NCBI GenBank assembly: GCA_000497125.2
Contig: CM035317.1
Coordinates: 708,001-772,000, forward strand
Direction: 5' to 3'
DNA from: Spironucleus salmonicida
Taxonomy: Eukaryota > Fornicata > Diplomonadida > Hexamitidae
DNA: 64,000 nt
How positions within the stretch are numbered: the first letter of the stretch is position 1; each line of letters begins with the position of its first letter. The notes under the pieces are model-generated. The model was not told the DNA's origin and did no database searches. It worked only from the letters and a program-made list of their open reading frames with translations. A program made the position numbers and the translations under genes. Below are positions 1 to 64,000 of this stretch, one piece after another.

Positions 1-45
1 ATCTTTGCAAGTGTTCTTGTCGGCAGAAGTACATTTGTTATCCAT
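1..45 (-). CDS. Cysteine-rich protein (CRP), N-terminal 15 codons only
   Basis: The reading frame starts at the ATG at 45-43 and runs off the left edge of the window. The 15 visible residues begin MDNKCTSADKNTC, the same start as the complete CRP gene at 29718-30722, which begins [13 protein letters not shown]. The first 17 nt of the coding region are identical in the two genes and then diverge, so this start marks the outer end of the large inverted repeat. A CxxC-rich body and a C-terminal membrane segment are expected outside the window but cannot be seen. Confidence 0.75.
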   Translation of the reverse strand, partial: MDNKCTSADKNTCKD

Positions 46-825
46 TTTAAAATAAATGGAATAGTTATTCTTATATGTATATTGGATATGAATAAGTAAT
101 ATCAGTTTTTGTTTCTTCTTATCTTTAAATAGTAAGTAGTATTACCTTCCATTAAACATATATTTCATGCGTACTTCTTTATAAATTCGTAATAACCTAT
201 TTTATTTATACCATTATCAATATAAATAAAAAACAATCTTATGTTTTATCTTCTATTTATTATTATTATTATTTTATGACTAACATGAATTTGAATGTAA
301 CTTTTATACTTTTTCAAATTAACAATGAATATATTTCGATAACGACATATATATACCTAAGAATCTTTAAATTATTATTTTAATATTATACACTAAATTG
401 CTTAAGTATATTTCTAAACATAAACAAAAATACGTAATTTTGATATTAACAAAATTAACAACTACTTGTCAAGATTGCTTTCGATCAAACCTAAGAAATA
501 AAATCTATAATTTTGCATGTTTCCTTATTCCATCTCAATTAAGCCTTAGCGTAGTATCGTATTTCAAAAACATCACAATATCATATTTGATAGAAGCTGC
601 AATTCATGCAATTTTTATCAATTCACATGTCTTATTCTTTTAAGCATAAAAGCTTTTTCAGTACTGCTTAGATGCTACCAAAGTAAAATTTAAAAATTCA
701 ATGTCGCTACTTATTACATCATCTCAATATAGGTTATTCATATTATCAAGCGTTTGATATATAAGCTCCTCTTCTGTCCATTCTCTTTTGAAATTTTTCA
801 TATCATATCTATATATTATTTAATA
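46..825. other. AT-rich intergenic DNA inside left arm
   Basis: This stretch is strongly AT-rich and has no convincing gene in either code. It should contain the upstream region of the minus-strand CRP that starts at 45. The mirror stretch 28937-29717 precedes the CRP gene at 29718, so both CRP genes have practically the same upstream DNA. Confidence 0.6.
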
Positions 826-1350
826 TCACTTCTTTCCTTTCTTACTCAAGTAATACGCGAGGCCGCCACTATAATAATTCCAGTTAACATGCCATGACAA
901 ATATCCGTCAGAGCCTTATATAAAAACGAAAAACCCTACTTTTTCAGCCCACCGCACAATCCGCCCAATTATCCTCTTTCAAGATATAGCCAAGAAGGCA
1001 AATTGCGCATTTATTGGTACCCCTACCTGTGAATTTTCCATCTATAGAAACATAATTACGCGTATTTATGCACCCAGTTCACGTATCATGACTATCTTCT
1101 CAACATGTACAACGAACATCTCCACATGCTCCCCTGCCTCTGAACTTTCCTAGCAAATGCCTAAATTCTAACCAACAGCATCTCGTAAACGCAGTTTATC
1201 ATTACTTTTTGCACTGCATGCTAATTGTCCACGCATTCATCTAAGCACTCATAATTTGTTCGCTAAATCAAATTCATGCATGTTCTATGTTAATATCTAC
1301 TTTCATTTTACAATGTGTTGCTCCTCAAAATTATCTTATTTTGCAGTACA
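826..1350 (-). pseudogene. Decayed CRP gene, C-terminal part (left arm)
   Basis: Reading the minus strand, fragments in shifting frames match the C-terminal third of intact CRPs. They include a KCAICLPGYILKED stretch, an interrupted hydrophobic Gly/Ile/Val segment, and a final GLAYYLSKKGKK followed by TGA (828-826). The intact genes ending at 30722 and 40541 have the same tail type ([10 protein letters not shown] and [10 protein letters not shown]). Internal TGA codons and frameshifts separate the pieces, so this is a relic. The mirror copy is at about 28400-28936. Confidence 0.7.
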
Positions 1351-1392
1351 CGAAAGTGGAAATAAATGGGTTTCCAGCAGATTTTGCCCTGC

Positions 1393-1480
1393 AAACCGCG
1401 CCCTCTTAGCAAGGTCTCCTGGGATCTGAAGCGCGAGCGAGCCCTTCGGAGGCTGCGCGCGTGCGGTTTTGGGTGCAAAT
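1393..1480 (+). pseudogene. Myb-like repeat fragment (left arm)
   Basis: A short GC-rich island in AT-rich DNA reads, in one frame, SWDLKRERALRRLRACGFG. This matches the third repeat of the Myb-like protein at 17715-18389 (AWDASRDAQLRALRAAGAG), sharing the W-D, the L-R-x-L-R-A core and the glycines. No flanking repeat can be read, so it looks like a detached fragment of a related gene. The mirror copy is at about 28281-28368. Confidence 0.4.
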
Positions 1481-2187
1481 TCGATACTGGAGATCGTGAA
1501 ATGTGCGAGGTAACAGCGGCAGAAATGGAAGTTTGTGCCTAGAAAACTGTTTGTATTTGAGTTGGTCTAGACGTCAGGAATTAGCTGTGGGGAAATGAAA
1601 GGCATGAGTAGGGCAGGGTAAGAAGTCTGCTTAGGATGCAGGAGATGCATGGTATTCGCATGATTGCAGTGATATAATAAGGTGTTGGGGTTGTTGCGTT
1701 TGTGTGGGATGTTAACTAGCATTATCATAGTCAGATATTAGGGGAATAGGGTAATAATGGGTTGATAGGGTGCGGTTAGTAAACATACTTTGTACTATAG
1801 TAATAATAATACAAAATTGGTATTATACAGTTTAATAGAAATTAGGTTTTAGGTAAAACAAATAGAATACATATTGGTGAGGTATGCAATTACTAATCCC
1901 AGGGAGTAAAATAGTTTTCTTAATGGCGTGGTTAAGCTATCTATAGACCTAGTATAGATAATACTAACCATCATGAGATAGTTAAGGTTGCTGCAGTAAT
2001 AGCGTGATGTATTTGAATTAACTACTTATGACCTTATCTCGTTTCTGCTCAGGTAGGATTATTTCATAAATATGATAATTTATTTAAATATCTGCACAGA
2101 TACAGCGTATGGTGTGGGTATAATGCTAGGCTCACTATAGTACGTATATACTTCAGCGACCTGATGCTATTCTCAAGCTATACTTAC

Positions 2188-2967
2188 ATGGCTGCTAACA
2201 AAATCATCGGAAACCGAAAATATGGTTGTTGCAGTGATGTTAATTCATATCAGCCCATGCTCCAGAAGGACAGCTTACGTATTTCCAGCAAAGGCTGCCC
2301 AGGTGGAGCTGGATGCCAGATGAATGACCAATGTGAGATATAAATTTACTAAATATTCAATTTAGTCAACTGGTAAGGGAGCCTGCACGTATACCCCGTA
2401 CCTGCTGAAGTTTCTAACCCGGCTACGATTTTACAGCAATGCGTGCAGACCTTGCCAGATTGCGCTATTTCGCTGGATACTTCCATAGCATGCGTCGAAT
2501 GCAAGCAGTGCTATATTTTTATTTTAACCGAATACCCTAAGTGCATTGCGAACTCTATCTGCTTCTCTGACTAGTTATTTTGTGAAGAAGGTGAAAAATA
2601 TTTTCGAATAAAAGAATGGTTCTGTGCGTCTCGCCTCCGGGGAAGCGAATAACGCAGAAGGGCATCCTGCTCCACTTACATGAAGGAATATATACTGTTG
2701 AATTTTACTGGTCAGCCTTGTCATGGAGACTGCGCCGACCGTGTAGGAGATGAATGCTACGAGTGCAACGAAGATTAGACGGCTAGCGACAATTTCTGCA
2801 TAGTATGTCCGGTAAATTTTGCAAATGCAGATAGGTACAATACTACAAGATATGGGATGCTAACCACTCTAGCAATCCGTATAGAAGCAGATTCAGCTTC
2901 TGCATGTCTTGTCACTACTGGGCTGCGATGGAGTGTTGCGAGCGAATTTGGTGCCCTAAATCCATGA
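2188..2967 (+). CDS. Cysteine-rich protein of 259 aa, no membrane segment (left arm)
   Basis: Under the TAR = Gln code a frame runs unbroken from the ATG at 2188 to TGA at 2965-2967. The standard code shows only short pieces because TAA and TAG occur in frame. The product has more than 20 cysteines, including KGCPGGAGCQ, ACVECKQC, QPCHGDCADR, ECYECNED and FCIVCP, which recall CRP modules. It has no clear signal peptide, no regular CxxC spacing at the C-end and no C-terminal membrane segment. It may be a divergent secreted CRP or a relic that has kept one long frame. The mirror copy at 26795-27574 is also open. Confidence 0.5.
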
Positions 2968-3122
2968 TAGCCTAGCAGATTATGCGGTGTGAAGACTACG
3001 GGATATACCTGTACGCCATCCATGAGGATATGTTACATGCAGAGGAGATTAAGATTTCAATAAGTATATAATTGGGATTTAAAAGTATGCCATGCATTCA
3101 TAAGCTGTTGTAAACATTATCA

Positions 3123-3892
3123 ATGATGCGCAAATGCAGAAATATGAGAAGAATACGCACTTTGGTATCGCCCAATGACAGGAACGAGTATGTGAATGAA
3201 AATAGCACAGATGTTAACCTTAGCCATCTAGGAAGGCAAGAGGCAGCGAGAACCTGGAGGCGTTTGCATTCAGTGACAGACCTTGAGCAGGGTGTGCTCT
3301 GGCAAAATATTTGCGAGTACTTTTTATCTGCAAGGTTTTCGAGAGACAGAACACACGAGAAGAATAATAGCAACCGGAATCTTTGCCCACCAGGCTCCTA
3401 GTACGAGAGTGTCTATGCTGGAACCTAGGACTACCAATTCATGTGATTTGCAACAAGTACGAGACTTTGAACGCGTAGTTCCTGTGCAACCCTGGCTTTA
3501 GCTAACTGTATGCAAAGAAGAGATAACAGTGCGAAGTTCAAGTAAGCCTTGAGTGCTTAGATTTTGGCGAACCGCACGATATGGCGAGTTGGTCCGCGCT
3601 ATGCACATAGACCGGAAAACCTGAGGAAATAGGTTAATCTGCTTATCTAGCGATGCAGACTTGGTACTGGTAGAGGGAGGCTGCGCGTGCACACGAGTTT
3701 GGAAGCGGCTCTATTACAGTATTGGAGGGGGTCTTGCCACCGCATGTTACTCAATCTTAACTGGGTTGCTTAAGCAACGAATGTCAAGAGAAATAATGGT
3801 TTCCTGGCACATGGCAAGACCCTAGAGTCAATAGGGAAAGGATTCCACTAAACGGCCCAGAGGATAAAATGTTGACCAGAAGTAAATTTTGA
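3123..3892 (+). pseudogene. Degenerate Cys-containing coding relic (left arm)
   Basis: Two overlapping frames are open in the Gln code: about 3123-3442, beginning MMRKCRNM, and about 3276-3892, which contains cysteine pairs such as ECLCW, FLCNPGF and LGCLSNEC. Neither has a recognisable start-to-end domain structure or a membrane segment. Base composition is close to that of nearby CRP relics. I infer an old CRP-like gene broken by a frameshift. The mirror copy lies at about 25870-26639. Confidence 0.35.
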
Positions 3893-4152
3893 ATGAAATT
3901 CATTGATTCTCTAATATGACGATTGCATGCAATATTCCAACAGTAGGTAATCGATTTCCCATCCATTTTGGTTTGCAACAGCTCCTGTCACTTATGGGGT
4001 ACTAGTAAGCTGATATTGTTTTTCGGAAAGGGAGTATATTGTATATTAACATACCAAATCAATATATCATACTAGGCAGAACCGCGATGAACACCGTGCT
4101 GACCCCATTGATACCATCGCAAAACCTCGCAGAATGCGGTCGCGGTACTTTG

Positions 4153-5120
4153 CTAGTTGCTTTTATTTTCTATCTTCTGCCATATTCTCAAAACTAGTGC
4201 CCAACCTGCGCTGGCAGTGCTGATGCCGGCCAGCCCGAGCGGGATCCCTAGAGTGACGCCTATGTGCATGTAGCCATCACTTTTCTCATAAGCACGTATT
4301 AAATATATTCTAGTCCAGCTGCACTGGAGCACTCCTTGCACGCCTGGCCAGCCAGCTGATCCCGTGTAGCGCACTTTACGTACTTTCGCAATCGTACGTA
4401 AAGCAGTTGCGGTATTTCTCGCTTCTGTACTCGGTCTGATAAACGGTGTGCCTGTACTCCGTAGTACACCGTCTCTGCTGTACTGTCCACCTGCTAGTTT
4501 GGAATACAAATGAGCCGGCAAGTGCCCATAGCCATTTATACCCTCATACACAGTGTTCACATGACCAGAATCACCTGTTTATAGCATCTCTGAAAACATC
4601 ACGGTGGGTTTCCCTTCAGTACCGTAAGCGAGACAGCATCTTTAGCCTTGGTACGTGCAGGGTTTCACTGCTTCCCCAATTCAGGGTTGGTAGCCAAATC
4701 CCTCTAAATAGAAGCAGCTGGACACGAAGTGCACCAAGTCTTGCCTCCTGGGCATGATTTGCAGGGTTATGCGAAATTCGTCAAAATCACCTTGCTAGCA
4801 TTCCTGGCATGACATGTTACCAGAAATTCCGCAGCCTAGAATGCAGTTGCCGCACGCAGCCCTGTCAAGTTAATAGGACACGCCGCAGTGCTTTGAGGGT
4901 CCGCAGGTGCACTCCTGGTAGCATGTACCCCGTCTTCGCATTCGAGGTAGGCACCACCGATCTCGTGATGGCCATCCTACCAGGGCCTGCGCGTACGCAC
5001 AATTCTAGTTGTATATGTTGCAGTATTACCATCGCCGAGGTAGTGATATTTCTTGCGACCTGAGCAGGTGATGCCGTCAGGTCACCTTTGTGTGACACTA
5101 AGCTTCTGCAAAGCATGTAG
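4153..5120 (-). pseudogene. Decayed CRP gene (left arm)
   Basis: On the minus strand, CRP-like pieces appear in changing frames: YQECTCGPSKHC, ATCGNCILGCGISGNMPCQEC, KSCPGGKTWCTSCP and KCATRDQLAGQACKECSS. They are followed by a hydrophobic Gly/Leu/Ala segment (GIPLGLAGISTASAGW) where CRPs carry their membrane helix. The order matches intact CRPs, but frameshifts and TGA codons break it. At the end, left and right arms differ by a TGG/TGA change. The mirror copy is at about 24641-25610. Confidence 0.6.
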
Positions 5121-5220
5121 GGAGGAGTGTAAAGCAGAGGTTCGGGACAGTTATCAGCGGGTATGAGCAGCCATCGACACAGTTTAGAGAGTGTATCTTT
5201 CAGTTCCTGGGGCTGCGGAG

Positions 5221-5631
5221 ATGGGAGATGGAAATTTTGGGAAGGGTGGTACGATCTGCTCTGGGTAAGAAGGGTGCCCAGCGCAAGTGGAAGTATGTAC
5301 AGGCGGTATGCAGTTTGTATTTGTAGGTCGGGATTGGTTTCTGCGTGAGCTTTACAGGCGGGATATTGGCGTTAGAATTTGTAATAGAAGGCTCTCATCA
5401 GGTCTATCGCGGTTTCTGCAAAATATATTTGCGGGCGGTAGCTGTACCAATCGAGAACTACATAAGGCGCTTAAAAATTATTATACACCAAGTCGCCTAT
5501 TCCGCGAGATTGGAGTTTTAGCTACTCTAGTCTATAATTCTGCTTGTATTAGTATCCTACAATATCCTTCCAAATCAAGTCTGGCAGTTTTATGCTCCTG
5601 GGATAATATATGGTCCGTAATGACACACTGA
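5221..5631 (+). CDS. Hypothetical protein, 136 aa (left arm)
   Basis: The frame is open from the ATG at 5221 to TGA at 5629-5631 with one in-frame TAA read as Gln. The N-terminal part contains TICSGQEGCPAQVEVCTGG, a Cys/Gly pattern like CRP starts. The rest is basic and mixed with no domain I recognise. It runs away from the decayed CRP at 4153-5120 and ends 140 bp before ProRS. The same length is kept in the other arm (24130-24540). It could be a real small gene or a relic. Confidence 0.35.
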
Positions 5632-5771
5632 CGATGCTAATTCTGCGTAGCAACGATCCTGCGAGATACGACGCTGCGTGCGCCACCCTATATAACTCCC
5701 TATGCGCAGTTTCACTTAGTACATATTATACGCTGATACCCGAGTAATCATTTCCGTTACCACTCCACAAA

Positions 5772-7247
5772 ATGTCTGGCAAGAAGGAAAAGACCCAGAA
5801 GCAGAACATTCGCTCAGGCCTCGAGACCTTCAACCTCCCCAAGTCCAACTTCTCGGACTGGTACGACGCCATCATGGACGCCGCCGAGATCGTCGACAGG
5901 CGCTACCCCGTGAAGGGCGCGCCCGTCCTGCGCCCCTACGGCTTCTTCATGCACAACGCCATCATGCGCAAGATCGAGGACGACTACGCCGAGCAGGGCA
6001 TCCAGCAGTCCCTCTTCCCCACGCTGATCCCCCGCTCCTTCCTGGCGAAGGAGGCCGAGCACATCAAGGGCTTTGAGTCGGAGTGCTACTGGTGCGACCG
6101 CGGCGGCCTCGACGCCCTGGAGGAGCCCCTGGCGCTGCGCCCCACCTCGGAGACCGCGATCTACTCCATGTTCGCCCTCTGGACGCGCTCGTTCCGGGAC
6201 CTGCCCCTCAAGATCCACCAGACCTGCTCCGTGTTCCGCTTCGAGACCAAGAACACCCGCCCCCTCATCAGGGTGCGCGAGATCCCCTGGAACGAGGCCC
6301 ATACCGCTCACGCCACCCGCGAGGAGGCGCTGGCGCAGATGAAGATCTACTGGGAGGTCTACCTGTCAGTCTTCGAGGCGATGGGCTTCTACGGCCAGAA
6401 GCTCGTCCGTGCCCCCTGGGACAAGTTCGCCGGGGCCGAGCACACTGAGGTGCTGGACGTCGTCATGCCCTGCGGCAAGGTGCTGCAGACGGCGGGCATC
6501 CACTTCCTCGGCCAGAAGTTCGCCAAGGTGTTCAACATCAAGTTCATCGACCAGAACAACACCCAGCAGTTCGCCGAGATGACTTGCGCCGGTATTTCCA
6601 CCAGGGCGCTTGCCTGCGCGCTCTCGGTCCACGGCGACCAGAAGGGCCTCATGCTCCCCAGCCTGATCGCCATGTACCAGGTCGTACTGGTGCCCTGCGG
6701 GAAGTACGGCGACGACCTGGTCCTCAAGATGAAGGAGATCCAGCAGACGCTCAAGGCGGCCGGCATCAGGTCCTTCTTCGACGACTCCAAGAAGTCCATG
6801 GGCGAGAAGATCTTCCACTGGGAGATGAAGGGCGTCCCTCTCCGCATCGAGCTCGGCCCCCGCGACCTAGAGAGCGGCGACTTCGTGGCCATCTGCAGGG
6901 ACACCGGCAAGGACGGCAAGCAGGTCTTCAAGGTCCAGGACATCGCGGCGGTCGCGAGAGACCAGCTGGCCCAATACGACAGCAGGCTCAGGGCGGCAGG
7001 CAGGGCCTTCGCGACCGAGAGGTGCGCCACCTGCAGGACGCTCGCGGAGGCCCAGGCCGCCGTCCCCAGCGGCTTCGCCAGGGTGCCCCTCGCGGAGCTG
7101 GAGCAGTCCCTCGAGGAGGCCTTCAAGAAGCTCGTCGTGGGCGCCGAGATCCGCGGCTACGACCCCGAGGCCGCCTGCGAGGGCGAGCTGTGCGTCGTGA
7201 CCGGCGCGCCGGCGAAGTTCTGGTGCTTCGTGGCGAGAGCGTACTGA
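5772..7247 (+). CDS. ProRS: Prolyl-tRNA synthetase (left arm copy)
   Basis: The 491-aa product charges tRNA-Pro with proline in the cytosol. It is the archaeal/eukaryotic-type class II synthetase without the bacterial editing insertion. Visible features are a tyrosine- and arginine-rich start of the catalytic domain (RPYGFFMHNAIMRKIEDDY, residues ~55-73), the motif-2 region FRFETKNTRPLIRVREIPWNEAH (~155-178), the motif-3 region STRALACALSVHGDQKG (~276-292), and the anticodon-binding and C-terminal zinc-type domains, ending in the expected aromatic FVARAY. The length is about normal for a ProRS without an N-terminal extension. The start fits because the ATG follows an A-rich ACAAA. GC content is far above the surroundings and there are no TAR codons. 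The 68-aa gene on the other strand ends 10 bp away. The protein is identical to that of the right arm. Confidence 0.97.
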   Translation: MSGKKEKTQKQNIRSGLETFNLPKSNFSDWYDAIMDAAEIVDRRYPVKGAPVLRPYGFFMHNAIMRKIEDDYAEQGIQQSLFPTLIPRSFLAKEAEHIKGFESECYWCDRGGLDALEEPLALRPTSETAIYSMFALWTRSFRDLPLKIHQTCSVFRFETKNTRPLIRVREIPWNEAHTAHATREEALAQMKIYWEVYLSVFEAMGFYGQKLVRAPWDKFAGAEHTEVLDVVMPCGKVLQTAGIHFLGQKFAKVFNIKFIDQNNTQQFAEMTCAGISTRALACALSVHGDQKGLMLPSLIAMYQVVLVPCGKYGDDLVLKMKEIQQTLKAAGIRSFFDDSKKSMGEKIFHWEMKGVPLRIELGPRDLESGDFVAICRDTGKDGKQVFKVQDIAAVARDQLAQYDSRLRAAGRAFATERCATCRTLAEAQAAVPSGFARVPLAELEQSLEEAFKKLVVGAEIRGYDPEAACEGELCVVTGAPAKFWCFVARAY

Positions 7248-7257
7248 GATTGTCATT

Positions 7258-7464
7258 TCACTCGTCTAGGTAGTCGAAGTTGAGCATCTGGCCCTGCTGG
7301 TAGTACGCCGAGAACGCGTTCAGCTCCTCGAACTTCTGGTGCTCCCTCTCCAGGTCGCGCGTCGAGTTCGCGAGCAGGAAGTCGGTGTCGTGGGCGGCCG
7401 GCAGGCTGGCAAAGCTGGTCTGCGTTTTGCGCGCGATCTCAAATTTCTGCTGCAGAACGTTCAT
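7258..7464 (-). CDS. Hypothetical protein, 68 aa (left arm)
   Basis: This small GC-rich ORF starts at the ATG at 7464-7462 (MNVLQQKFEIARKTQ) and ends in TGA at 7260-7258 within AGTGAAAT. An in-frame upstream ATG at 7527 would add 21 proline-rich residues, but the MNVL start fits a compact helical protein better. The sequence is charged and probably helical, with a C-terminal FSAYYQQGQMLNFDYLDE. I do not recognise the family. It is convergent with ProRS (10 bp between stops) and lies 203 bp downstream of the 126-aa gene on the same strand. It is identical in the right arm. Confidence 0.6.
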   Translation of the reverse strand: MNVLQQKFEIARKTQTSFASLPAAHDTDFLLANSTRDLEREHQKFEELNAFSAYYQQGQMLNFDYLDE

Positions 7465-7667
7465 TTGGAGTGCGGGTGGAACGGTAGGGCAAGGTATTGG
7501 GCGGTGCAGATGCGGACGCGGTCCCACCGGTGCATGGGCAGCGCTACTGCGGGCGGCAGGGGCAGCTTGGGTGCGCGCCTGCAGCTGGGATAGCGTTCCA
7601 ATCCTCCTGGCCCAACTCGCCAGCTAAATGGCTTGGCCCATCGTCGCGCGCAGTGAGACAGCACAGA

Positions 7668-8048
7668 TCACGAAAAGTCAATCCGGCCGACGTACTCGTC
7701 GTAGTCGATGCCGAAGTGCTGCAGCACCTCGCGGTTGGGCAGCTGCTTGCCGGCGTGGGTCTGGGGCTGCGTGCTGCCCTCGAATCCCGGAAACTTGACC
7801 CGCAGCGTCAGGTCGGTGAAGTCCATGAAGTAGCGGCCGGAGGAGGTGAGGACGCCCGTCTCGTAGCCCTGCAGGACGCCCTCGGGGCAGAGGACGAAGG
7901 AGTGAAACGCGAAGTTCTTGACGATCTTGAAGCCGCTCTGGCCGTGCTCGTTCAGCTCGAGGGAGAAGAAGCAGCCGCCGTAGTAGTAGACGGAGGGCTC
8001 CTCTACGGACCGCGCGACTGCGATCGATGCGTAGTCTGGAAGGGACAT
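7668..8048 (-). CDS. Hypothetical protein, 126 aa (left arm)
   Basis: This GC-rich ORF starts at MSLPDYASIAVARS (8048) after an A-rich ACCGAAA leader and ends in TGA at 7670-7668. The product is globular, with many aromatic residues and alternating hydrophobic strands (YYYGGCFFSLEL, FKIVKNFAFHSFVL, RYFMDFTDLTLRVKFPGF), and ends in DEYVGRIDFS. There is no signal or membrane segment. The even codon composition and the exact conservation in the right arm argue that it is real. I could not assign a family. An alternative start 21 bases upstream (8069) exists only in this arm because of a 1-base indel. Confidence 0.65.
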   Translation of the reverse strand: MSLPDYASIAVARSVEEPSVYYYGGCFFSLELNEHGQSGFKIVKNFAFHSFVLCPEGVLQGYETGVLTSSGRYFMDFTDLTLRVKFPGFEGSTQPQTHAGKQLPNREVLQHFGIDYDEYVGRIDFS

Positions 8049-8269
8049 TTTCGGTGCGTATGCTGACAATTATACAGAACTCGAGATAGTATTCCGCCAC
8101 TATACAAAGCAATGCGCGCCAGCCGATGGGCGCTCTGGGATGCGGTGGGCGTGCGAGAGGACCCGTGCTGCACCAGCTGGCGGGAGCCTTCAGCCGCGGA
8201 GGTGCCGCTCGCCTGAGGAGCTAGAGGCGAGGAGCACGCGCAGGCGCTCGGCAGTGTGTCCGGCTGCTA

Positions 8270-9083
8270 GGGGGTGCCTGCGTACTACTATAATGGTGCG
8301 GTGCCGTCCTGCCTGCCCTACTGCATGTCGGCAGCAACGGCACCGCTGGTGCGGACCAGAGAAGGCGCCCGCTTTTTCTCGATATGGCTAGTATGGTATT
8401 GGTGTACGCAAACTAAAAAATGCAAAGTGGAGTGGGAATCGTAAACATTGTTTGCATATCTATTTGGTGCAAATGCAGTAACTAATAGCCAGCAATGCGC
8501 AACTCCGCCTCCTGTAATTACTGTCTGCTTGGTTTATTGTACCTCGCGAGGCCTGCCGCAAGAGCAAAGATACCGGAATATATATTAGAGTCGGCTCCAT
8601 AAGATGACGATGCTGTCCATCGCGGCGCAGCACACCCAGAACCTGGGGAGGGCCACGAGTCCACTGCGGCCAACACGAGGCATAACGTTAACATCGCCCA
8701 CTGGACCGGTGTGCGGGTGACGGTGCCAGTTGACATCATCAACTTCGGGATATCGGCTTCCATACAGTGATAGTGGGGAGCGTAACTTCTGCTCACCACG
8801 CGGACACCCGACTTCACGCATAACTTCAACTTCTTCTACTCGGACTTCCGCAGCCCGCGGTTCTGCTACCAGGTCCGCCCAGTAGGCAGCCTAGTTCAGC
8901 GCGATCCGGCAGAACGATATCTCCCTCCCGATCCTGCTGAGCAATAGTGAGAGCAAGGTTCGGATGCTCTCCTAGCAGGTGGGGCGAAGGGCTCCCGGAG
9001 GGTCCAGATTGCAGCGCTCTCCGACACGATCTTGCGCGTTGTGATCTTCTCCATGGTCGGCGAGGCGTAGACGCGCATGTGAG
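8270..9083 (+). pseudogene. GC-rich decayed relative of the 518-aa membrane protein (left arm)
   Basis: Pieces in several frames line up in order with the intact protein at 9625-11181. VPAYYYNGAV corresponds to IPDCYSGATV; NVNIAHWTGVRVTV to NISNLAFWTGVRVAY; FNFFYSDFRSPRFCYQV to FQFSFKNPRFCFEV; and SDTILRVVIFSMV to IDSVWRMVIFVKV near the C-end. Frameshifts, TGA codons and large deletions separate them. The relic is GC-rich, whereas most of the intact gene is AT-rich. It lies about 540 bp upstream of the intact gene in the same direction, so it is probably an old tandem copy. The 5' limit is tentative. Confidence 0.65.
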
Positions 9084-9624
9084 GCTAGTCCGCAGGGCCT
9101 GGAGGTTCACGCGGCAGGTAGTAAGAGGATTATTTGTATAGGTTTGTGCTATACTAAAAGCATGGGTTTTAGCAATTATAGTTTAACGTCATGTTAATGT
9201 TCATTTTGATGATCTGCCTTACGTCGCATTTTCTGAGTTTGCTTTTTCAACTAAATTATATTTAGAGTAATATTGTTACTTTGATGGCACTATTAAAGAC
9301 ATATAAGTAGCTATTAAAAGTTAAACTACTAGTACATTAATATATTAAAAATAACTTATATGTATGTTTTATGACAAATTTTTTAAATAATTTTTAGCAT
9401 TACTATTTATTATATGCTATATAAACTGAAGAATCACTTTGATTGAATCATCTATTAAATAGGATAATTATATTCTTTTATTAGTTCATAAGAATGGGTA
9501 TTTACTATGAGAACAATAATATTATTTAATCATATATAATATTAAATAAATATTATAATAATGATTATCTACTGTAAAAATAAATACCATACTTGATACA
9601 AATATAATTATATCTAAGAGAAAA
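9084..9624. promoter_or_regulatory. AT-rich upstream region of the 518-aa gene (left arm)
   Basis: This 540 bp spacer is very AT-rich and is copied almost exactly at 20136-20677, ahead of the second 518-aa gene. It holds no gene. Promoter elements are presumably close to the start codon (TATCTAAGAGAAAAATG). I could not define individual sites. Confidence 0.4.
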
Positions 9625-11181
9625 ATGCTGGTGTTACTTGCAGTCGAAATACCTGACTGCTATTCAGGAGCTACGGTATAATATAACTAAAATCTTGAAA
9701 CTGCAACTGTAATGCTTGTATCAAATAATTAAGATGCTTGTTAGCAATTCCTTGATGAAGTTCGCCTTTCACTGATCTTTCATGATGGATTTCATCCTAC
9801 GCATTTTACTTATGATTCATATAATTACAGTGATAGTAATAGAATTGTAATGTAAAATGTTGAAATTTTAAACGATGATCCAGAACCAGCGATGCCTTTA
9901 TATGCCCGTTTAAATATTAGCAATCTAGCGTTTTGGACCGGTGTGCGTGTGGCATACGTCGGGAACTAGGTATCACAGATGGACCAGTGCTTCGATCAGG
10001 TGCGCAGTAACTTTTCGATTATCCAGCGCAGCTTCTCCTTCACGGTCGGTGTCACAAACGCGTGCCTAGAGGAGATCAGCACTGGCGCGTTCCAGTTCTT
10101 GTACCAATTCAACGAAAAGGCAGATACAATCGCGATCCGCAGGCGGGAGGACTTCCCGGACGACTACAACTGCGAGACAATAGTTGAGGATGATAAAGTC
10201 TATTTACGTTGTAAATAAGAAGGAGATTTTATAATAGACCTATAGACGCCATTTATGGAAGCCACGGTGGAATTCACCATTCAAGCATCAGGTATCAATT
10301 ATGCATCTGAGATTAATTTTGATACTGTTTTTGTTGGAACTGTTGTAGGACTTTTACAAAATATGCAAGTTTAGTTTTTTAAAGATCTTTTTTATATAGA
10401 GATAACATTTAATACCAATACTACACTTCATGATGCTTGGGTTAATCTAGTATAAGGATCAAATTTATTTATATATCGGCTGACGGTGTAAACACCCATT
10501 TAATCTTTTACATTTTAATTTAATTATCCAGATTTTGACTTTAATCATATTATTTTAACCGAAAGCTGTTATGCTGATTTGAGTTGTCTTAATACTATGA
10601 GCGCAATTAATAAGTATGCTGATAGTTCAAATTTTTATATGGATATAACTGGATTTTAAGATATAACATTAAAAGGAACAGTTGGTATGGAATTTAAGGC
10701 AAGAACTGCATGTTTTAGACGTATGGTTATGGAAGTCACCACTGCAACAACATTATGCATTGAATTGGAAAAATCTGCATATTTTAATTTAGGCGCACAT
10801 TGCTTATTAATAAAAGACGATACAATGTCAGTTGCTGTTGCTAATGGAATCAATTCATCTAATCATAATTAACGTATTTTTAATCAAGAAGTTAAATTTT
10901 AGTTTAGTTTTAAAAATCCCAGATTTTGTTTTGAAGTTTCAGCAAATAAGGCATATGAGATTGCTAGCATGCGGTCTGACGAAGTATTTTTAATGATACA
11001 ATTAACATAAGGAAATAATACGGTTAGATTAGTTGGGAGCTAAGTAGGAGAAAATAATTATTCACTAATGTTAATTATTACATGCTTAGTTGGAGGTACA
11101 ATAGTAATAGTAAGTTTAATTGATAGTGTTTGGAGAATGGTGATTTTTGTTAAGGTTAGCAAAACTTATAAGAGAAAGTGA
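9625..11181 (+). CDS. Type I membrane protein, 518 aa (left paralog)
   Basis: The frame runs from the ATG at 9625 to TGA at 11179-11181 with many in-frame TAA/TAG codons read as Gln. It is visible only in pieces under the standard code. Features: a short hydrophobic N-terminus (MLVLLAVEIPDC), a large probably beta-rich outer part with scattered cysteines and repeated W-T-G-V-R and S-F-T-V-G type stretches, one hydrophobic helix near the C-end (LMLIITCLVGGTIVIVSLI, ~480-498), and a short basic tail (VSKTYKRK). No known family is recognised. The first ~34 codons lie in the inverted repeat and match the right paralog. The remainder is alignable but diverged. Codons at about 9925-10180 are much more GC-rich than the rest. 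Confidence 0.85.
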
Positions 11182-11555
11182 TAGAATCCTTATTTCAGAT
11201 TGAATTTAATAAGTATATGTTCACTGATGGTGATGTTAATTGGTATTTTGAGCTAGATTAACTCAAAAATGATAGGATGAGTTAATTTTAATTTTAAGTT
11301 AATTATAAACTTAATATGAATAACATTTTTATAGTATAACATATTTTAATAATGCAGACTAAATTAAATAATATATAAATTTATATTCTCGAGGTACTGT
11401 TTAGAAACTTTAGTGTATAAAATTAATTTTCAATTTAAAATAAATGATTAACAGTTAATATAAAATAATATTTATTGTTTGAGGTAAGTTTTCATATTAT
11501 TTTTTCAATTTATTCTACTTAGTATTATTATATATTAACTATAAATTCTGAAATA
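11182..11555. other. AT-rich intergenic spacer
   Basis: This stretch contains no gene in either code. It separates two plus-strand genes and presumably holds the 3' end signal of the upstream gene (AAGTGATAG at the stop) and the promoter of the downstream one. Confidence 0.5.
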
Positions 11556-12266
11556 ATGAATCTATCTGATATTTTAACAAGCTCCTAATCCGCTAGGATA
11601 CCATATTATAACCCTTTTTATACATCATTTACTTCAAAATTCAATAAGTTTTCCTAAACACCTTCAACAACCACCACTCTAACTAAAATATAACTATTCA
11701 TTACCTAGGCTAAAAAATCAAAAAGTTTGGTGGACCGTTTCATGTATGACGAGAAATGTTCTTTATCAAATAATTTCGGTCTTTTCAGCGCAGTTAAGCA
11801 ACTCCAGAAAACCCTCCAAAGCGCGCTAATTTTGTTACAGGCCACGATGTCTTAGCATACTTATATTGAAAGCTGTGAATAGGCGAACCTTTCTCTTGAA
11901 ATTGTTATTTAAAACATGTTTCATGGTTTCTTTGAAGTTGAGTCAAAATTTTCAACTAATTTTAGTGTAGCGTCTAATATGATTAAATTTGACCATTTTA
12001 GCGAATAAATTACTCTTATTCTAGATAGTCTTAATGTTAATGAATACTAATTAAATAACGCAGATTAATATGTACATTTTTTGATGAAATATATTAAAAA
12101 TTACGTAAATTAAACAGATAAACTGATTAGTGAACTATTAGTAGCCAATAATGCATTGTAGGTAGATACTAAGAAGTTAATCGACGGCGTGGAGATAAAA
12201 TATGCTGGAAAAATTACAATTTTAGAGCAAGAAATTGAGCGTTTAAAGCGATTATACAGTGAGTGA
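11556..12266 (+). CDS. Hypothetical coiled-coil protein, 236 aa
   Basis: The frame is open from the ATG at 11556 to TGA at 12264-12266, which is part of AGTGAAT, with more than ten TAA/TAG codons in frame. Residues 1-50 are Ser/Thr-rich. The middle contains a leucine/glutamine-rich stretch (AVKQLQKTLQSALILLQ, ~80-96). The C-terminal 40 residues form a clear charged heptad helix ending EQEIERLKRLYSE. There is no membrane segment. A scaffold or cytoskeletal role is possible but no family can be named. The gene lies between the left 518-aa gene and histone H2A on the same strand. Confidence 0.7.
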
Positions 12267-12583
12267 ATTTAGGGGATTTGAATATTAATCAATTTTACAT
12301 GGTATTTTTAATATATCTATATTGAAACTTAAAATAATTTCAAGTAATAAATCTTGGTTATTAATTAAGGCTATAAGTGAATTATATTTTATAATGGCTT
12401 TAATAAATTTACAGTTTTTATAACACAAAATAATGAGCTTTTTAACTAGTATATATAATCATTTAAAAGCTATCAATTATCTTATAAAATATATAATAAT
12501 TGGAATAGTAAATTCTTTAAAAATCGAACCTGCGCGAGTCGCTAGGCCCGTCATCTCCTTTCCCCCAATTTTACCTTTCAAAA

Positions 12584-12943
12584 ATGGCTATTGACAACAA
12601 AGCCAAGTCAAGATCCACCCGTGCCGGTATCATCTTCCCCGTCGGTCGTATCCACAGACATCTCAAGGAGGGCCGCTACGCCGACCGTATCTCCTCCGAC
12701 GCCCCCGTCTACATGGCCGCCATCCTCGAGTCCGTCATCGACGAGGTGTTCAAGGAAGCCCTCAACCAGAAGGACAAGAAGTCCACCAAGCGTATCACCC
12801 CCAACAACATCGTGAACGCCATCCGCAAGGACAAGGAGCTCAACGAGATCTTCAAGGACGTCGTCATCCGCGACGGCGGTGTCGCTAGACTCGAGGACGA
12901 GAAGAAGCACACCTCCAAGTCCAAGAAGTCCCAGGACCAGTGA
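12584..12943 (+). CDS. H2A: Histone H2A, divergent variant, 119 aa
   Basis: This is a core histone that pairs with H2B in the nucleosome. Diagnostic H2A sequence is clear: AGIIFPVGRIHRHLK (~14-28), the PVYMAAILES helix start, KRITPNNIVNAIRKDKELN, and a GGV before the C-terminal tail. Length is typical. The tail is Lys/Ser-rich and ends SKKSQDQ. Compared with canonical H2A, acidic-patch positions equal to Glu64 and Glu91 are lysine here, while Glu56, Glu61, Asp90 and Glu92 are kept. The usual docking-domain PNIQ is replaced by ARLE. The gene is GC-rich, follows TTTCAAAA-ATG, and ends CAGTGATAT. It could be a replacement variant rather than the bulk H2A. Confidence 0.93.
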   Translation: MAIDNKAKSRSTRAGIIFPVGRIHRHLKEGRYADRISSDAPVYMAAILESVIDEVFKEALNQKDKKSTKRITPNNIVNAIRKDKELNEIFKDVVIRDGGVARLEDEKKHTSKSKKSQDQ

Positions 12944-12962
12944 TATATTCTTGTTTACCCTG

Positions 12963-13125
12963 TCACTCCCTCTCGCCCAGGTACTCCGCCACCGTGCGAA
13001 TCCCGGCGTCCAGCCGCTGCAGCACGTCCTTCTCCATGGACGTGAACCCCTGGGTCAGCTGCAGAATGCCGTGCGCGATGATCGCCACCGGGTCAATCAG
13101 GATGGCCTGTGACGTCTTCTTCAAA
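12963..13125 (-). pseudogene. GC-rich ORF fragment, possibly a truncated gene
   Basis: A GC-rich minus-strand frame ends in TGA (12965-12963) within GAGTGACAG and reads SQAILIDPVAIIAHGILQL, later MEKDVLQRLDAGIRTVAEYLGERE. This looks like the helical C-terminus of a real protein. No in-frame ATG exists upstream: an ATG at 13128-13126 is one base out of frame, and beyond that the DNA is AT-rich. It is therefore a truncated or frameshifted gene, or a gene with an unseen 5' exon. It is convergent with H2A, with 20 bp between the stops. Confidence 0.4.
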
Positions 13126-14348
13126 CATGTATAATTAATAAAGTATATAATGAAAATATAAATATTTGCTTAAACTTATAACTTTTATTATAAAATATTT
13201 TTTAAAATGCTAATATATCAACTTTTAATATACTGAAAAAATTAATTTTAAAATTATAAACAAAACATCAATATTTGTATTATATAATTCTATATCATAA
13301 ATCAAAAAATTAGAGTAAACTATATTTGCTCTTTTACTTAAAGCGAATTACTACTATTTGCTAAAATATATAATTAAACACTTTTAATGATAATTATTAT
13401 TAATCTAATTACTTTAGTATATGCTGAAAATATTGTTCTAAAAAAGAAGATATTTCAATGCGGTAAAGTATATATAATGAGGTTTACTGTAATCTGTTTG
13501 TTGAGAAACGATTTGTAGTTTATATCATTTAAAATTATGAGTTTAGCTTAAGATATTTAAAGAACTTTAAATGCTGGTAGTTAAATCATTTGGCTTGACG
13601 TTAAGTGTTATATATTGTATTAAAAAACTATATTGTGAAAGAGAGTAATTCTTGATGCTTTATGAGTGATAATTTTTATTTAGTTTCGTAGGATAAAGAA
13701 AAATTAATAAAAATTAATAAAATTATTGAACACGTTTACTTGTGTATGTAATCATGCAACAAGTTTATTCAATATGGTTGAATTATTATATAATAGACAT
13801 AACTTATATAATATAGACCCATGATAGACAAACTTTAACTTTATTGAATTCATATTTTTAAATTAAATATGAATTGTATTATAAATAATTATTATTTATA
13901 TATTATAAATAATGTATTTTCAAATATAATACTGAACAATAGACTTACCATAACTTAGCTAAAAATTTGTATACAAAATATGTAGTATATAGACTAGCAA
14001 AGGTTAATACTACTATGTAAAATATCATTAAATCTTTAAGTATAAGTTTATTTTAATAAACTCCATTTACTATAGTTTATACTAAAAATTTAAATATATT
14101 TATTATTATAATTTAAAAATATTTATTTATATATTTAGTTATCTAATAATGTAATGTATTATAAATTATAAATGGAATAATTTCAATAAATTGATTAATT
14201 AACCATTTATTACTAAATATATAGTAACTATTTTAACAGTTATTGTTTTATAAATATAATTATTTATATTTATGATAAGATATTTTAAATAGTTATATTG
14301 TAAATTTATATAATATTGATTTTAAGTAATTTAACCTATATTTAAAAA
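13126..14348. other. AT-rich intergenic DNA
   Basis: About 1.2 kb of very AT-rich sequence with runs of TTATA and AATAAT. I see no frame of useful length, RNA gene or repeat. Confidence 0.55.
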
Positions 14349-15896
14349 ATGTTATATAACATTCTGGCGTTAAATTGCTTCACAGACACTATTCTTATAT
14401 ATAGTTAGCAAACGGAAGAGCTAGAATTTATCGCAAAATAAGCCTTATCAATCAGCTAAGTAGATAAGGACTCTTGCAATATTTTTATAAACTAAAATGT
14501 AATAGTTCATATTTAAATTGGAAGTATTATGTTTAGCTCTGAATATTACAATTATGATGAAAAATAAATAAATTTAACATTACGTAGAATTTCAGGGGAC
14601 TTAAAAACAATTAAGTAATTTTCAGTTGCTTTTTTTAGAATAGAGACTTTAAATGATAATATTTATTAAGACAGTACCGTTATAAGATTTAATATAAAGT
14701 TTTTTGATAGAAGAAACTGCTTCAAAAATGTGTCTTTGTTATATGATATTAAAAATTCGTAAGTAACAGTGTAGAGATTTTCATAATAATTGTGCAATTT
14801 TGATGTATAAGGGGACATTTAATCTAGTGTTTATGTATAAACAGATGATAAATACAAGCTTGTTTTATAAGAAAAGCTTGCTGAAAAATATAATGAGTGG
14901 TTTTCAACTAATACTACATGTACGGATACAACTTGTGCAAAATTCATTCCAGAATTAATATAAATATTATTCCCGCTAGGATATTATCAGATATTGATAC
15001 CTTAAACGATGAAGAAGGAAACATAAGCCTATAAGCCAGATGGTACACTTGTTAAATAAGATACCGATTTTAAAATTAATTTGATATTAAAACAAACAAT
15101 TTCTTAGTTTACAGTAGATAAACTAATTACCACAATTGATAATATTACTTTACATCCTCTTTATAAATCTATAGAAGTTGATTAAAAAATAAATATGATA
15201 GCTTCTAATATAGATCCAGTTTATGATAGCATAATAGTAGATATTTGTATAGCCGCAAGTAATAGCAATTCTTCGAGATATTAGTGTTTTTCATATAAAT
15301 AGTCTTAATTTTAACCAGTAGAGACTATAATATATCGTTGTGATTAATAAGATGATACAAGTTTTGACTTATGTACTGAAAAACTACTATAAATTAGTGA
15401 ATTTACAAATGATGCTATAGGCCTAGTCTACTATGATACATACAAAGATGGGAAATTAAAAGAATCTTTTAAATATTATGCAAACGTAGTAAGAAACAAC
15501 TTCTAACCTATTATTTTAACATGTATGTTACAAAAAGTATGCATTGCTGTAAAATTGCGGAAAGGAACGATAATGACACATAGCATAAAAGAATTCATAT
15601 TAGAATGGGTATCCTAAAATGAAAAATAACGTCTTATTAACGTTTTTAACTTCCCAAATGAAAACGAATAATATTGTTTTGCTGCATCTTCTAGTCAGCT
15701 TAGTAGCTTAACTGATATTAATTCAACGGAATTTAGATTATCTATTGGCGATTAATCTCTATTTATAAATAAAATAGAGGATTTATTATAACCTGATGTA
15801 TTTGTTCACGGTATTATAGCCACACTGATATTGGCAGTCATTATCGGTTGTATATTAGTTATTTTGATGTTATTTAACAACAAAATATAAAAGTGA
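14349..15896 (+). CDS. Type I membrane protein, 515 aa, distant relative of the 518-aa pair
   Basis: The frame runs from the ATG at 14349 to TGA at 15894-15896 with dozens of TAR codons, so the standard code shows nothing. The N-terminus is mildly hydrophobic (MLYNILALNCF). A single membrane helix near the C-end (GIIATLILAVIIGCILVILML, ~488-508) is followed by the short tail FNNKIQK. The total length and layout equal those of the 518-aa proteins. Short stretches align: QYCFAASSSQLSSLTD with RFCFEVSANKAYEIAS, and KVCIAVKLRKG with TLCIELEKSAY. I infer a third, diverged member of the family. An internal start at 14529 would give 455 aa but lose the N-terminal hydrophobic stretch. Confidence 0.75.
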
Positions 15897-16845
15897 TGCT
15901 TAGTTTCATTTATTTGCTTCTTACATTAATTTAAAATAAGTAAAATTCATACAAAACTACAGTTCTTAGATAAAATATTATTAATACCATTATTCAAGCT
16001 AAAATACGTATGATAATTACTATTATCTGTTTAACAATATATTTACAATTTTAATATTGGTAAACAATCTTATTATAATTTTACGAAGATTTATTGAAAA
16101 ATTCGTATATTAATTTAGTAAATTAACCTTATTCTTCTTTGTTATAAATTTATTAAATTATTTTTAGGTATACAGTATTAAAATACAAGGCTGTTAAAAT
16201 TCTTTTTCAAGCTTTATCCATGTAAGATATGAAATATCTTAGTCATAACGAATCATAGAAGAAGCTTAATAAGTTTTGCTACATATCAGGTCATTAGTTT
16301 TTGAAATAAAGACTATTAACCTTTATGTATCACATGTAGAAATTAGAATATAAATTTGTTTAGATGCGTAGTACATATATTATTTTATTAAACAACTAAA
16401 CTTGTAACCGGTAATAAAAAATAATCGAGTACACGCTAAATATGTAGCTTAATCTATAAAACTAGCTAGGTTTATATTCGTATAAGTAAACAATCAATAT
16501 AAACAATGTTTCGACTTATGCCTACATATAATGAATAGTTATAGCCGTCATAAGCAGAAATAGAATCTAAATAACATATTAGAGTTCCCATTACTTAATC
16601 TTACTTACATTTATATAATTAAGCTTCAGAAATATTTAGAATCCAATTTTTATTATTCACATGTATTTATTTAAGAACAGCATTTCTTAACTTTACAGAT
16701 TTATAAATATTAACTGTCATTTAAATATTTATACATATATTAATATATAATATTAAGTATACCAATTTATAAAATTTATTTTCTACTAAAAATAACATAA
16801 CCTACATAAATCACATAAAAAATCACCGACCACCACATCACTCGC
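15897..16845. other. AT-rich intergenic DNA
   Basis: About 950 bp between two converging genes. It is AT-rich with TGA codons scattered in all frames. No gene or structured element is evident. Confidence 0.55.
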
Positions 16846-17469
16846 TCAACAGCACCCCTTTCCCCTACCTTTAGCAATTTCATTTTCCTCTACTGCTTCA
16901 ATAACGAAATCTTCACCCTCAACTTCCCCGCCATCGCCGCCGACCTCGAGAGCCATTTCAGCGCCAATTCGAAATGCATTTTCAACTCCTTCTCCGTTTT
17001 TTGCACTAACCTGAAAATGCTTGAAATTGCCTCCCCGTGATTCTGCGAAACTCCTGCCTCGCGCCTCTGATACGGTTTGCTGATCAATTAAGTCGACCTT
17101 ATTTCCTAGAATTATGAATGGAAACTTCTATATATTCTGGATGCCAGAATTCTACAGGAAATCGTTCCGCCACTGGTCAAGATTTTAAAGGGTCTTGGCC
17201 GAGCAGATATCGTATATCAAAATTACACAGTCTGCTCCCCTGTAGTAGGCGGATCCCATTGACGTGAACCACTGTTCCTGGCCAGCGGTGTCCCAGATCT
17301 GCAGTTTTACGTTCGTTTTGCCGAGCTAAAGTTCCTTGCATAGGAAATCTGCGCCTATTGTTGGGCGGTACAACGCCGTAAAATCGGTGTTAATGAATGA
17401 GTTCATCAGTGAGGTTTTCCCCACCGACGAGTCGCCTAGGAGGAGGATTTTTAGATTTTTTTTCGGCAT
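16846..17469 (-). CDS. RAB7: Rab7-like small GTPase, 207 aa
   Basis: This Ras-superfamily GTPase is of the Rab group, which acts in vesicle traffic. Rab7 types serve late endosome/lysosome fusion. Visible G-boxes: P-loop GDSSVGKTS (~12-20), switch-I Thr in [16 protein letters not shown] (G3), GNKVDL (G4) and SAKNG (G5). The C-terminus GKGCC carries the double cysteine for geranylgeranylation. [11 protein letters not shown] and the RGADC stretch favour Rab7 over Rab5 or Rab1. Several Gln residues are encoded by TAA/TAG. Switch II has QEQW in place of the usual QERF. The acidic linker (~180-200, [11 protein letters not shown]) is long. The gene diverges from the Myb-like gene, with 245 bp between starts. 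Confidence 0.93.
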
Positions 17470-17714
17470 GTGGAGCGGAGTGGAATGGTAAATATCACTA
17501 AAACTATATAATATTAACTTATTAAATTTGTGAAACGTAGAATTAAAATGGTAAATAAAATCAGTTTATGCATAATTTCAGCAAATCGAACTATTTAACG
17601 CCATTTCACACCCCTTTCCTTATTTTGTGGAGCGAAATTTAAAAATCTATATTACGTATTATTATATCTTTTAATCACCAATTTCCCTTCCCTTCCACTC
17701 CCTTCCACCGCAAA

Positions 17715-18389
17715 ATGTCAAAATCGTGGACGCCAGAGCTGACCAGCCGGCTAATCGCGCTCGCGGACGCCGCGAAAACCGACGGAATCCCGAACTTCGC
17801 GCCCGCGGCCGCCGCGCTGAGCAGGCCCGTCTACCAGTGCCAGCTGCAGTACTTCCGGAAAACGGACCCGGAATTCGCCCCCGCGGCCTGCGAGCAGCTG
17901 GAGCAGATCTGGGCCGCGAACGCCGGGAAGCTCAACTTCGCGCGCGTCGCGGCGGCGCTGGGCCACTCCGTTTTCAGCACCAAGTGGCAGCTCGCGCGCC
18001 TGGCGCAGAAGCGCGGCCTGGAGCCGTTTTTCGAGCTGCGGCCGCAGGCCTACAGGGGCGCGTGGGACGCCTCCCGCGACGCGCAGCTGCGGGCGCTGCG
18101 CGCTGCGGGCGCTGGATTCGCGGCGATCGGGCGGGCGCTGGGCTGCTCGGACCGCGCCTGCCAGCAGCGCTTCCACGTGCTGGGGCGGCGCGCGTTCTGC
18201 GGGGAGGACGCAGAGCGCCTGCGCGCGCTGCTGGCCGCCCGATAGGGCCGCGTGTCCTCGCAGGTGCTCTGCGGCCTTTTCCCGGAGCACGACTTCTACA
18301 GCATTTTGGGCGAGATCTGGGGGTAGGAGGGGGAGGAAGAGGAGGGGGTTAAATACGACGTTTTGCACGAGGTGGCGGACGAGGAGTGA
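17715..18389 (+). CDS. Myb-like DNA-binding protein, 224 aa
   Basis: Three Myb/SANT-like repeats can be read: from SWTPELTSRLIALADAA (~4), from ACEQLEQIWAANAGKLNFARVAAALG (~58), and from AWDASRDAQLRALRAAGAGFAAIGRALGCSDRACQQRFHVLG (~117). Each has tryptophan or an equivalent, and R3 has the strongest helix-turn-helix pattern. The C-terminus is acidic. A transcription factor role is likely, since diplomonads use Myb proteins in regulation and encystation, but the target is unknown. The TAG at 18243 and a second TAG at 18325 are read as Gln, extending the protein by 48 residues to TGA at 18387-18389. The gene has the highest GC content in the window. A related fragment lies in both repeat arms. 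Confidence 0.85.
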
Positions 18390-18578
18390 GGGGAGTTGGG
18401 CGGTGGATTTGAGTGTGGGGAGTGGGTGGATTTGAAAATTAGGAAGGGAAAATGTATTCTAAAATATATAATAATCGGTATTAATTTGAATTTTTAATGG
18501 AAGCAATGGGGGATTGGGGAAAAGGGCAGATGTCGTGACGTGTTGGCAAAAGCGGTGGGTGGCAGTAAATTGATCAAA

Positions 18579-20135
18579 TCACTTCTTTTTAAAGCTTTTA
18601 CTAACTCTAATGAATACTATCATTTTCCAAATGGTGTCAACAAGCGCGGTAAGTAGAATAATAGTACCAAAAAGATAAATGACAATTTCTACTATTTAGT
18701 AGTTTTTTTCAACTTAATGGTGGCCTAGCATACTAATAGTATTATTTCCTTAGGTGAATTGGATTTACAAATAAATACCACTCTCTCGCATTGCTGCTAC
18801 TTAACCTACTTCGTCCGGCTATACCTCGAAACAAACCCTAGGATCTTTGAAGTTAAGTCGGAATTCTTATTTTTAAGAAAATACTACTTAACCCGAATTA
18901 GATTCATTTATTCCTGTTGCAGTTGCTGTTGTTACCTCATTTTCTTTTATTGCTAAACAGTGATCTCTAGTAAAATACCTGCTAGATCTTTCTAGTTCTA
19001 TGCAAAGTCTTGTCGGTGAGTATATTTAGATAACAACACGACGAAAACATGATAACCTTGACGAAAAAGAAGTTCCAGTACTACCTTTTAGTGTAATATC
19101 TTAAAATCCAGTTATGTCTAAATAAAAATCTGAGTTTAAAGCAACTGAATTAATATATATCATTTATTCCATGCACTCTTAATCGCCATTACAACTATTA
19201 ATTAACATCACATTGTTAAAATCAAAGGTGTCATATTGAAAGGAGAATGTATATGACCCCGTAGGTGTTCTCGCAGTAACTCTATAAATATATAAGTTAG
19301 ATCCTAACGTAAGAAGTCTCCATGAATTTTTAATTGAATTATTTTGCGTAAAATGCATTTCAACATAAAAAAGATCTTAAAAATATTAGACCTGCACACT
19401 TTCTACCAGACCAGCTACAGTTCCTACAATAACTGTATCAAATTTAATCTCAGCGTTATAGTTAATTCCAGATGCTTATATGGTAAATTCAACAGTGGCT
19501 TCAGTAAATGGTGTCTACAGATCTAATACAAAATTTCCAAACTATTAACAATATAAATATGATAATCCTGCCTCTACTATATTTTAACAATTATGACTTA
19601 ATGGATAGTCTTTTTTTCTCTTGATTGCGAAAGTATCTGCTTTTTCGTTAAATTAATACTGATACTAGAAAGCTCCTGTACTGATTTCGTCAAGGCATGC
19701 AGCTGTTATACCTACAGTAAAATAAAAATTCCTCTACACGATCGTAAAATTGCTCCTTAATTGATCAAAACATTAATCCATTTATGAAACTTAGTTTCCC
19801 ACATATGATACTCTAACACCTGTCCAATAAGCGATATTACTAATATTAAGTCTAGCATACAATGGCATTGGAGGATCAACATCGTCATTTATAATGTCAA
19901 CATTGAGCATAACTATAGTTTAACTTTCACTATAATTAAATGAGTCGTATATATAATGCACATTATGGAATCCATCATGGAAGATTAGAGAAAGTTTTAC
20001 TTCATCTAAAAATCTCTAGCATGATTCATCTAGATTTGATACCAGCATTACAGTTGCAGTTTCAAGATTTTAGTTATATTATACCGTAGCTCCTGAATAA
20101 CAGTCAGGTATTTCGACTGCAAGTAACACCAGCAT
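18579..20135 (-). CDS. Type I membrane protein, 518 aa (right paralog)
   Basis: On the minus strand the frame runs from the ATG at 20135 to TGA at 18581-18579 and is exactly as long as the left paralog. After about 34 near-identical codons the two diverge at the DNA level but stay alignable to the end: QMDQCFDQLRSNFTIVQR against QMDQCFDQVRSNFSIIQR, and the membrane helix IVEIVIYLFGTIILLTALV with the tail SKSFKKK. All of it is AT-rich with many TAR codons, including the part that is GC-rich in the left copy. The protein is probably a surface or endomembrane protein of unknown role. Confidence 0.85.
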
Positions 20136-20677
20136 TTTTCTCTTAGATATAATTATATTTGTATCAAGTATGGTATTTATTTTTACAGTAGATAATCATT
20201 ATTATAATATTTATTTAATATTATATATGATTAAATAATATTATTGTTCTCATAGTAAATACCCATTCTTATGAACTAATAAAAGAATATAATTATCCTA
20301 TTTAATAGATGATTCAATCAAAGTGATTCTTCAGTTTATATAGCATATAATAAATAGTAATGCTAAAAATTATTTAAAAAATTTGTCATAAAACATACAT
20401 ATAAGTTATTTTTAATATATTAATGTACTAGTAGTTTAACTTTTAATAGCTACTTATATGTCTTTAATAGTGCCATCAAAGTAACAATATTACTCTAAAT
20501 ATAATTTAGTTGAAAAAGCAAACTCAGAAAATGCGACGTAAGGCAGATCATCAAAATGAACATTAACATGACGTTAAACTATAATTGCTAAAACCCATGC
20601 TTTTAGTATAGCACAAACCTATACAAATAATCCTCTTACTACCTGCCGCGTGAACCTCCAGGCCCTGCGGACTAGCC
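20136..20677. promoter_or_regulatory. AT-rich upstream region of the right 518-aa gene
   Basis: This is the mirror of 9084-9624. Both 518-aa paralogs therefore have the same upstream DNA and could be co-regulated. Confidence 0.4.
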
Positions 20678-21491
20678 TCACATGCGCGTCTACGCCTCGC
20701 CGACCATGGAGAAGATCACAACGCGCAAGATCGTGTCGGAGAGCGCTGCAATCTGGACCCTCCGGGAGCCCTTCGCCCCACCTGCTAGGAGAGCATCCGA
20801 ACCTTGCTCTCACTATTGCTCAGCAGGATCGGGAGGGAGATATCGTTCTGCCGGATCGCGCTGAACTAGGCTGCCTACTGGGCGGACCTGGTAGCAGAAC
20901 CGCGGGCTGCGGAAGTCCGAGTAGAAGAAGTTGAAGTTATGCGTGAAGTCGGGTGTCCGCGTGGTGAGCAGAAGTTACGCTCCCCACTATCACTGTATGG
21001 AAGCCGATATCCCGAAGTTGATGATGTCAACTGGCACCGTCACCCGCACACCGGTCCAGTGGGCGATGTTAACGTTATGCCTCGTGTTGGCCGCAGTGGA
21101 CTCGTGGCCCTCCCCAGGTTCTGGGTGTGCTGCGCCGCGATGGACAGCATCGTCATCTTATGGAGCCGACTCTAATATATAATCCTGTATCTTTGCTCTT
21201 GCGGCAGGCCTCGCGGGGTACAATAAACCAAGCAGACAGTAATTACAGGAGGGGGAGTTGCGCATTGCTGGCTATTAGTTACTGCATTTGCACCAAATAG
21301 ATATGCAAACAATGTTTACGATTCCCACTCCACTTTGCATTTTTTAGTTTGCGTACACCAATACCATACTAGCCATATCGAGAAAAAGCGGGCGCCTTCT
21401 CTGGTCCGCACCAGCGGTGCCGTTGCTGCCGACATGCAGTAGGGCAGGCAGGACGGCACCGCACCATTATAGTAGTACGCAGGCACCCCCT
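20678..21491 (-). pseudogene. GC-rich decayed relative of the 518-aa membrane protein (right arm)
   Basis: This is the mirror of 8270-9083 with the same frameshifts and deletions. The decay therefore predates the duplication or homogenisation of the arms. Confidence 0.65.
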
Positions 21492-21710
21492 AGCAGCCGG
21501 ACACACTGCCGAGCGCCTGCGCGTGCTCCTCGCCTCTAGCTCCTCAGGCGAGCGGCACCTCCGCGGCTGAAGGCTCCCGCCAGCTGGTGCAGCACGGGTC
21601 CTCTCGCACGCCCACCGCATCCCAGAGCACCCATCGGCTGGCGCGCATTGCTTTGTATAGTGGCGGGATACTATCTAGAGTTCTGTATAATTGTCGCATA
21701 CGCACCGAAA

Positions 21711-22091
21711 ATGTCCCTTCCAGACTACGCATCGATCGCAGTCGCGCGGTCCGTAGAGGAGCCCTCCGTCTACTACTACGGCGGCTGCTTCTTCTCCCTC
21801 GAGCTGAACGAGCACGGCCAGAGCGGCTTCAAGATCGTCAAGAACTTCGCGTTTCACTCCTTCGTCCTCTGCCCCGAGGGCGTCCTGCAGGGCTACGAGA
21901 CGGGCGTCCTCACCTCCTCCGGCCGCTACTTCATGGACTTCACCGACCTGACGCTGCGGGTCAAGTTTCCGGGATTCGAGGGCAGCACGCAGCCCCAGAC
22001 CCACGCCGGCAAGCAGCTGCCCAACCGCGAGGTGCTGCAGCACTTCGGCATCGACTACGACGAGTACGTCGGCCGGATTGACTTTTCGTGA
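21711..22091 (+). CDS. Hypothetical protein, 126 aa (right arm)
   Basis: This is the mirror copy of the gene at 7668-8048 and gives the same protein. The start is MSLPDY at 21711, and TGA lies at 22089-22091 in TCGTGATC. A one-base indel just upstream changes which extra ATG is in frame (21648 here), which supports the common MSLPDY start. Function unknown. Confidence 0.65.
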   Translation: MSLPDYASIAVARSVEEPSVYYYGGCFFSLELNEHGQSGFKIVKNFAFHSFVLCPEGVLQGYETGVLTSSGRYFMDFTDLTLRVKFPGFEGSTQPQTHAGKQLPNREVLQHFGIDYDEYVGRIDFS

Positions 22092-22296
22092 TCTGTGCTG
22101 TCTCACTGCGCGCGACGATGGGCCAAGCCATTTAGCTGGCGAGTTGGGCCAGGAGGATTGGAACGCTATCCCAGCTGCAGGCGCGCGCACCCAAGCTGCC
22201 CCTGCCGCCCGCAGTAGCGCTGCCCAGACACCGGTGGGACCGCGTCCGCATCTGCACCGCCCAATACCTTGCCCTACCGTTCCACCCGCACTCCAA

Positions 22297-22503
22297 ATGA
22301 ACGTTCTGCAGCAGAAATTCGAGATCGCGCGCAAAACGCAGACCAGCTTCGCCAGCCTGCCGGCCGCCCACGACACCGACTTCCTGCTCGCGAACTCGAC
22401 GCGCGACCTGGAGAGGGAGCACCAGAAGTTCGAGGAGCTGAACGCGTTCTCGGCGTACTACCAGCAGGGCCAGATGCTCAACTTCGACTACCTAGACGAG
22501 TGA
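22297..22503 (+). CDS. Hypothetical protein, 68 aa (right arm)
   Basis: Mirror of 7258-7464 with an identical protein. A frame upstream of MNVL is open in this arm back to 22078, whereas in the left arm a small indel closes it sooner. This asymmetry favours the internal MNVL start. It is convergent with ProRS with 10 bp between stops. Confidence 0.6.
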   Translation: MNVLQQKFEIARKTQTSFASLPAAHDTDFLLANSTRDLEREHQKFEELNAFSAYYQQGQMLNFDYLDE

Positions 22504-22513
22504 AATGACAATC

Positions 22514-23989
22514 TCAGTACGCTCTCGCCACGAAGCACCAGAACTTCGCCGGCGCGCCGGTCACGACGCACAGCTCGCCCTCGCAGGCGGCCTCGGGGTC
22601 GTAGCCGCGGATCTCGGCGCCCACGACGAGCTTCTTGAAGGCCTCCTCGAGGGACTGCTCCAGCTCCGCGAGGGGCACCCTGGCGAAGCCGCTGGGGACG
22701 GCGGCCTGGGCCTCCGCGAGCGTCCTGCAGGTGGCGCACCTCTCGGTCGCGAAGGCCCTGCCTGCCGCCCTGAGCCTGCTGTCGTATTGGGCCAGCTGGT
22801 CTCTCGCGACCGCCGCGATGTCCTGGACCTTGAAGACCTGCTTGCCGTCCTTGCCGGTGTCCCTGCAGATGGCCACGAAGTCGCCGCTCTCTAGGTCGCG
22901 GGGGCCGAGCTCGATGCGGAGAGGGACGCCCTTCATCTCCCAGTGGAAGATCTTCTCGCCCATGGACTTCTTGGAGTCGTCGAAGAAGGACCTGATGCCG
23001 GCCGCCTTGAGCGTCTGCTGGATCTCCTTCATCTTGAGGACCAGGTCGTCGCCGTACTTCCCGCAGGGCACCAGTACGACCTGGTACATGGCGATCAGGC
23101 TGGGGAGCATGAGGCCCTTCTGGTCGCCGTGGACCGAGAGTGCGCAGGCAAGCGCCCTGGTGGAAATACCGGCGCAAGTCATCTCGGCGAACTGCTGGGT
23201 GTTGTTCTGGTCGATGAACTTGATGTTGAACACCTTGGCGAACTTCTGGCCGAGGAAGTGGATGCCCGCCGTCTGCAGCACCTTGCCGCAGGGCATGACG
23301 ACGTCCAGCACCTCAGTGTGCTCGGCCCCGGCGAACTTGTCCCAGGGGGCACGGACGAGCTTCTGGCCGTAGAAGCCCATCGCCTCGAAGACTGACAGGT
23401 AGACCTCCCAGTAGATCTTCATCTGCGCCAGCGCCTCCTCGCGGGTGGCGTGAGCGGTATGGGCCTCGTTCCAGGGGATCTCGCGCACCCTGATGAGGGG
23501 GCGGGTGTTCTTGGTCTCGAAGCGGAACACGGAGCAGGTCTGGTGGATCTTGAGGGGCAGGTCCCGGAACGAGCGCGTCCAGAGGGCGAACATGGAGTAG
23601 ATCGCGGTCTCCGAGGTGGGGCGCAGCGCCAGGGGCTCCTCCAGGGCGTCGAGGCCGCCGCGGTCGCACCAGTAGCACTCCGACTCAAAGCCCTTGATGT
23701 GCTCGGCCTCCTTCGCCAGGAAGGAGCGGGGGATCAGCGTGGGGAAGAGGGACTGCTGGATGCCCTGCTCGGCGTAGTCGTCCTCGATCTTGCGCATGAT
23801 GGCGTTGTGCATGAAGAAGCCGTAGGGGCGCAGGACGGGCGCGCCCTTCACGGGGTAGCGCCTGTCGACGATCTCGGCGGCGTCCATGATGGCGTCGTAC
23901 CAGTCCGAGAAGTTGGACTTGGGGAGGTTGAAGGTCTCGAGGCCTGAGCGAATGTTCTGCTTCTGGGTCTTTTCCTTCTTGCCAGACAT
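22514..23989 (-). CDS. ProRS: Prolyl-tRNA synthetase (right arm copy)
   Basis: This is the second full ProRS gene, 491 aa, with the same protein as 5772-7247. At least one silent difference (near 23141) shows that the two copies are distinct in the assembly. Catalytic motifs 2 and 3 and the C-terminal domains are intact, so both copies should be functional. ProRS is rarely needed in two copies, so the second is probably carried along by the large duplication. Confidence 0.96.
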   Translation of the reverse strand: MSGKKEKTQKQNIRSGLETFNLPKSNFSDWYDAIMDAAEIVDRRYPVKGAPVLRPYGFFMHNAIMRKIEDDYAEQGIQQSLFPTLIPRSFLAKEAEHIKGFESECYWCDRGGLDALEEPLALRPTSETAIYSMFALWTRSFRDLPLKIHQTCSVFRFETKNTRPLIRVREIPWNEAHTAHATREEALAQMKIYWEVYLSVFEAMGFYGQKLVRAPWDKFAGAEHTEVLDVVMPCGKVLQTAGIHFLGQKFAKVFNIKFIDQNNTQQFAEMTCAGISTRALACALSVHGDQKGLMLPSLIAMYQVVLVPCGKYGDDLVLKMKEIQQTLKAAGIRSFFDDSKKSMGEKIFHWEMKGVPLRIELGPRDLESGDFVAICRDTGKDGKQVFKVQDIAAVARDQLAQYDSRLRAAGRAFATERCATCRTLAEAQAAVPSGFARVPLAELEQSLEEAFKKLVVGAEIRGYDPEAACEGELCVVTGAPAKFWCFVARAY

Positions 23990-24129
23990 TTTGTGGAGTG
24001 GTAACGGGAATGATTACTCGGGTATCAGCGTATAATATGTACTAAGTAAAACTGCGGATAGGGAGTTATATAGGGTGGCGCACGCAGCGTCGTATCTCGC
24101 AGGATCGTGGCTACGCAGAATTAGCATCG

Positions 24130-24540
24130 TCAGTGTGTCATTACGGACCATATATTATCCCAGGAGCATAAAACTGCCAGACTTGATTTGGAAGGATATT
24201 GTAGGATACTAATACAAGCAGAATTATAGACTAGAGTAGCTAAAACTCCAATCTCGCGGAATAGGCGACTTGGTGTATAATAATTTTTAAGCGCCTTATG
24301 TAGTTCTCGATTGGTACAGCTACCGCCCGCAAATATATTTTGCAGAAACCGCGATAGACCTGATGAGAGCCTTCTATTACAAATTCTAACGCCAATATCC
24401 CGCCTGTAAAGCTCACGCAGAAACCAATCCCGACCTACAAATGCAAACTGCATACCGCCTGTACATACTTCCACTTGCGCTGGGCACCCTTCTTACCCAG
24501 AGCAGATCGTACCACCCTTCCCAAAATTTCCATCTCCCAT
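24130..24540 (-). CDS. Hypothetical protein, 136 aa (right arm)
   Basis: Mirror of 5221-5631 with the same length, start (24540) and TGA, and at least one amino-acid difference (Val to Ala near residue 32). No family is recognised. Confidence 0.35.
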
Positions 24541-24640
24541 CTCCGCAGCCCCAGGAACTGAAAGATACACTCTCTAAACTGTGCCGATGGCTGCTCATAC
24601 CCGCTGATAACTGTCCCGAACCTCTGCTTTACACTCCTCC

Positions 24641-25610
24641 CTACATGCTTTGCAGAAGCTTAGTGTCACACAAAGGTGACCTGACGGCATCACCTGCTCA
24701 GGTCGCAAGAAATATCACTACCTCGGCGATGGTAATACTGCAACATATACAACTAGAATTGTGCGTACGCGCAGGCCCTGGTAGGATGGCCATCACGAGA
24801 TCGGTGGTGCCTACCTCGAATGCGAAGACGGGGTACATGCTACCAGGAGTGCACCTGCGGACCCTCAAAGCACTGCGGTGTGTCCTATTACCTTGACAGG
24901 GCTACGTGCGGCAACTGCATTCTAGGCTGCGGAATTTCTGGTAACATGCCATGCCAGGAATGCTAGCAAGGTGATTTTGACGAATTTCGCATAACCCTAC
25001 AAATCATGCCCAGGAGGCAAGACTTGGTGCACTTCGTGTCCAGCTGCTTCTATTTACAGGGATTTGGCTACCAACCCTGAATTGGGGAAGCAGTGAAACC
25101 CTGCACGTACCAAGGCTAAAGATGCTGTCTCGCTTACGGTACTGAAGGCAAACCCACCGTGATGTTTTCAGAGATGCTACAAACAGGTGATTCTGGTCAT
25201 GTGAACACTGTGTATGAGGGTATAAATGGCTATGGGCACTTGCCGGCTCATTTGTATTCCAAACTAGCAGGTGGACAGTACAGCAGAGACGGTGTACTAC
25301 GGAGTACAGGCACACCGTTTATCAGACCGAGTACAGAAGCGAGAAATACCGCAACTGCTTTACGTACGATTGCGAAAGTACGTAAAGTGCGCTACACGGG
25401 ATCAGCTGGCTGGCCAGGCGTGCAAGGAGTGCTCCAGTGCAGCTGGACTAGAATATATTTAATACGTGCTTATGAGAAAAGTGATGGCTACATGCACATA
25501 GGAGTCACTCTAGGGATCCCGCTCGGGCTGGCCGGCATCAGCACTGCCAGCGCAGGTTGGGCACTAGTTTTGAGAATATGACAGAAGATAGAAAATAAAA
25601 GCAACTAGCA
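24641..25610 (+). pseudogene. Decayed CRP gene (right arm)
   Basis: Mirror of 4153-5120. The Cys-rich pieces (CTCGPSKHC, CGNCILGC, CPGGKTWCTSCP) and the C-terminal hydrophobic stretch are present in shifted frames. A TGA at about 25579 replaces a TGG of the left arm. Confidence 0.6.
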
Positions 25611-25869
25611 AAGTACCGCGACCGCATTCTGCGAGGTTTTGCGGTGAGTATCAATGGAGTCAGCACGGTGTTCATCGCGGTTCTGCCTAGTATGATATAT
25701 TGATTTGGTATGTTAATATACAATATACTCCCTTTCCGAAAAACAATATCAGCTTACTAGTACCCCATAAGTGACAGGAGCTGTTGCAAACCAAAATGGA
25801 TGGGAAATCGATTACCTACTGTTGGAATATTGCATGCAATCGTCATATTAGAGAATCAATGAATTTCAT

Positions 25870-26639
25870 TCAAAATTTACTTCTGGTCAACATTTTATCC
25901 TCTGGGCCGTTTAGTGGAATCCTTTCCCTATTGACTCTAGGGTCTTGCCATGTGCCAGGAAACCATTATTTCTCTTGACATTCGTTGCTTAAGCAACCCA
26001 GTTAAGATTGAGTAACATGCGGTGGCAAGACCCCCTCCAATACTGTAATAGAGCCGCTTCCCAACTCGTGTGCACGCGCAGCCTCCCTCTACCAGTACCA
26101 AGTCTGCATCGCTAGATAAGCAGATTAACCTATTTCCTCAGGTTTTCCGGTCTATGTGCATAGCGCGGACCAACTCGCCATATCGTGCGGTTCGCCAAAA
26201 TCTAAGCACTCAAGGCTTACTTGAACTTCGCACTGTTATCTCTTCTTTGCATACAGTTAGCTAAAGCCAGGGTTGCACAGGAACTACGCGTTCAAAGTCT
26301 CGTACTTGTTGCAAATCACATGAATTGGTAGTCCTAGGTTCCAGCATAGACACTCTCGTACTAGGAGCCTGGTGGGCAAAGATTCCGGTTGCTATTATTC
26401 CTCTCGTGTGTTCTGTCTCTCGAAAACCTTGCAGATAAAAAGTACTCGCAAATATTTTGCCAGAGCACACCCTGCTCAAGGTCTGTCACTGAATGCAAAC
26501 GCCTCCAGGTTCTCGCTGCCTCTTGCCTTCCTAGATGGCTAAGGTTAACATCTGTGCTATTTTCATTCACATACTCGTTCCTGTCATTGGGCCATACCGA
26601 AGTGCGTATTCTTCTCATATTTCTGCATTTGCGCATCAT
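25870..26639 (-). pseudogene. Degenerate Cys-containing coding relic (right arm)
   Basis: Mirror of 3123-3892. Small substitutions separate the copies, for example a Leu-Val to Ser-Val change near the start. No domain is recognised. Confidence 0.35.
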
Positions 26640-26794
26640 TGATAATGTTTACAACAGCTTATGAATGCATGGCATACTTTTAAATCCCAATTATATACTT
26701 ATTGAAATCTTAATCTCCTCTGCATGTAACATATCCTCATGGATGGCGTACAGGTATATCCCGTAGTCTTCACACCGCATAATCTGCTAGGCTA

Positions 26795-27574
26795 TCATGG
26801 ATTTAGGGCACCAAATTCGCTCGCAACACTCCATCGCAGCCCAGTAGTGACAAGACATGCAGAAGCTGAATCTGCTTCTATACGGATTGCTAGAGTGGTT
26901 AGCATCCCATATCTTGTAGTATTGTACCTATCTGCATTTGCAAAATTTACCGGACATACTATGCAGAAATTGTCGCTAGCCGTCTAATCTTCGTTGCACT
27001 CGTAGCATTCATCTCCTACACGGTCGGCGCAGTCTCCATGACAAGGCTGACCAGTAAAATTCAACAGTATATATTCCTTCATGTAAGTGGAGCAGGATGC
27101 CCTTCTGCGTTATTCGCTTCCCCGGAGGCGAGACGCACAGTACCATTCTTTTATTCGAAAATATTTTTCATCTTTTTCACAAAATAACTAGTCAGAGAAG
27201 CAGATAGAGTTCGCAATGCACTTAGGGTATTCGGTTAAAATAAAAATATAGCACTGCTTGCATTCGACGCATGCTATGGAAGTATCCAGCTAAATAGCGC
27301 AATCTGGCAAGGTCTGCCCGCATTGCTGTCAAATCGTAGCCGGGTTAGCAACTTCAGCAGGTACGGGGTATACGTGCAGGCTCCCTTACCAGTTGACTAA
27401 ATTGAATATTTAGTAAATTTATATCTCACATTGGTCATTCATCTGGCATCCAGCTCCACCTGGGCAGCCTTTGCTGGAAATACGTAAGCTGTCCTTCTGG
27501 AGCATGGGCTGATATGAATTAACATAACTGCAACAACCATATTTTCGGTTTCCGATGATTTTGTTAGCAGCCAT
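26795..27574 (-). CDS. Cysteine-rich protein of 259 aa (right arm)
   Basis: Mirror of 2188-2967. The frame from 27574 to TGA at 26797-26795 is open over the same 260 codons despite several replacements relative to the left arm (Asp to Tyr near the start, Val to Gly, Ser to a TAG-coded Gln, Phe to Tyr). Keeping the frame while accumulating replacements suggests either a weakly constrained gene or chance. Confidence 0.45.
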
Positions 27575-28280
27575 GTAAGTATAGCTTGAGAATAGCATCA
27601 GGTCGCTGAAGTATATACGTACTATAGTGAGCCTAGCATTATACCCACACCATACGCTGTATCTGTGCAGATATTTAAATAAATTATCATATTTATGAAA
27701 TAATCCTACCTGAGCAGAAACGAGATAAGGCCATAAGTAGTTGATTCAAATACATCACGCTATTACTGCAGCAACCCTAACTATCTCATGATGACTAGTA
27801 TTATCTATACTAGGTCTATAGATAGCTTAACGACGCCATTAAGAAAACTATTTTACTCCCTGGGATTAGTAATTGCATACCTCACCAATATGTATTCTAT
27901 TTATTTTACCGAAAACCTAATTTCTATTAAACTGTATAATACCAATTTTGTATTATTATTACTATAGTACAAAGTATGTTTACTAACCGCACCCTATCAA
28001 CCCATTATTACCCTATTCCCCTAATATCTGACTATGATAATGCTAGTTAACATCCCACACAAACGCAACAACCCCAACACCTTATTATATCACTGCAATC
28101 ATGCGAATACCATGCATCTCCTGCATCCTAAGCAGACTTCTTACCCTGCCCTACTCATGCCTTTCATTTCCCCACAGCTAATTCCTGACGTCTAGACCAA
28201 CTCAAATACAAACAGTTTTCTAGGCACAAACTTCCATTTCTGCCGCTGTTACCTCGCACATTTCACGATCTCCAGTATCG

Positions 28281-28368
28281 AATTTGCACCCAAAACCGCA
28301 CGCGCGCAGCCTCCGAAGGGCTCGCTCGCGCTTCAGATCCCAGGAGACCTTGCTAAGAGGGCGCGGTT
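28281..28368 (-). pseudogene. Myb-like repeat fragment (right arm)
   Basis: Mirror of 1393-1480: a GC-rich island that reads like the third repeat of the Myb-like protein at 17715-18389. Confidence 0.4.
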
Positions 28369-28399
28369 TGCAGGGCAAAATCTGCTGGAAACCCATTTA

Positions 28400-28936
28400 T
28401 TTCCACTTTCGTGTACTGCAAAATAAGATAATTTTGAGGAGCAACACATTGTAAAATGAAAGTAGATATTAACATAGAGCATGCATGAATTTGATTTAGC
28501 GAACAAATTATGAGTGCTTAGATGAATGCGTGGACAATTAGCATGCAGTGCAAAAAGTAATGATAAACTGCGTTTACGAGATGCTGTTGGTTAGAATTTA
28601 GGCATTTGCTAGGAAAGTTCAGAGGCAGGGGAGCATGTGGAGATGTTCGTTGTACATGTTGAGAAGATAGTCATGATACGTGAACTGGGTGCATAAATAC
28701 GAGTAATTATGTTTCTATAGATGGAAAATTCACAGGTAGGGGTACCAATAAATGCGCAATTTGCCTTCCTGGGTATATCTTGAAAGAGGATAATTGGGCG
28801 GATTGTGCGGTGGGCTGAAAAAGTAGGGTTTTTCGTTTTTATATAATGCTCTGACGGATATTTGTCATGGCATATTAACTGGAATTATTATAGTGGCGGC
28901 CTCGCGTATTACTTGAGTAAGAAAGGAAAGAAGTGA
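28400..28936 (+). pseudogene. Decayed CRP gene, C-terminal part (right arm)
   Basis: Mirror of 826-1350. It reads ACGDVRCTC, then NKCAICLPGYILKED, then a broken hydrophobic segment, and GLAYYLSKKGKK with TGA at 28934-28936. Three reading frames are needed, so it is a relic of a gene like the one at 29718-30722. Confidence 0.7.
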
Positions 28937-29717
28937 TATTAAATAATATATAGATATGATATGAAAAATTTCAAAAGAGAATGGACAGAAGAGGAGCTTA
29001 TATATAAAACGCTTGATAATATGAATAACCTATATTGAGATGATGTAATAAGTAGCGACATTGAATTTTTAAATTTTACTTTGGTAGCATTTAAGCAGTA
29101 CTGAAAAAGCTTTTCTGCTTAAAAGAGTAAGACATGTGAATTGATAAAAATTGCATGAATTGCAGCTTCTATCAAATATGATATTTTGATGTTTTTGAAA
29201 TACGATAGTGCGTTAGGGATTATTGGTAGCGAATAGCGAAACATGCAAAATTATAGATTTTATTTCTTATGTTTTGATAGAGGTCAATCTTGATAAGGAA
29301 TTTTTAATTTTCTCACCATCAAAATTAAGTATTTTTGTTTATGTTTAGAAATATACTTAAGCAATTTAGTGTATAATATTAAAATAATAATTTAAAGATT
29401 CTTAGGTATATATATGTCGTTATCGAAATATATTCATTGTTAATTTGAAAAAGTATAAAAGTTACATTCAAATTCATGTTAGTCATAAAATAATAATAAT
29501 AATAAATAGAAGATAAAACATAAGATTGTTTTTTTATTTATATTGATAATGGTATAAATAAAATAGGTTATTACGAATTTATAAAGAAGTACGCATGAAA
29601 TATATGTTTAATGGAAGGTAATACTACTTACTATTTAAAGATAAGAAGAAACAAAAACTGATATTACTTATTCATATCCAATATACATATAAGAATAACT
29701 ATTCCATTTATTTTAAA

Positions 29718-30722
29718 ATGGATAACAAATGTACCGATTCTGATACGACCACTTGTAACACTGGGTTCTTCTGTCCTAATAACGCTGAGGTGGGTGGTAC
29801 TACGTGTACGGCATGTGATAATACGTGTGCAACCTGCTCAGCAGCTGCTGCAAGTGACTGCCTGACCTGCGCCGACGGTAAGTTTTTCAGCTCTAATTCC
29901 TGCACAGCCTGCGATGATAAATGCACGAAATGTGTTAATAATTCTACTGAGTGTAGCGAGTGCAAATCAGGACATATGCTTTCTGGAACCACCTGCGAGG
30001 CCTGCCCTGACAATTGTGAAAATTGTGCTGGAGACAAAGCAGTTTGTAAGATCTGCAAAAACAATTTCTTCTAAAAAGAGGCCAAATGTGAGGCGTGTGC
30101 TGGAAATATGACGTAGCAGTGCGAGTGTGGTGTTGCACTCAATTGCGCCACCTGTACTTCTGGTGATTCGTCTAAATGTGAAACCTGCATTACTGGCTAT
30201 AAGAAAAACGGTGAGGTATGCGATACCTGTGAAGATGGCTATATGATGGTCAATTCAGTTTGCACAAAATGCAACGATAATTGTGAGACGTGTTCCAAGG
30301 GCGTTGACTTGTGCGATACGTGTATGACTGGTTACCAGATGACGGTCAACTAAACATGTTAGGCTGATTGCAGCCCAGTTTTATCAGATGGAAAAGCCTG
30401 CGTTAGTGCCGCTGCTATAGCCTGTGGAGACGAAGCCCAGATAACGGAATGCAAGTGTGCAGATGTTAAAAATTGTCTCACCTGTAATGATAGTAATAGT
30501 AAGTGCGCCTCCTGCCTCCCTGGATACAAGCTAGAGGCTGATAAATGTGAGACTTGCGAAGATGGGGCTGAACAGACTGGAGCCTTTTGCTTCGTACCGA
30601 GAAAGGAATCTGGGAACCTCTCAGGCGGTGCTGCGGCGGGAATTGTGATTGCTGTGCTGGTGGTGGTAGGGGCCGTCGGTGGCGGTCTGGCGTATTACTT
30701 CATCAAGAGAGCCAAGAAGTGA
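29718..30722 (+). CDS. Cysteine-rich membrane protein (CRP), 334 aa
   Basis: This is a complete CRP with four in-frame TAR codons and TGA at 30720-30722 (AAGTGAAAAG). The extracellular part is a chain of CxxC modules of the furin/VSP type. It begins [20 protein letters not shown] and contains repeated C-x2-C with Gly-aromatic spacing. One helix ([26 protein letters not shown], ~300-325) is followed by the short basic tail IKRAKK. The layout matches variant surface proteins of diplomonads. No hydrophobic signal peptide precedes the first cysteine, and no upstream in-frame ATG is available before a TGA. The upstream DNA and first codons lie inside the inverted repeat. A surface or antigenic role is inferred. 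Confidence 0.9.
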
Positions 30723-33700
30723 AAAGTATTTGAATTTTTCACATTAATATTCTAGTATTATCAGAATATGTGAGATTTAATAGTTGATTTTTCAGAAATC
30801 AATTCTATCATTGTTACCATTATTAATTTAAATTATCCTAGATATAGACTGAATTTGATATTATTGACTATTAGCTTAAGTAAAGGTATTTTTCTAAATA
30901 AAATTTCAAAACTCAGCTAGAAATGGTTTACGAATCTTTAATAAAACGATATTGAGACTGCAAATACCATTAAGCAATGTGTATTATTTCTATGTTGCTG
31001 AATTATTTTAAATGACATGAAATTTCATTATTGATATTCACTGCTTAATGGATACTATTCCTTTTAGGTAGCTCTACTATTAGGTAGATTTCATTCTCTT
31101 CTAAATTAACAAATAAGTTATCTTAATATAATATATAATTAATATTAAATTATCATTTGCATGAAGTATCTCTAAATATTAACTTATATCATATTTTAGA
31201 ATGGAATTCCTTTAATATCATGCCTAGTAACAAGTGAACATTACCATGAAAGTTAATAAAATTTGATTCTTATACTAAGCAAAATGCATTAAACCATCCT
31301 GTGCATGGCCAGCACAATCACATAGAATGCAAACCCACTTCCATCCTGCCCGCACCCTAGCAAGACTCTTGACTATTTTAAAATGTCCATATTCTATTAT
31401 TCCACTTCAGCAACATACGTCTTCTATACCTAGCAAGCTGAGTTTTCTTGACTCTACCGAATAAAATTTAAAACTTACAGCTTCGAAGTCCTTGCTAGGC
31501 TTGAATTTATGATTATGCGCAGCCCTACTAATATGAAATTGCGCAATTCTCCAACAGTTTACTTAGTGAATCTAAGCAACTCATTAACAATACTGGTTCC
31601 AAAACGCGAATCCCGAAATTGCTAAATGCTGCAATTTCCTATTACGACTAACATAGAATAACAAAGCATGCAAGATACCTGCATGGATGCAGGATAACCA
31701 TATTGGAAGGACCTTCATTTTACGAACCAGCGCAGTTCAGTCATAGAACACCCGGATGCGCTTTAAATGCGAAATTTAGAGGAGATGGTCGGCAAACTTT
31801 AGACCTCCGCAAGGACGGGTTGGAGTCCAGAGGTTGACAAATTTGCATACTCGAGTGCGGAGTTTTCTACCGATACTGGTAAATTTGATGAAATGATTTT
31901 GCTGCTGCTACGTCATGTGGGGATTTCGTATTTTTCAGTTTTATGTTATAGCTTTATTATATAATAGGATATATTTATTAATGTATAGTAAAAGTATATT
32001 ATATATGATAATATATTCTACTATGAGAAATGTTGAACCTGAAAGCTGGTGGCTTGCGTTAATAGGTGCTTACTGGATGAGATTAAAATTCTCCAGTTAG
32101 TGCTGAGTTATATTAATAGGCTAGTTTACAAGTGCATGATATGAAAAGGGGTAACTGTAAATCCCCGAAACTGAATAAATTATTCAACATTGGATCTAGT
32201 ACTTTATATCCTTAAACACCATACAAAGTAACGAAGCTAATTATATTATACTTTTCTATTTCAAGTTCATTCTCGTGGTTCCATTACAATTAGGTAGCTG
32301 AATTCTGATTAAAAATCTACTATTTAATTACACTTTTACTAATTTTATATAAATATGACTCTAAAGTATCATTATAATTAAATACAAAATTTACACCGTT
32401 AAGCTGATTTTACTGGGAGATGTCACAATCATTTTAATAATAACTATAAAATTAGCTAAGTTGTTCGAAATTGTAGGCTATGGTGATCTAACTGATACTG
32501 CATACATTAAATACTGATTAAGATACTATATAGCGAAATTAATTCAGCGCCAGCCTGATAACCTATCTTCACTAATTGCGTAGGCAGAAAATAAGTCTGC
32601 TCCATACCACTAATATTTATTTCTGGATGGCCGTGAGCGACTGCTTTGAAATTTGTCCAAATGATGTTGGAGTATCAAAATTATCAATCGTGCCACCTTC
32701 AACGCTGCGTAGGCTAGGCACTGAAATTTAGCATTGTGGGTCATAAGAGTCAGAGCTTTATGAGATCCGGTAGTAGTCTACTAACAAAACTCAATATTTG
32801 CAAAAATATATACATGCCATGCTTCCAGTCGCTAAAGCACTTGTGCTGATTGATTTTTAAATTTGTTGTCGTATGTATTCTTGTATGTTGGTATTTCTAC
32901 ACTTTAGTTAAGCTAATACTTTGAAGCAACATAAAAGTACTCAACTGATACTTTCTAAGTTATAGTGTATTTATAACATCATTTATCGATAATTGGAACT
33001 TCATACTACTCAAGTATACCTAGCCATTATAAAATGATCTTTTGCTAGAAGAGCTACAAATAATAATATTTGTGTAATTTATCGCTAACAGACTATTTTA
33101 GTGTAAGTAAGTACTACGCAACTAATATTATTGATATCCTGTAGAAACAGTAAGTATTTCAACTATTTACCTATAATGATTTTCTCTACCATAATTGTCC
33201 TGATATGAAATAATCTCATACTTTAAAAAGTTTGACTTTATTAGTAACGTGTTACTATATGCGTAAATAGCTACTCACTAATTCGTTACATGATAGCATG
33301 GAGTTCAAACTGCTAAAATAGTTTGTAGCACGATTTCTGTATAATTCCATCATGAGAATACTCAGATTCCGTCATTAGCAATCCAAGTATATTTAAGATA
33401 TAAAATAATTTGCAATTGATATGCTACTATTGCTAGCTGAATATAGCTGCTTGAGCATATTATTGTGATAGTAACTCTGTCATCATGCATGTTCCAATTA
33501 TAATATTTTGTAAATAATATTTTCATATAAGTTCAAAATAACTTTAGAGGTTTATAATGTAATCTACGCAAATTAATTATCTCTAATGCGATTAATTAAG
33601 AATGTACGAAGATTCAAAATCCTACTCAAGTGTGATAGACTGAAAGGTACCTTGCTGATAGAATAGTAGAACATGCGCTTTGAAAGTATAGAGAACCGTA

Positions 33701-34042
33701 GAGTAATACCATGATTGTGCTAAACTGGCTATCTGTTATTATTATGGTCCTCTTTAAAAAATTACTCAATATGGAGGTATTCAGCCAATAATATCAGCAT
33801 TGCAATGTGTAGCTTAGGTATTATTTCTATTTTAGCATATCGTTTTACTCTTTCTATGATTAGAATTTTCTATGACTATATTTTCATATATAGGCTATTT
33901 TTGTTAAAATTAGCTTCTAAGCATATTATATTCATTCGGACGATCTACCCCAAAATTATCATAAAATAATTTATAAGTCTATCTCTGTTATATTTATACT
34001 ATATCTTCCCACCATGTTTATTTATATGAAAAATTAAATTTC
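30723..34042. other. Intergenic DNA without recognised genes
   Basis: About 3.3 kb. Most is AT-rich. The part at 31290-31860 is less AT-rich and contains short self-complementary stretches (for example around CCTGCATGGATGCAGG near 31677), and may be an old relic. I could not match it to any CRP, tRNA or rRNA pattern. The small ORF at 31915-32100 has no supporting feature. Confidence 0.4.
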
Positions 34043-37039
34043 TCATTATAGACGTCTATCGACAAGACCGATTTCAGCAGGCGTATGTTTAGACCTCTTT
34101 ACGTACCAGAAAGCTCCGCCTGCAACTAGTCCAATTACAACCAATACTGCTATTACAATACCAGCTATGGCACCTCCAGAAAGGAAGTTTTAAGACCCAA
34201 TGGAGGGATCGAAGCAGAAAAGGCCAACGGTGGTCGCCCCTACAGCGCACTATGTACACGACCCACCGATGAGTTTGTAGCCAGGCATGCAGGACTCGCA
34301 GGTGCTCATGTTACGCTCGTTGCATTCTTGGCAGTTTGCGGCAGCTCCGCATTTGCAAGCCGTTATTTGGTCGTAGTCATCGTCGCACTCAACCGCTTTG
34401 CCGCCAACACAGGCTTTGCCATTCGTTAGGACAGGGGTGCAATCTTTTTCGCACGTCTATTTGATGCTCATCGTGTACGAATCCGCGCAGATGCTGCATT
34501 TCTCGATGCTTTCGTAGCAGATTTTACACGACTTTTCGCATTTCGTGCAGACCCTGTCCACCATCAAATAACCGTCGGCACACTCCGCGCAGGTGTTGCT
34601 AGCTGACATTTTGTAGCCGGCGATGCAGGTACCGCAGGTGCCGGATTTAGCGTTATTGCAGGTCGCGCAGTTAGCTGCCCCAGAGCATTCGCACTGTGCG
34701 GTAGAGTTATTTTAGCACGACTAGCAGACCCCGCTGATACCGAAATAACCGTCTTTACAGAGATTGCACACGTTCTTGTTTCCAGTGCAATCTGCGCATC
34801 CTGCAGAGCACGCGGCGCATGAGCTGCGATCTAAAGTAAAGCCAGGAGCGCAGCTGGTGCAGCTGGTTACGGTCACCTCGCAAGTCATGCAGTTCTCTGA
34901 GCAGGTTTTGCAGGTGGTTAGGCAAATTTGGTTGGCGGCGCAGACGGATTAGCCCTGGTAGCACTTCAGCTCGCATTTCCCATCAACAGTTAGATAACCA
35001 GTGTTGCACTTAGTGCAGACATTCTTGTTAGCAGAGCAGATATTGCAGTTAGCGTCTTCGCAGGTTACGCACTTATTGCCGTCAACACTAAACCCGTCCT
35101 GGCAGGCCGTACAAGTGACTGCTGATGTGCAGTTTGTGCATTTATCCGAGCAAGCGGTGCAGGTGCTCTTTCCACTGACGTCAGATTTGAAAAATCCATC
35201 CAGACAGTCTGTGCAAGGGGTGGTCGCTTTGGGGTCAAAGTTCCCGACGCAGCTTTTGCATTTGTCTGCATTTGGTGCGCAGGTGGCGCAGTTCACCGCG
35301 GTCCCGCAGAGGCACTCGGGGCCATTATCGCGACATGCATCACATTTATTACCATTGGGAACGAAGTTATTTTTACACTTTACGCATGTTTAGGCGTCAG
35401 TCGAACAGGTATCGCAGTTATCTACTTAGCACTTAACGCACTTCTCGCCAATTTTTACGTAATTAATTGCACAGTTCGTGCAGGTTTCTTTGTCATCAAT
35501 CTGATAACCCGCCACGCAGCTTTTGCATTTATCTCCATCTGCTGAGCAGACGGCGCAGTGTACCGCAGCCTAGCAGACGCATTCGGGACCGTCTAAGCTG
35601 CAGGCTTCGCATCCAACATGGTTTGGAGCGAAATTATTTCTACACTTTTCGCACTTTAAGGCGTCTGCCGAGCATTTTTCGCAATAGTTCGCCCGACACC
35701 TGACGCACTTATCGCCAATCTGGACGAAATCCAGCGCGCAGATCGTGCATGATCCGGACTTGTCAATTTCGTATCCAGACATGCAGTCTCCGCATGTTTA
35801 TAGTTTGTCTGTTGAGCACGTGGCACAGTTAACGACATTACCGCAATGACATAGAATTCTATCTCCCTTGAGACACTGTTGACATTGTGTTCTGAAATTT
35901 AAATACATGTTATACACACACTTTGTGCATCTATCCTTCCTCACAGGGCACTGGGCGCAGTTGGTAGTCAAACAAGGCTCGCATGTGAAATTGTCATCAG
36001 AACCATTCTTAAAGAATCCCTCACCGCATGTATCGCACACGCCTTCCTTAGTTGAGGCGAAACCATGCATGCAGGTAAGACATGTCGTCGGTTTCTTTTC
36101 ATCGCAGGTCCCGCAATGCTTGGCATTACCACACGTGCATGCAATCTTCTGACCAACACTACAAAGTTAGCATTACTCATTTTCTAAGTAATTGCCATTT
36201 TGACAGGTCAGGCATGTGTTTGCATTCAGACACGTGTCGCATGAGTTCTTGCAAAGGGTGCATTCCTTTTCATCTGTGATTGCTTCCTCAAAATATTTAG
36301 ATTCGCACGCAGAGCAAGGTGGATTTACGGTATTATCGTAATGGGATTTGCAAGTGGCGCATTCATTAGTATCAGTATCGTTACATGTCGTGCAATTTGG
36401 GGAGTTGCCGCACGGACAGATCTGATTCTTTTCAGCCAAACACTTAGTGCAGGTACTTTCACTTAAAATAAAGCCATCGTTGCAGGCTGTGCACGTGGTC
36501 TCTGTGCCTGAACACTCTTTGCAGGTCATATCGCATTTAACACAGATATTTTCGCCCTTAATAGCTATTGAACCATATCCTGGGAGGCAGTCTTCGCATG
36601 GTGTTGAGCTATTTATATCGTACCCCTCTTGGCAGGTTCCACATTTTTTCATGTCCAATGAATTACAATCTAAACAGTTTTTCGATGTCCCACATACGCA
36701 ATCAATCTTTTGACTACTATTACCTGGGCAAACTTCACATACTCCACTCGGGTCGTATAAGCCATCTTTGCATCCTCCACAGTCTTGCTCAGGACCAGTA
36801 CATGATGGGCAATCTGAATGGCAATTACGGCAATAGCTATTATAAGATAGGTATCGTTCGCTTTCGCAGCTCTCACATTTCCAGGAAACTTCGCTATTCC
36901 CTGAACAGGTAAGGCAGTTTTCGTTACACTTAACGCACGCCATTTCCTATAGGTCCTGTTCTAAAGCAGGGTCAGGACAGAAATATCCTTTTGCGCAACT
37001 GTTGCTATCTTTCTTACAGGTTCCTGGTATGTCTTCCAT
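34043..37039 (-). CDS. Large cysteine-rich membrane protein (CRP), 998 aa
   Basis: On the minus strand one frame runs from the ATG at 37039 to TGA at 34045-34043 in the Gln code. TAR codons split it into many short pieces in the standard code. It starts MEDIPGTCKKDSNSCAKGYFCP and continues with roughly 20 or more CxxC modules (for example CATCxxxxxKCKSC, CNDGF). Two adjacent modules near 35280-35830 are clear tandem copies. The C-terminus has [23 protein letters not shown], then FWYVKRSKHTPAEIGLVDRRLQ, a longer cytoplasmic tail than in the small CRPs. There is no signal peptide at the N-end. It is probably a surface protein. Confidence 0.9.
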
Positions 37040-38740
37040 TTTATAAAGATTTAAGTTACGATATTGATTAACATTATAATTATATATTATTCGATACCAG
37101 TTTTTAGTTTTTAGCAATAGTTAAATAATTTATGTTATACTTATATTATCTCAAAGTTAATGTAATTATAAATAAATATACAAAGCCTAATTATTTGTGA
37201 AATGCAAATTTCAAGTATATTATTATTAACACATTAATACAAAAGTTATTGTTACAATTTTACTGGTTGTTTTTATAAGTTAATATTAATGTATTATGTA
37301 AGTATTCAAAAATGTCTAATTCGAATTATTATACTAAATATAAATTAAATATTGTTTATTGTATATCTTACGAAGTTTACCCATAAGTCTTGATGTCTTG
37401 CAAGTAAATACGGTTGGCAAGGTCTTACTAACAAATTTAACACAAAAACAGATTCAGCATACGGATGCATATACCAGTTAATGATGCTACAAAATAATGT
37501 CCAACAGACTTCGCTCAATTTAAATTTGCTTTCGCTTGCCTAATGCAAAATGATATCTTATTATCAAGCATTTATATAGATATAAATGTATTACTATATG
37601 AAACTTTTACTGTTCCGCAAGGTACCTGTCCATGTGGCTTGACCAGCTTATATTTTTATTAACCATATTACGTCTCTGCGATATTAATATACTCTGAACA
37701 TATATATGAATATATTTAATGTTACTATACATAAAACACTACTATGCGAATGACAATTGAATTAATTATTCGCAATCTCCATATTTAGATACATTATACT
37801 ATATTATTCTAAAATTACGCTTAGCGCAACCTGATTATATTTTATATTCCTAGAAAACTCGTTTATCGCATTTTAACTATCACAATACTAACTTATTATC
37901 CATTTAACTATATCTCTATATTCCCAATAATCAGATACCATATTCTGCAAATTACGAAATGACGACCTCTAAAATTGTAATATATCCGATCTGATCAAAC
38001 TTGCACAATTTGGAACTTTCACAGTGATTTGCCGTTATGATATTTTCGTTGCAATTCTCACTATATCTTTGTGGGTTATACTGGTTAAATCAAATTTAGT
38101 GCAAATGCCATGAAACAAGGAGAATATCTGATAAAATCATCTTGTATAGTTTGCAGTACAATTTAGGAATGGCAAATTGGACGTTTTCAGATTGTAAAGA
38201 TTTTGATGTGATATTAATTGTTACTTTTGAGACATACTTGATTGTCTTAAAAATATATTAAATTGGCAAGAATATTGAGTAAAGTAATATTATAATAACG
38301 TGTAATGATTATGGTTAATTGCAGTGCAATGTCTTACTTTACGACAGGTGTAGATAATCTAGATATGTTGAATCGCATTATTTATATGATATTAAGTTTC
38401 TATTTTAGTATTTAATCCAATTTTGAATAGTTAGCTACCTATAGAAGGATGGCCTTGCAGATTCAGATACTTATTAAGGTACGATTAATGCTTCGCTCAA
38501 CAAGACGTAGAACATGAACTGTTAATCAACTGATAAATTATTCCTCTTACCATTATACTATCATGATACAATCCTGTTATTTAGATAATATAGACTGCCG
38601 ATGGAAGTATTATTTTAAGTCAACATTATCGTATACACAATGAAGTTTAGCTCTCCTAAAATAAATTGTTTCTATTTAGTTTTTATAAATCGTTTAGTAG
38701 TACGTCACCAACCAAGAAGAATAAAACTGTGTGTATGGGT
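37040..38740. other. AT-rich intergenic DNA
   Basis: About 1.7 kb upstream of the large CRP. It is AT-rich with no supported gene. Confidence 0.5.
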
Positions 38741-39400
38741 TTCTGATAGAATGTCAGTATTTCATATTTGCGAATAAGAATAATGAAATTCCGATGTGTT
38801 TTTTGAAACCATAAATGATCTTTTACTCTATTTTGATGGTGACTTACTTCTGCAGGGTTATCGCTAAATGTAAAATAATGATTCCCCTACATATGGTACT
38901 TGCCATGTACAGATCACTAGATGATGATTGGATATATATTAGTATAGATATCAGCATGCTAGGTACGGTTGGACTAATTGTAGACTTTGTGGTTTATATT
39001 TGTATCATCAAGATAAAGCAACTATCAATTTTAACTAATCATATTAAAAGCTCAACAATTAAATATCTAGCTAACTGATAATGATTCAACTAAAGTATTG
39101 GCAAAAAAAATAAATGATAATAAATGTATTGTATATATTTATTTTATTTTACCATATTTAATAATCTTTATCATACGTAGGTTACCGAAAAAGTATAATC
39201 AATAATTAGTTTGGTGCTTAATATCAGAAAACGTTGTTAATATTATTATTGCGGAGTATTTACACCAGTACAGAACCGCATTAACACATTTATTTGCATT
39301 CACTTTTCTGCTCGCAAGATCTAATTCTCGTTAAACCATGGAAGCTTAAACCAATTGGTCGGATTGGTGTCAATGAGTCTCCAGCAATACTTGGAATAAT
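38741..39400 (+). pseudogene. Decayed membrane protein, paralog of 59050-59695
   Basis: The DNA here aligns over several hundred bases with 59050-59500. An ORF at 38815-39078 reads MVTYFCRVIAKCK and then a hydrophobic LGTVGLIVDFVVYICIIKIK. In another frame LTDNDSTKV and a second hydrophobic block (IVYIYFILPYLIIFII) follow. In the other copy these parts lie in one frame (LGNIGLIGSFVVYMFIVKKK, LTYNDSTKISLE). The locus therefore appears to be a frameshifted multi-span membrane-protein gene. The family is unknown; a receptor-like protein is possible but not shown. Confidence 0.55.
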
Positions 39401-39563
39401 ACTATAGTACGATATGCTTTCTTCAGTTCATATATAAAATACCAAATTTAAGTATATCTATATAAAAAAATTTACGGTAGTAAATATGACAAGGTAGAAG
39501 TAAAAGTTTAATATCGCTTCTATCTTGTCCAATGTACTACAAATCTGTTTATGATAATTTTGA

Positions 39564-40541
39564 ATTAGATCATCCAAGTAAATACCATACACTTAGAAGT
39601 TAATTTTAACAAAAGTAACACTGTCTACGAAAATATAGAACATTAAAAACAACTTTGTTTCAAAAATTATTTTTGCTGGGGAATACACAAATAGTGAAAA
39701 TAAATACATTGTTAACACTTACTGCCCAGCTAACGCTACAGAAGTAGTAGATTGCATTGCATGCGAAGGCGGTAAAATATCTTCCGGTCAAGGCTGTAAT
39801 TGTGTAGTAGATGCACCAACATCAACTTGTGCATTATCTACTGCGGATAAATGTTTCAAATGCTTAGATGGAAATCTCTTAACTTCTGATCCAAAATTTT
39901 TAGTATCTGATGGAAATTGCGCTACCTGCTACTCTGCAGCAAAACAATATACCTCCTACAAAGAGGGTTTTGTTTTCCATATAAGTGCTGAGAATTGTTA
40001 AACATCAGGTTCTGAGTTAAAAGATTACTCAAAGTGTAATCTTTGGTATTGCGACCTATGTGCCAAACATTGCAAGCCTTGCGCCCCTAGCTGTTCAATG
40101 TGCATATCTGCTGAATTTTGCATCGTATGCAGAACAACTGATAACAACAATGTTCTAACTATCGATGGAAAATGCACTAAATAGTGTAATAATATTCAAG
40201 CTAGTGAATATTGTCTTAATGGCGTTACAACAACATGTGTTGTTGAAGCTACTTCTGAATGTGCATGTAACAATTAAAAGGGATGCGCTACCTGTAACAA
40301 AGAGATATCTGGATGTGATTTATGTCTAGCTGGATATATCAAGGCTAGTGATGACAAATGCACAGACTGTGCTAAAGGCTATGAAAAATTTGGTGAACTA
40401 TGTATATCTTAATCTATACTTCCTGGTGCCAACAAATTAAGTGGTGGTGCAATAACTGGTATAGTAATAGGTGGTTTGGTCGTAGTAAGTGCTGTTGGTG
40501 GTGGATTAGCTTATTACTTCATAAGGAAAGCAAAGAAGTGA
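39564..40541 (+). pseudogene. CRP gene lacking a start codon
   Basis: The frame is open in the Gln code from after TGA at 39561-39563 to TGA at 40539-40541, but no ATG lies in frame before the first cysteines. Cysteine modules begin near 39720 (YCPANATEVVDCIACEGGK) and continue to a typical end: [28 protein letters not shown] and the tail IRKAKK. The N-terminal C-P motif common to other CRPs is absent, although TYCPAN may be its remnant. Either the 5' end has been lost by frameshift, or translation starts at a non-ATG codon. One middle part (LVSDGNCATCYSAAKQYTSYKE) is atypical. Confidence 0.75.
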
Positions 40542-40765
40542 TGTAACAAATAAATTTAAAACCTAGTAAAATAAAAATTACTATATGTAGTTTTACTACT
40601 CCAGGTTTCTTCGAATCTACTATTTTTCTTAAAATTTTATGATAAAAGCATTTAGATTATTAAAACAATAGTTGGGAGTTCCATCCAACATGGTAATTCT
40701 GCAATATTTGGAAATAGAAATTAAAAAAAAACACATTGCTATAAAAATTATTACATGATCAAGCA

Positions 40766-40813
40766 ACCCGCACCCACCCGCGATCTCTTTAGAGATTGGG
40801 GGCGGGGTTGGTC
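40766..40813. repeat. GC-rich imperfect palindrome
   Basis: A hairpin-forming sequence starts CAACCCGCACCCACCC, has GATCTCTTTAGAGAT in the middle and ends GGGGGCGGGGTTG. It stands out sharply from AT-rich surroundings and lies just upstream of the polymerase element. A similar centre (CGATC, then TAGAGATT) occurs in the GC-rich hairpin at 54399-54452. It may be an element terminus or a structured non-coding site. Confidence 0.6.
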
Positions 40814-40849
40814 GCCCCAGCACCGAATTTTAGTTAATTAGCATCATCG

Positions 40850-40891
40850 CCCAAACCCAAATCCAAACCCAATATATATATATATATATAT
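40850..40891. repeat. CCCAAA short tandem repeat followed by (TA)n
   Basis: CCCAAACCCAAATCCAAACCCAA is immediately followed by about ten TA units. It lies between the GC-rich palindrome and the first ORF of the polymerase element. Confidence 0.7.
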
Positions 40892-40962
40892 CAAAAAATA
40901 GGAAAGAATGTAACCCAAAAAAAATACATTATGTAATACATATTTTTTTAACATATACAAAA

Positions 40963-41658
40963 ATGGAATTCAATTACAACAGGATCTTAACAGAGAATAT
41001 AAATGCAGTAAAGAGAAATCTTTACATCCCATAATTATCAAATATGAAATCAAATCAATATAAATTATAACTTTATCAACTTGAAATTCTTAATTAAAAA
41101 TAAATAGAATAGCAAAAGATAATTTATCAAATGATCATGTTAAAATAGTAAAATAATAATCAAATAAATCAAATCGATTAAAACACAATAACATGCCAAT
41201 AATATTAATTTGGATAAATACAATGAACTCGAAAGATCATTCAAACATATGAATATTATATAAAACGAAATAAATAACGCAATCTAAAAATAATAAAGTA
41301 GTAAGCACCCAGTATAAACCCCGGAAAGTAGTATAACTCATTTTCAAAATTTCAAAAGTTAAGTCAGAAAATCAACAAGACAAAAGAAATTATAGAAAGA
41401 CAAGAAATACATTCCAAGCATTTAGGAAGACCAGAACAAAGAAGAGAATATAAAGGAACGGCCACACAAAGCATAGAGAACATTATAAAATAAACAAAGA
41501 AAATCGAAAGATACAACTATATCAAAATTATTATGTCCAAAGAAAAGATACCAATTTTTTTACTTATAACAAATGAACCTCAACTATAATTTGATTCTCA
41601 ACAAAACAATAGAATCGGCATAAAATAGACTTGGCGCTATTGTGTATCCATAAAATGA
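40963..41658 (+). pseudogene. Upstream ORF of PolB element, interrupted by TGA
   Basis: The ATG at 40963 opens a frame (MEFNYNRILTENINAVK) that meets TGA at 41224-41226. The same frame then stays open to a second TGA at 41656-41658. The product is Gln/Asn/Lys/Ile-rich and has no domain I recognise. The final TGA overlaps the ATG of the polymerase ORF as ATGA (41655-41658), a tight coupling unusual for a eukaryotic gene pair. Confidence 0.45.
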
Positions 41659-44600
41659 TAAATATAAAAAGATTCTTAAAGGGGTTTAAACGCTATAATC
41701 AAAACTAAACAAAATATATATGTATAGCTTATCTGAAGGTCGAACTAAGAGCTAAAGAAATAAAACAACGAATATATAGAACCAATTTCAAAAAGATGGA
41801 TTATAATTAATTTGAAATACCTTACGATTGTATAAATATATTAGACAATCAAGTGAAAACCAATATACAAAAGATTAAAAACGAAACATATAGATTCGAC
41901 AACCAATTCATTAAGTAAAGATGGTACACCGAAAAGGTTAGTTAACTAAGAGCTTAAAATATTAAATATGAATAAATGAAATCATAACGTAAAACAAGAA
42001 TTCAAAAAGGATTAGAACCTAGAATGTTAAATAAGCTTAATAATGAAATAGATAAGATATCAAAGTTACAAGGTATAGCAGAAATAGAAGAATTCAAAAT
42101 TAATTATGATAAATATACTAACGAAAACGATACCATACTTGAGACCATAAGGAAGGATTTCAAATTGGATCAGATGGATTTAAAATACATTAACTCCTTT
42201 GAAGACTTTTAAAATAAATTTAACAGTAAGATTCACTTTGAAATCATAACGGATGCACCTTATATGGGTCTATATTACGGCAAGTCTAATTATTAAGACA
42301 CATATGCGTTTGCAAATATTAGATATATTAAATAAAACGGTAACATCATTCCTATAGGATTCATAATTTAAAATTAGATGTCAAGTCTATTAGAATCAAT
42401 ATTTGAAGAAGTAATGGACAATGGAGAGAAGTATTTTAATAGAGATGTTAGCAGTACAGATATAATGCTTTTTTAAAATATTGGTGTCATAAACGTATAT
42501 GTCCTTTTTCTTGAATAAATAGTATTAAAAATATTTAAAGATAAGGATGAGTTTTATGTATCAGAAGTAGATTCTTAATATGCCGAAGGTTATTAAATAG
42601 GATTGGTATGTAGGAATGTAGGTAACGGGTATTAATAAAACGCAACAGTAGAGTAAAAATTTAAAGGGCCTATATTCTTTGTCAAAAATAATGACCACAA
42701 CTGTCTATACGCGGCCATCATCGCAACATTCACCAAGAAATCAAAAACAGTTGATAAGAAACATATCTTTTAGTTAGGAGCGAAACCATATGCAATGGCC
42801 ACAATAGTATTTGATGCAGGTAAGGCTTTACAAACGTATTTAGATAAGCCCTTAGACAAAACTCAAGCTAGAAACTAATACTTATAATACTTTACGCATA
42901 TGCTTATAAATGAAATCAACAAAGATGCAGAGGAGTTAGCAGATACAGAGATACTAATAAGAGCAGAAAGGTATTTGAATATTAAAATAAGAGTAACAGA
43001 AGTTAATAAAGTAAATGACTTGTATCCAAATTCAGAAATGGAGCTTTTATTAGTTTTATGCAGTGGACATTACAATGTCATAATGGATTTTAAGCAATGC
43101 ATAAATACAATAAACCCAATGCACAAGGAATATATTTATTGCTATCAACACCAAAACCTATTCCATAAGAAGAACCAATGTTATGAATGTACACAAGCAG
43201 AAGAAGTGGCTACTAAGTATTATTGTACGTTTTGCAACTACAGTCATGTAAGATCACAAGACAACAAAAGTTATTAATGTTAAAACTGTAGAACATAGCT
43301 CCATAACACACCCGATTGCAAATGCTTAGAATGACATTAAAAGAAATGCGAGACGTTTTCACCATGCAGTCATTGTAATACGACACACAACTCATCACCC
43401 AAATGTAAAACGTAAATTGAATATGAAGGATAGTATTTCAAATAAGGAAACCTTTATGATGAATAGAAATCATTTCTAACTCAGGATATAGAAAGCCTAT
43501 TCGAGAATCTAAATGAAGATGATGATAACTATTCAAAGTATTCAATGAAACACATCCCCTTTTCAGTAACATGGATTATAAACATATACGATAAGGAAAT
43601 AAAACCATACGAAAAGATGGATCACTTTTATCATAACGAACTTAGATTAAAAGAACCAGGCAACTACATCATTTCAATAGACGAATTGCTAATCAAATTT
43701 ATAAGGCACATGGAACTAATAGCTAAGAAATATAAGATAAAAGACTTCTATGCACACAATGCATCAGGATATGACAACTACTTATTATTAGCAGTTATAA
43801 TGAAAGTAAAAGAGCAATTCGAATTCGAAACACTGATTACAAACAACAAGCTATTGAATTTGAAAATAAATGGAATGTCGTTTAAGGATTCGTTTAGACT
43901 CATAACTTCACCATTATCTAAACTAAATAAGGAATTGGCCCTTGGACTTGAAGTTCGAAAACAACTATAGTCATACACGTTTTTAACAAAAGATATATTT
44001 GATTTGTATATTTAAAACGGAGGGAGTCTTAAATCAATAAGTGAATTAGTAAAAGAAGGCATTCTATAACAGAAACACTTTGATAAGTTAAGCTTGGATG
44101 AGTTCAATTAATATGCTAACGACTATGATCACTTAGACTTCATTGATTAGTATATTAATTATTGTATTCAAGATAGCTCATTTTAAGCAAAGCTCTAGTG
44201 AAATGGGTAGAGGTATCACTAAAGGAATAGAGTGTCAACATCCTCAACTATTTAACAGCACCATCAATGCCAATGAACCTATTCACACACCACTGCAATA
44301 TAAAAATATAAATAGGTTATCACGATCTAAAACATAACAAATCGAAATGCGAGTATCGCTTAGCCCATCTAACTTTGAATGATAGTGGAATGATAAATAA
44401 ACTTTTAGGAACCAAGTTTACCAAGATAACAAATGTACTCTACAATCAACGATTCTTAGATACAAGATACAATATTGATATAGTATTCCATGGTGACACG
44501 GATGGCGCAACTAAGAAGTATGGATTAGAATTGAATGGAGTGTTCTATCATGGGTTAAAGGAATTAAAGCAAACATATAAGTATTATAAAGTAATGCAAG

Positions 44601-46396
44601 AAAGGAAGAGACAGCATCAAACGAAAGGATTACACTTAAAAGATAAAATAAATGAAGACTCATTTGAAGACATCTTTCATGTAACAGACGTTGAGTTTAT
44701 TAAATTTGAATAGGACACCGATATCAAGATAGAGATGCCTCCATAATACAACATAAGCAATAGATTGATATTAGCAGGAGTAAGAACTGAATGCTACACT
44801 CATTGTAGAGAAATCGATATACCAAACGAAAAGATGTACGGAATTGGCTTCACATCGCTTTACCCTTCAGGCATGGTATTTGGAAACTTACCTTTAAGAG
44901 ATTTAATTGTTGGAACACATGCAGGAAGCTAAACCTATACTAAAAGTATTGATTCAAAAGATATAGCAAAGCATAAGTTTAAACTTGATTAGGCCTATAT
45001 TGATAACTTAATTGAATACATTAAGAGCATACCAAGGAAGATTACAGCAGAAGAAAGGCGTCAATACTATTTAGCTAGATGCGATAAGAAGTATAGAGTA
45101 ATTTAAATCAAATGTTAGATGTTACCACCAAGGAATTTAAAGTTCTCAGTGTTAGGATGTCATATTTGGAACAAGGTATTGTTTCCCTTATGTAGAACAT
45201 GTGCAGAATAGCAATGTTTGAATGTTAACAATCATGATAAATGTAAGCACAAAGTCGAATAAAGATATCTTTATGGGTTTTGGCATGATATTGAATTGAT
45301 AAATGCTTTATACGAAGGTTATACGTTCAGGGAGATATGCAAGATACATACGTACTAAATAACAAGTTTTAATGATAAGAAATATGATGGAAATAATTAC
45401 ATTAATTCATAGATGTTCAACAAGATATTGCACGCAGATCAAGATGGTTATAAGGATGAAGCTGTACTAAAGCAATTAGCAAATGATTGTAAGTTTGATT
45501 ATAAGTATGATAATGGCATAGCATATATAAAACAGAAAGGATAGTAGGATTATAGATCAATAAAGTTAAACCTGGGAGGTAAATCGTTCTATAAGCTGTT
45601 ATTAAATGCAATATATAGTAAAACAGGTCAAAACGTGGTAAGACCCACAACATAATTTCATTAAGGAGAGTTCATATTTGAACAGTGGGATAAGGAGCTA
45701 CACAATAATTGCACAGTTTAACTGGTGGGAAAAAATATATTTAAGAATACATTTAATTATGAAGAGCAGTTGCAACAAACATAAAGATCTTAATCAAACG
45801 TATCATTCGCAGGAGCGATAATATCCGTATAAAGAACACTGTTATACACATTAATGAGATATATAAACGATGAATTGAAAGAATTGGTTTTATATGGAGA
45901 TACAGATTCAATCTATTGTATACTGGATAGAGGAATGTATCCAAACTTGATATCTGTCACATTCAAGAATACGTACTCTTGCTAATACGAATAGAAGCTG
46001 GAACCGGAGTTATGGGTATGTCTAGGGGAATAAGTATATGCGTATACAGACGGAATCAGATGTGCTCATACATCAAAGGGTATCACAGTTGACAAGTAAG
46101 GAATTATGACATTGGAAGATCAATCATAAAAGCATTTATTTGAAGTATACATACACGTGTTATTTGATAAGATCAATATAGATAAAAATAGTAATGCATA
46201 ATACCCAACTATCAGACGGTATAAGTAAAAGTAAAGCAAGAAATAAACTTCATAAGAGATTAGAAGGATTGTAGCATATATACAAACACAACATATAAAT
46301 CGATCAAAATGGACTCATAGAAACGATGTATTGATTTTAATTCAACACCGAATGAAATAGCTACATTATCATTTGGATATGTAAAAGAATGATTGA
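41655..46396 (+). pseudogene. Protein-primed family B DNA polymerase with OTU-like domain (broken)
   Basis: The order along the protein is: an unknown N-part; an OTU-like cysteine-protease block with NNDHNCLYAAI (near 42690) and SGHYNVI (near 43065); a Cys-rich zinc-ribbon-like part (43140-43400); 3'-5' exonuclease motifs AHNASGYDNYLLL, KDSFRL and INYCIQD; a nuclease-like KYGLELNGVFYHG insert; and polymerase motifs SLYPSGM (A), KLLLNAIYSKTG (B) and YGDTDSIY (C). Motif A reads GFTSLYP, with Gly where the catalytic Asp is normally found. The frame is broken by TGA at 43332-43334 and by a frameshift near 44190. It resembles Maverick/Polinton PolB and would replicate the element, but this copy should be inactive. 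Confidence 0.85.
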
Positions 46397-47000
46397 TATT
46401 TCCAGAGTTATATTTATTTAATATAGTAAAATGGGAAAGTTAACTTTTGGTTAAGTAATATAAAAAATAATATATAATTCTATAACAATGAGCATAAGAT
46501 CTTGAGAGCAGATTAAAAATATGTAACCGATATCGTGGCGAGAGATAACTTAAACGCATAAGATTTATTAGTATTAATGAAAGAATATATGATTCATCGG
46601 AAGAGATCAACACTAGGGCGTTTAGTACTAAAACTATTCTGTTATGAGAAATTATCCAAGTATTTTTTTTGTATTAATAAAATTGAATAGCATCGAATTC
46701 AATTAATTCAATTGATACAAAAAATAAATAAAATAATTCAGTTAATTCAGATAACACAAATATAAAAATAAGGAAATTAAAGAAGAATTATGAATGTATA
46801 GATGAAATAAAACATAATAAAGAGAAATATAACCATACGTATAAAAATAAGAAATATTAATTAAGTAATATATGTAATTAAAAGAAACATAAACAAAAAT
46901 GTTTGAGATAAGAATGAAAATAAATAGGTAATTTAATAATCAAAAATCCAAAGTATTGATACACTAACAGAATTATAAAATAGTTAAAAATAATTTAAAT

Positions 47001-47480
47001 ATGAATTCTTTTAAAAATTTGAAAGTTAATAACAACTCAAAAAAGAGCAAATCGTTGAAAAACCAATGTTAGAATCAGTTACAGATTAACATTAACAAAT
47101 AAAGGAACATCCAGATTTAATAAACTTCATTGACCACATGTTAAATGTTATAAGCAAGATTTAAGTGACTTACGAAAAATCAATTTTTTTTAATTATTAA
47201 AATGAACATTGCAGATTAAATTAACAAAGGAGCAGATATCGCAACAGACGGAAGACATCTAGTTATTAATACATTAGGTCTAAAAGATCAAAATAAACAT
47301 AAATTAGGAAAGGTATTATACATGACAAACAGATTTACAAAATATTTACCATAACCAGAAACATTGCAAGAGACTAAAAAAAGTATAACCATAATAACCA
47401 TAAAAACCCGCAAAAAACATATCTCGTTCCTGCACAAAAGCATGAAATACGTTTTTGCGCAGTCAAAAAGCCTTAACTGA
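47001..47480 (+). CDS. Two small ORFs at 3' end of PolB element
   Basis: ORFs at 47001-47168 (55 aa, MNSFKNLKVNNNSKK) and 47202-47480 (92 aa, MNIADQINKGADIATDGRH) are open in the Gln code and A-rich like the polymerase gene. Neither has a recognised domain. The last third of the second crosses into DNA of different composition, so its end may be a fusion to host sequence. The stretch 46397-47000 is A-rich with short AATTCA repeats and no clear gene. Confidence 0.3.
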
Positions 47481-47712
47481 GCTGTTTCAACATTTACATG
47501 ATTTTTTGACCGTTTGAGAGTTGGTTGACAGCAAATACGCAGAACTACTAATGTGGAACGCACGATTGCAGTATTCACATGATATTGTCATGCAAAATCT
47601 AGTTTAGGGTAGGGTAGAAACTCTTGAGGAATCGGTGAGAATGTGGCTTCAATTGTGTAGCTTGAGAGTTAGTATGGAGGCTGAAAATGGTATTTTGCAG
47701 GGTTTGATTTGA
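47445..47712 (+). pseudogene. Helical protein fragment broken by TGA
   Basis: One frame reads QKALTELFQHLHDFLTV, then TGA (47515-47517), then ELVDSKYAELLMWNARLQY and further to TGA at 47710-47712. The composition differs from the A-rich element next to it. It looks like the remnant of a coiled-coil protein gene with no recognised family. Confidence 0.35.
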
Positions 47713-49080
47713 AAAATTGTTGTAACAGCCCTAAAAGGGTTCATGAGTCGTTAAATGTTAAATGGTCTTGTAGTAAAAATATTACTTGGGGCTGAGTGGT
47801 AAAATTATGATAAAATAGTAGTAGATGCAATTATTAGGTGTAAAAGGGAATAAGATATCCTTATATTCAGTTTTACCATTTCATAGTGGTTAAAATGGTT
47901 CTAGCCAACTTATTCACGCGATTTTAGTTTTAGACTATTCTAGGGCGTTAAATCAGTAAGTTTTTACTGCAGTATGGCCATTTGCCTCTAAATATTTTAC
48001 TTTTATAAAATCCATACAGCAACGAAAACTAAGCACTTTGTAACAACATTATACAGATATTCTAATTATTAATTTGTATTTACGTAAATTTATCTAATTT
48101 TGTTTTTATTTTATTCTCATCACGCAACATATTTTGTATATAATTTATCTACTCTTTAATGTTAAACGACAAGTTTTTGTAATGTTAGTTATGTTAAATG
48201 CTTCGGTTGGTGGATACATAGTACTTTCGTTGGATCTTCATTCCTTACGATTAACTATTAAGATGTGTACCAATAGTCATAATTTTGGTAAAATACTTGA
48301 TATTTACCATTGATTTTTAAACTATCCGTTCCAAAATAAGCTATATCTTATCAGTTAATTGCATTTATTATCCACTCTTTAATAGCTCCACCCGAAGGAG
48401 TTACAGTTTATTCTTCTGTGGAACCCTTTGTGTGACTGGATGATACTGTAATTCCATTTTAGACTATATATTAGCACTGAAAATATTTTAAAATATTATT
48501 CTTTGATACCTGGTATACTATATACCAATATGTTGTATGACGAGATTATTATTAAATTTTGATGAAAATTAGTAGGAGCCATATACCACCATCAAGTGAT
48601 GATAATATTTACTGCATCTTCTAGCTATATTAGTCTATGGGATGCGCATGTAACCGCTTGGGATAATCCTCCATCTTGCTAACACGTTTTCAGTCTATAT
48701 CTAACTCAAAGCAGAATAATTGCTGATATTCTAATACCAATTACGCACTACACATGATAGTTTAGGACTAATTTAATTCATACTGGGGTATTAAACGAAT
48801 ATGAAATAATAAGTATATAAAATTAGCCTATCGTTGTCGCTCATTAATTACGAGTCTACCATCATCTCTAATATTTGCATTCTTTCATCAATTGAAAGAA
48901 GGTAGCAAACTTATGGACCTTCTGCTGCAATTATCTACATCATTATAATAACATTTTTCCTGGACGTGCTTCTTCCACACAAGAATCCCACCACACCCAT
49001 CCAAAAATATTCTATTTCAATGAGGTCACATATCAACAAAGTTCCATAACTATCCTATATTTGTCACACCAGCTACATGG
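47713..49080. other. Intergenic DNA with no supported gene
   Basis: About 1.4 kb of moderately AT-rich sequence with short open stretches only. Nothing is recognised. Confidence 0.45.
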
Positions 49081-49130
49081 CCTACCGGAACAGATACAAA
49101 TATAGCTATACCGACAAAATAAATGAATAG

Positions 49131-49661
49131 ATGTGCAATTCGCTGAAAAGTGATACAATACTGACTGTACCGCAGTATATGCAAGATTATCTCGAAGAAG
49201 CGATAGTTGCAGAATTATCAGAATTTGTGTTTTTGCAGATTAAAATTTGGTTCCATTGGTGTCATTTTGGTTGCCGTCGGTGCCGGCAGCTTCAAATGCG
49301 ACGTGGACAGCATTTGGCCGCTGGTATTTCGTCTGCGTACGTTTCAATGATTTCACTTCAGGTTTTTGACATGATACCGCAGGGTGGAGGTTTTGCAGGT
49401 GTTATGTATATGATACTGATTGGGCGTTTTGATAATTTTCCTGGTTATCAGCTTTGCTTCAGTCAGTGCGACCAGACCTCGGAACGCGGTAAGAAATTGC
49501 GCATGACTCTGCAAATGTAGTTAATGGGATATGCTTCAGGTGGCAATGGCATCGATAAGGCATCGCTGGATGTGTTTTTAGGTGTAGATGGGGTAAGTAT
49601 ATTTAACGGGCAGGTAAATAGCCGTGAAGGGCGTTACGTGAAAATAGGAACCGGGAGTTGA
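49131..49661 (+). CDS. Hypothetical ORF, 176 aa, possibly a decayed transporter
   Basis: The frame from the ATG at 49131 is open to TGA at 49659-49661 with one TAG read as Gln. Part of it is hydrophobic (GGGFAGVMYMILIGRF). In an alternative frame at about 49250-49350 the DNA reads GVILVAVGAGSFKCDVDSIW, which recalls the Gly-rich motif of POT/PTR peptide transporters followed by Lys-Cys. A frameshifted transporter relic is one reading and an unrelated short gene is another. Composition is less AT-rich than the flanks. Confidence 0.3.
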
Positions 49662-50938
49662 GCAGTTGTGTGTTTTTTGTTATCAGTGTTTGAGTGGGGT
49701 TTTGTGTGGAGTGTTTTTGTGGGCATACGGTGAACTGTGAAGTTTTTCTTGGAATGTTTTCCAGCGTTTTAGGCTTGGACGGGTTGGTAGTGATTTTTTG
49801 TGAGCTAGATGCGCCCACAAGGTAATAACTTGTGATGGAAATATTCGCATTCAACCATCTTGTGGGAATGATGGTTATTGTGGGAACCAAGAAAGTTGTC
49901 ATATAGCCTAGGGGCCTTAAGGACCGTTCAGACCTATTTTTGCAGCATAATAATATTTTATTCTTCGAAATTTATACTCTATACTATGAATAAGTAAAAT
50001 GTCACTGGATATCGTGAGCTAAATCATTACAGGCAACACGATAAAGCTTAACTGCTATACTAAGTACGCACCAGCTGTATAAATTTTTTACTATTATACT
50101 TTACCTCCCTGTATACAGTACTCTACTATGTCGTACTAGTGGCTAGTCGATATGGACAATATCCTAGTATTAAGAATTTTAGAAAACACTTCTATTTACA
50201 AAATGCTATTATTTTTCATATAGTATCCAATATATAGTTTTAAAATGAATGGCGAAACAAGCTACGAATAAAGCGGGTTAGTCAGACGACTCTGTTGCTT
50301 GCAAAAATAAGAGCCTATCTTCATTAGTACTTGCTGAATGCTGCATTATCAGTATTTCTAGTTGCACCGACTAAACTTTAAGATGGAATAAAGTTTGTAT
50401 ATATCTTCAATTGAGAGTTTATATTTACTGCTGTTTAGATACAATATAATGTTATTTTGGAATAACTTGTTCATTGTATTTAACAAGATATAATATAAAG
50501 ATTCTTCTAAATTTATTAACGAAATTTTAGTTATGTAAATCTATATCCAGTTAAGGATGATATTTATTTAATTATGTAATTAAGAAATATTATTAAATTT
50601 ATGGTAGAGTAAGTGTGATTACAGCGATGCTATGTTTATTTAAAGGTAACATAAAAATTTAAAATCTATTTGAGATAAATGTACAACAATGTTTTAACTT
50701 TAAAACCAGTTTTATTAACACGCCTAAGCTGATAATGTTCACAATATAGTAAACAATTTTCCACTTAACATTCCTTGTTATGAATCAATTTCTTGTGCCT
50801 TTTGAGGGGAAGTCTCCCATCTGCAGCAGGACCATTCACAAATTGCATGGCCACAGGTAAACAATTCTAATCTAATTAATTTTAGTACCAGTAGGACCAA
50901 CCATCTTACACATCTATAAACGCTACCAATAAAATATC
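49662..50938. other. Intergenic DNA with no supported gene
   Basis: The first ~250 bp are T/G-rich and may belong to the ORF at 49131. The rest is AT-rich and has no gene I can support. Confidence 0.45.
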
Positions 50939-52789
50939 TCATTCCTGTATGCCAGCAGACCCTTCAACAGACACCGATGTCTTCTTTTTCTGCCTCATAA
51001 ACCAGAATACCCCGCCACCTATCGCACCAGCAACAATCAAAACTGCAATTACAATGCCGGCAATAGCTCCACCGGAAAGGTTATTTTTAGACTTATTACC
51101 AGAGATAAAGCAGAACGCACCAACAGCTTCAGCTCCCTCAGTGCACCCAGTGCAGACCTCGTCCGCAAGCTAGTATCCTGGAATGCAAGAATCGCATTTT
51201 GTGCTATCAGTCCCGCTGCATTTGAAGCAGTTTAACGCACTTTAGCATTTGCATGCGACGGTCTAACTATCACTCCCACACGCCACTATTTAATCCCCTA
51301 CGCAGACCATGCCATCAGTACCAGCATCTTTACAGTCTTTTTCGCATGTCTGGTTTATGCTCATCGTGTGCCCAGTAGCACAAGTATCGCACCTTTCGCC
51401 GTTACGTGAGCAGCTCTTGCATACTTCGTTGCATTTGGAGCACATATTTTAGCTCATGAAAAAGCCTTCCAAGCACTCGTCACAAGAACCCAAATCAGAC
51501 TTCTTGTACCCAGTGAGGCAATTTTCGCATTTTTTCGTGTCCGCGGTCTCACAGGTTGCGCAGTTTACGGCTAAATCGCACTCGCACTGCTCAACGGTGT
51601 TGCCAGCGCAGGCTGTACAAGCACCAGCCTAGAGGAAAAAGTTAGGCTTGCACAACTGGCAGACTGCTTTATCCCCATCGCAATTGGCGCAGTTATCGCC
51701 GCAATTAGCGCAGGAAGTTCCTTCCAAAATGAAGCCTGGAAGGCAGCTTTTGCACTTGTTAAGCATATTCTCGCAGGTAGCGCAGTTATTAGTACAGGTT
51801 TTGCAGGTCGTTTGACAAATTTCAGAAGAGGCGCATTCGGAATCTGTTGAGCAGTTTTTGACGCATTTGTCGCCTGCCACGGTAAATCCGGTTGTGCAGG
51901 CGGTGCAGACGTCCTTTCCGGCTTGGCAGGTCATGCAGTTCAAGTCTGTGCACTTCTCGCACTTGTTAGCCTCAACAAAGAAGCCGGAATCGCAAACGGT
52001 ACAGTTGGTGTCAGACGAGCAGGTTATGCAGTTCACTGAGCAGGCTATGCAGGTTTTCGGGTCCGTCGTTGTGTCCTCGAAAAATGTTGGCTTGCAGGTC
52101 AAGCAGGGTGTGTCAGCAGCTGGGTTGTAGTTTCCGATGCAGGTGGCGCATTTCGTGTTGTCGGTGACGCAGGTGGCGCAATTCGCAGCACCCGTGCATA
52201 CACAGGGCTTCATCTGAGCAATTTCGCAAGGGGCGCAAGTGGAACCGGTCAAAACGTTGCCATTGGCGCAGGTCTTGCATTCGGTGGCAGACGTACAGGT
52301 GAGGCAGGTGGCAGGACATGCTGTGCAGGTTTTTGGAGCGGTGGTGCTCTCAAAAAAGCCGGTTTTACAGGTAGAGCAGGGTGTGACGGCATCTTAATTG
52401 TAGTTTCCGTTGCAGGTGGCACACTTCGTCTTATCGCTGGCGCAGGTGGTGCAATTAACGGCGGCTGTGCACACGCAGGGCTTCATCTGATTGGCAGTAC
52501 ATGTCTTGCATGTATTATCCTCTAAAAAGTTATCGTTTTCACAGACAGAACAGGTGGTTGCAGTAGTGCTACAGACTTTACATTTGGAGTCACAGGATGA
52601 ACATTTTATTCCATCAAGAAATTAGCCGTCTGCGCAAGTGGCGCACATTGTATCTTCTAAGGTGGTACCTGAGCAAGTAAGGCAACCTTCAGTGCACTTA
52701 ATGCAGACTGCTTCAGCGGTACCGGTTCCTGTTGGGCAATAATTGCCTTCATTGCAATTATTTTGGCTATCAGTACAGGTTCCGGACAT
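50939..52789 (-). CDS. Cysteine-rich membrane protein (CRP), 616 aa
   Basis: The minus-strand frame from the ATG at 52789 to TGA at 50941-50939 starts MSGTCTDSQNNCNEGNYCP and carries many CxxC modules. A block of about 90 residues is tandemly duplicated: MKPCVCTAAVNCTTCASDKTKC and MKPCVCTGAANCATCVTDNTKC. The C-end has [27 protein letters not shown] followed by RQKKKTSVSVEGSAGIQE, an extended tail. No N-terminal hydrophobic signal is seen. GC is higher than in the flanks. It is probably a surface protein, with the tandem block showing recent internal growth. Confidence 0.9.
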
Positions 52790-54380
52790 TTTTAGTTAAT
52801 GAAATTTTACGATAAGTGCTTTAATTCATAAATAATTAGGATTAAATAGTTTCGCTTTTTTGTAATAAGCGGTTAATGTGGATTAACTACTCTAAAATTA
52901 ATATTATAAAATAATAAAAACAGTAAAAAATAGTTCTTGATTTATATCGATGATAACTTAATATACTGTTAATTTTTATATTTTTTAAAAGTCAAATAAT
53001 ACGTAAAATTATAAGTAATAAATATATTTCATTACAATAATGCTTGTCATATATTTTATTTATTTATTTATTATTAATCATGAGTTGTTATCAATATTAT
53101 GTAATAATATTATGTATTAAATATATAAATATAACTATTATTTTATATTTTTATTTATTTATTATGTTTATTATATTATTATTTCTCTATAGTGATTTTT
53201 AATAATAAGTTATTTTATATAAATATATATAAAATATAAGAACAATATATATTATTAAAAGCAATATTTATACCTAAACCGATAATAGAATCAAGATATC
53301 ATACGATTATTATGTGTATACAAATATATTTTAATATTTAAATTTAATAATGTAAAATTTTTAAAATTTACAATTTAGTTCTCTATTGAATCGAGGTATG
53401 TATGCTGTTTAGGTTTTAACTATAATTTTAAGATGTTTATGACCAAATATGAATTTCATAGAAGTGTAGATTTCTTTATATTTGAAATAATTTTTATTTG
53501 TAGTCAATCATTTTATATGATGATAAATTTTAATAAAATATATAAGTATTACAAATATATCGTTAGAATTTAAGCATATACTTTGCAGTCAAAGCTTATT
53601 CGATGAATGGTAGATTTATTATTATATTTAAATCGAATATATATTATGTGAGATTACTTATACCAAATATGTATTATCATTAAATATTATCAAACAGTAA
53701 CATTTATTTCAAACATTCATCTGTTTTAATGTTAATATATTAATATTTGTAAATCATAACAGCAACTATCTTGATAACTTACAATTTAAAATTTATATCA
53801 ATACGTTACAAATATTAGTTATTATAATCCTCATTCAACAATATTTGTTCTACACTAAATAAGTACAATAAATGTCCTTTTAAGGAAATGGAAATTACTA
53901 TTATTTTTAATTTAGATAATTGTAAAAATAGTTTGTTTTGGTTAATAAATAATTAAATCATTATCATAAACCATTTAATTTCATATTTAATTAATAAATT
54001 ACATAACTAAAATATATTATAATATATAATTTAAGTAATATATAATAATCGTGCTTCAGATATTATTATATTCACTTTAATAAGCTAGTTTCTATTATTA
54101 AGATTTAATTTTTCAATAATTTATTATTCTAGAATTAAGTAACTAGTACTAACAGCATGAACCCGTAGTCTCTAGTTTAAAACCGTCAAAGTCATTTTTT
54201 ATGACCGTGTTGTGATCATAACCATGACTTGCCGTTTTTTTTAACCGAAATCGACTGAACCATACTTTTAGAACGTATTACTTACTACCCCATTATATGA
54301 ATACGATCAAAGGCAAATTTGACTAATAAATGATCAACAAACATAGAGATTAAATTATAAAATAGAAACAGAATAACTTA
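52790..54380. other. Very AT-rich intergenic DNA
   Basis: About 1.6 kb, among the most AT-rich stretches of the window. It has TTTATTTATTTATTATT-type runs near 53055 and no gene. Confidence 0.6.
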
Positions 54381-54398
54381 ACAAAATAACATTTCAAC

Positions 54399-54452
54399 CG
54401 GCCAGGGTGGAAAGCGATCGTTCTAGAGATTGTAAGAGGGCCGGGTAGCGTT
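54399..54452. repeat. GC-rich hairpin, related to that at 40766
   Basis: It begins ACCGGCCAGGG, has CGATCGTTCTAGAGATTG in the centre and ends GGGCCGGGT. It interrupts AT-rich DNA and is followed by A-rich coding-like DNA, the same arrangement as at 40766-40963. Confidence 0.5.
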
Positions 54453-54526
54453 AGGTCAGAATTCGAATTAAGCATCCTATGAGACAAACTAGATGTGTTT
54501 TTAATCAGATAAGCTCATAGAGTAAG

Positions 54527-55408
54527 ATGTCAACAAGCTCAACAACATGGGATAACTTCTCAATATCAAATTTGACTTCATTCTTTATAGAGCATAATTA
54601 AGATGTCACATTCAAGAAAGTAAATACATAAAATAGTAATTCTTGAAAACACTATTTTTATGTTTATAAAATGGAACACAACCACACAGCGTTTGTATAA
54701 TCAAACACTAAAGGTATTCTACAAAAATTGTAGCAAGTTATATAACAATACTTCAAGAGGGAGTTATCTCTTTAAGAGTACTACTAAAAATAATAGCAAT
54801 AAAAGTTATAGCTTCATCATATTAAATTATTGAAAAATAAGCTATTTGAAATATCATAGGATGATTTAAATGATTCTTAAACTAAACTATTGAAACAAAA
54901 TATTAGTAAGATTAGAAAGATCAGATCGTAATAACAATCAGATAAAATTAAAATAGGTTAAGAGAATAAATATTAAAAAGATTACAAACATATATCTATT
55001 TTAAAAGATTAAATAAAGTAGAACAATAATTAAATATCACTCATACTAGAAAAATAAATCTCATCTGTATATAAAAACAAATAGATTAAATTATTAAAAA
55101 CTAAAACATAAAAGTACAATGAGATGATCAACAATGTAAACGATAGGGCTTAATGAATCATCTCATAGGAAAGAATTAGATAGTTTAATGACATAATTAC
55201 TAAAATTAATTAATTAGACTCAAATGCTTTGGTCAATGAATAAGTAAATGACTATGAGTAATTTAATGTAGAAGATGTTACCTTTGCTGAAAGAATTAAT
55301 GGAGAGTTCAACTTACCATAGATGATGCTCCCTCGTATTGAAACGATAGAATACTTTCCACTCGAATCTCCACCTTACTGCCCATAAACCCTGATACCAA
55401 GTAAATTA
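54527..55408 (+). pseudogene. A-rich element fragment with Gln/Lys-rich coiled-coil ORF
   Basis: A 39-aa ORF (54527-54646) is followed by a frame from the ATG at 54671 (MEHNHTAFVQSNTKG) to TGA at 55154-55156, 161 aa, almost entirely helical and rich in Gln, Lys, Ile and Leu with very many TAR codons. The same frame is open beyond the TGA (NALVNEQVNDYEQF, then MMLPRIETIEYFPLE) into the 3' end of the CRP on the other strand. Composition and strand bias match the PolB element at 40.9-47 kb. I infer a truncated copy of a related element inserted next to the CRP. Confidence 0.45.
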
Positions 55409-57424
55409 TCACTACCTGCTAAAATTCTACTTCTCTATTTCCTAATTAACCTTGGTCTTCTTCATGTACCAGAAAACACCACCGGCGACTCCTCCCACCA
55501 CAACCAGAACCGCGATAACAATGCCTGCAACTGCACCGCTAGAGAGGTTGGTACTGAGCGTCTCGTCCTATAATATGCACAACTTTCCAACAGCAGTGTA
55601 CCCATCCGCGCAGCCATCGCACTGTTAATTCACAAATTTGTAGCCTGCCATGCAGGACTCGCATTTTTCCTTATCCGAACTATCGCATTTGAAGCAGTTT
55701 GCAGCATCTTTACATTTGCACGCAGTTATCTGATCATTACCTCCACATTCCACAACATTATCGGCCGTACAAACATTTCCATCATCCATTTCACCCGTGC
55801 AATCCTTCTCGCACGTCTAGTTGATGCTCATTGTGTACGAACTGGCGCATGTATCGCACTTTTCAACGCTTTTCGAGCACGTAGCGCAATTATTATTGCA
55901 TTTCGTGCACACCATTCCGACCATCAAATAGCCGTCGGCGCAGATCGCGCAAGTTTCGTCTTTAGCCTTTTCATAGCCAGTGATGCAGTTTCCGCACTTT
56001 GCTGAATCGGAAGAATCGCAGGTAGCACAATTTTCTGCATTCCCGCACGTGCACTTTTCCGTTTTGTTTCCATCACAAGCAGTACAGGTTCCTTCTTTGG
56101 CGAAAAAACTGTTATTGCAAACTTTACAAATATTTTTGTCATCCGCGCAGTTCGCGCAGCCGCTGGGACAGGCAATACATTTTTAGTTTTCGATGATAAA
56201 GCCAGATTTGCAGGTCGTGCATTTTTCAACAGTCTCCTTGCACGTGGCGCAGTTGTCAGAGCAGGTTTTGCAGATTTTGTCGCAGATTTGGTTGAACTCG
56301 CATTCAGCAATGGCGGTGCAATGTTTTACGCATTTACCACTTTATACCGAAAATCCATCTTTGCACGCCGTGCAGGTGCTTATTTGAGATGGACAGGTAT
56401 TGCAGTTTTCGTCTGCGCAGGATACGCAGTAATTTGATTCGAGCGAAAATCCATCAGCACAAGCTGTGCAATTGGAGCTTGAAGAGCAGGTTGTGCAGGG
56501 CGCATGGCAGGTTACACACTCGTGTGGGGTTTTAGAAGTGTCCTCGAAGAATTTGTCCTTGCATTTCGAGCAAGGGATGGGTCCGGAGGGGTCAAAATTG
56601 CCGATGCATGTTTTGCATTTACTCATATTAGCATCGCATGCCTGGCAGTTTTTGGCGGTTGAACATGTGCAGGCGGTAGTTTAGGTTGATGTGCAGAGTA
56701 CGCAATTTTTGTTTACAAGCGAAAATCCATCCTCGCAATCTGCACATTCGCCAGCTTCGTTTAATTTCCAATGCGGCAAACAGGTTTCGCACTAGTCCTA
56801 AGATTTATTACAAGAGGCACACTAGGAGGCATTGCCACATTTGCATTCTGACGTCAGGTCTGTAACGCAAAGCTTTGGAACACCATTTTCACAGTAATTT
56901 CCGTTATCAATATTTTCACATTTCTTAGTACATTATCCTTCTACTGTAGTGACAAATTCATTAGGCTCGCAGAAATCGCAAATTGTTGTTGAAGAGCATA
57001 ACACGCAATTATGAATGCAATATTAACACGTTAGTGTAGCTGGATTACAGAAACCTTGGTTGCTGGCGGCGCATGTATCTGAGTTTTGACAGGTTGTTTC
57101 ACAAAGTTTGGTATCTGGATTCATTTTGTAGCCATTGGAGCACGTAATGCAAGAATTGGGGTCTGCACAGGTATCGCAGAAAAAAGGACAGTTTTCACAT
57201 TTGTTATTTTATAAAAATGTATTACGCACGCATGTAGAGCATTTTTTGTCAGTACATTCTTGGCAGTTGTCTATGGGTTTGCTGTCTTAGCAGTAACAAC
57301 TTTAACCATATTCCATATCTTCAGAGCATGGCTCACAATTTACGGTCGTTGAATCTTCTGCAGGGCAAAAATATCCAGCGTTGCAGTTGAGGACGGCATT
57401 TGAGCATGTACCAGTTTCGGTCAT
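55409..57424 (-). CDS. Cysteine-rich membrane protein (CRP), 671 aa
   Basis: The minus-strand frame from the ATG at 57424 to TGA at 55411-55409 starts MTETGTCSNAVLNCNAGYFCP. It has CxxC modules throughout, including CATCSKSVEKCDTC and two similar blocks ending CTACADGFSLES and CTACKDGFSVQS. The membrane helix [28 protein letters not shown] is followed by an extended tail, KKTKVNQEIEKQNFSRQ, which includes TAR-coded Gln. No signal peptide is visible. The stop lies in TAGTGATAAT. This is a surface-protein family member. Confidence 0.9.
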
Positions 57425-59049
57425 TTTCTGAAAATAGAACTTCGAAATATTATATTAAACTTGATGTAAATGATGATATGGATTTTAGTTTTTAAAAAAC
57501 AGTAATATTAATTTATAGTAGTAATATATAATTGTTAAAACACAAATTTGATATACTCATGCAAACATAGATTATATTAATATAAATGATTGTATTTATA
57601 GATACTTAATTATTACAGAAACTTCATAAATTAGCCTGCATCTATGTAATAATCTATTCCAGGTTAAGAGAGTTTTATTTAATAAATTGTTACTTAATAT
57701 GTAACTAACATTAATTTTAGAAAATATAATTTGTCATTTAGTTTTATAATTATTATATACATATGATAACTTAACAATTGGTTATAGTTATCTTATTTAT
57801 TATAATATATTTCTGTGAATTCTAAATAATGAACTAATTGTATATATGTTGATTGAATAATTTCTGGAACTTGGTTATAATTTTACTATCATTAATAGCA
57901 GTACTTAACAAAACGAGTTAAACTGTCAATTTTCCAACAATTTAATAAATAGCTAGATTATATCCATTAAGAAAGCATAAATTACTTAAGATATAAATTT
58001 CAAATATTATCAGAAATTCAATGAGCACAAAATATATTTCCCGCTGATTTCCTGTACATCTGGATGTAACTTGCTTACTTAGATGAATTTTATACGAATT
58101 AAGTAGGCTTTGGCTTTACATTGAATTTTAAGTATTAATTGTATTAATACATAATTGAGCACAAAATAGTTTAGTACAAATGACACAGAATAATTATATA
58201 ATACCTCTAAATTATCATATTATATTTACCGATTTGCGTAATTATTATTTAGTATATTTTATGAAAACAATTAGTAAATAGCTATAAGTTTTAATTAATA
58301 GCTGAAACCGTACAACCACATAGTAGGAAATCGAACAGAGAGAAGCAAAAAGTCCATGATCAATTTCAGTTTAATAAAACAACTATGAATAATTTATTTT
58401 AACAAAACCAAAAGGTACACATCACTTTTCTCTTGTACCTTTTGCTGCTACAGAAATTTATGTTTTGCATGATTTTAAAATTATTTTGTAAGACTGTTTT
58501 ATTATACTTAAAAACTTCATTTCAAAGTTCGTTTAGGCTACAGCGGGTCGTGAGAAATATGACACGTATGAGATTGTGTTTGAATGACCCGCCGCATTAA
58601 AAACAATTCGAGGGTATTAACTTTTAAATTCAATATTGCGTTTTATCTATTTAACTCATTTTTCATACCAATAGATGAAACTATAATATTTAGAAACACT
58701 TGATAAAGCGAGAAACGCTATGAAAATAAATTGAATAAGAACTAAAATAATATAGCAAAAATATAATTATTAAAATGAAAGTACGATAACTGATAGTTAA
58801 CCATATATCTTTAATAAAAGATAATACTTATTTCCTTAAATAACAAATAAAATAAATTTAAAATTTAAAACATAAAATAATATAATGGCATAAAATAAAA
58901 TATGGTTAATTTTAGCCTGAATCGTAGCATATTTAACTTATAGACGATAAAATATAATAAGCAAAATATTAACAAAGAATATTACAAGATAGAGAAGTAA
59001 GTAACCATCCAAAAAGAGTAAGACAGCATTTATCAGTGTCCGAAAGGCT
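57425..59049. other. AT-rich intergenic DNA with hairpins
   Basis: No gene is recognised. It contains a perfect 11-bp inverted repeat (CAAAAGGTACA / TGTACCTTTTG) at 58409-58444 with a 14-base loop, and a 7-bp GC-rich pair (GCGGGTC / GACCCGC) at 58543-58592. Their role is unknown. Confidence 0.5.
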
Positions 59050-59695
59050 TAGTTATTTCATGGGTCGTAACACGAATTATAAAATTGTTATGTGTTTTTG
59101 GAAACCCACAAATGATCTAGTACTCTTTTGTGATTGTGACTTAGTTTTGCAAGGTTATTTCTAAATGTAAACATGATAATTCCCCTACTAATGGGATTTA
59201 ACATTCACATATCACCATATGATGTTTGGGTATATTATTGGTGCAGTTATCAGAATACTAGGCAATATTGGTCTAATTGGAAGTTTTGTTGTTTATATGT
59301 TCATCGTCAAGAAAAAACAATCAACTGACAGTAACCAATATCAACGGTTCAATTATAAAAATGTATAGTTAACTTATAACGATTCCACTAAAATATCTCT
59401 AGAAATAATACCTACTATTGTAGCCTTGTATATTATTTGGGGACTGATCGATATTATTATATTTAAAACGATAAAAACAACAATTCGTGAGGAATGTATT
59501 AGCTAAAATTGGTAAAAAGGTTTCGAATACTAGATTTAGATTTCAGAATATATTGCTAATCAGATTTATAATTATATGAATGATACTAATTTTAGGTTTA
59601 TAAATATTTAACTAGATCCTAAACTTTGCAATTTCATAATGTGGTCTAACGTAATATTACAATTATATGCGGGAAATTATACTACACTATATTGA
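59050..59695 (+). pseudogene. Membrane protein gene, 5' decayed; 158-aa ORF at 59219-59695
   Basis: The ORF from the ATG at 59219 to TGA at 59693-59695 holds two hydrophobic helices (IIGAVIRILGNIGLIGSFVVYMFIV and IIPTIVALYIIWGLIDIIIF) joined by a polar QLTYNDSTKISLE loop, then a soluble part. Upstream, DNA matching the conserved FCKVISKCK region is in another frame. The paralog lies at 38741-39400. The arrangement suggests a multi-span membrane protein whose 5' end is frameshifted. No family is recognised. Confidence 0.5.
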
Positions 59696-60160
59696 CGGCA
59701 TACACCCAGATCAAATAATAAACTTACGATAAATTGAGAATACTAGTCTTTAGATAAGGTGGCGTACCAGTAATAGTCAATGCCGTGTTAAATATTATAA
59801 TGGTGAGTTTTGTCATTTTTGATAAATGTAAGTAAATATTATCTGCTGAGGCAAAATCAATTGCTACAGGGTAAGCATTGAAGAGATTCATCAAGGTATG
59901 TTAATTATCGACTATCTAAAATAGATAGAGCATAGTCATGTATGATAGCTAAAACTAATAGTAGTAAGGTATATACTAGAAAAATGTATTTCACGAAGAA
60001 TTAGAATATGCTATTTAATACATGCATCTAGATAAAAACTAGACTTAAATTTGATATATACCAGTAAATTGATTAGAATATCAAGACTAATCTTAGATAT
60101 AGAAACTGCTAGTTAATTATTATGTTTTTCTTGTCTTATATAAAAATTAGCTACAATAAA

Positions 60161-61400
60161 ATGACATATGCGCCAATAATCCTAAATAAGTCCTCTCTCA
60201 ATTGTACTTAGAGCTATTTATACCATAACATGGCGCTTGTGTAAGATTGGGGATATAAAGATTGCGCTAAATGCAGTTAATAGCGTGCAATGTGTTCAGG
60301 TAACTACTATCATAAATTGATTGTGAAAGATAATATAATAGAGAATACTTATATTCCTACAATAATGTTGTCACTATTATATAAGCCTTTAGTAATATAT
60401 TAACCCAGATCAAGCGTGCAGAGTATGCTAATATTGCTAATATGAGTCTATGGGATCATATAATATTTGTCTAAAAAGTAAAATCCAAGAATAATACGAT
60501 TGCAATTGCTATAACTCTAGATACTGCTAATTTGCAAATCAGTAAATATTAAATGACATTCATACTGACACCAATAACATAGTATCAACATACAGATAAT
60601 CTGCGCAGCCTGCCTCCCACGCTATTATTTCAAGCTAATTACGTTTAAAATTATTCCAAGGATTACTATCTTTTCTGTAAAGAGGATTCAATCTCCGATG
60701 ATGTGTGCACCAGTTGGATATACAATTTTATTCACTCAGGAACTTCTTGGAAACCATTTTAGCTAGGTAATTGAGATACCTACTAATATTAGTGTTCTCA
60801 AAATTTCACACTTTGTGACGTTGAAAATAGCGATAGATGCTAAAATGATACAGTATCACCGGATAATGAACGCTATGTATGTTGAATCATCCAAAATAAG
60901 GAGTAATATGCTAGATACAACATATATAATTATTAACCCTGATCAAATGATATGAGGATATGGAATAAATGCGAAAATGGTTTATTCTTTAAAACGGGTA
61001 CATACAAGATGTAAATCATGAACAATTACGATTCTACCTGAGGGTGTCGAAGAGCTGTACTAACTATGAGCTGAAAAATTAGATGAAATGCATACCAGGT
61101 TAGTAGGCTGCATGCTGTGCTTTTTTTAATGTGCGAAGAAGGACGGAAAATATGTTTCAACTGCAGTCAGGAGCTCAAGGAAGGTGAATTCTATCATGGT
61201 GGAAGGCATATCAAGTGTGGCACCAAAGGTCGATTCTCTTTGTGCACATGTGGTAATCTTCACACCTGCTTGCTCCGTGATGGGAGGGCCTCCACCCAGT
61301 GAATGAGAGCCTTCCGTCTGTCTGATTGCGCATGCTACGGAGATGCTTCTGGATATTATCTAGAGCAAAATAGCTTCATAGTGTACTTTGCACTCTAAAG
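60161..61400 (+). pseudogene. Decayed CRP-like gene
   Basis: Cys-containing pieces lie in several plus-strand frames: an ORF at 60161-60445 with DCAKCSQQRAMCSGNYYHK, then CAACLPR near 60605, DYYLFCKEDSISDDVC, CDVENSDRCQND near 60818, and an ORF at 61117-61302 with ICFNCSQELKEGEFY and LCTCGNLHTC. Frames change repeatedly and TGA codons intervene. The order and spacing resemble a CRP, without a visible membrane helix. Confidence 0.5.
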
Positions 61401-61879
61401 CAGCAAACCAGCAATATGATCACAGGAACTATTGGTCGAATAGTAGTCGATAGTAGCTATGTGGCTACCGGCTAGGGTATCTACTTTAAGAAAAAAAGCA
61501 AGGTTCTCAGCTATCCCAGTACTGATAACAACATCTTGTAACCATGACCTATGAAATGACGATATTAATCCATTATATTTTATTTTAATTTGATTCATGA
61601 AACAAGAAGTACCATATAATCTGTTATACCCTAGTATCACATATTAATCCGCTTTTGCAGTGTAGCTGTAATAGGAGTTTTAGTATTTTCATTTTTATTC
61701 AAAATTTAGTATATACAATAATATATAATACGTACATAAATTTTTATAAATAATCGCCATCGACCGCTAGTTTACTAAAACCAGTGCTATGCTCAAAAAT
61801 TATATTAGCAATATTTTCGATTACTATAGTGAGCCTAAGTATGGGGAATTATATGTATTTTTAGGATTGAAAACCCCCA

Positions 61880-62740
61880 CCTACGCATGATTACAGTAGC
61901 ATATAGTATGTTTTCTTGCCAAATATATTATATTTAAATTATATTGCGAAGTTAATATTAGGACAGCTATCGGTTCCTGCCTTCTTGACGGCATATAAAG
62001 TAAGGTTGGCCCGAAGGCGCCCGCAACCACAATTCTTGCTACCAAACCTCCAGGGATGCTGTCAGCCACATCTATTGGTACAAAACATCAAGGTGCTGAC
62101 TAGATAGAATCATCTTCACATTTTTAGCATTTTTTAGTTTCACATTTGTATTCAGGGAGATAATAACAGCATTTAGTCTTATCTTTGGCTCATGTATGAC
62201 GGTTAGCAGAGGTTATGCGCCTGCAAACAGTTGTTTTGGGTTCAATTCTGCAGGCCGCTGCAGCAGTCCCAATGCATGCTCCGCCCTCTGCTAATGATGT
62301 GTCACAAGATGTTAACATCTTAGCTAATTATCATCTGGTGTGCAGCGAGGCTAGCATAGAACAAATCAACATTATATGATTAGAATTTCCACTTTCGACC
62401 TAATTTTCTCCAAATTTAGTTAATTACCGATACCAATCTGTACATACACCGCACAAATTCGCTATCTTCCTGTATCCTGCGACACAAATATCTCCATACT
62501 TCAGGAAAAAGTCTCTCTAACATATTTAAATACTTTTCTATTATAGCTCCCACAGGCACACCTCAAAAACGCTTCTACTGCCCAAATGACCCGTATTGGA
62601 CTCACTGCACTTCTCTACACATCCATCTTATTTAGCACATGCTGCTTCAAGTATTCGCACTGAAATCCCAGGTCTTGCATTGCAGGTGGAACTTTTTCGC
62701 ATTTTGCTGGTATTTTAAGAGTTTTTGATTTTATATACTA
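61880..62740 (-). pseudogene. Decayed CRP gene, C-terminal part
   Basis: Read on the minus strand, SCDTSLAEGGACIGTAAAAC, then YKCETKKCQKCEDDS, then CFVPIDVADSIPGGLVARIVVAGAFG align with the C-terminal part of the intact CRP at 29718, which has [22 protein letters not shown] followed by [16 protein letters not shown]. Frameshifts and TGA codons interrupt it. Farther upstream (to about 62740) cysteines such as AKCEKVPP and LRCACGS persist in broken frames. Confidence 0.6.
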
Positions 62741-63269
62741 TTATACAAGTTTTAGATTTAATCGGCTGAAACGCCTTTAGTAATTTAAAAAGTATACAGC
62801 AGAAACTAACTTTGCACCTTAAATACACTAAATTATAGTATATTATATGGGTATAAAAACAATGATTTGTAACTGAAGATGCATATCAATAATATATAGC
62901 TCAATACAATATATTAATAAATAATTTTAGTATAAGATACTTTGAATACAGTATATTGTATATATATTTTAATATAAAATAATAATCTGGTTAGTATTTT
63001 ACGTAAAAATTTAACATTACATGAAACTTTTTAATTCTGATTTATTATTTTGAGGATCTAGTGTTATTTTTATCTTCATATATTTATTATTTAATTAATA
63101 AAGGTAAAATTGAGATAGTACCATTTACATATAAATATATAATCTTTAAAAATTATTATTTTTACTTTCGTATAATAATAGTTATTATAAGTAAAAACAA
63201 GGACGCAAATAATATCATTTATATTAATTTCTATATATAAGTGTAAATACAGTTTCTAGAGTTTATTAA
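62741..63269. promoter_or_regulatory. AT-rich upstream region of the right-edge CRP
   Basis: About 530 bp of AT-rich DNA ending in TTTATTAAATG. It contains no gene and presumably includes the promoter of the CRP starting at 63270. No individual element can be defined. Confidence 0.4.
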
Positions 63270-64000
63270 ATGAATCCCTACATCTGCCCTACAAAAACCT
63301 GTCCAGAAGGCACTGTTTGCCCAACCGCTGACAAAACAAATCCACAAATGTGTCAAGCGTGCGAAATATTCAACTGTAGGAAGTGTCAGTCGTATTCACG
63401 GGGCAAGTGTTAAGCATGCCGATATGGATACTACTTAGAGAGTAATACCTGCAAGGCATGTAAGGAAAACTGTGAAAATTGTGGCAGCCGCGGATGCTTC
63501 AATTGCATCCCAGGATACTTAGTTAAAGATGGTTAGTGTGTTAAATGCGTGTAGGATTGCAACATCTGTTTTGGGGAGTGGGCATGCAAAGAATGCAACC
63601 AGGGATTTTTTAAAGATAGATTCTATAATTGTTAGCCCTGCGCCCCAGGTTGCAGCGAATGCACTAGTAAATGGTCATGTAGCCGATGCTTACCTGACCA
63701 TAATTTTATAAATAAAGTGTGCCAGAAATGCCCAGAAAACTGTATAAACTGTGAAGATAATAAATGCTATGAGTGTGTAGACGGTTATAGAGCAATAAAA
63801 GATGTATGCCTGCCCTGCCCAGAAAGCTGCAAAAAATGCTCCAGCCACTAAGAATGCTAAATTTGCAAAGATGGCTATTTACTTGATATGAAGTCTAATA
63901 CGTGCACGCTCTGCAAAGCCAACTGCCGCGCATGTTCGTCGAAGGATGTATGCGGCCTCTGCAAAGACCACCACGATCTGGTTGGCGGTGAGTGCGTTCC
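63270..64000 (+). CDS. Cysteine-rich protein (CRP), N-terminal 243 residues
   Basis: The frame from the ATG at 63270 is open to the right edge of the window with several TAG/TAA read as Gln. It starts MNPYICPTKTCPEGTVCP and continues with very regular C-x2-C modules of about 45-50 residues (for example CKACKENCENCGSRGCFNC, CQKCPENCINCEDNKCYEC, CPESCKKCSSHQEC). These modules are more regular and furin-like than in the other CRPs, so it may belong to a different subgroup. The N-end again lacks a hydrophobic signal. The C-terminus is outside the window. Confidence 0.85.

Follow-up and report, generated by a model that had tools for sequence, protein, structure and literature searches.

The window, a stretch of 64,000 nucleotides from Spironucleus salmonicida contig C2 (GenBank CM035317.1), lies across a large palindrome, whose inner arms are nearly identical and whose cysteine-rich surface protein (CRP) genes differ strongly between the arms. 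It is probably a single large and old inverted duplication, the core of which was homogenised by arm-to-arm conversion, with surface genes that mostly stayed apart and carry ectopic patches.

Extent and structure of the palindrome

Two near-identical inverted core arms around a spacer, as reported in the preliminary description, were confirmed (Table 1), and the alignment of 9,703 columns contained 88 mismatches and 7 gap columns. Both ends of the core were abrupt. Between two 518-aa paralogs (60% amino acid identity) the inner match broke off at codon 34/35, and between two CRP genes starting at 45 (-) and 29718 (+) (76.6% amino acid identity) the outer match broke off at codon 6/7, which was also in agreement with that description.

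The ends of the core arms had been taken as the limits of the palindrome, and this could not be upheld. Direct comparison of the arms together with neighbouring contig DNA (negative window positions denote contig DNA left of the window) showed that inverted homology spans 87 kb, beginning near -27.7 kb and ending near 59.4 kb, with arms of about 38-40 kb; the extension had been missed because its left part lies outside the window. Beyond both CRP1 genes the inverted homology resumed at 77-94% identity. Going outward, a block of 12.8 kb that includes the core was 94.4% identical, the next two were 89.2% (4.9 kb) and 94.0% (12.3 kb), and the three last ones were 77-80%. Two long inverted arms around a partnerless spacer were present, as in other large palindromes, but identity above 99% throughout the arms was not, with 99.0% in the core and 77-94% in the outer blocks. 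The edges of near-identity at CRP1 and the 518-aa genes are borders of divergence islands rather than palindrome ends. Since colinear inverted homology runs past these edges, the arm pair would predate the time at which the core reached 99% likeness.

Table 1. Positions of the palindrome arms, genes and shared tracts in the window
Feature	Position	Strand	Description
Left core arm	29..9726	+	9,698 bp; 99.02% identity to 20034-29734 inverted
Right core arm	20034..29734	-	9,701 bp; inverted partner of 29-9726
Spacer between core arms	9727..20033		10,307 bp; ends are the bodies of both 518-aa paralogs, middle without inverted partner
Divergent patch, left core arm	434..576		closer to copies at C2:661 and 609 kb than to right arm
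Left CRP1, 5' end	1..45	-	start codon at 45; frame -959..45 without internal stop; 334 aa, remainder outside window, reaching about C2:707042
Left prolyl-tRNA synthetase	5772..7247	+	491 aa from ATG at 5772; frame open from 5592; Pfam match
Left 518-aa gene	9625..11181	+	codons 1-34 in core, rest in spacer
Right 518-aa gene	18579..20135	-	inverted counterpart of 9625-11181
Right prolyl-tRNA synthetase	22514..23989	-	intact frame; 1 synonymous difference to left copy
Right CRP1, VSP-like	29718..30722	+	334 aa; Pfam VSP 50.2 bits, cut-off 31.4
Shared tract	30850..35962	-	96.9% over 5.1 kb to C2:799983-805093, among the matches listed
Right CRP2, chimeric	34043..37039	-	998 aa; switch near 35,950; Pfam VSP 64.9 bits
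Right outer arm, first block	35405..40291	-	partner -8587..-3702; 89.2% over 4,899 columns
CRP-like stretch	39714..40574	+	tblastn matches of CRP1 and CRP4; not a divergence island
Right outer arm, second block	40047..52284	-	partner -21828..-9578; 94.0% over 12,293 columns
Right CRP3	50939..52789	-	616 aa; Pfam VSP 46.9 bits; 89.0% between arms over 1,351 kept columns
Right outer arm, outermost blocks	55365..59396	-	partner -27692..-24021; 77-80%
Right CRP4	55409..57424	-	671 aa; VSP 26.1 bits, below cut-off 31.4; cysteine 15%; 77.8% between arms

The core piece 5001-9726 was found in two places of the genome, both of them the arms, with no third copy. The right side was searched against the genome up to window position 60000. 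The search with 40041-60000 returned the best 37 of 72 candidates, among which the left outer arm was absent, and it was direct comparison that showed it; the search with 29735-40040 returned the best 38 of 49, and the resulting counts are lower bounds. Among the matches listed, part of the outer arm occurred a third time, in direct orientation, at C2:628001-646307, and further inverted pairs were seen on C1, C2 and C6.

An assembly artefact, in which the contig folds back or two haplotypes are joined head to head, is very improbable. According to the available parts of the genome paper, the published read-depth check was limited to the two largest duplicated regions, which favours such an artefact, but the arms differ by 0.7-23% against a reported heterozygosity of 0.09%, and the published reads (N50 14.6 kb) exceed the core arms in length (PMC9509377). 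Flanks and spacer differ as well.

Homogeneity and gene content of the core

The differences between the core arms were clustered (variance/mean 2.24, p 0.0006), and one identical stretch spanned 1,082 bp (p 0.03); this uneven spread could partly result from constraint. The divergent patch of the left arm showed 26 mismatches and 2 gap columns against the right arm over 144 columns, and left-arm positions 500-599 matched the 661-kb copy at 99/100 versus 87/99 for the right arm. Without the patch, identity rose to 99.30% with 62 mismatches remaining. Such a core might also come from one recent copying from arm to arm, through a break-induced replication tract or a double crossover and without ongoing conversion, the 0.7% being later mutation plus the imported patch. 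The abrupt edges, the missing third copy and the small number of mismatches outside the patch agree with this, but the differences are unevenly spread and shared sites grouped into blocks along the outer arms point to repeated exchange, which makes a single copying quite unlikely. We infer both conversion, rather than one copying event, and the direction of the transfers; for the core, having no third copy, conversion follows from the contrast with the outer arms only.

GC content was 0.49 in the core versus 0.30 in the outer arms. The rank correlation of identity and GC was 0.47 over 47 bins, -0.37 within the outer arms and 0.33 (p 0.18) within the core, and the outer non-surface bins (n=29) had a mean identity of 95.6%, a GC of 0.30 and a negative correlation. 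GC-biased conversion found no clear support as a general cause of the GC-rich core, given this negative correlation and the segment 9200-9599, which is 100% identical between the arms yet has a GC of only about 0.2.

Prolyl-tRNA synthetase was found in only two places of the assembly, one per core arm, and the left copy has a PDB relative in 3ial (543 bits). No Pfam match was obtained for other core frames among 13 pieces searched from 1-9 kb. In the database the 126-aa frame at 7668-8048 (-) matched only itself, and its PDB matches had E values of about 0.6. A reading of the core at 1-5 kb as decayed CRP was dropped, since the CRP proteins gave no tblastn match in 46-9624 at E 1e-4.

The two 518-aa proteins were 57-60% alike, and other relatives in the genome reached at most 39%; the sole database relative encoded outside the window was a hypothetical protein of S. 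salmonicida. No accepted match was found in Pfam at 0.01 (a looser limit gave weak sub-cut-off matches, best E 0.032) or in PDB up to E 1, so assignment to a known family was rejected, as was a HAP2-like identity, PF10699 having 0 matches on the whole genome. An AlphaFold2 model from 4 sequences had a mean pLDDT of 41.1. The repeat had been proposed to swap promoters and 5' coding ends between family members; this was not borne out, as the two arms hardly differ there (90/90 identical positions at 9550-9639, covering the 5' part of the 518-aa gene and its upstream sequence). Inversion of the spacer would therefore give each 518-aa gene the same upstream sequence. NheI sites at 4794, 10963 and 24962 divide the assembled sequence across the spacer into fragments of 6.2 kb and then 14.0 kb, an order that spacer inversion would reverse.

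Divergence islands at the surface genes

CRP proteins contained about 13-16% cysteine, and a hydrophobic segment near the C-terminus was present in both CRPs scanned (CRP1 and CRP2). Judged by sequence features, they would fit the CRMP of S. salmonicida, being VSP-like and cysteine-rich with a putative C-terminal transmembrane segment, CRP4 lying below the Pfam cut-off. CRP1 ended with KRAKK in both arms; in CRMP1 a pentapeptide motif follows the transmembrane segment.

Identity between the arms was 78.1% inside versus 95.6% outside the surface coding regions tested, which was reached by 7 of 3,236 mask rotations when right-arm positions 30850-35962 and 52300-55350 were omitted. With the CRP-like stretch put into the mask the values were 79.9% and 95.7% (6/3,236). 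Inclusion of the omitted positions gave 75.8% versus 91.9% (23/3,740, or 30/3,740 with the CRP-like stretch also masked), and removal of the core gave 8/2,266. Outer non-surface columns were 93.6% identical, versus 99.3% for the core without the patch. Nucleotide identity between the arms was 83.4% for CRP1 and 78.3% for the kept part of CRP2, where the fall began about 100 bases ahead of the start codon. Three observations count against the island reading: the CRP-like stretch was 93.7% identical over 861 aligned columns (its left side is about 1 kb longer), the outermost 4 kb had diverged in non-coding parts as well (80-86% in most bins), and the fall at CRP2 set in ahead of the gene.

Synonymous divergence (dS) between the arms was 0.003 for prolyl-tRNA synthetase, 0.038-0.096 for five outer frames and 0.18-0.52 for the four CRP pairs (0.43 for CRP1), with a dN/dS of about 0.3-0.55 in the CRP pairs. 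Any codon containing a gap or stop was excluded, only parts of CRP2 and CRP3 entered the comparison, and the outer frames are five candidate genes open in the right arm, with stops in the left partner of three (559, 709 and 377 aa). Parasite surface genes are often under diversifying selection, and selection on the proteins alone might be invoked for the islands, but it is hardly credible here: synonymous sites of the CRP genes are raised above those of neighbouring frames and dN/dS is 0.32-0.55, so amino acid selection alone would be insufficient.

Exchange with other loci

The preliminary description had expected recombination or gene conversion involving surface-protein genes, and the CRP1 mosaic and the CRP2 chimera support it. 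Over CRP1 and its 5' flank (-1000 to 640) the sequence was a mosaic of left-arm, right-arm and C2:661-kb types, with 282 informative sites in 87 runs versus 186 +/- 8 after shuffling (0/2000). About 100-400 in the 5' flank, four loci belonging to two separate inverted pairs were 95-100% alike. Right CRP2 changed near 35,950 from the type of its palindrome partner to that of the C2:800 kb locus, and opposite most of the shared tract 30850-35962 the left arm has unrelated DNA. In the three outer copies, two-against-one sites also fell into blocks (265 runs versus 514 +/- 13 shuffled, 0/2000), based on 807 of 2,220 informative sites from 500-base bins with >350 columns and <15% variable; the block signal was weaker when sites were thinned to 100 bp (51/2000).

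The arms could alternatively be a young duplication in which other loci later supplied replacements for the surface genes; the islands would then be imported rather than old. The 5-kb tract and the CRP1 patches are such imports or exports, but the 518-aa pair has no closer relative in the genome and the outer arms are already 6% apart outside the surface genes, and we regard this history as unlikely, though conceivable.

Under the preferred history, an old inverted duplication on C2 would have been rewritten piecemeal by recombination. The inner 9.7 kb of each arm would have been made near-identical more recently, most likely through arm-to-arm gene conversion, in a tract running from the start of the outward-reading CRP1 to the start of the outward-reading 518-aa gene with prolyl-tRNA synthetase inside. 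The bodies of the surface genes may mostly have escaped this homogenisation, kept apart by heterology or selection, and the CRP genes would have received short patches and one 5-kb tract common to other CRP loci of C2.

Comparison with known systems

Inverted vsp pairs of Giardia lamblia WB have identical coding regions in 14 of 19 cases, lie 2-4 kb apart, and lose near-identity 139-729 bp outside the coding regions (PMC2996952). The present palindrome resembles them as a diplomonad arrangement of related cysteine-rich inverted surface genes in which divergence sets in abruptly and genes show signs of recombination with each other, but here the flanks are alike, most surface coding regions differ, as do all four CRP pairs compared, 29.7 kb separate the start codons of the CRP1 genes and the arms measure about 38-40 kb. 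Mammalian sex-chromosome palindromes with arm-to-arm conversion share the large inverted arms, the spacer, identity above 99% and the GC-rich core; their whole arms exceed 99%, unlike here where only the core does and GC does not track identity in the outer arms (PMC3723533, PMC8981503). The patchwork genes are also like mosaic VSG formation in Trypanosoma brucei, although here they are known from sequence alone (PMC13233330).

For S. salmonicida, the available sections of the genome paper describe CRMP arrays on chromosome 2 with duplicated and GC-rich regions, and suggest gene conversion on the basis of how gene density, heterozygosity and GC are patterned; conversion is proposed as here, but the palindrome and single tracts are not reported in those sections (PMC9509377). 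With defined arms, a near-identical partner tract elsewhere, a chimeric gene and a two-copy housekeeping yardstick, the gene-conversion idea becomes testable at this locus. It is a doubtful possibility that conserved non-coding anchors beside CRP genes, such as the CRP1 5' flank, enable exchange of coding cassettes among loci, that arm conversion keeps the essential prolyl-tRNA synthetase free of differences, and that inverted duplication is a general route for this genome to diversify surface genes while repairing housekeeping genes, the last of which is hinted at by the further inverted pairs. The locus shows at base level how, in a diplomonad that is not Giardia, homogenised flanks lie beside diversified surface genes, the transitions being abrupt and close to the coding-region ends.

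Extent of the palindrome

Of the 9,703 alignment columns of the core inverted repeat, 88 were mismatches and 7 were gaps (99.02% identity), and the arm coordinates of the preliminary description, 29-9726 and 20034-29734, were correct to the base. Chance does not account for a match this long. The arm ends were also taken there as the limits of the palindrome, which did not hold. The DNA outward of the left arm is not part of the window, which spans C2:708001-772000; once C2:678001-708000 of the same contig was added to the comparison, inverted homology resumed beyond the core and was roughly colinear (see table). Global alignment of the arms gave 37,396 aligned columns. The palindrome is about 87 kb long (C2:680,308-767,396), with the core arms as its best-preserved inner part.

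Coordinates of inverted blocks, genes and further inverted pairs (window positions, negative ones lying left of the window; C, contig)
Feature	Left or first copy	Right or second copy	Identity
Inverted block, core included	-2014..10786	31779..18971	94.4%
Inverted block	-8587..-3702	40291..35405	89.2%
Inverted block	-21828..-9578	52284..40047	94.0%
Three outermost inverted blocks	out to -27692	out to 59396	77-80%
518-aa genes	9625-11181 (+)	18579-20135 (-)
CRP1 start	45 (-)	29718 (+)
Prolyl-tRNA synthetase frame	5772-7247	22514-23989
709-aa frame		44267-46396 (+)
Further inverted pair	C2:609-613 kb	C2:658-661 kb	94.7% over 2.7 kb (parts compared)
Further inverted pair	C2:825-828 kb	C2:916-920 kb	91.1% over 3.5 kb (parts compared)
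Further inverted pair	C1:1014.8-1017.0 kb	C1:1031.3-1033.5 kb	98.2% over 1.9 kb (parts compared)
Further inverted pair, known from coordinates alone	C6:1045.8-1050.7 kb	C6:1060.3-1065.1 kb

Within C2:628001-812000 the outer arm has a partial direct copy, C2:628001-646307, which starts at the edge of the compared sequence and is 94.4% identical to C2:688686-707002. Many smaller matches in both orientations were found in the same interval, which is a patchwork of segmental copies. Further inverted pairs were seen elsewhere (see table), and the S. salmonicida genome may contain many long inverted duplications.

At the inner core edges, identity of the paired 518-aa genes drops to 63% from codon 35 onward, and at the outer edges that of the paired CRP1 genes drops to 83% from codon 7 onward. 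It had been proposed that promoters and 5' coding ends are swapped by the repeat. This has little content here, since the two arms do not differ in these parts.

One assembly of 14.47 Mb in 37 contigs was searched, and counts of genomic matches are lower bounds. Excerpts of the published description give 14.7 Mb in 42 scaffolds, with 161x PacBio and optical maps (PMC9509377). Arm piece 5001-9726 was found at two places, the two arms. Piece 601-5000 was found at 12, and the ten beyond the arms match within its first 542 bases only (74-84%). On C2 at about 944-994 kb, several of the matches listed repeat every 30.48 kb in direct orientation, with 3.2 kb being 100% identical, which is a recent tandem duplication. 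C18:1-2543, on a small contig, is identical over 2,543 bp to C1:997.9-1000.5 kb on a large one, and is possibly an unplaced duplicate.

Genes of the arms and spacer

TAA and TAG must be read as glutamine (code 6) in many long frames. A frame for prolyl-tRNA synthetase is present in both core arms (139.3 bits to Pfam tRNA-synt_2b); its top PDB match (543 bits) was 3ial, presumably the Giardia enzyme. In the protein search both candidate places were the two arms, and no other such genes were found. The copies differ once, synonymously. Their third-position GC is 0.96 and 0.95 in an AT-rich genome, and that of frames at the other three places above the family cut-off (C8, C7 and C4) is 0.59, 0.39 and 0.25. 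The gene sits in a block of 60-70% GC that runs out to about window position 9 kb.

Among the cysteine-rich, VSP-like genes of the arms (CRP1-CRP4), CRP1, CRP2 and CRP3 of the right arm scored above the Pfam VSP cut-off and CRP4 below it. Simple hydropathy scanning of the 518-aa proteins showed one C-terminal hydrophobic segment, together with a short basic tail. The earlier label of membrane protein is fair; that of surface protein is presumptive. Pfam profile and PDB searches found no family for them, and SS50377_26458 is a relative in S. salmonicida.

In the spacer, frame 13869-15896 (+) showed a C-terminal match to the 518-aa proteins (E 0.015, single comparison) and has the same layout, cysteines first and membrane segment last; it may be a distant relative. 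A GC-rich block (59%) at 17397-18389 adjoins the right 518-aa gene only, and the Pfam matches of its frame were all sub-threshold. Segment 12423-13119 is a dispersed repeat with relatives at no fewer than five other places (C2:50-162 kb, 87-91%).

Relatives of the 709-aa outer-arm frame are found among family B DNA polymerases, DNA_pol_B_2 type (PF03175 relatives), and S. salmonicida records carry them under the name DNA polymerase. The matches listed include C2:900426-905923, C5:963657-968228, C6:1048578-1050668 and C6:1060285-1062375. Its left-arm partner interval contains stops. A mobile or virus-like element is probably present in the outer arms.

Divergence islands in surface genes

Arm identity was 95.6% outside five surface coding regions (25,712 columns) and 78.1% inside them (6,643 columns), leaving out two replaced or unalignable stretches (right-arm 30850-35962 and 52300-55350). 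The regions were selected by the author. When the gene mask was rotated, 7 of 3,236 positions did as well as this contrast. The CRP-like stretch 39714-40574 is an exception, because it is 93.7% alike between arms. With it added, identity was 79.9% inside and 95.7% outside (6 of 3,236 rotations), and with the core also removed 79.6% and 93.6% (8 of 2,266).

The sharpest island is CRP1, with 30/30 bases identical at 40-69 and 22/30 at 10-39; beyond it, identity is back at 27-30/30 per bin from -950 outward to -1250. In places the islands extend past coding sequence: the drop at CRP2 begins roughly 100 bases ahead of the start codon, and in the outermost 4 kb most non-coding bins are also 80-86% alike.

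Between arms, dS was 0.003 for prolyl-tRNA synthetase, 0.038-0.096 for five outer frames, and 0.18, 0.43, 0.47 and 0.52 for CRP3, CRP1, CRP4 and CRP2; in the 518-aa gene bodies synonymous divergence was beyond correction. For the CRP genes dN/dS was 0.32-0.55. Amino-acid selection by itself would not produce such an increase in dS; the island stretches have an older or different history.

Exchange among loci

In three copies of the outer arm, sites at which two agree against one occur in blocks (265 runs vs 514 ± 13, 0 of 2000 shuffles; 0, 1 and 51 of 2000 after thinning to 20, 50 and 100 bp). At C2:700141-700757, 64 consecutive sites are common to both palindrome arms against the third copy.

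Through CRP1 and its 5' flank, the left arm, right arm and C2:661-kb copy alternate (87 runs vs 186 ± 8, 0 of 2000 shuffles; 5 of 2000 with thinning to 20 bp). At -400..-301 the left arm agrees with the 661-kb copy at 98 of 100 positions, the right arm with that copy at 77 and the arms with each other at 76, while at -300..-201 the right arm agrees with it at 98 and the left at 80. Core patch 434-576 is of the same kind: at 500-599 the left arm matches the 661-kb copy at 99/100 and the right arm at 87/99, and at 400-499 the 609-kb copy is closest (95/100). Between its start and about 35,950, right CRP2 aligns with the left arm and third copy (66-89% per 150 bases). From 35,962 to 30,850 the right arm is 96.9% identical to C2:799983-805093 over 5,116 columns, and the arm comparison gave no left-arm match for about 35.4-31.8 kb. 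Any of the loci that share these stretches may have been donor or recipient.

The AT-rich 5' flank of CRP1 lies at 46-430 and has counterparts at C2:609 kb and C2:661 kb. Across bins 100-399 its four loci are for the most part 95-100% alike, and the coding parts and DNA further upstream differ among loci. This flank is a candidate exchange anchor or shared promoter.

Origin of the structure

No earlier description of this structure was found in the literature searched: text searches of the 2014 and 2022 S. salmonicida genome papers gave no mention of palindromes or inverted structure, and titles on Spironucleus and palindromes included none about its genome. Every ingredient was already known. 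Excerpts describe inverted surface-gene pairs with mostly identical coding regions in Giardia (PMC2996952) and arm-to-arm conversion in mammals (PMC3723533, PMC8981503), and suggest gene conversion in S. salmonicida (PMC9509377).

Both core ends fall in genes that have a counterpart on the other arm, with order and orientation preserved, and homology extends to the outer arms; thus the inverted pair predates the rise of the core to 99% identity. The core would most likely have been made alike by copying between arms. One single long copying event is the main rival to repeated copying, because the core is without a third copy from which its history could be read. Core differences are clustered (variance/mean 2.24, p 0.0006) and the longest identical run is 1,082 bp (p 0.03), which favours several events, although the clustering could partly reflect constraint.

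The GC-rich core (mean GC 0.49 in core bins vs 0.30 in outer non-surface bins) recalls the GC-biased conversion of mammalian palindromes, as excerpted (PMC3723533, PMC8981503), and duplicated regions of S. salmonicida are given as 44.7% GC vs 30.7% elsewhere in an excerpt of PMC9509377. The correlation between identity and GC was 0.47 for the full set of 47 bins, -0.37 for the 29 outer bins and 0.33 (p 0.18) for the 18 core bins. Against a GC-biased reading, 9200-9599, which is 100% identical, is AT-rich.

With arm-to-arm copying as the best explanation of the core, most surface genes would escape it, possibly because heterology halts conversion tracts there or because cells with homogenised surface genes do not persist. 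Patches would then be contributed by exchange among CRP loci.
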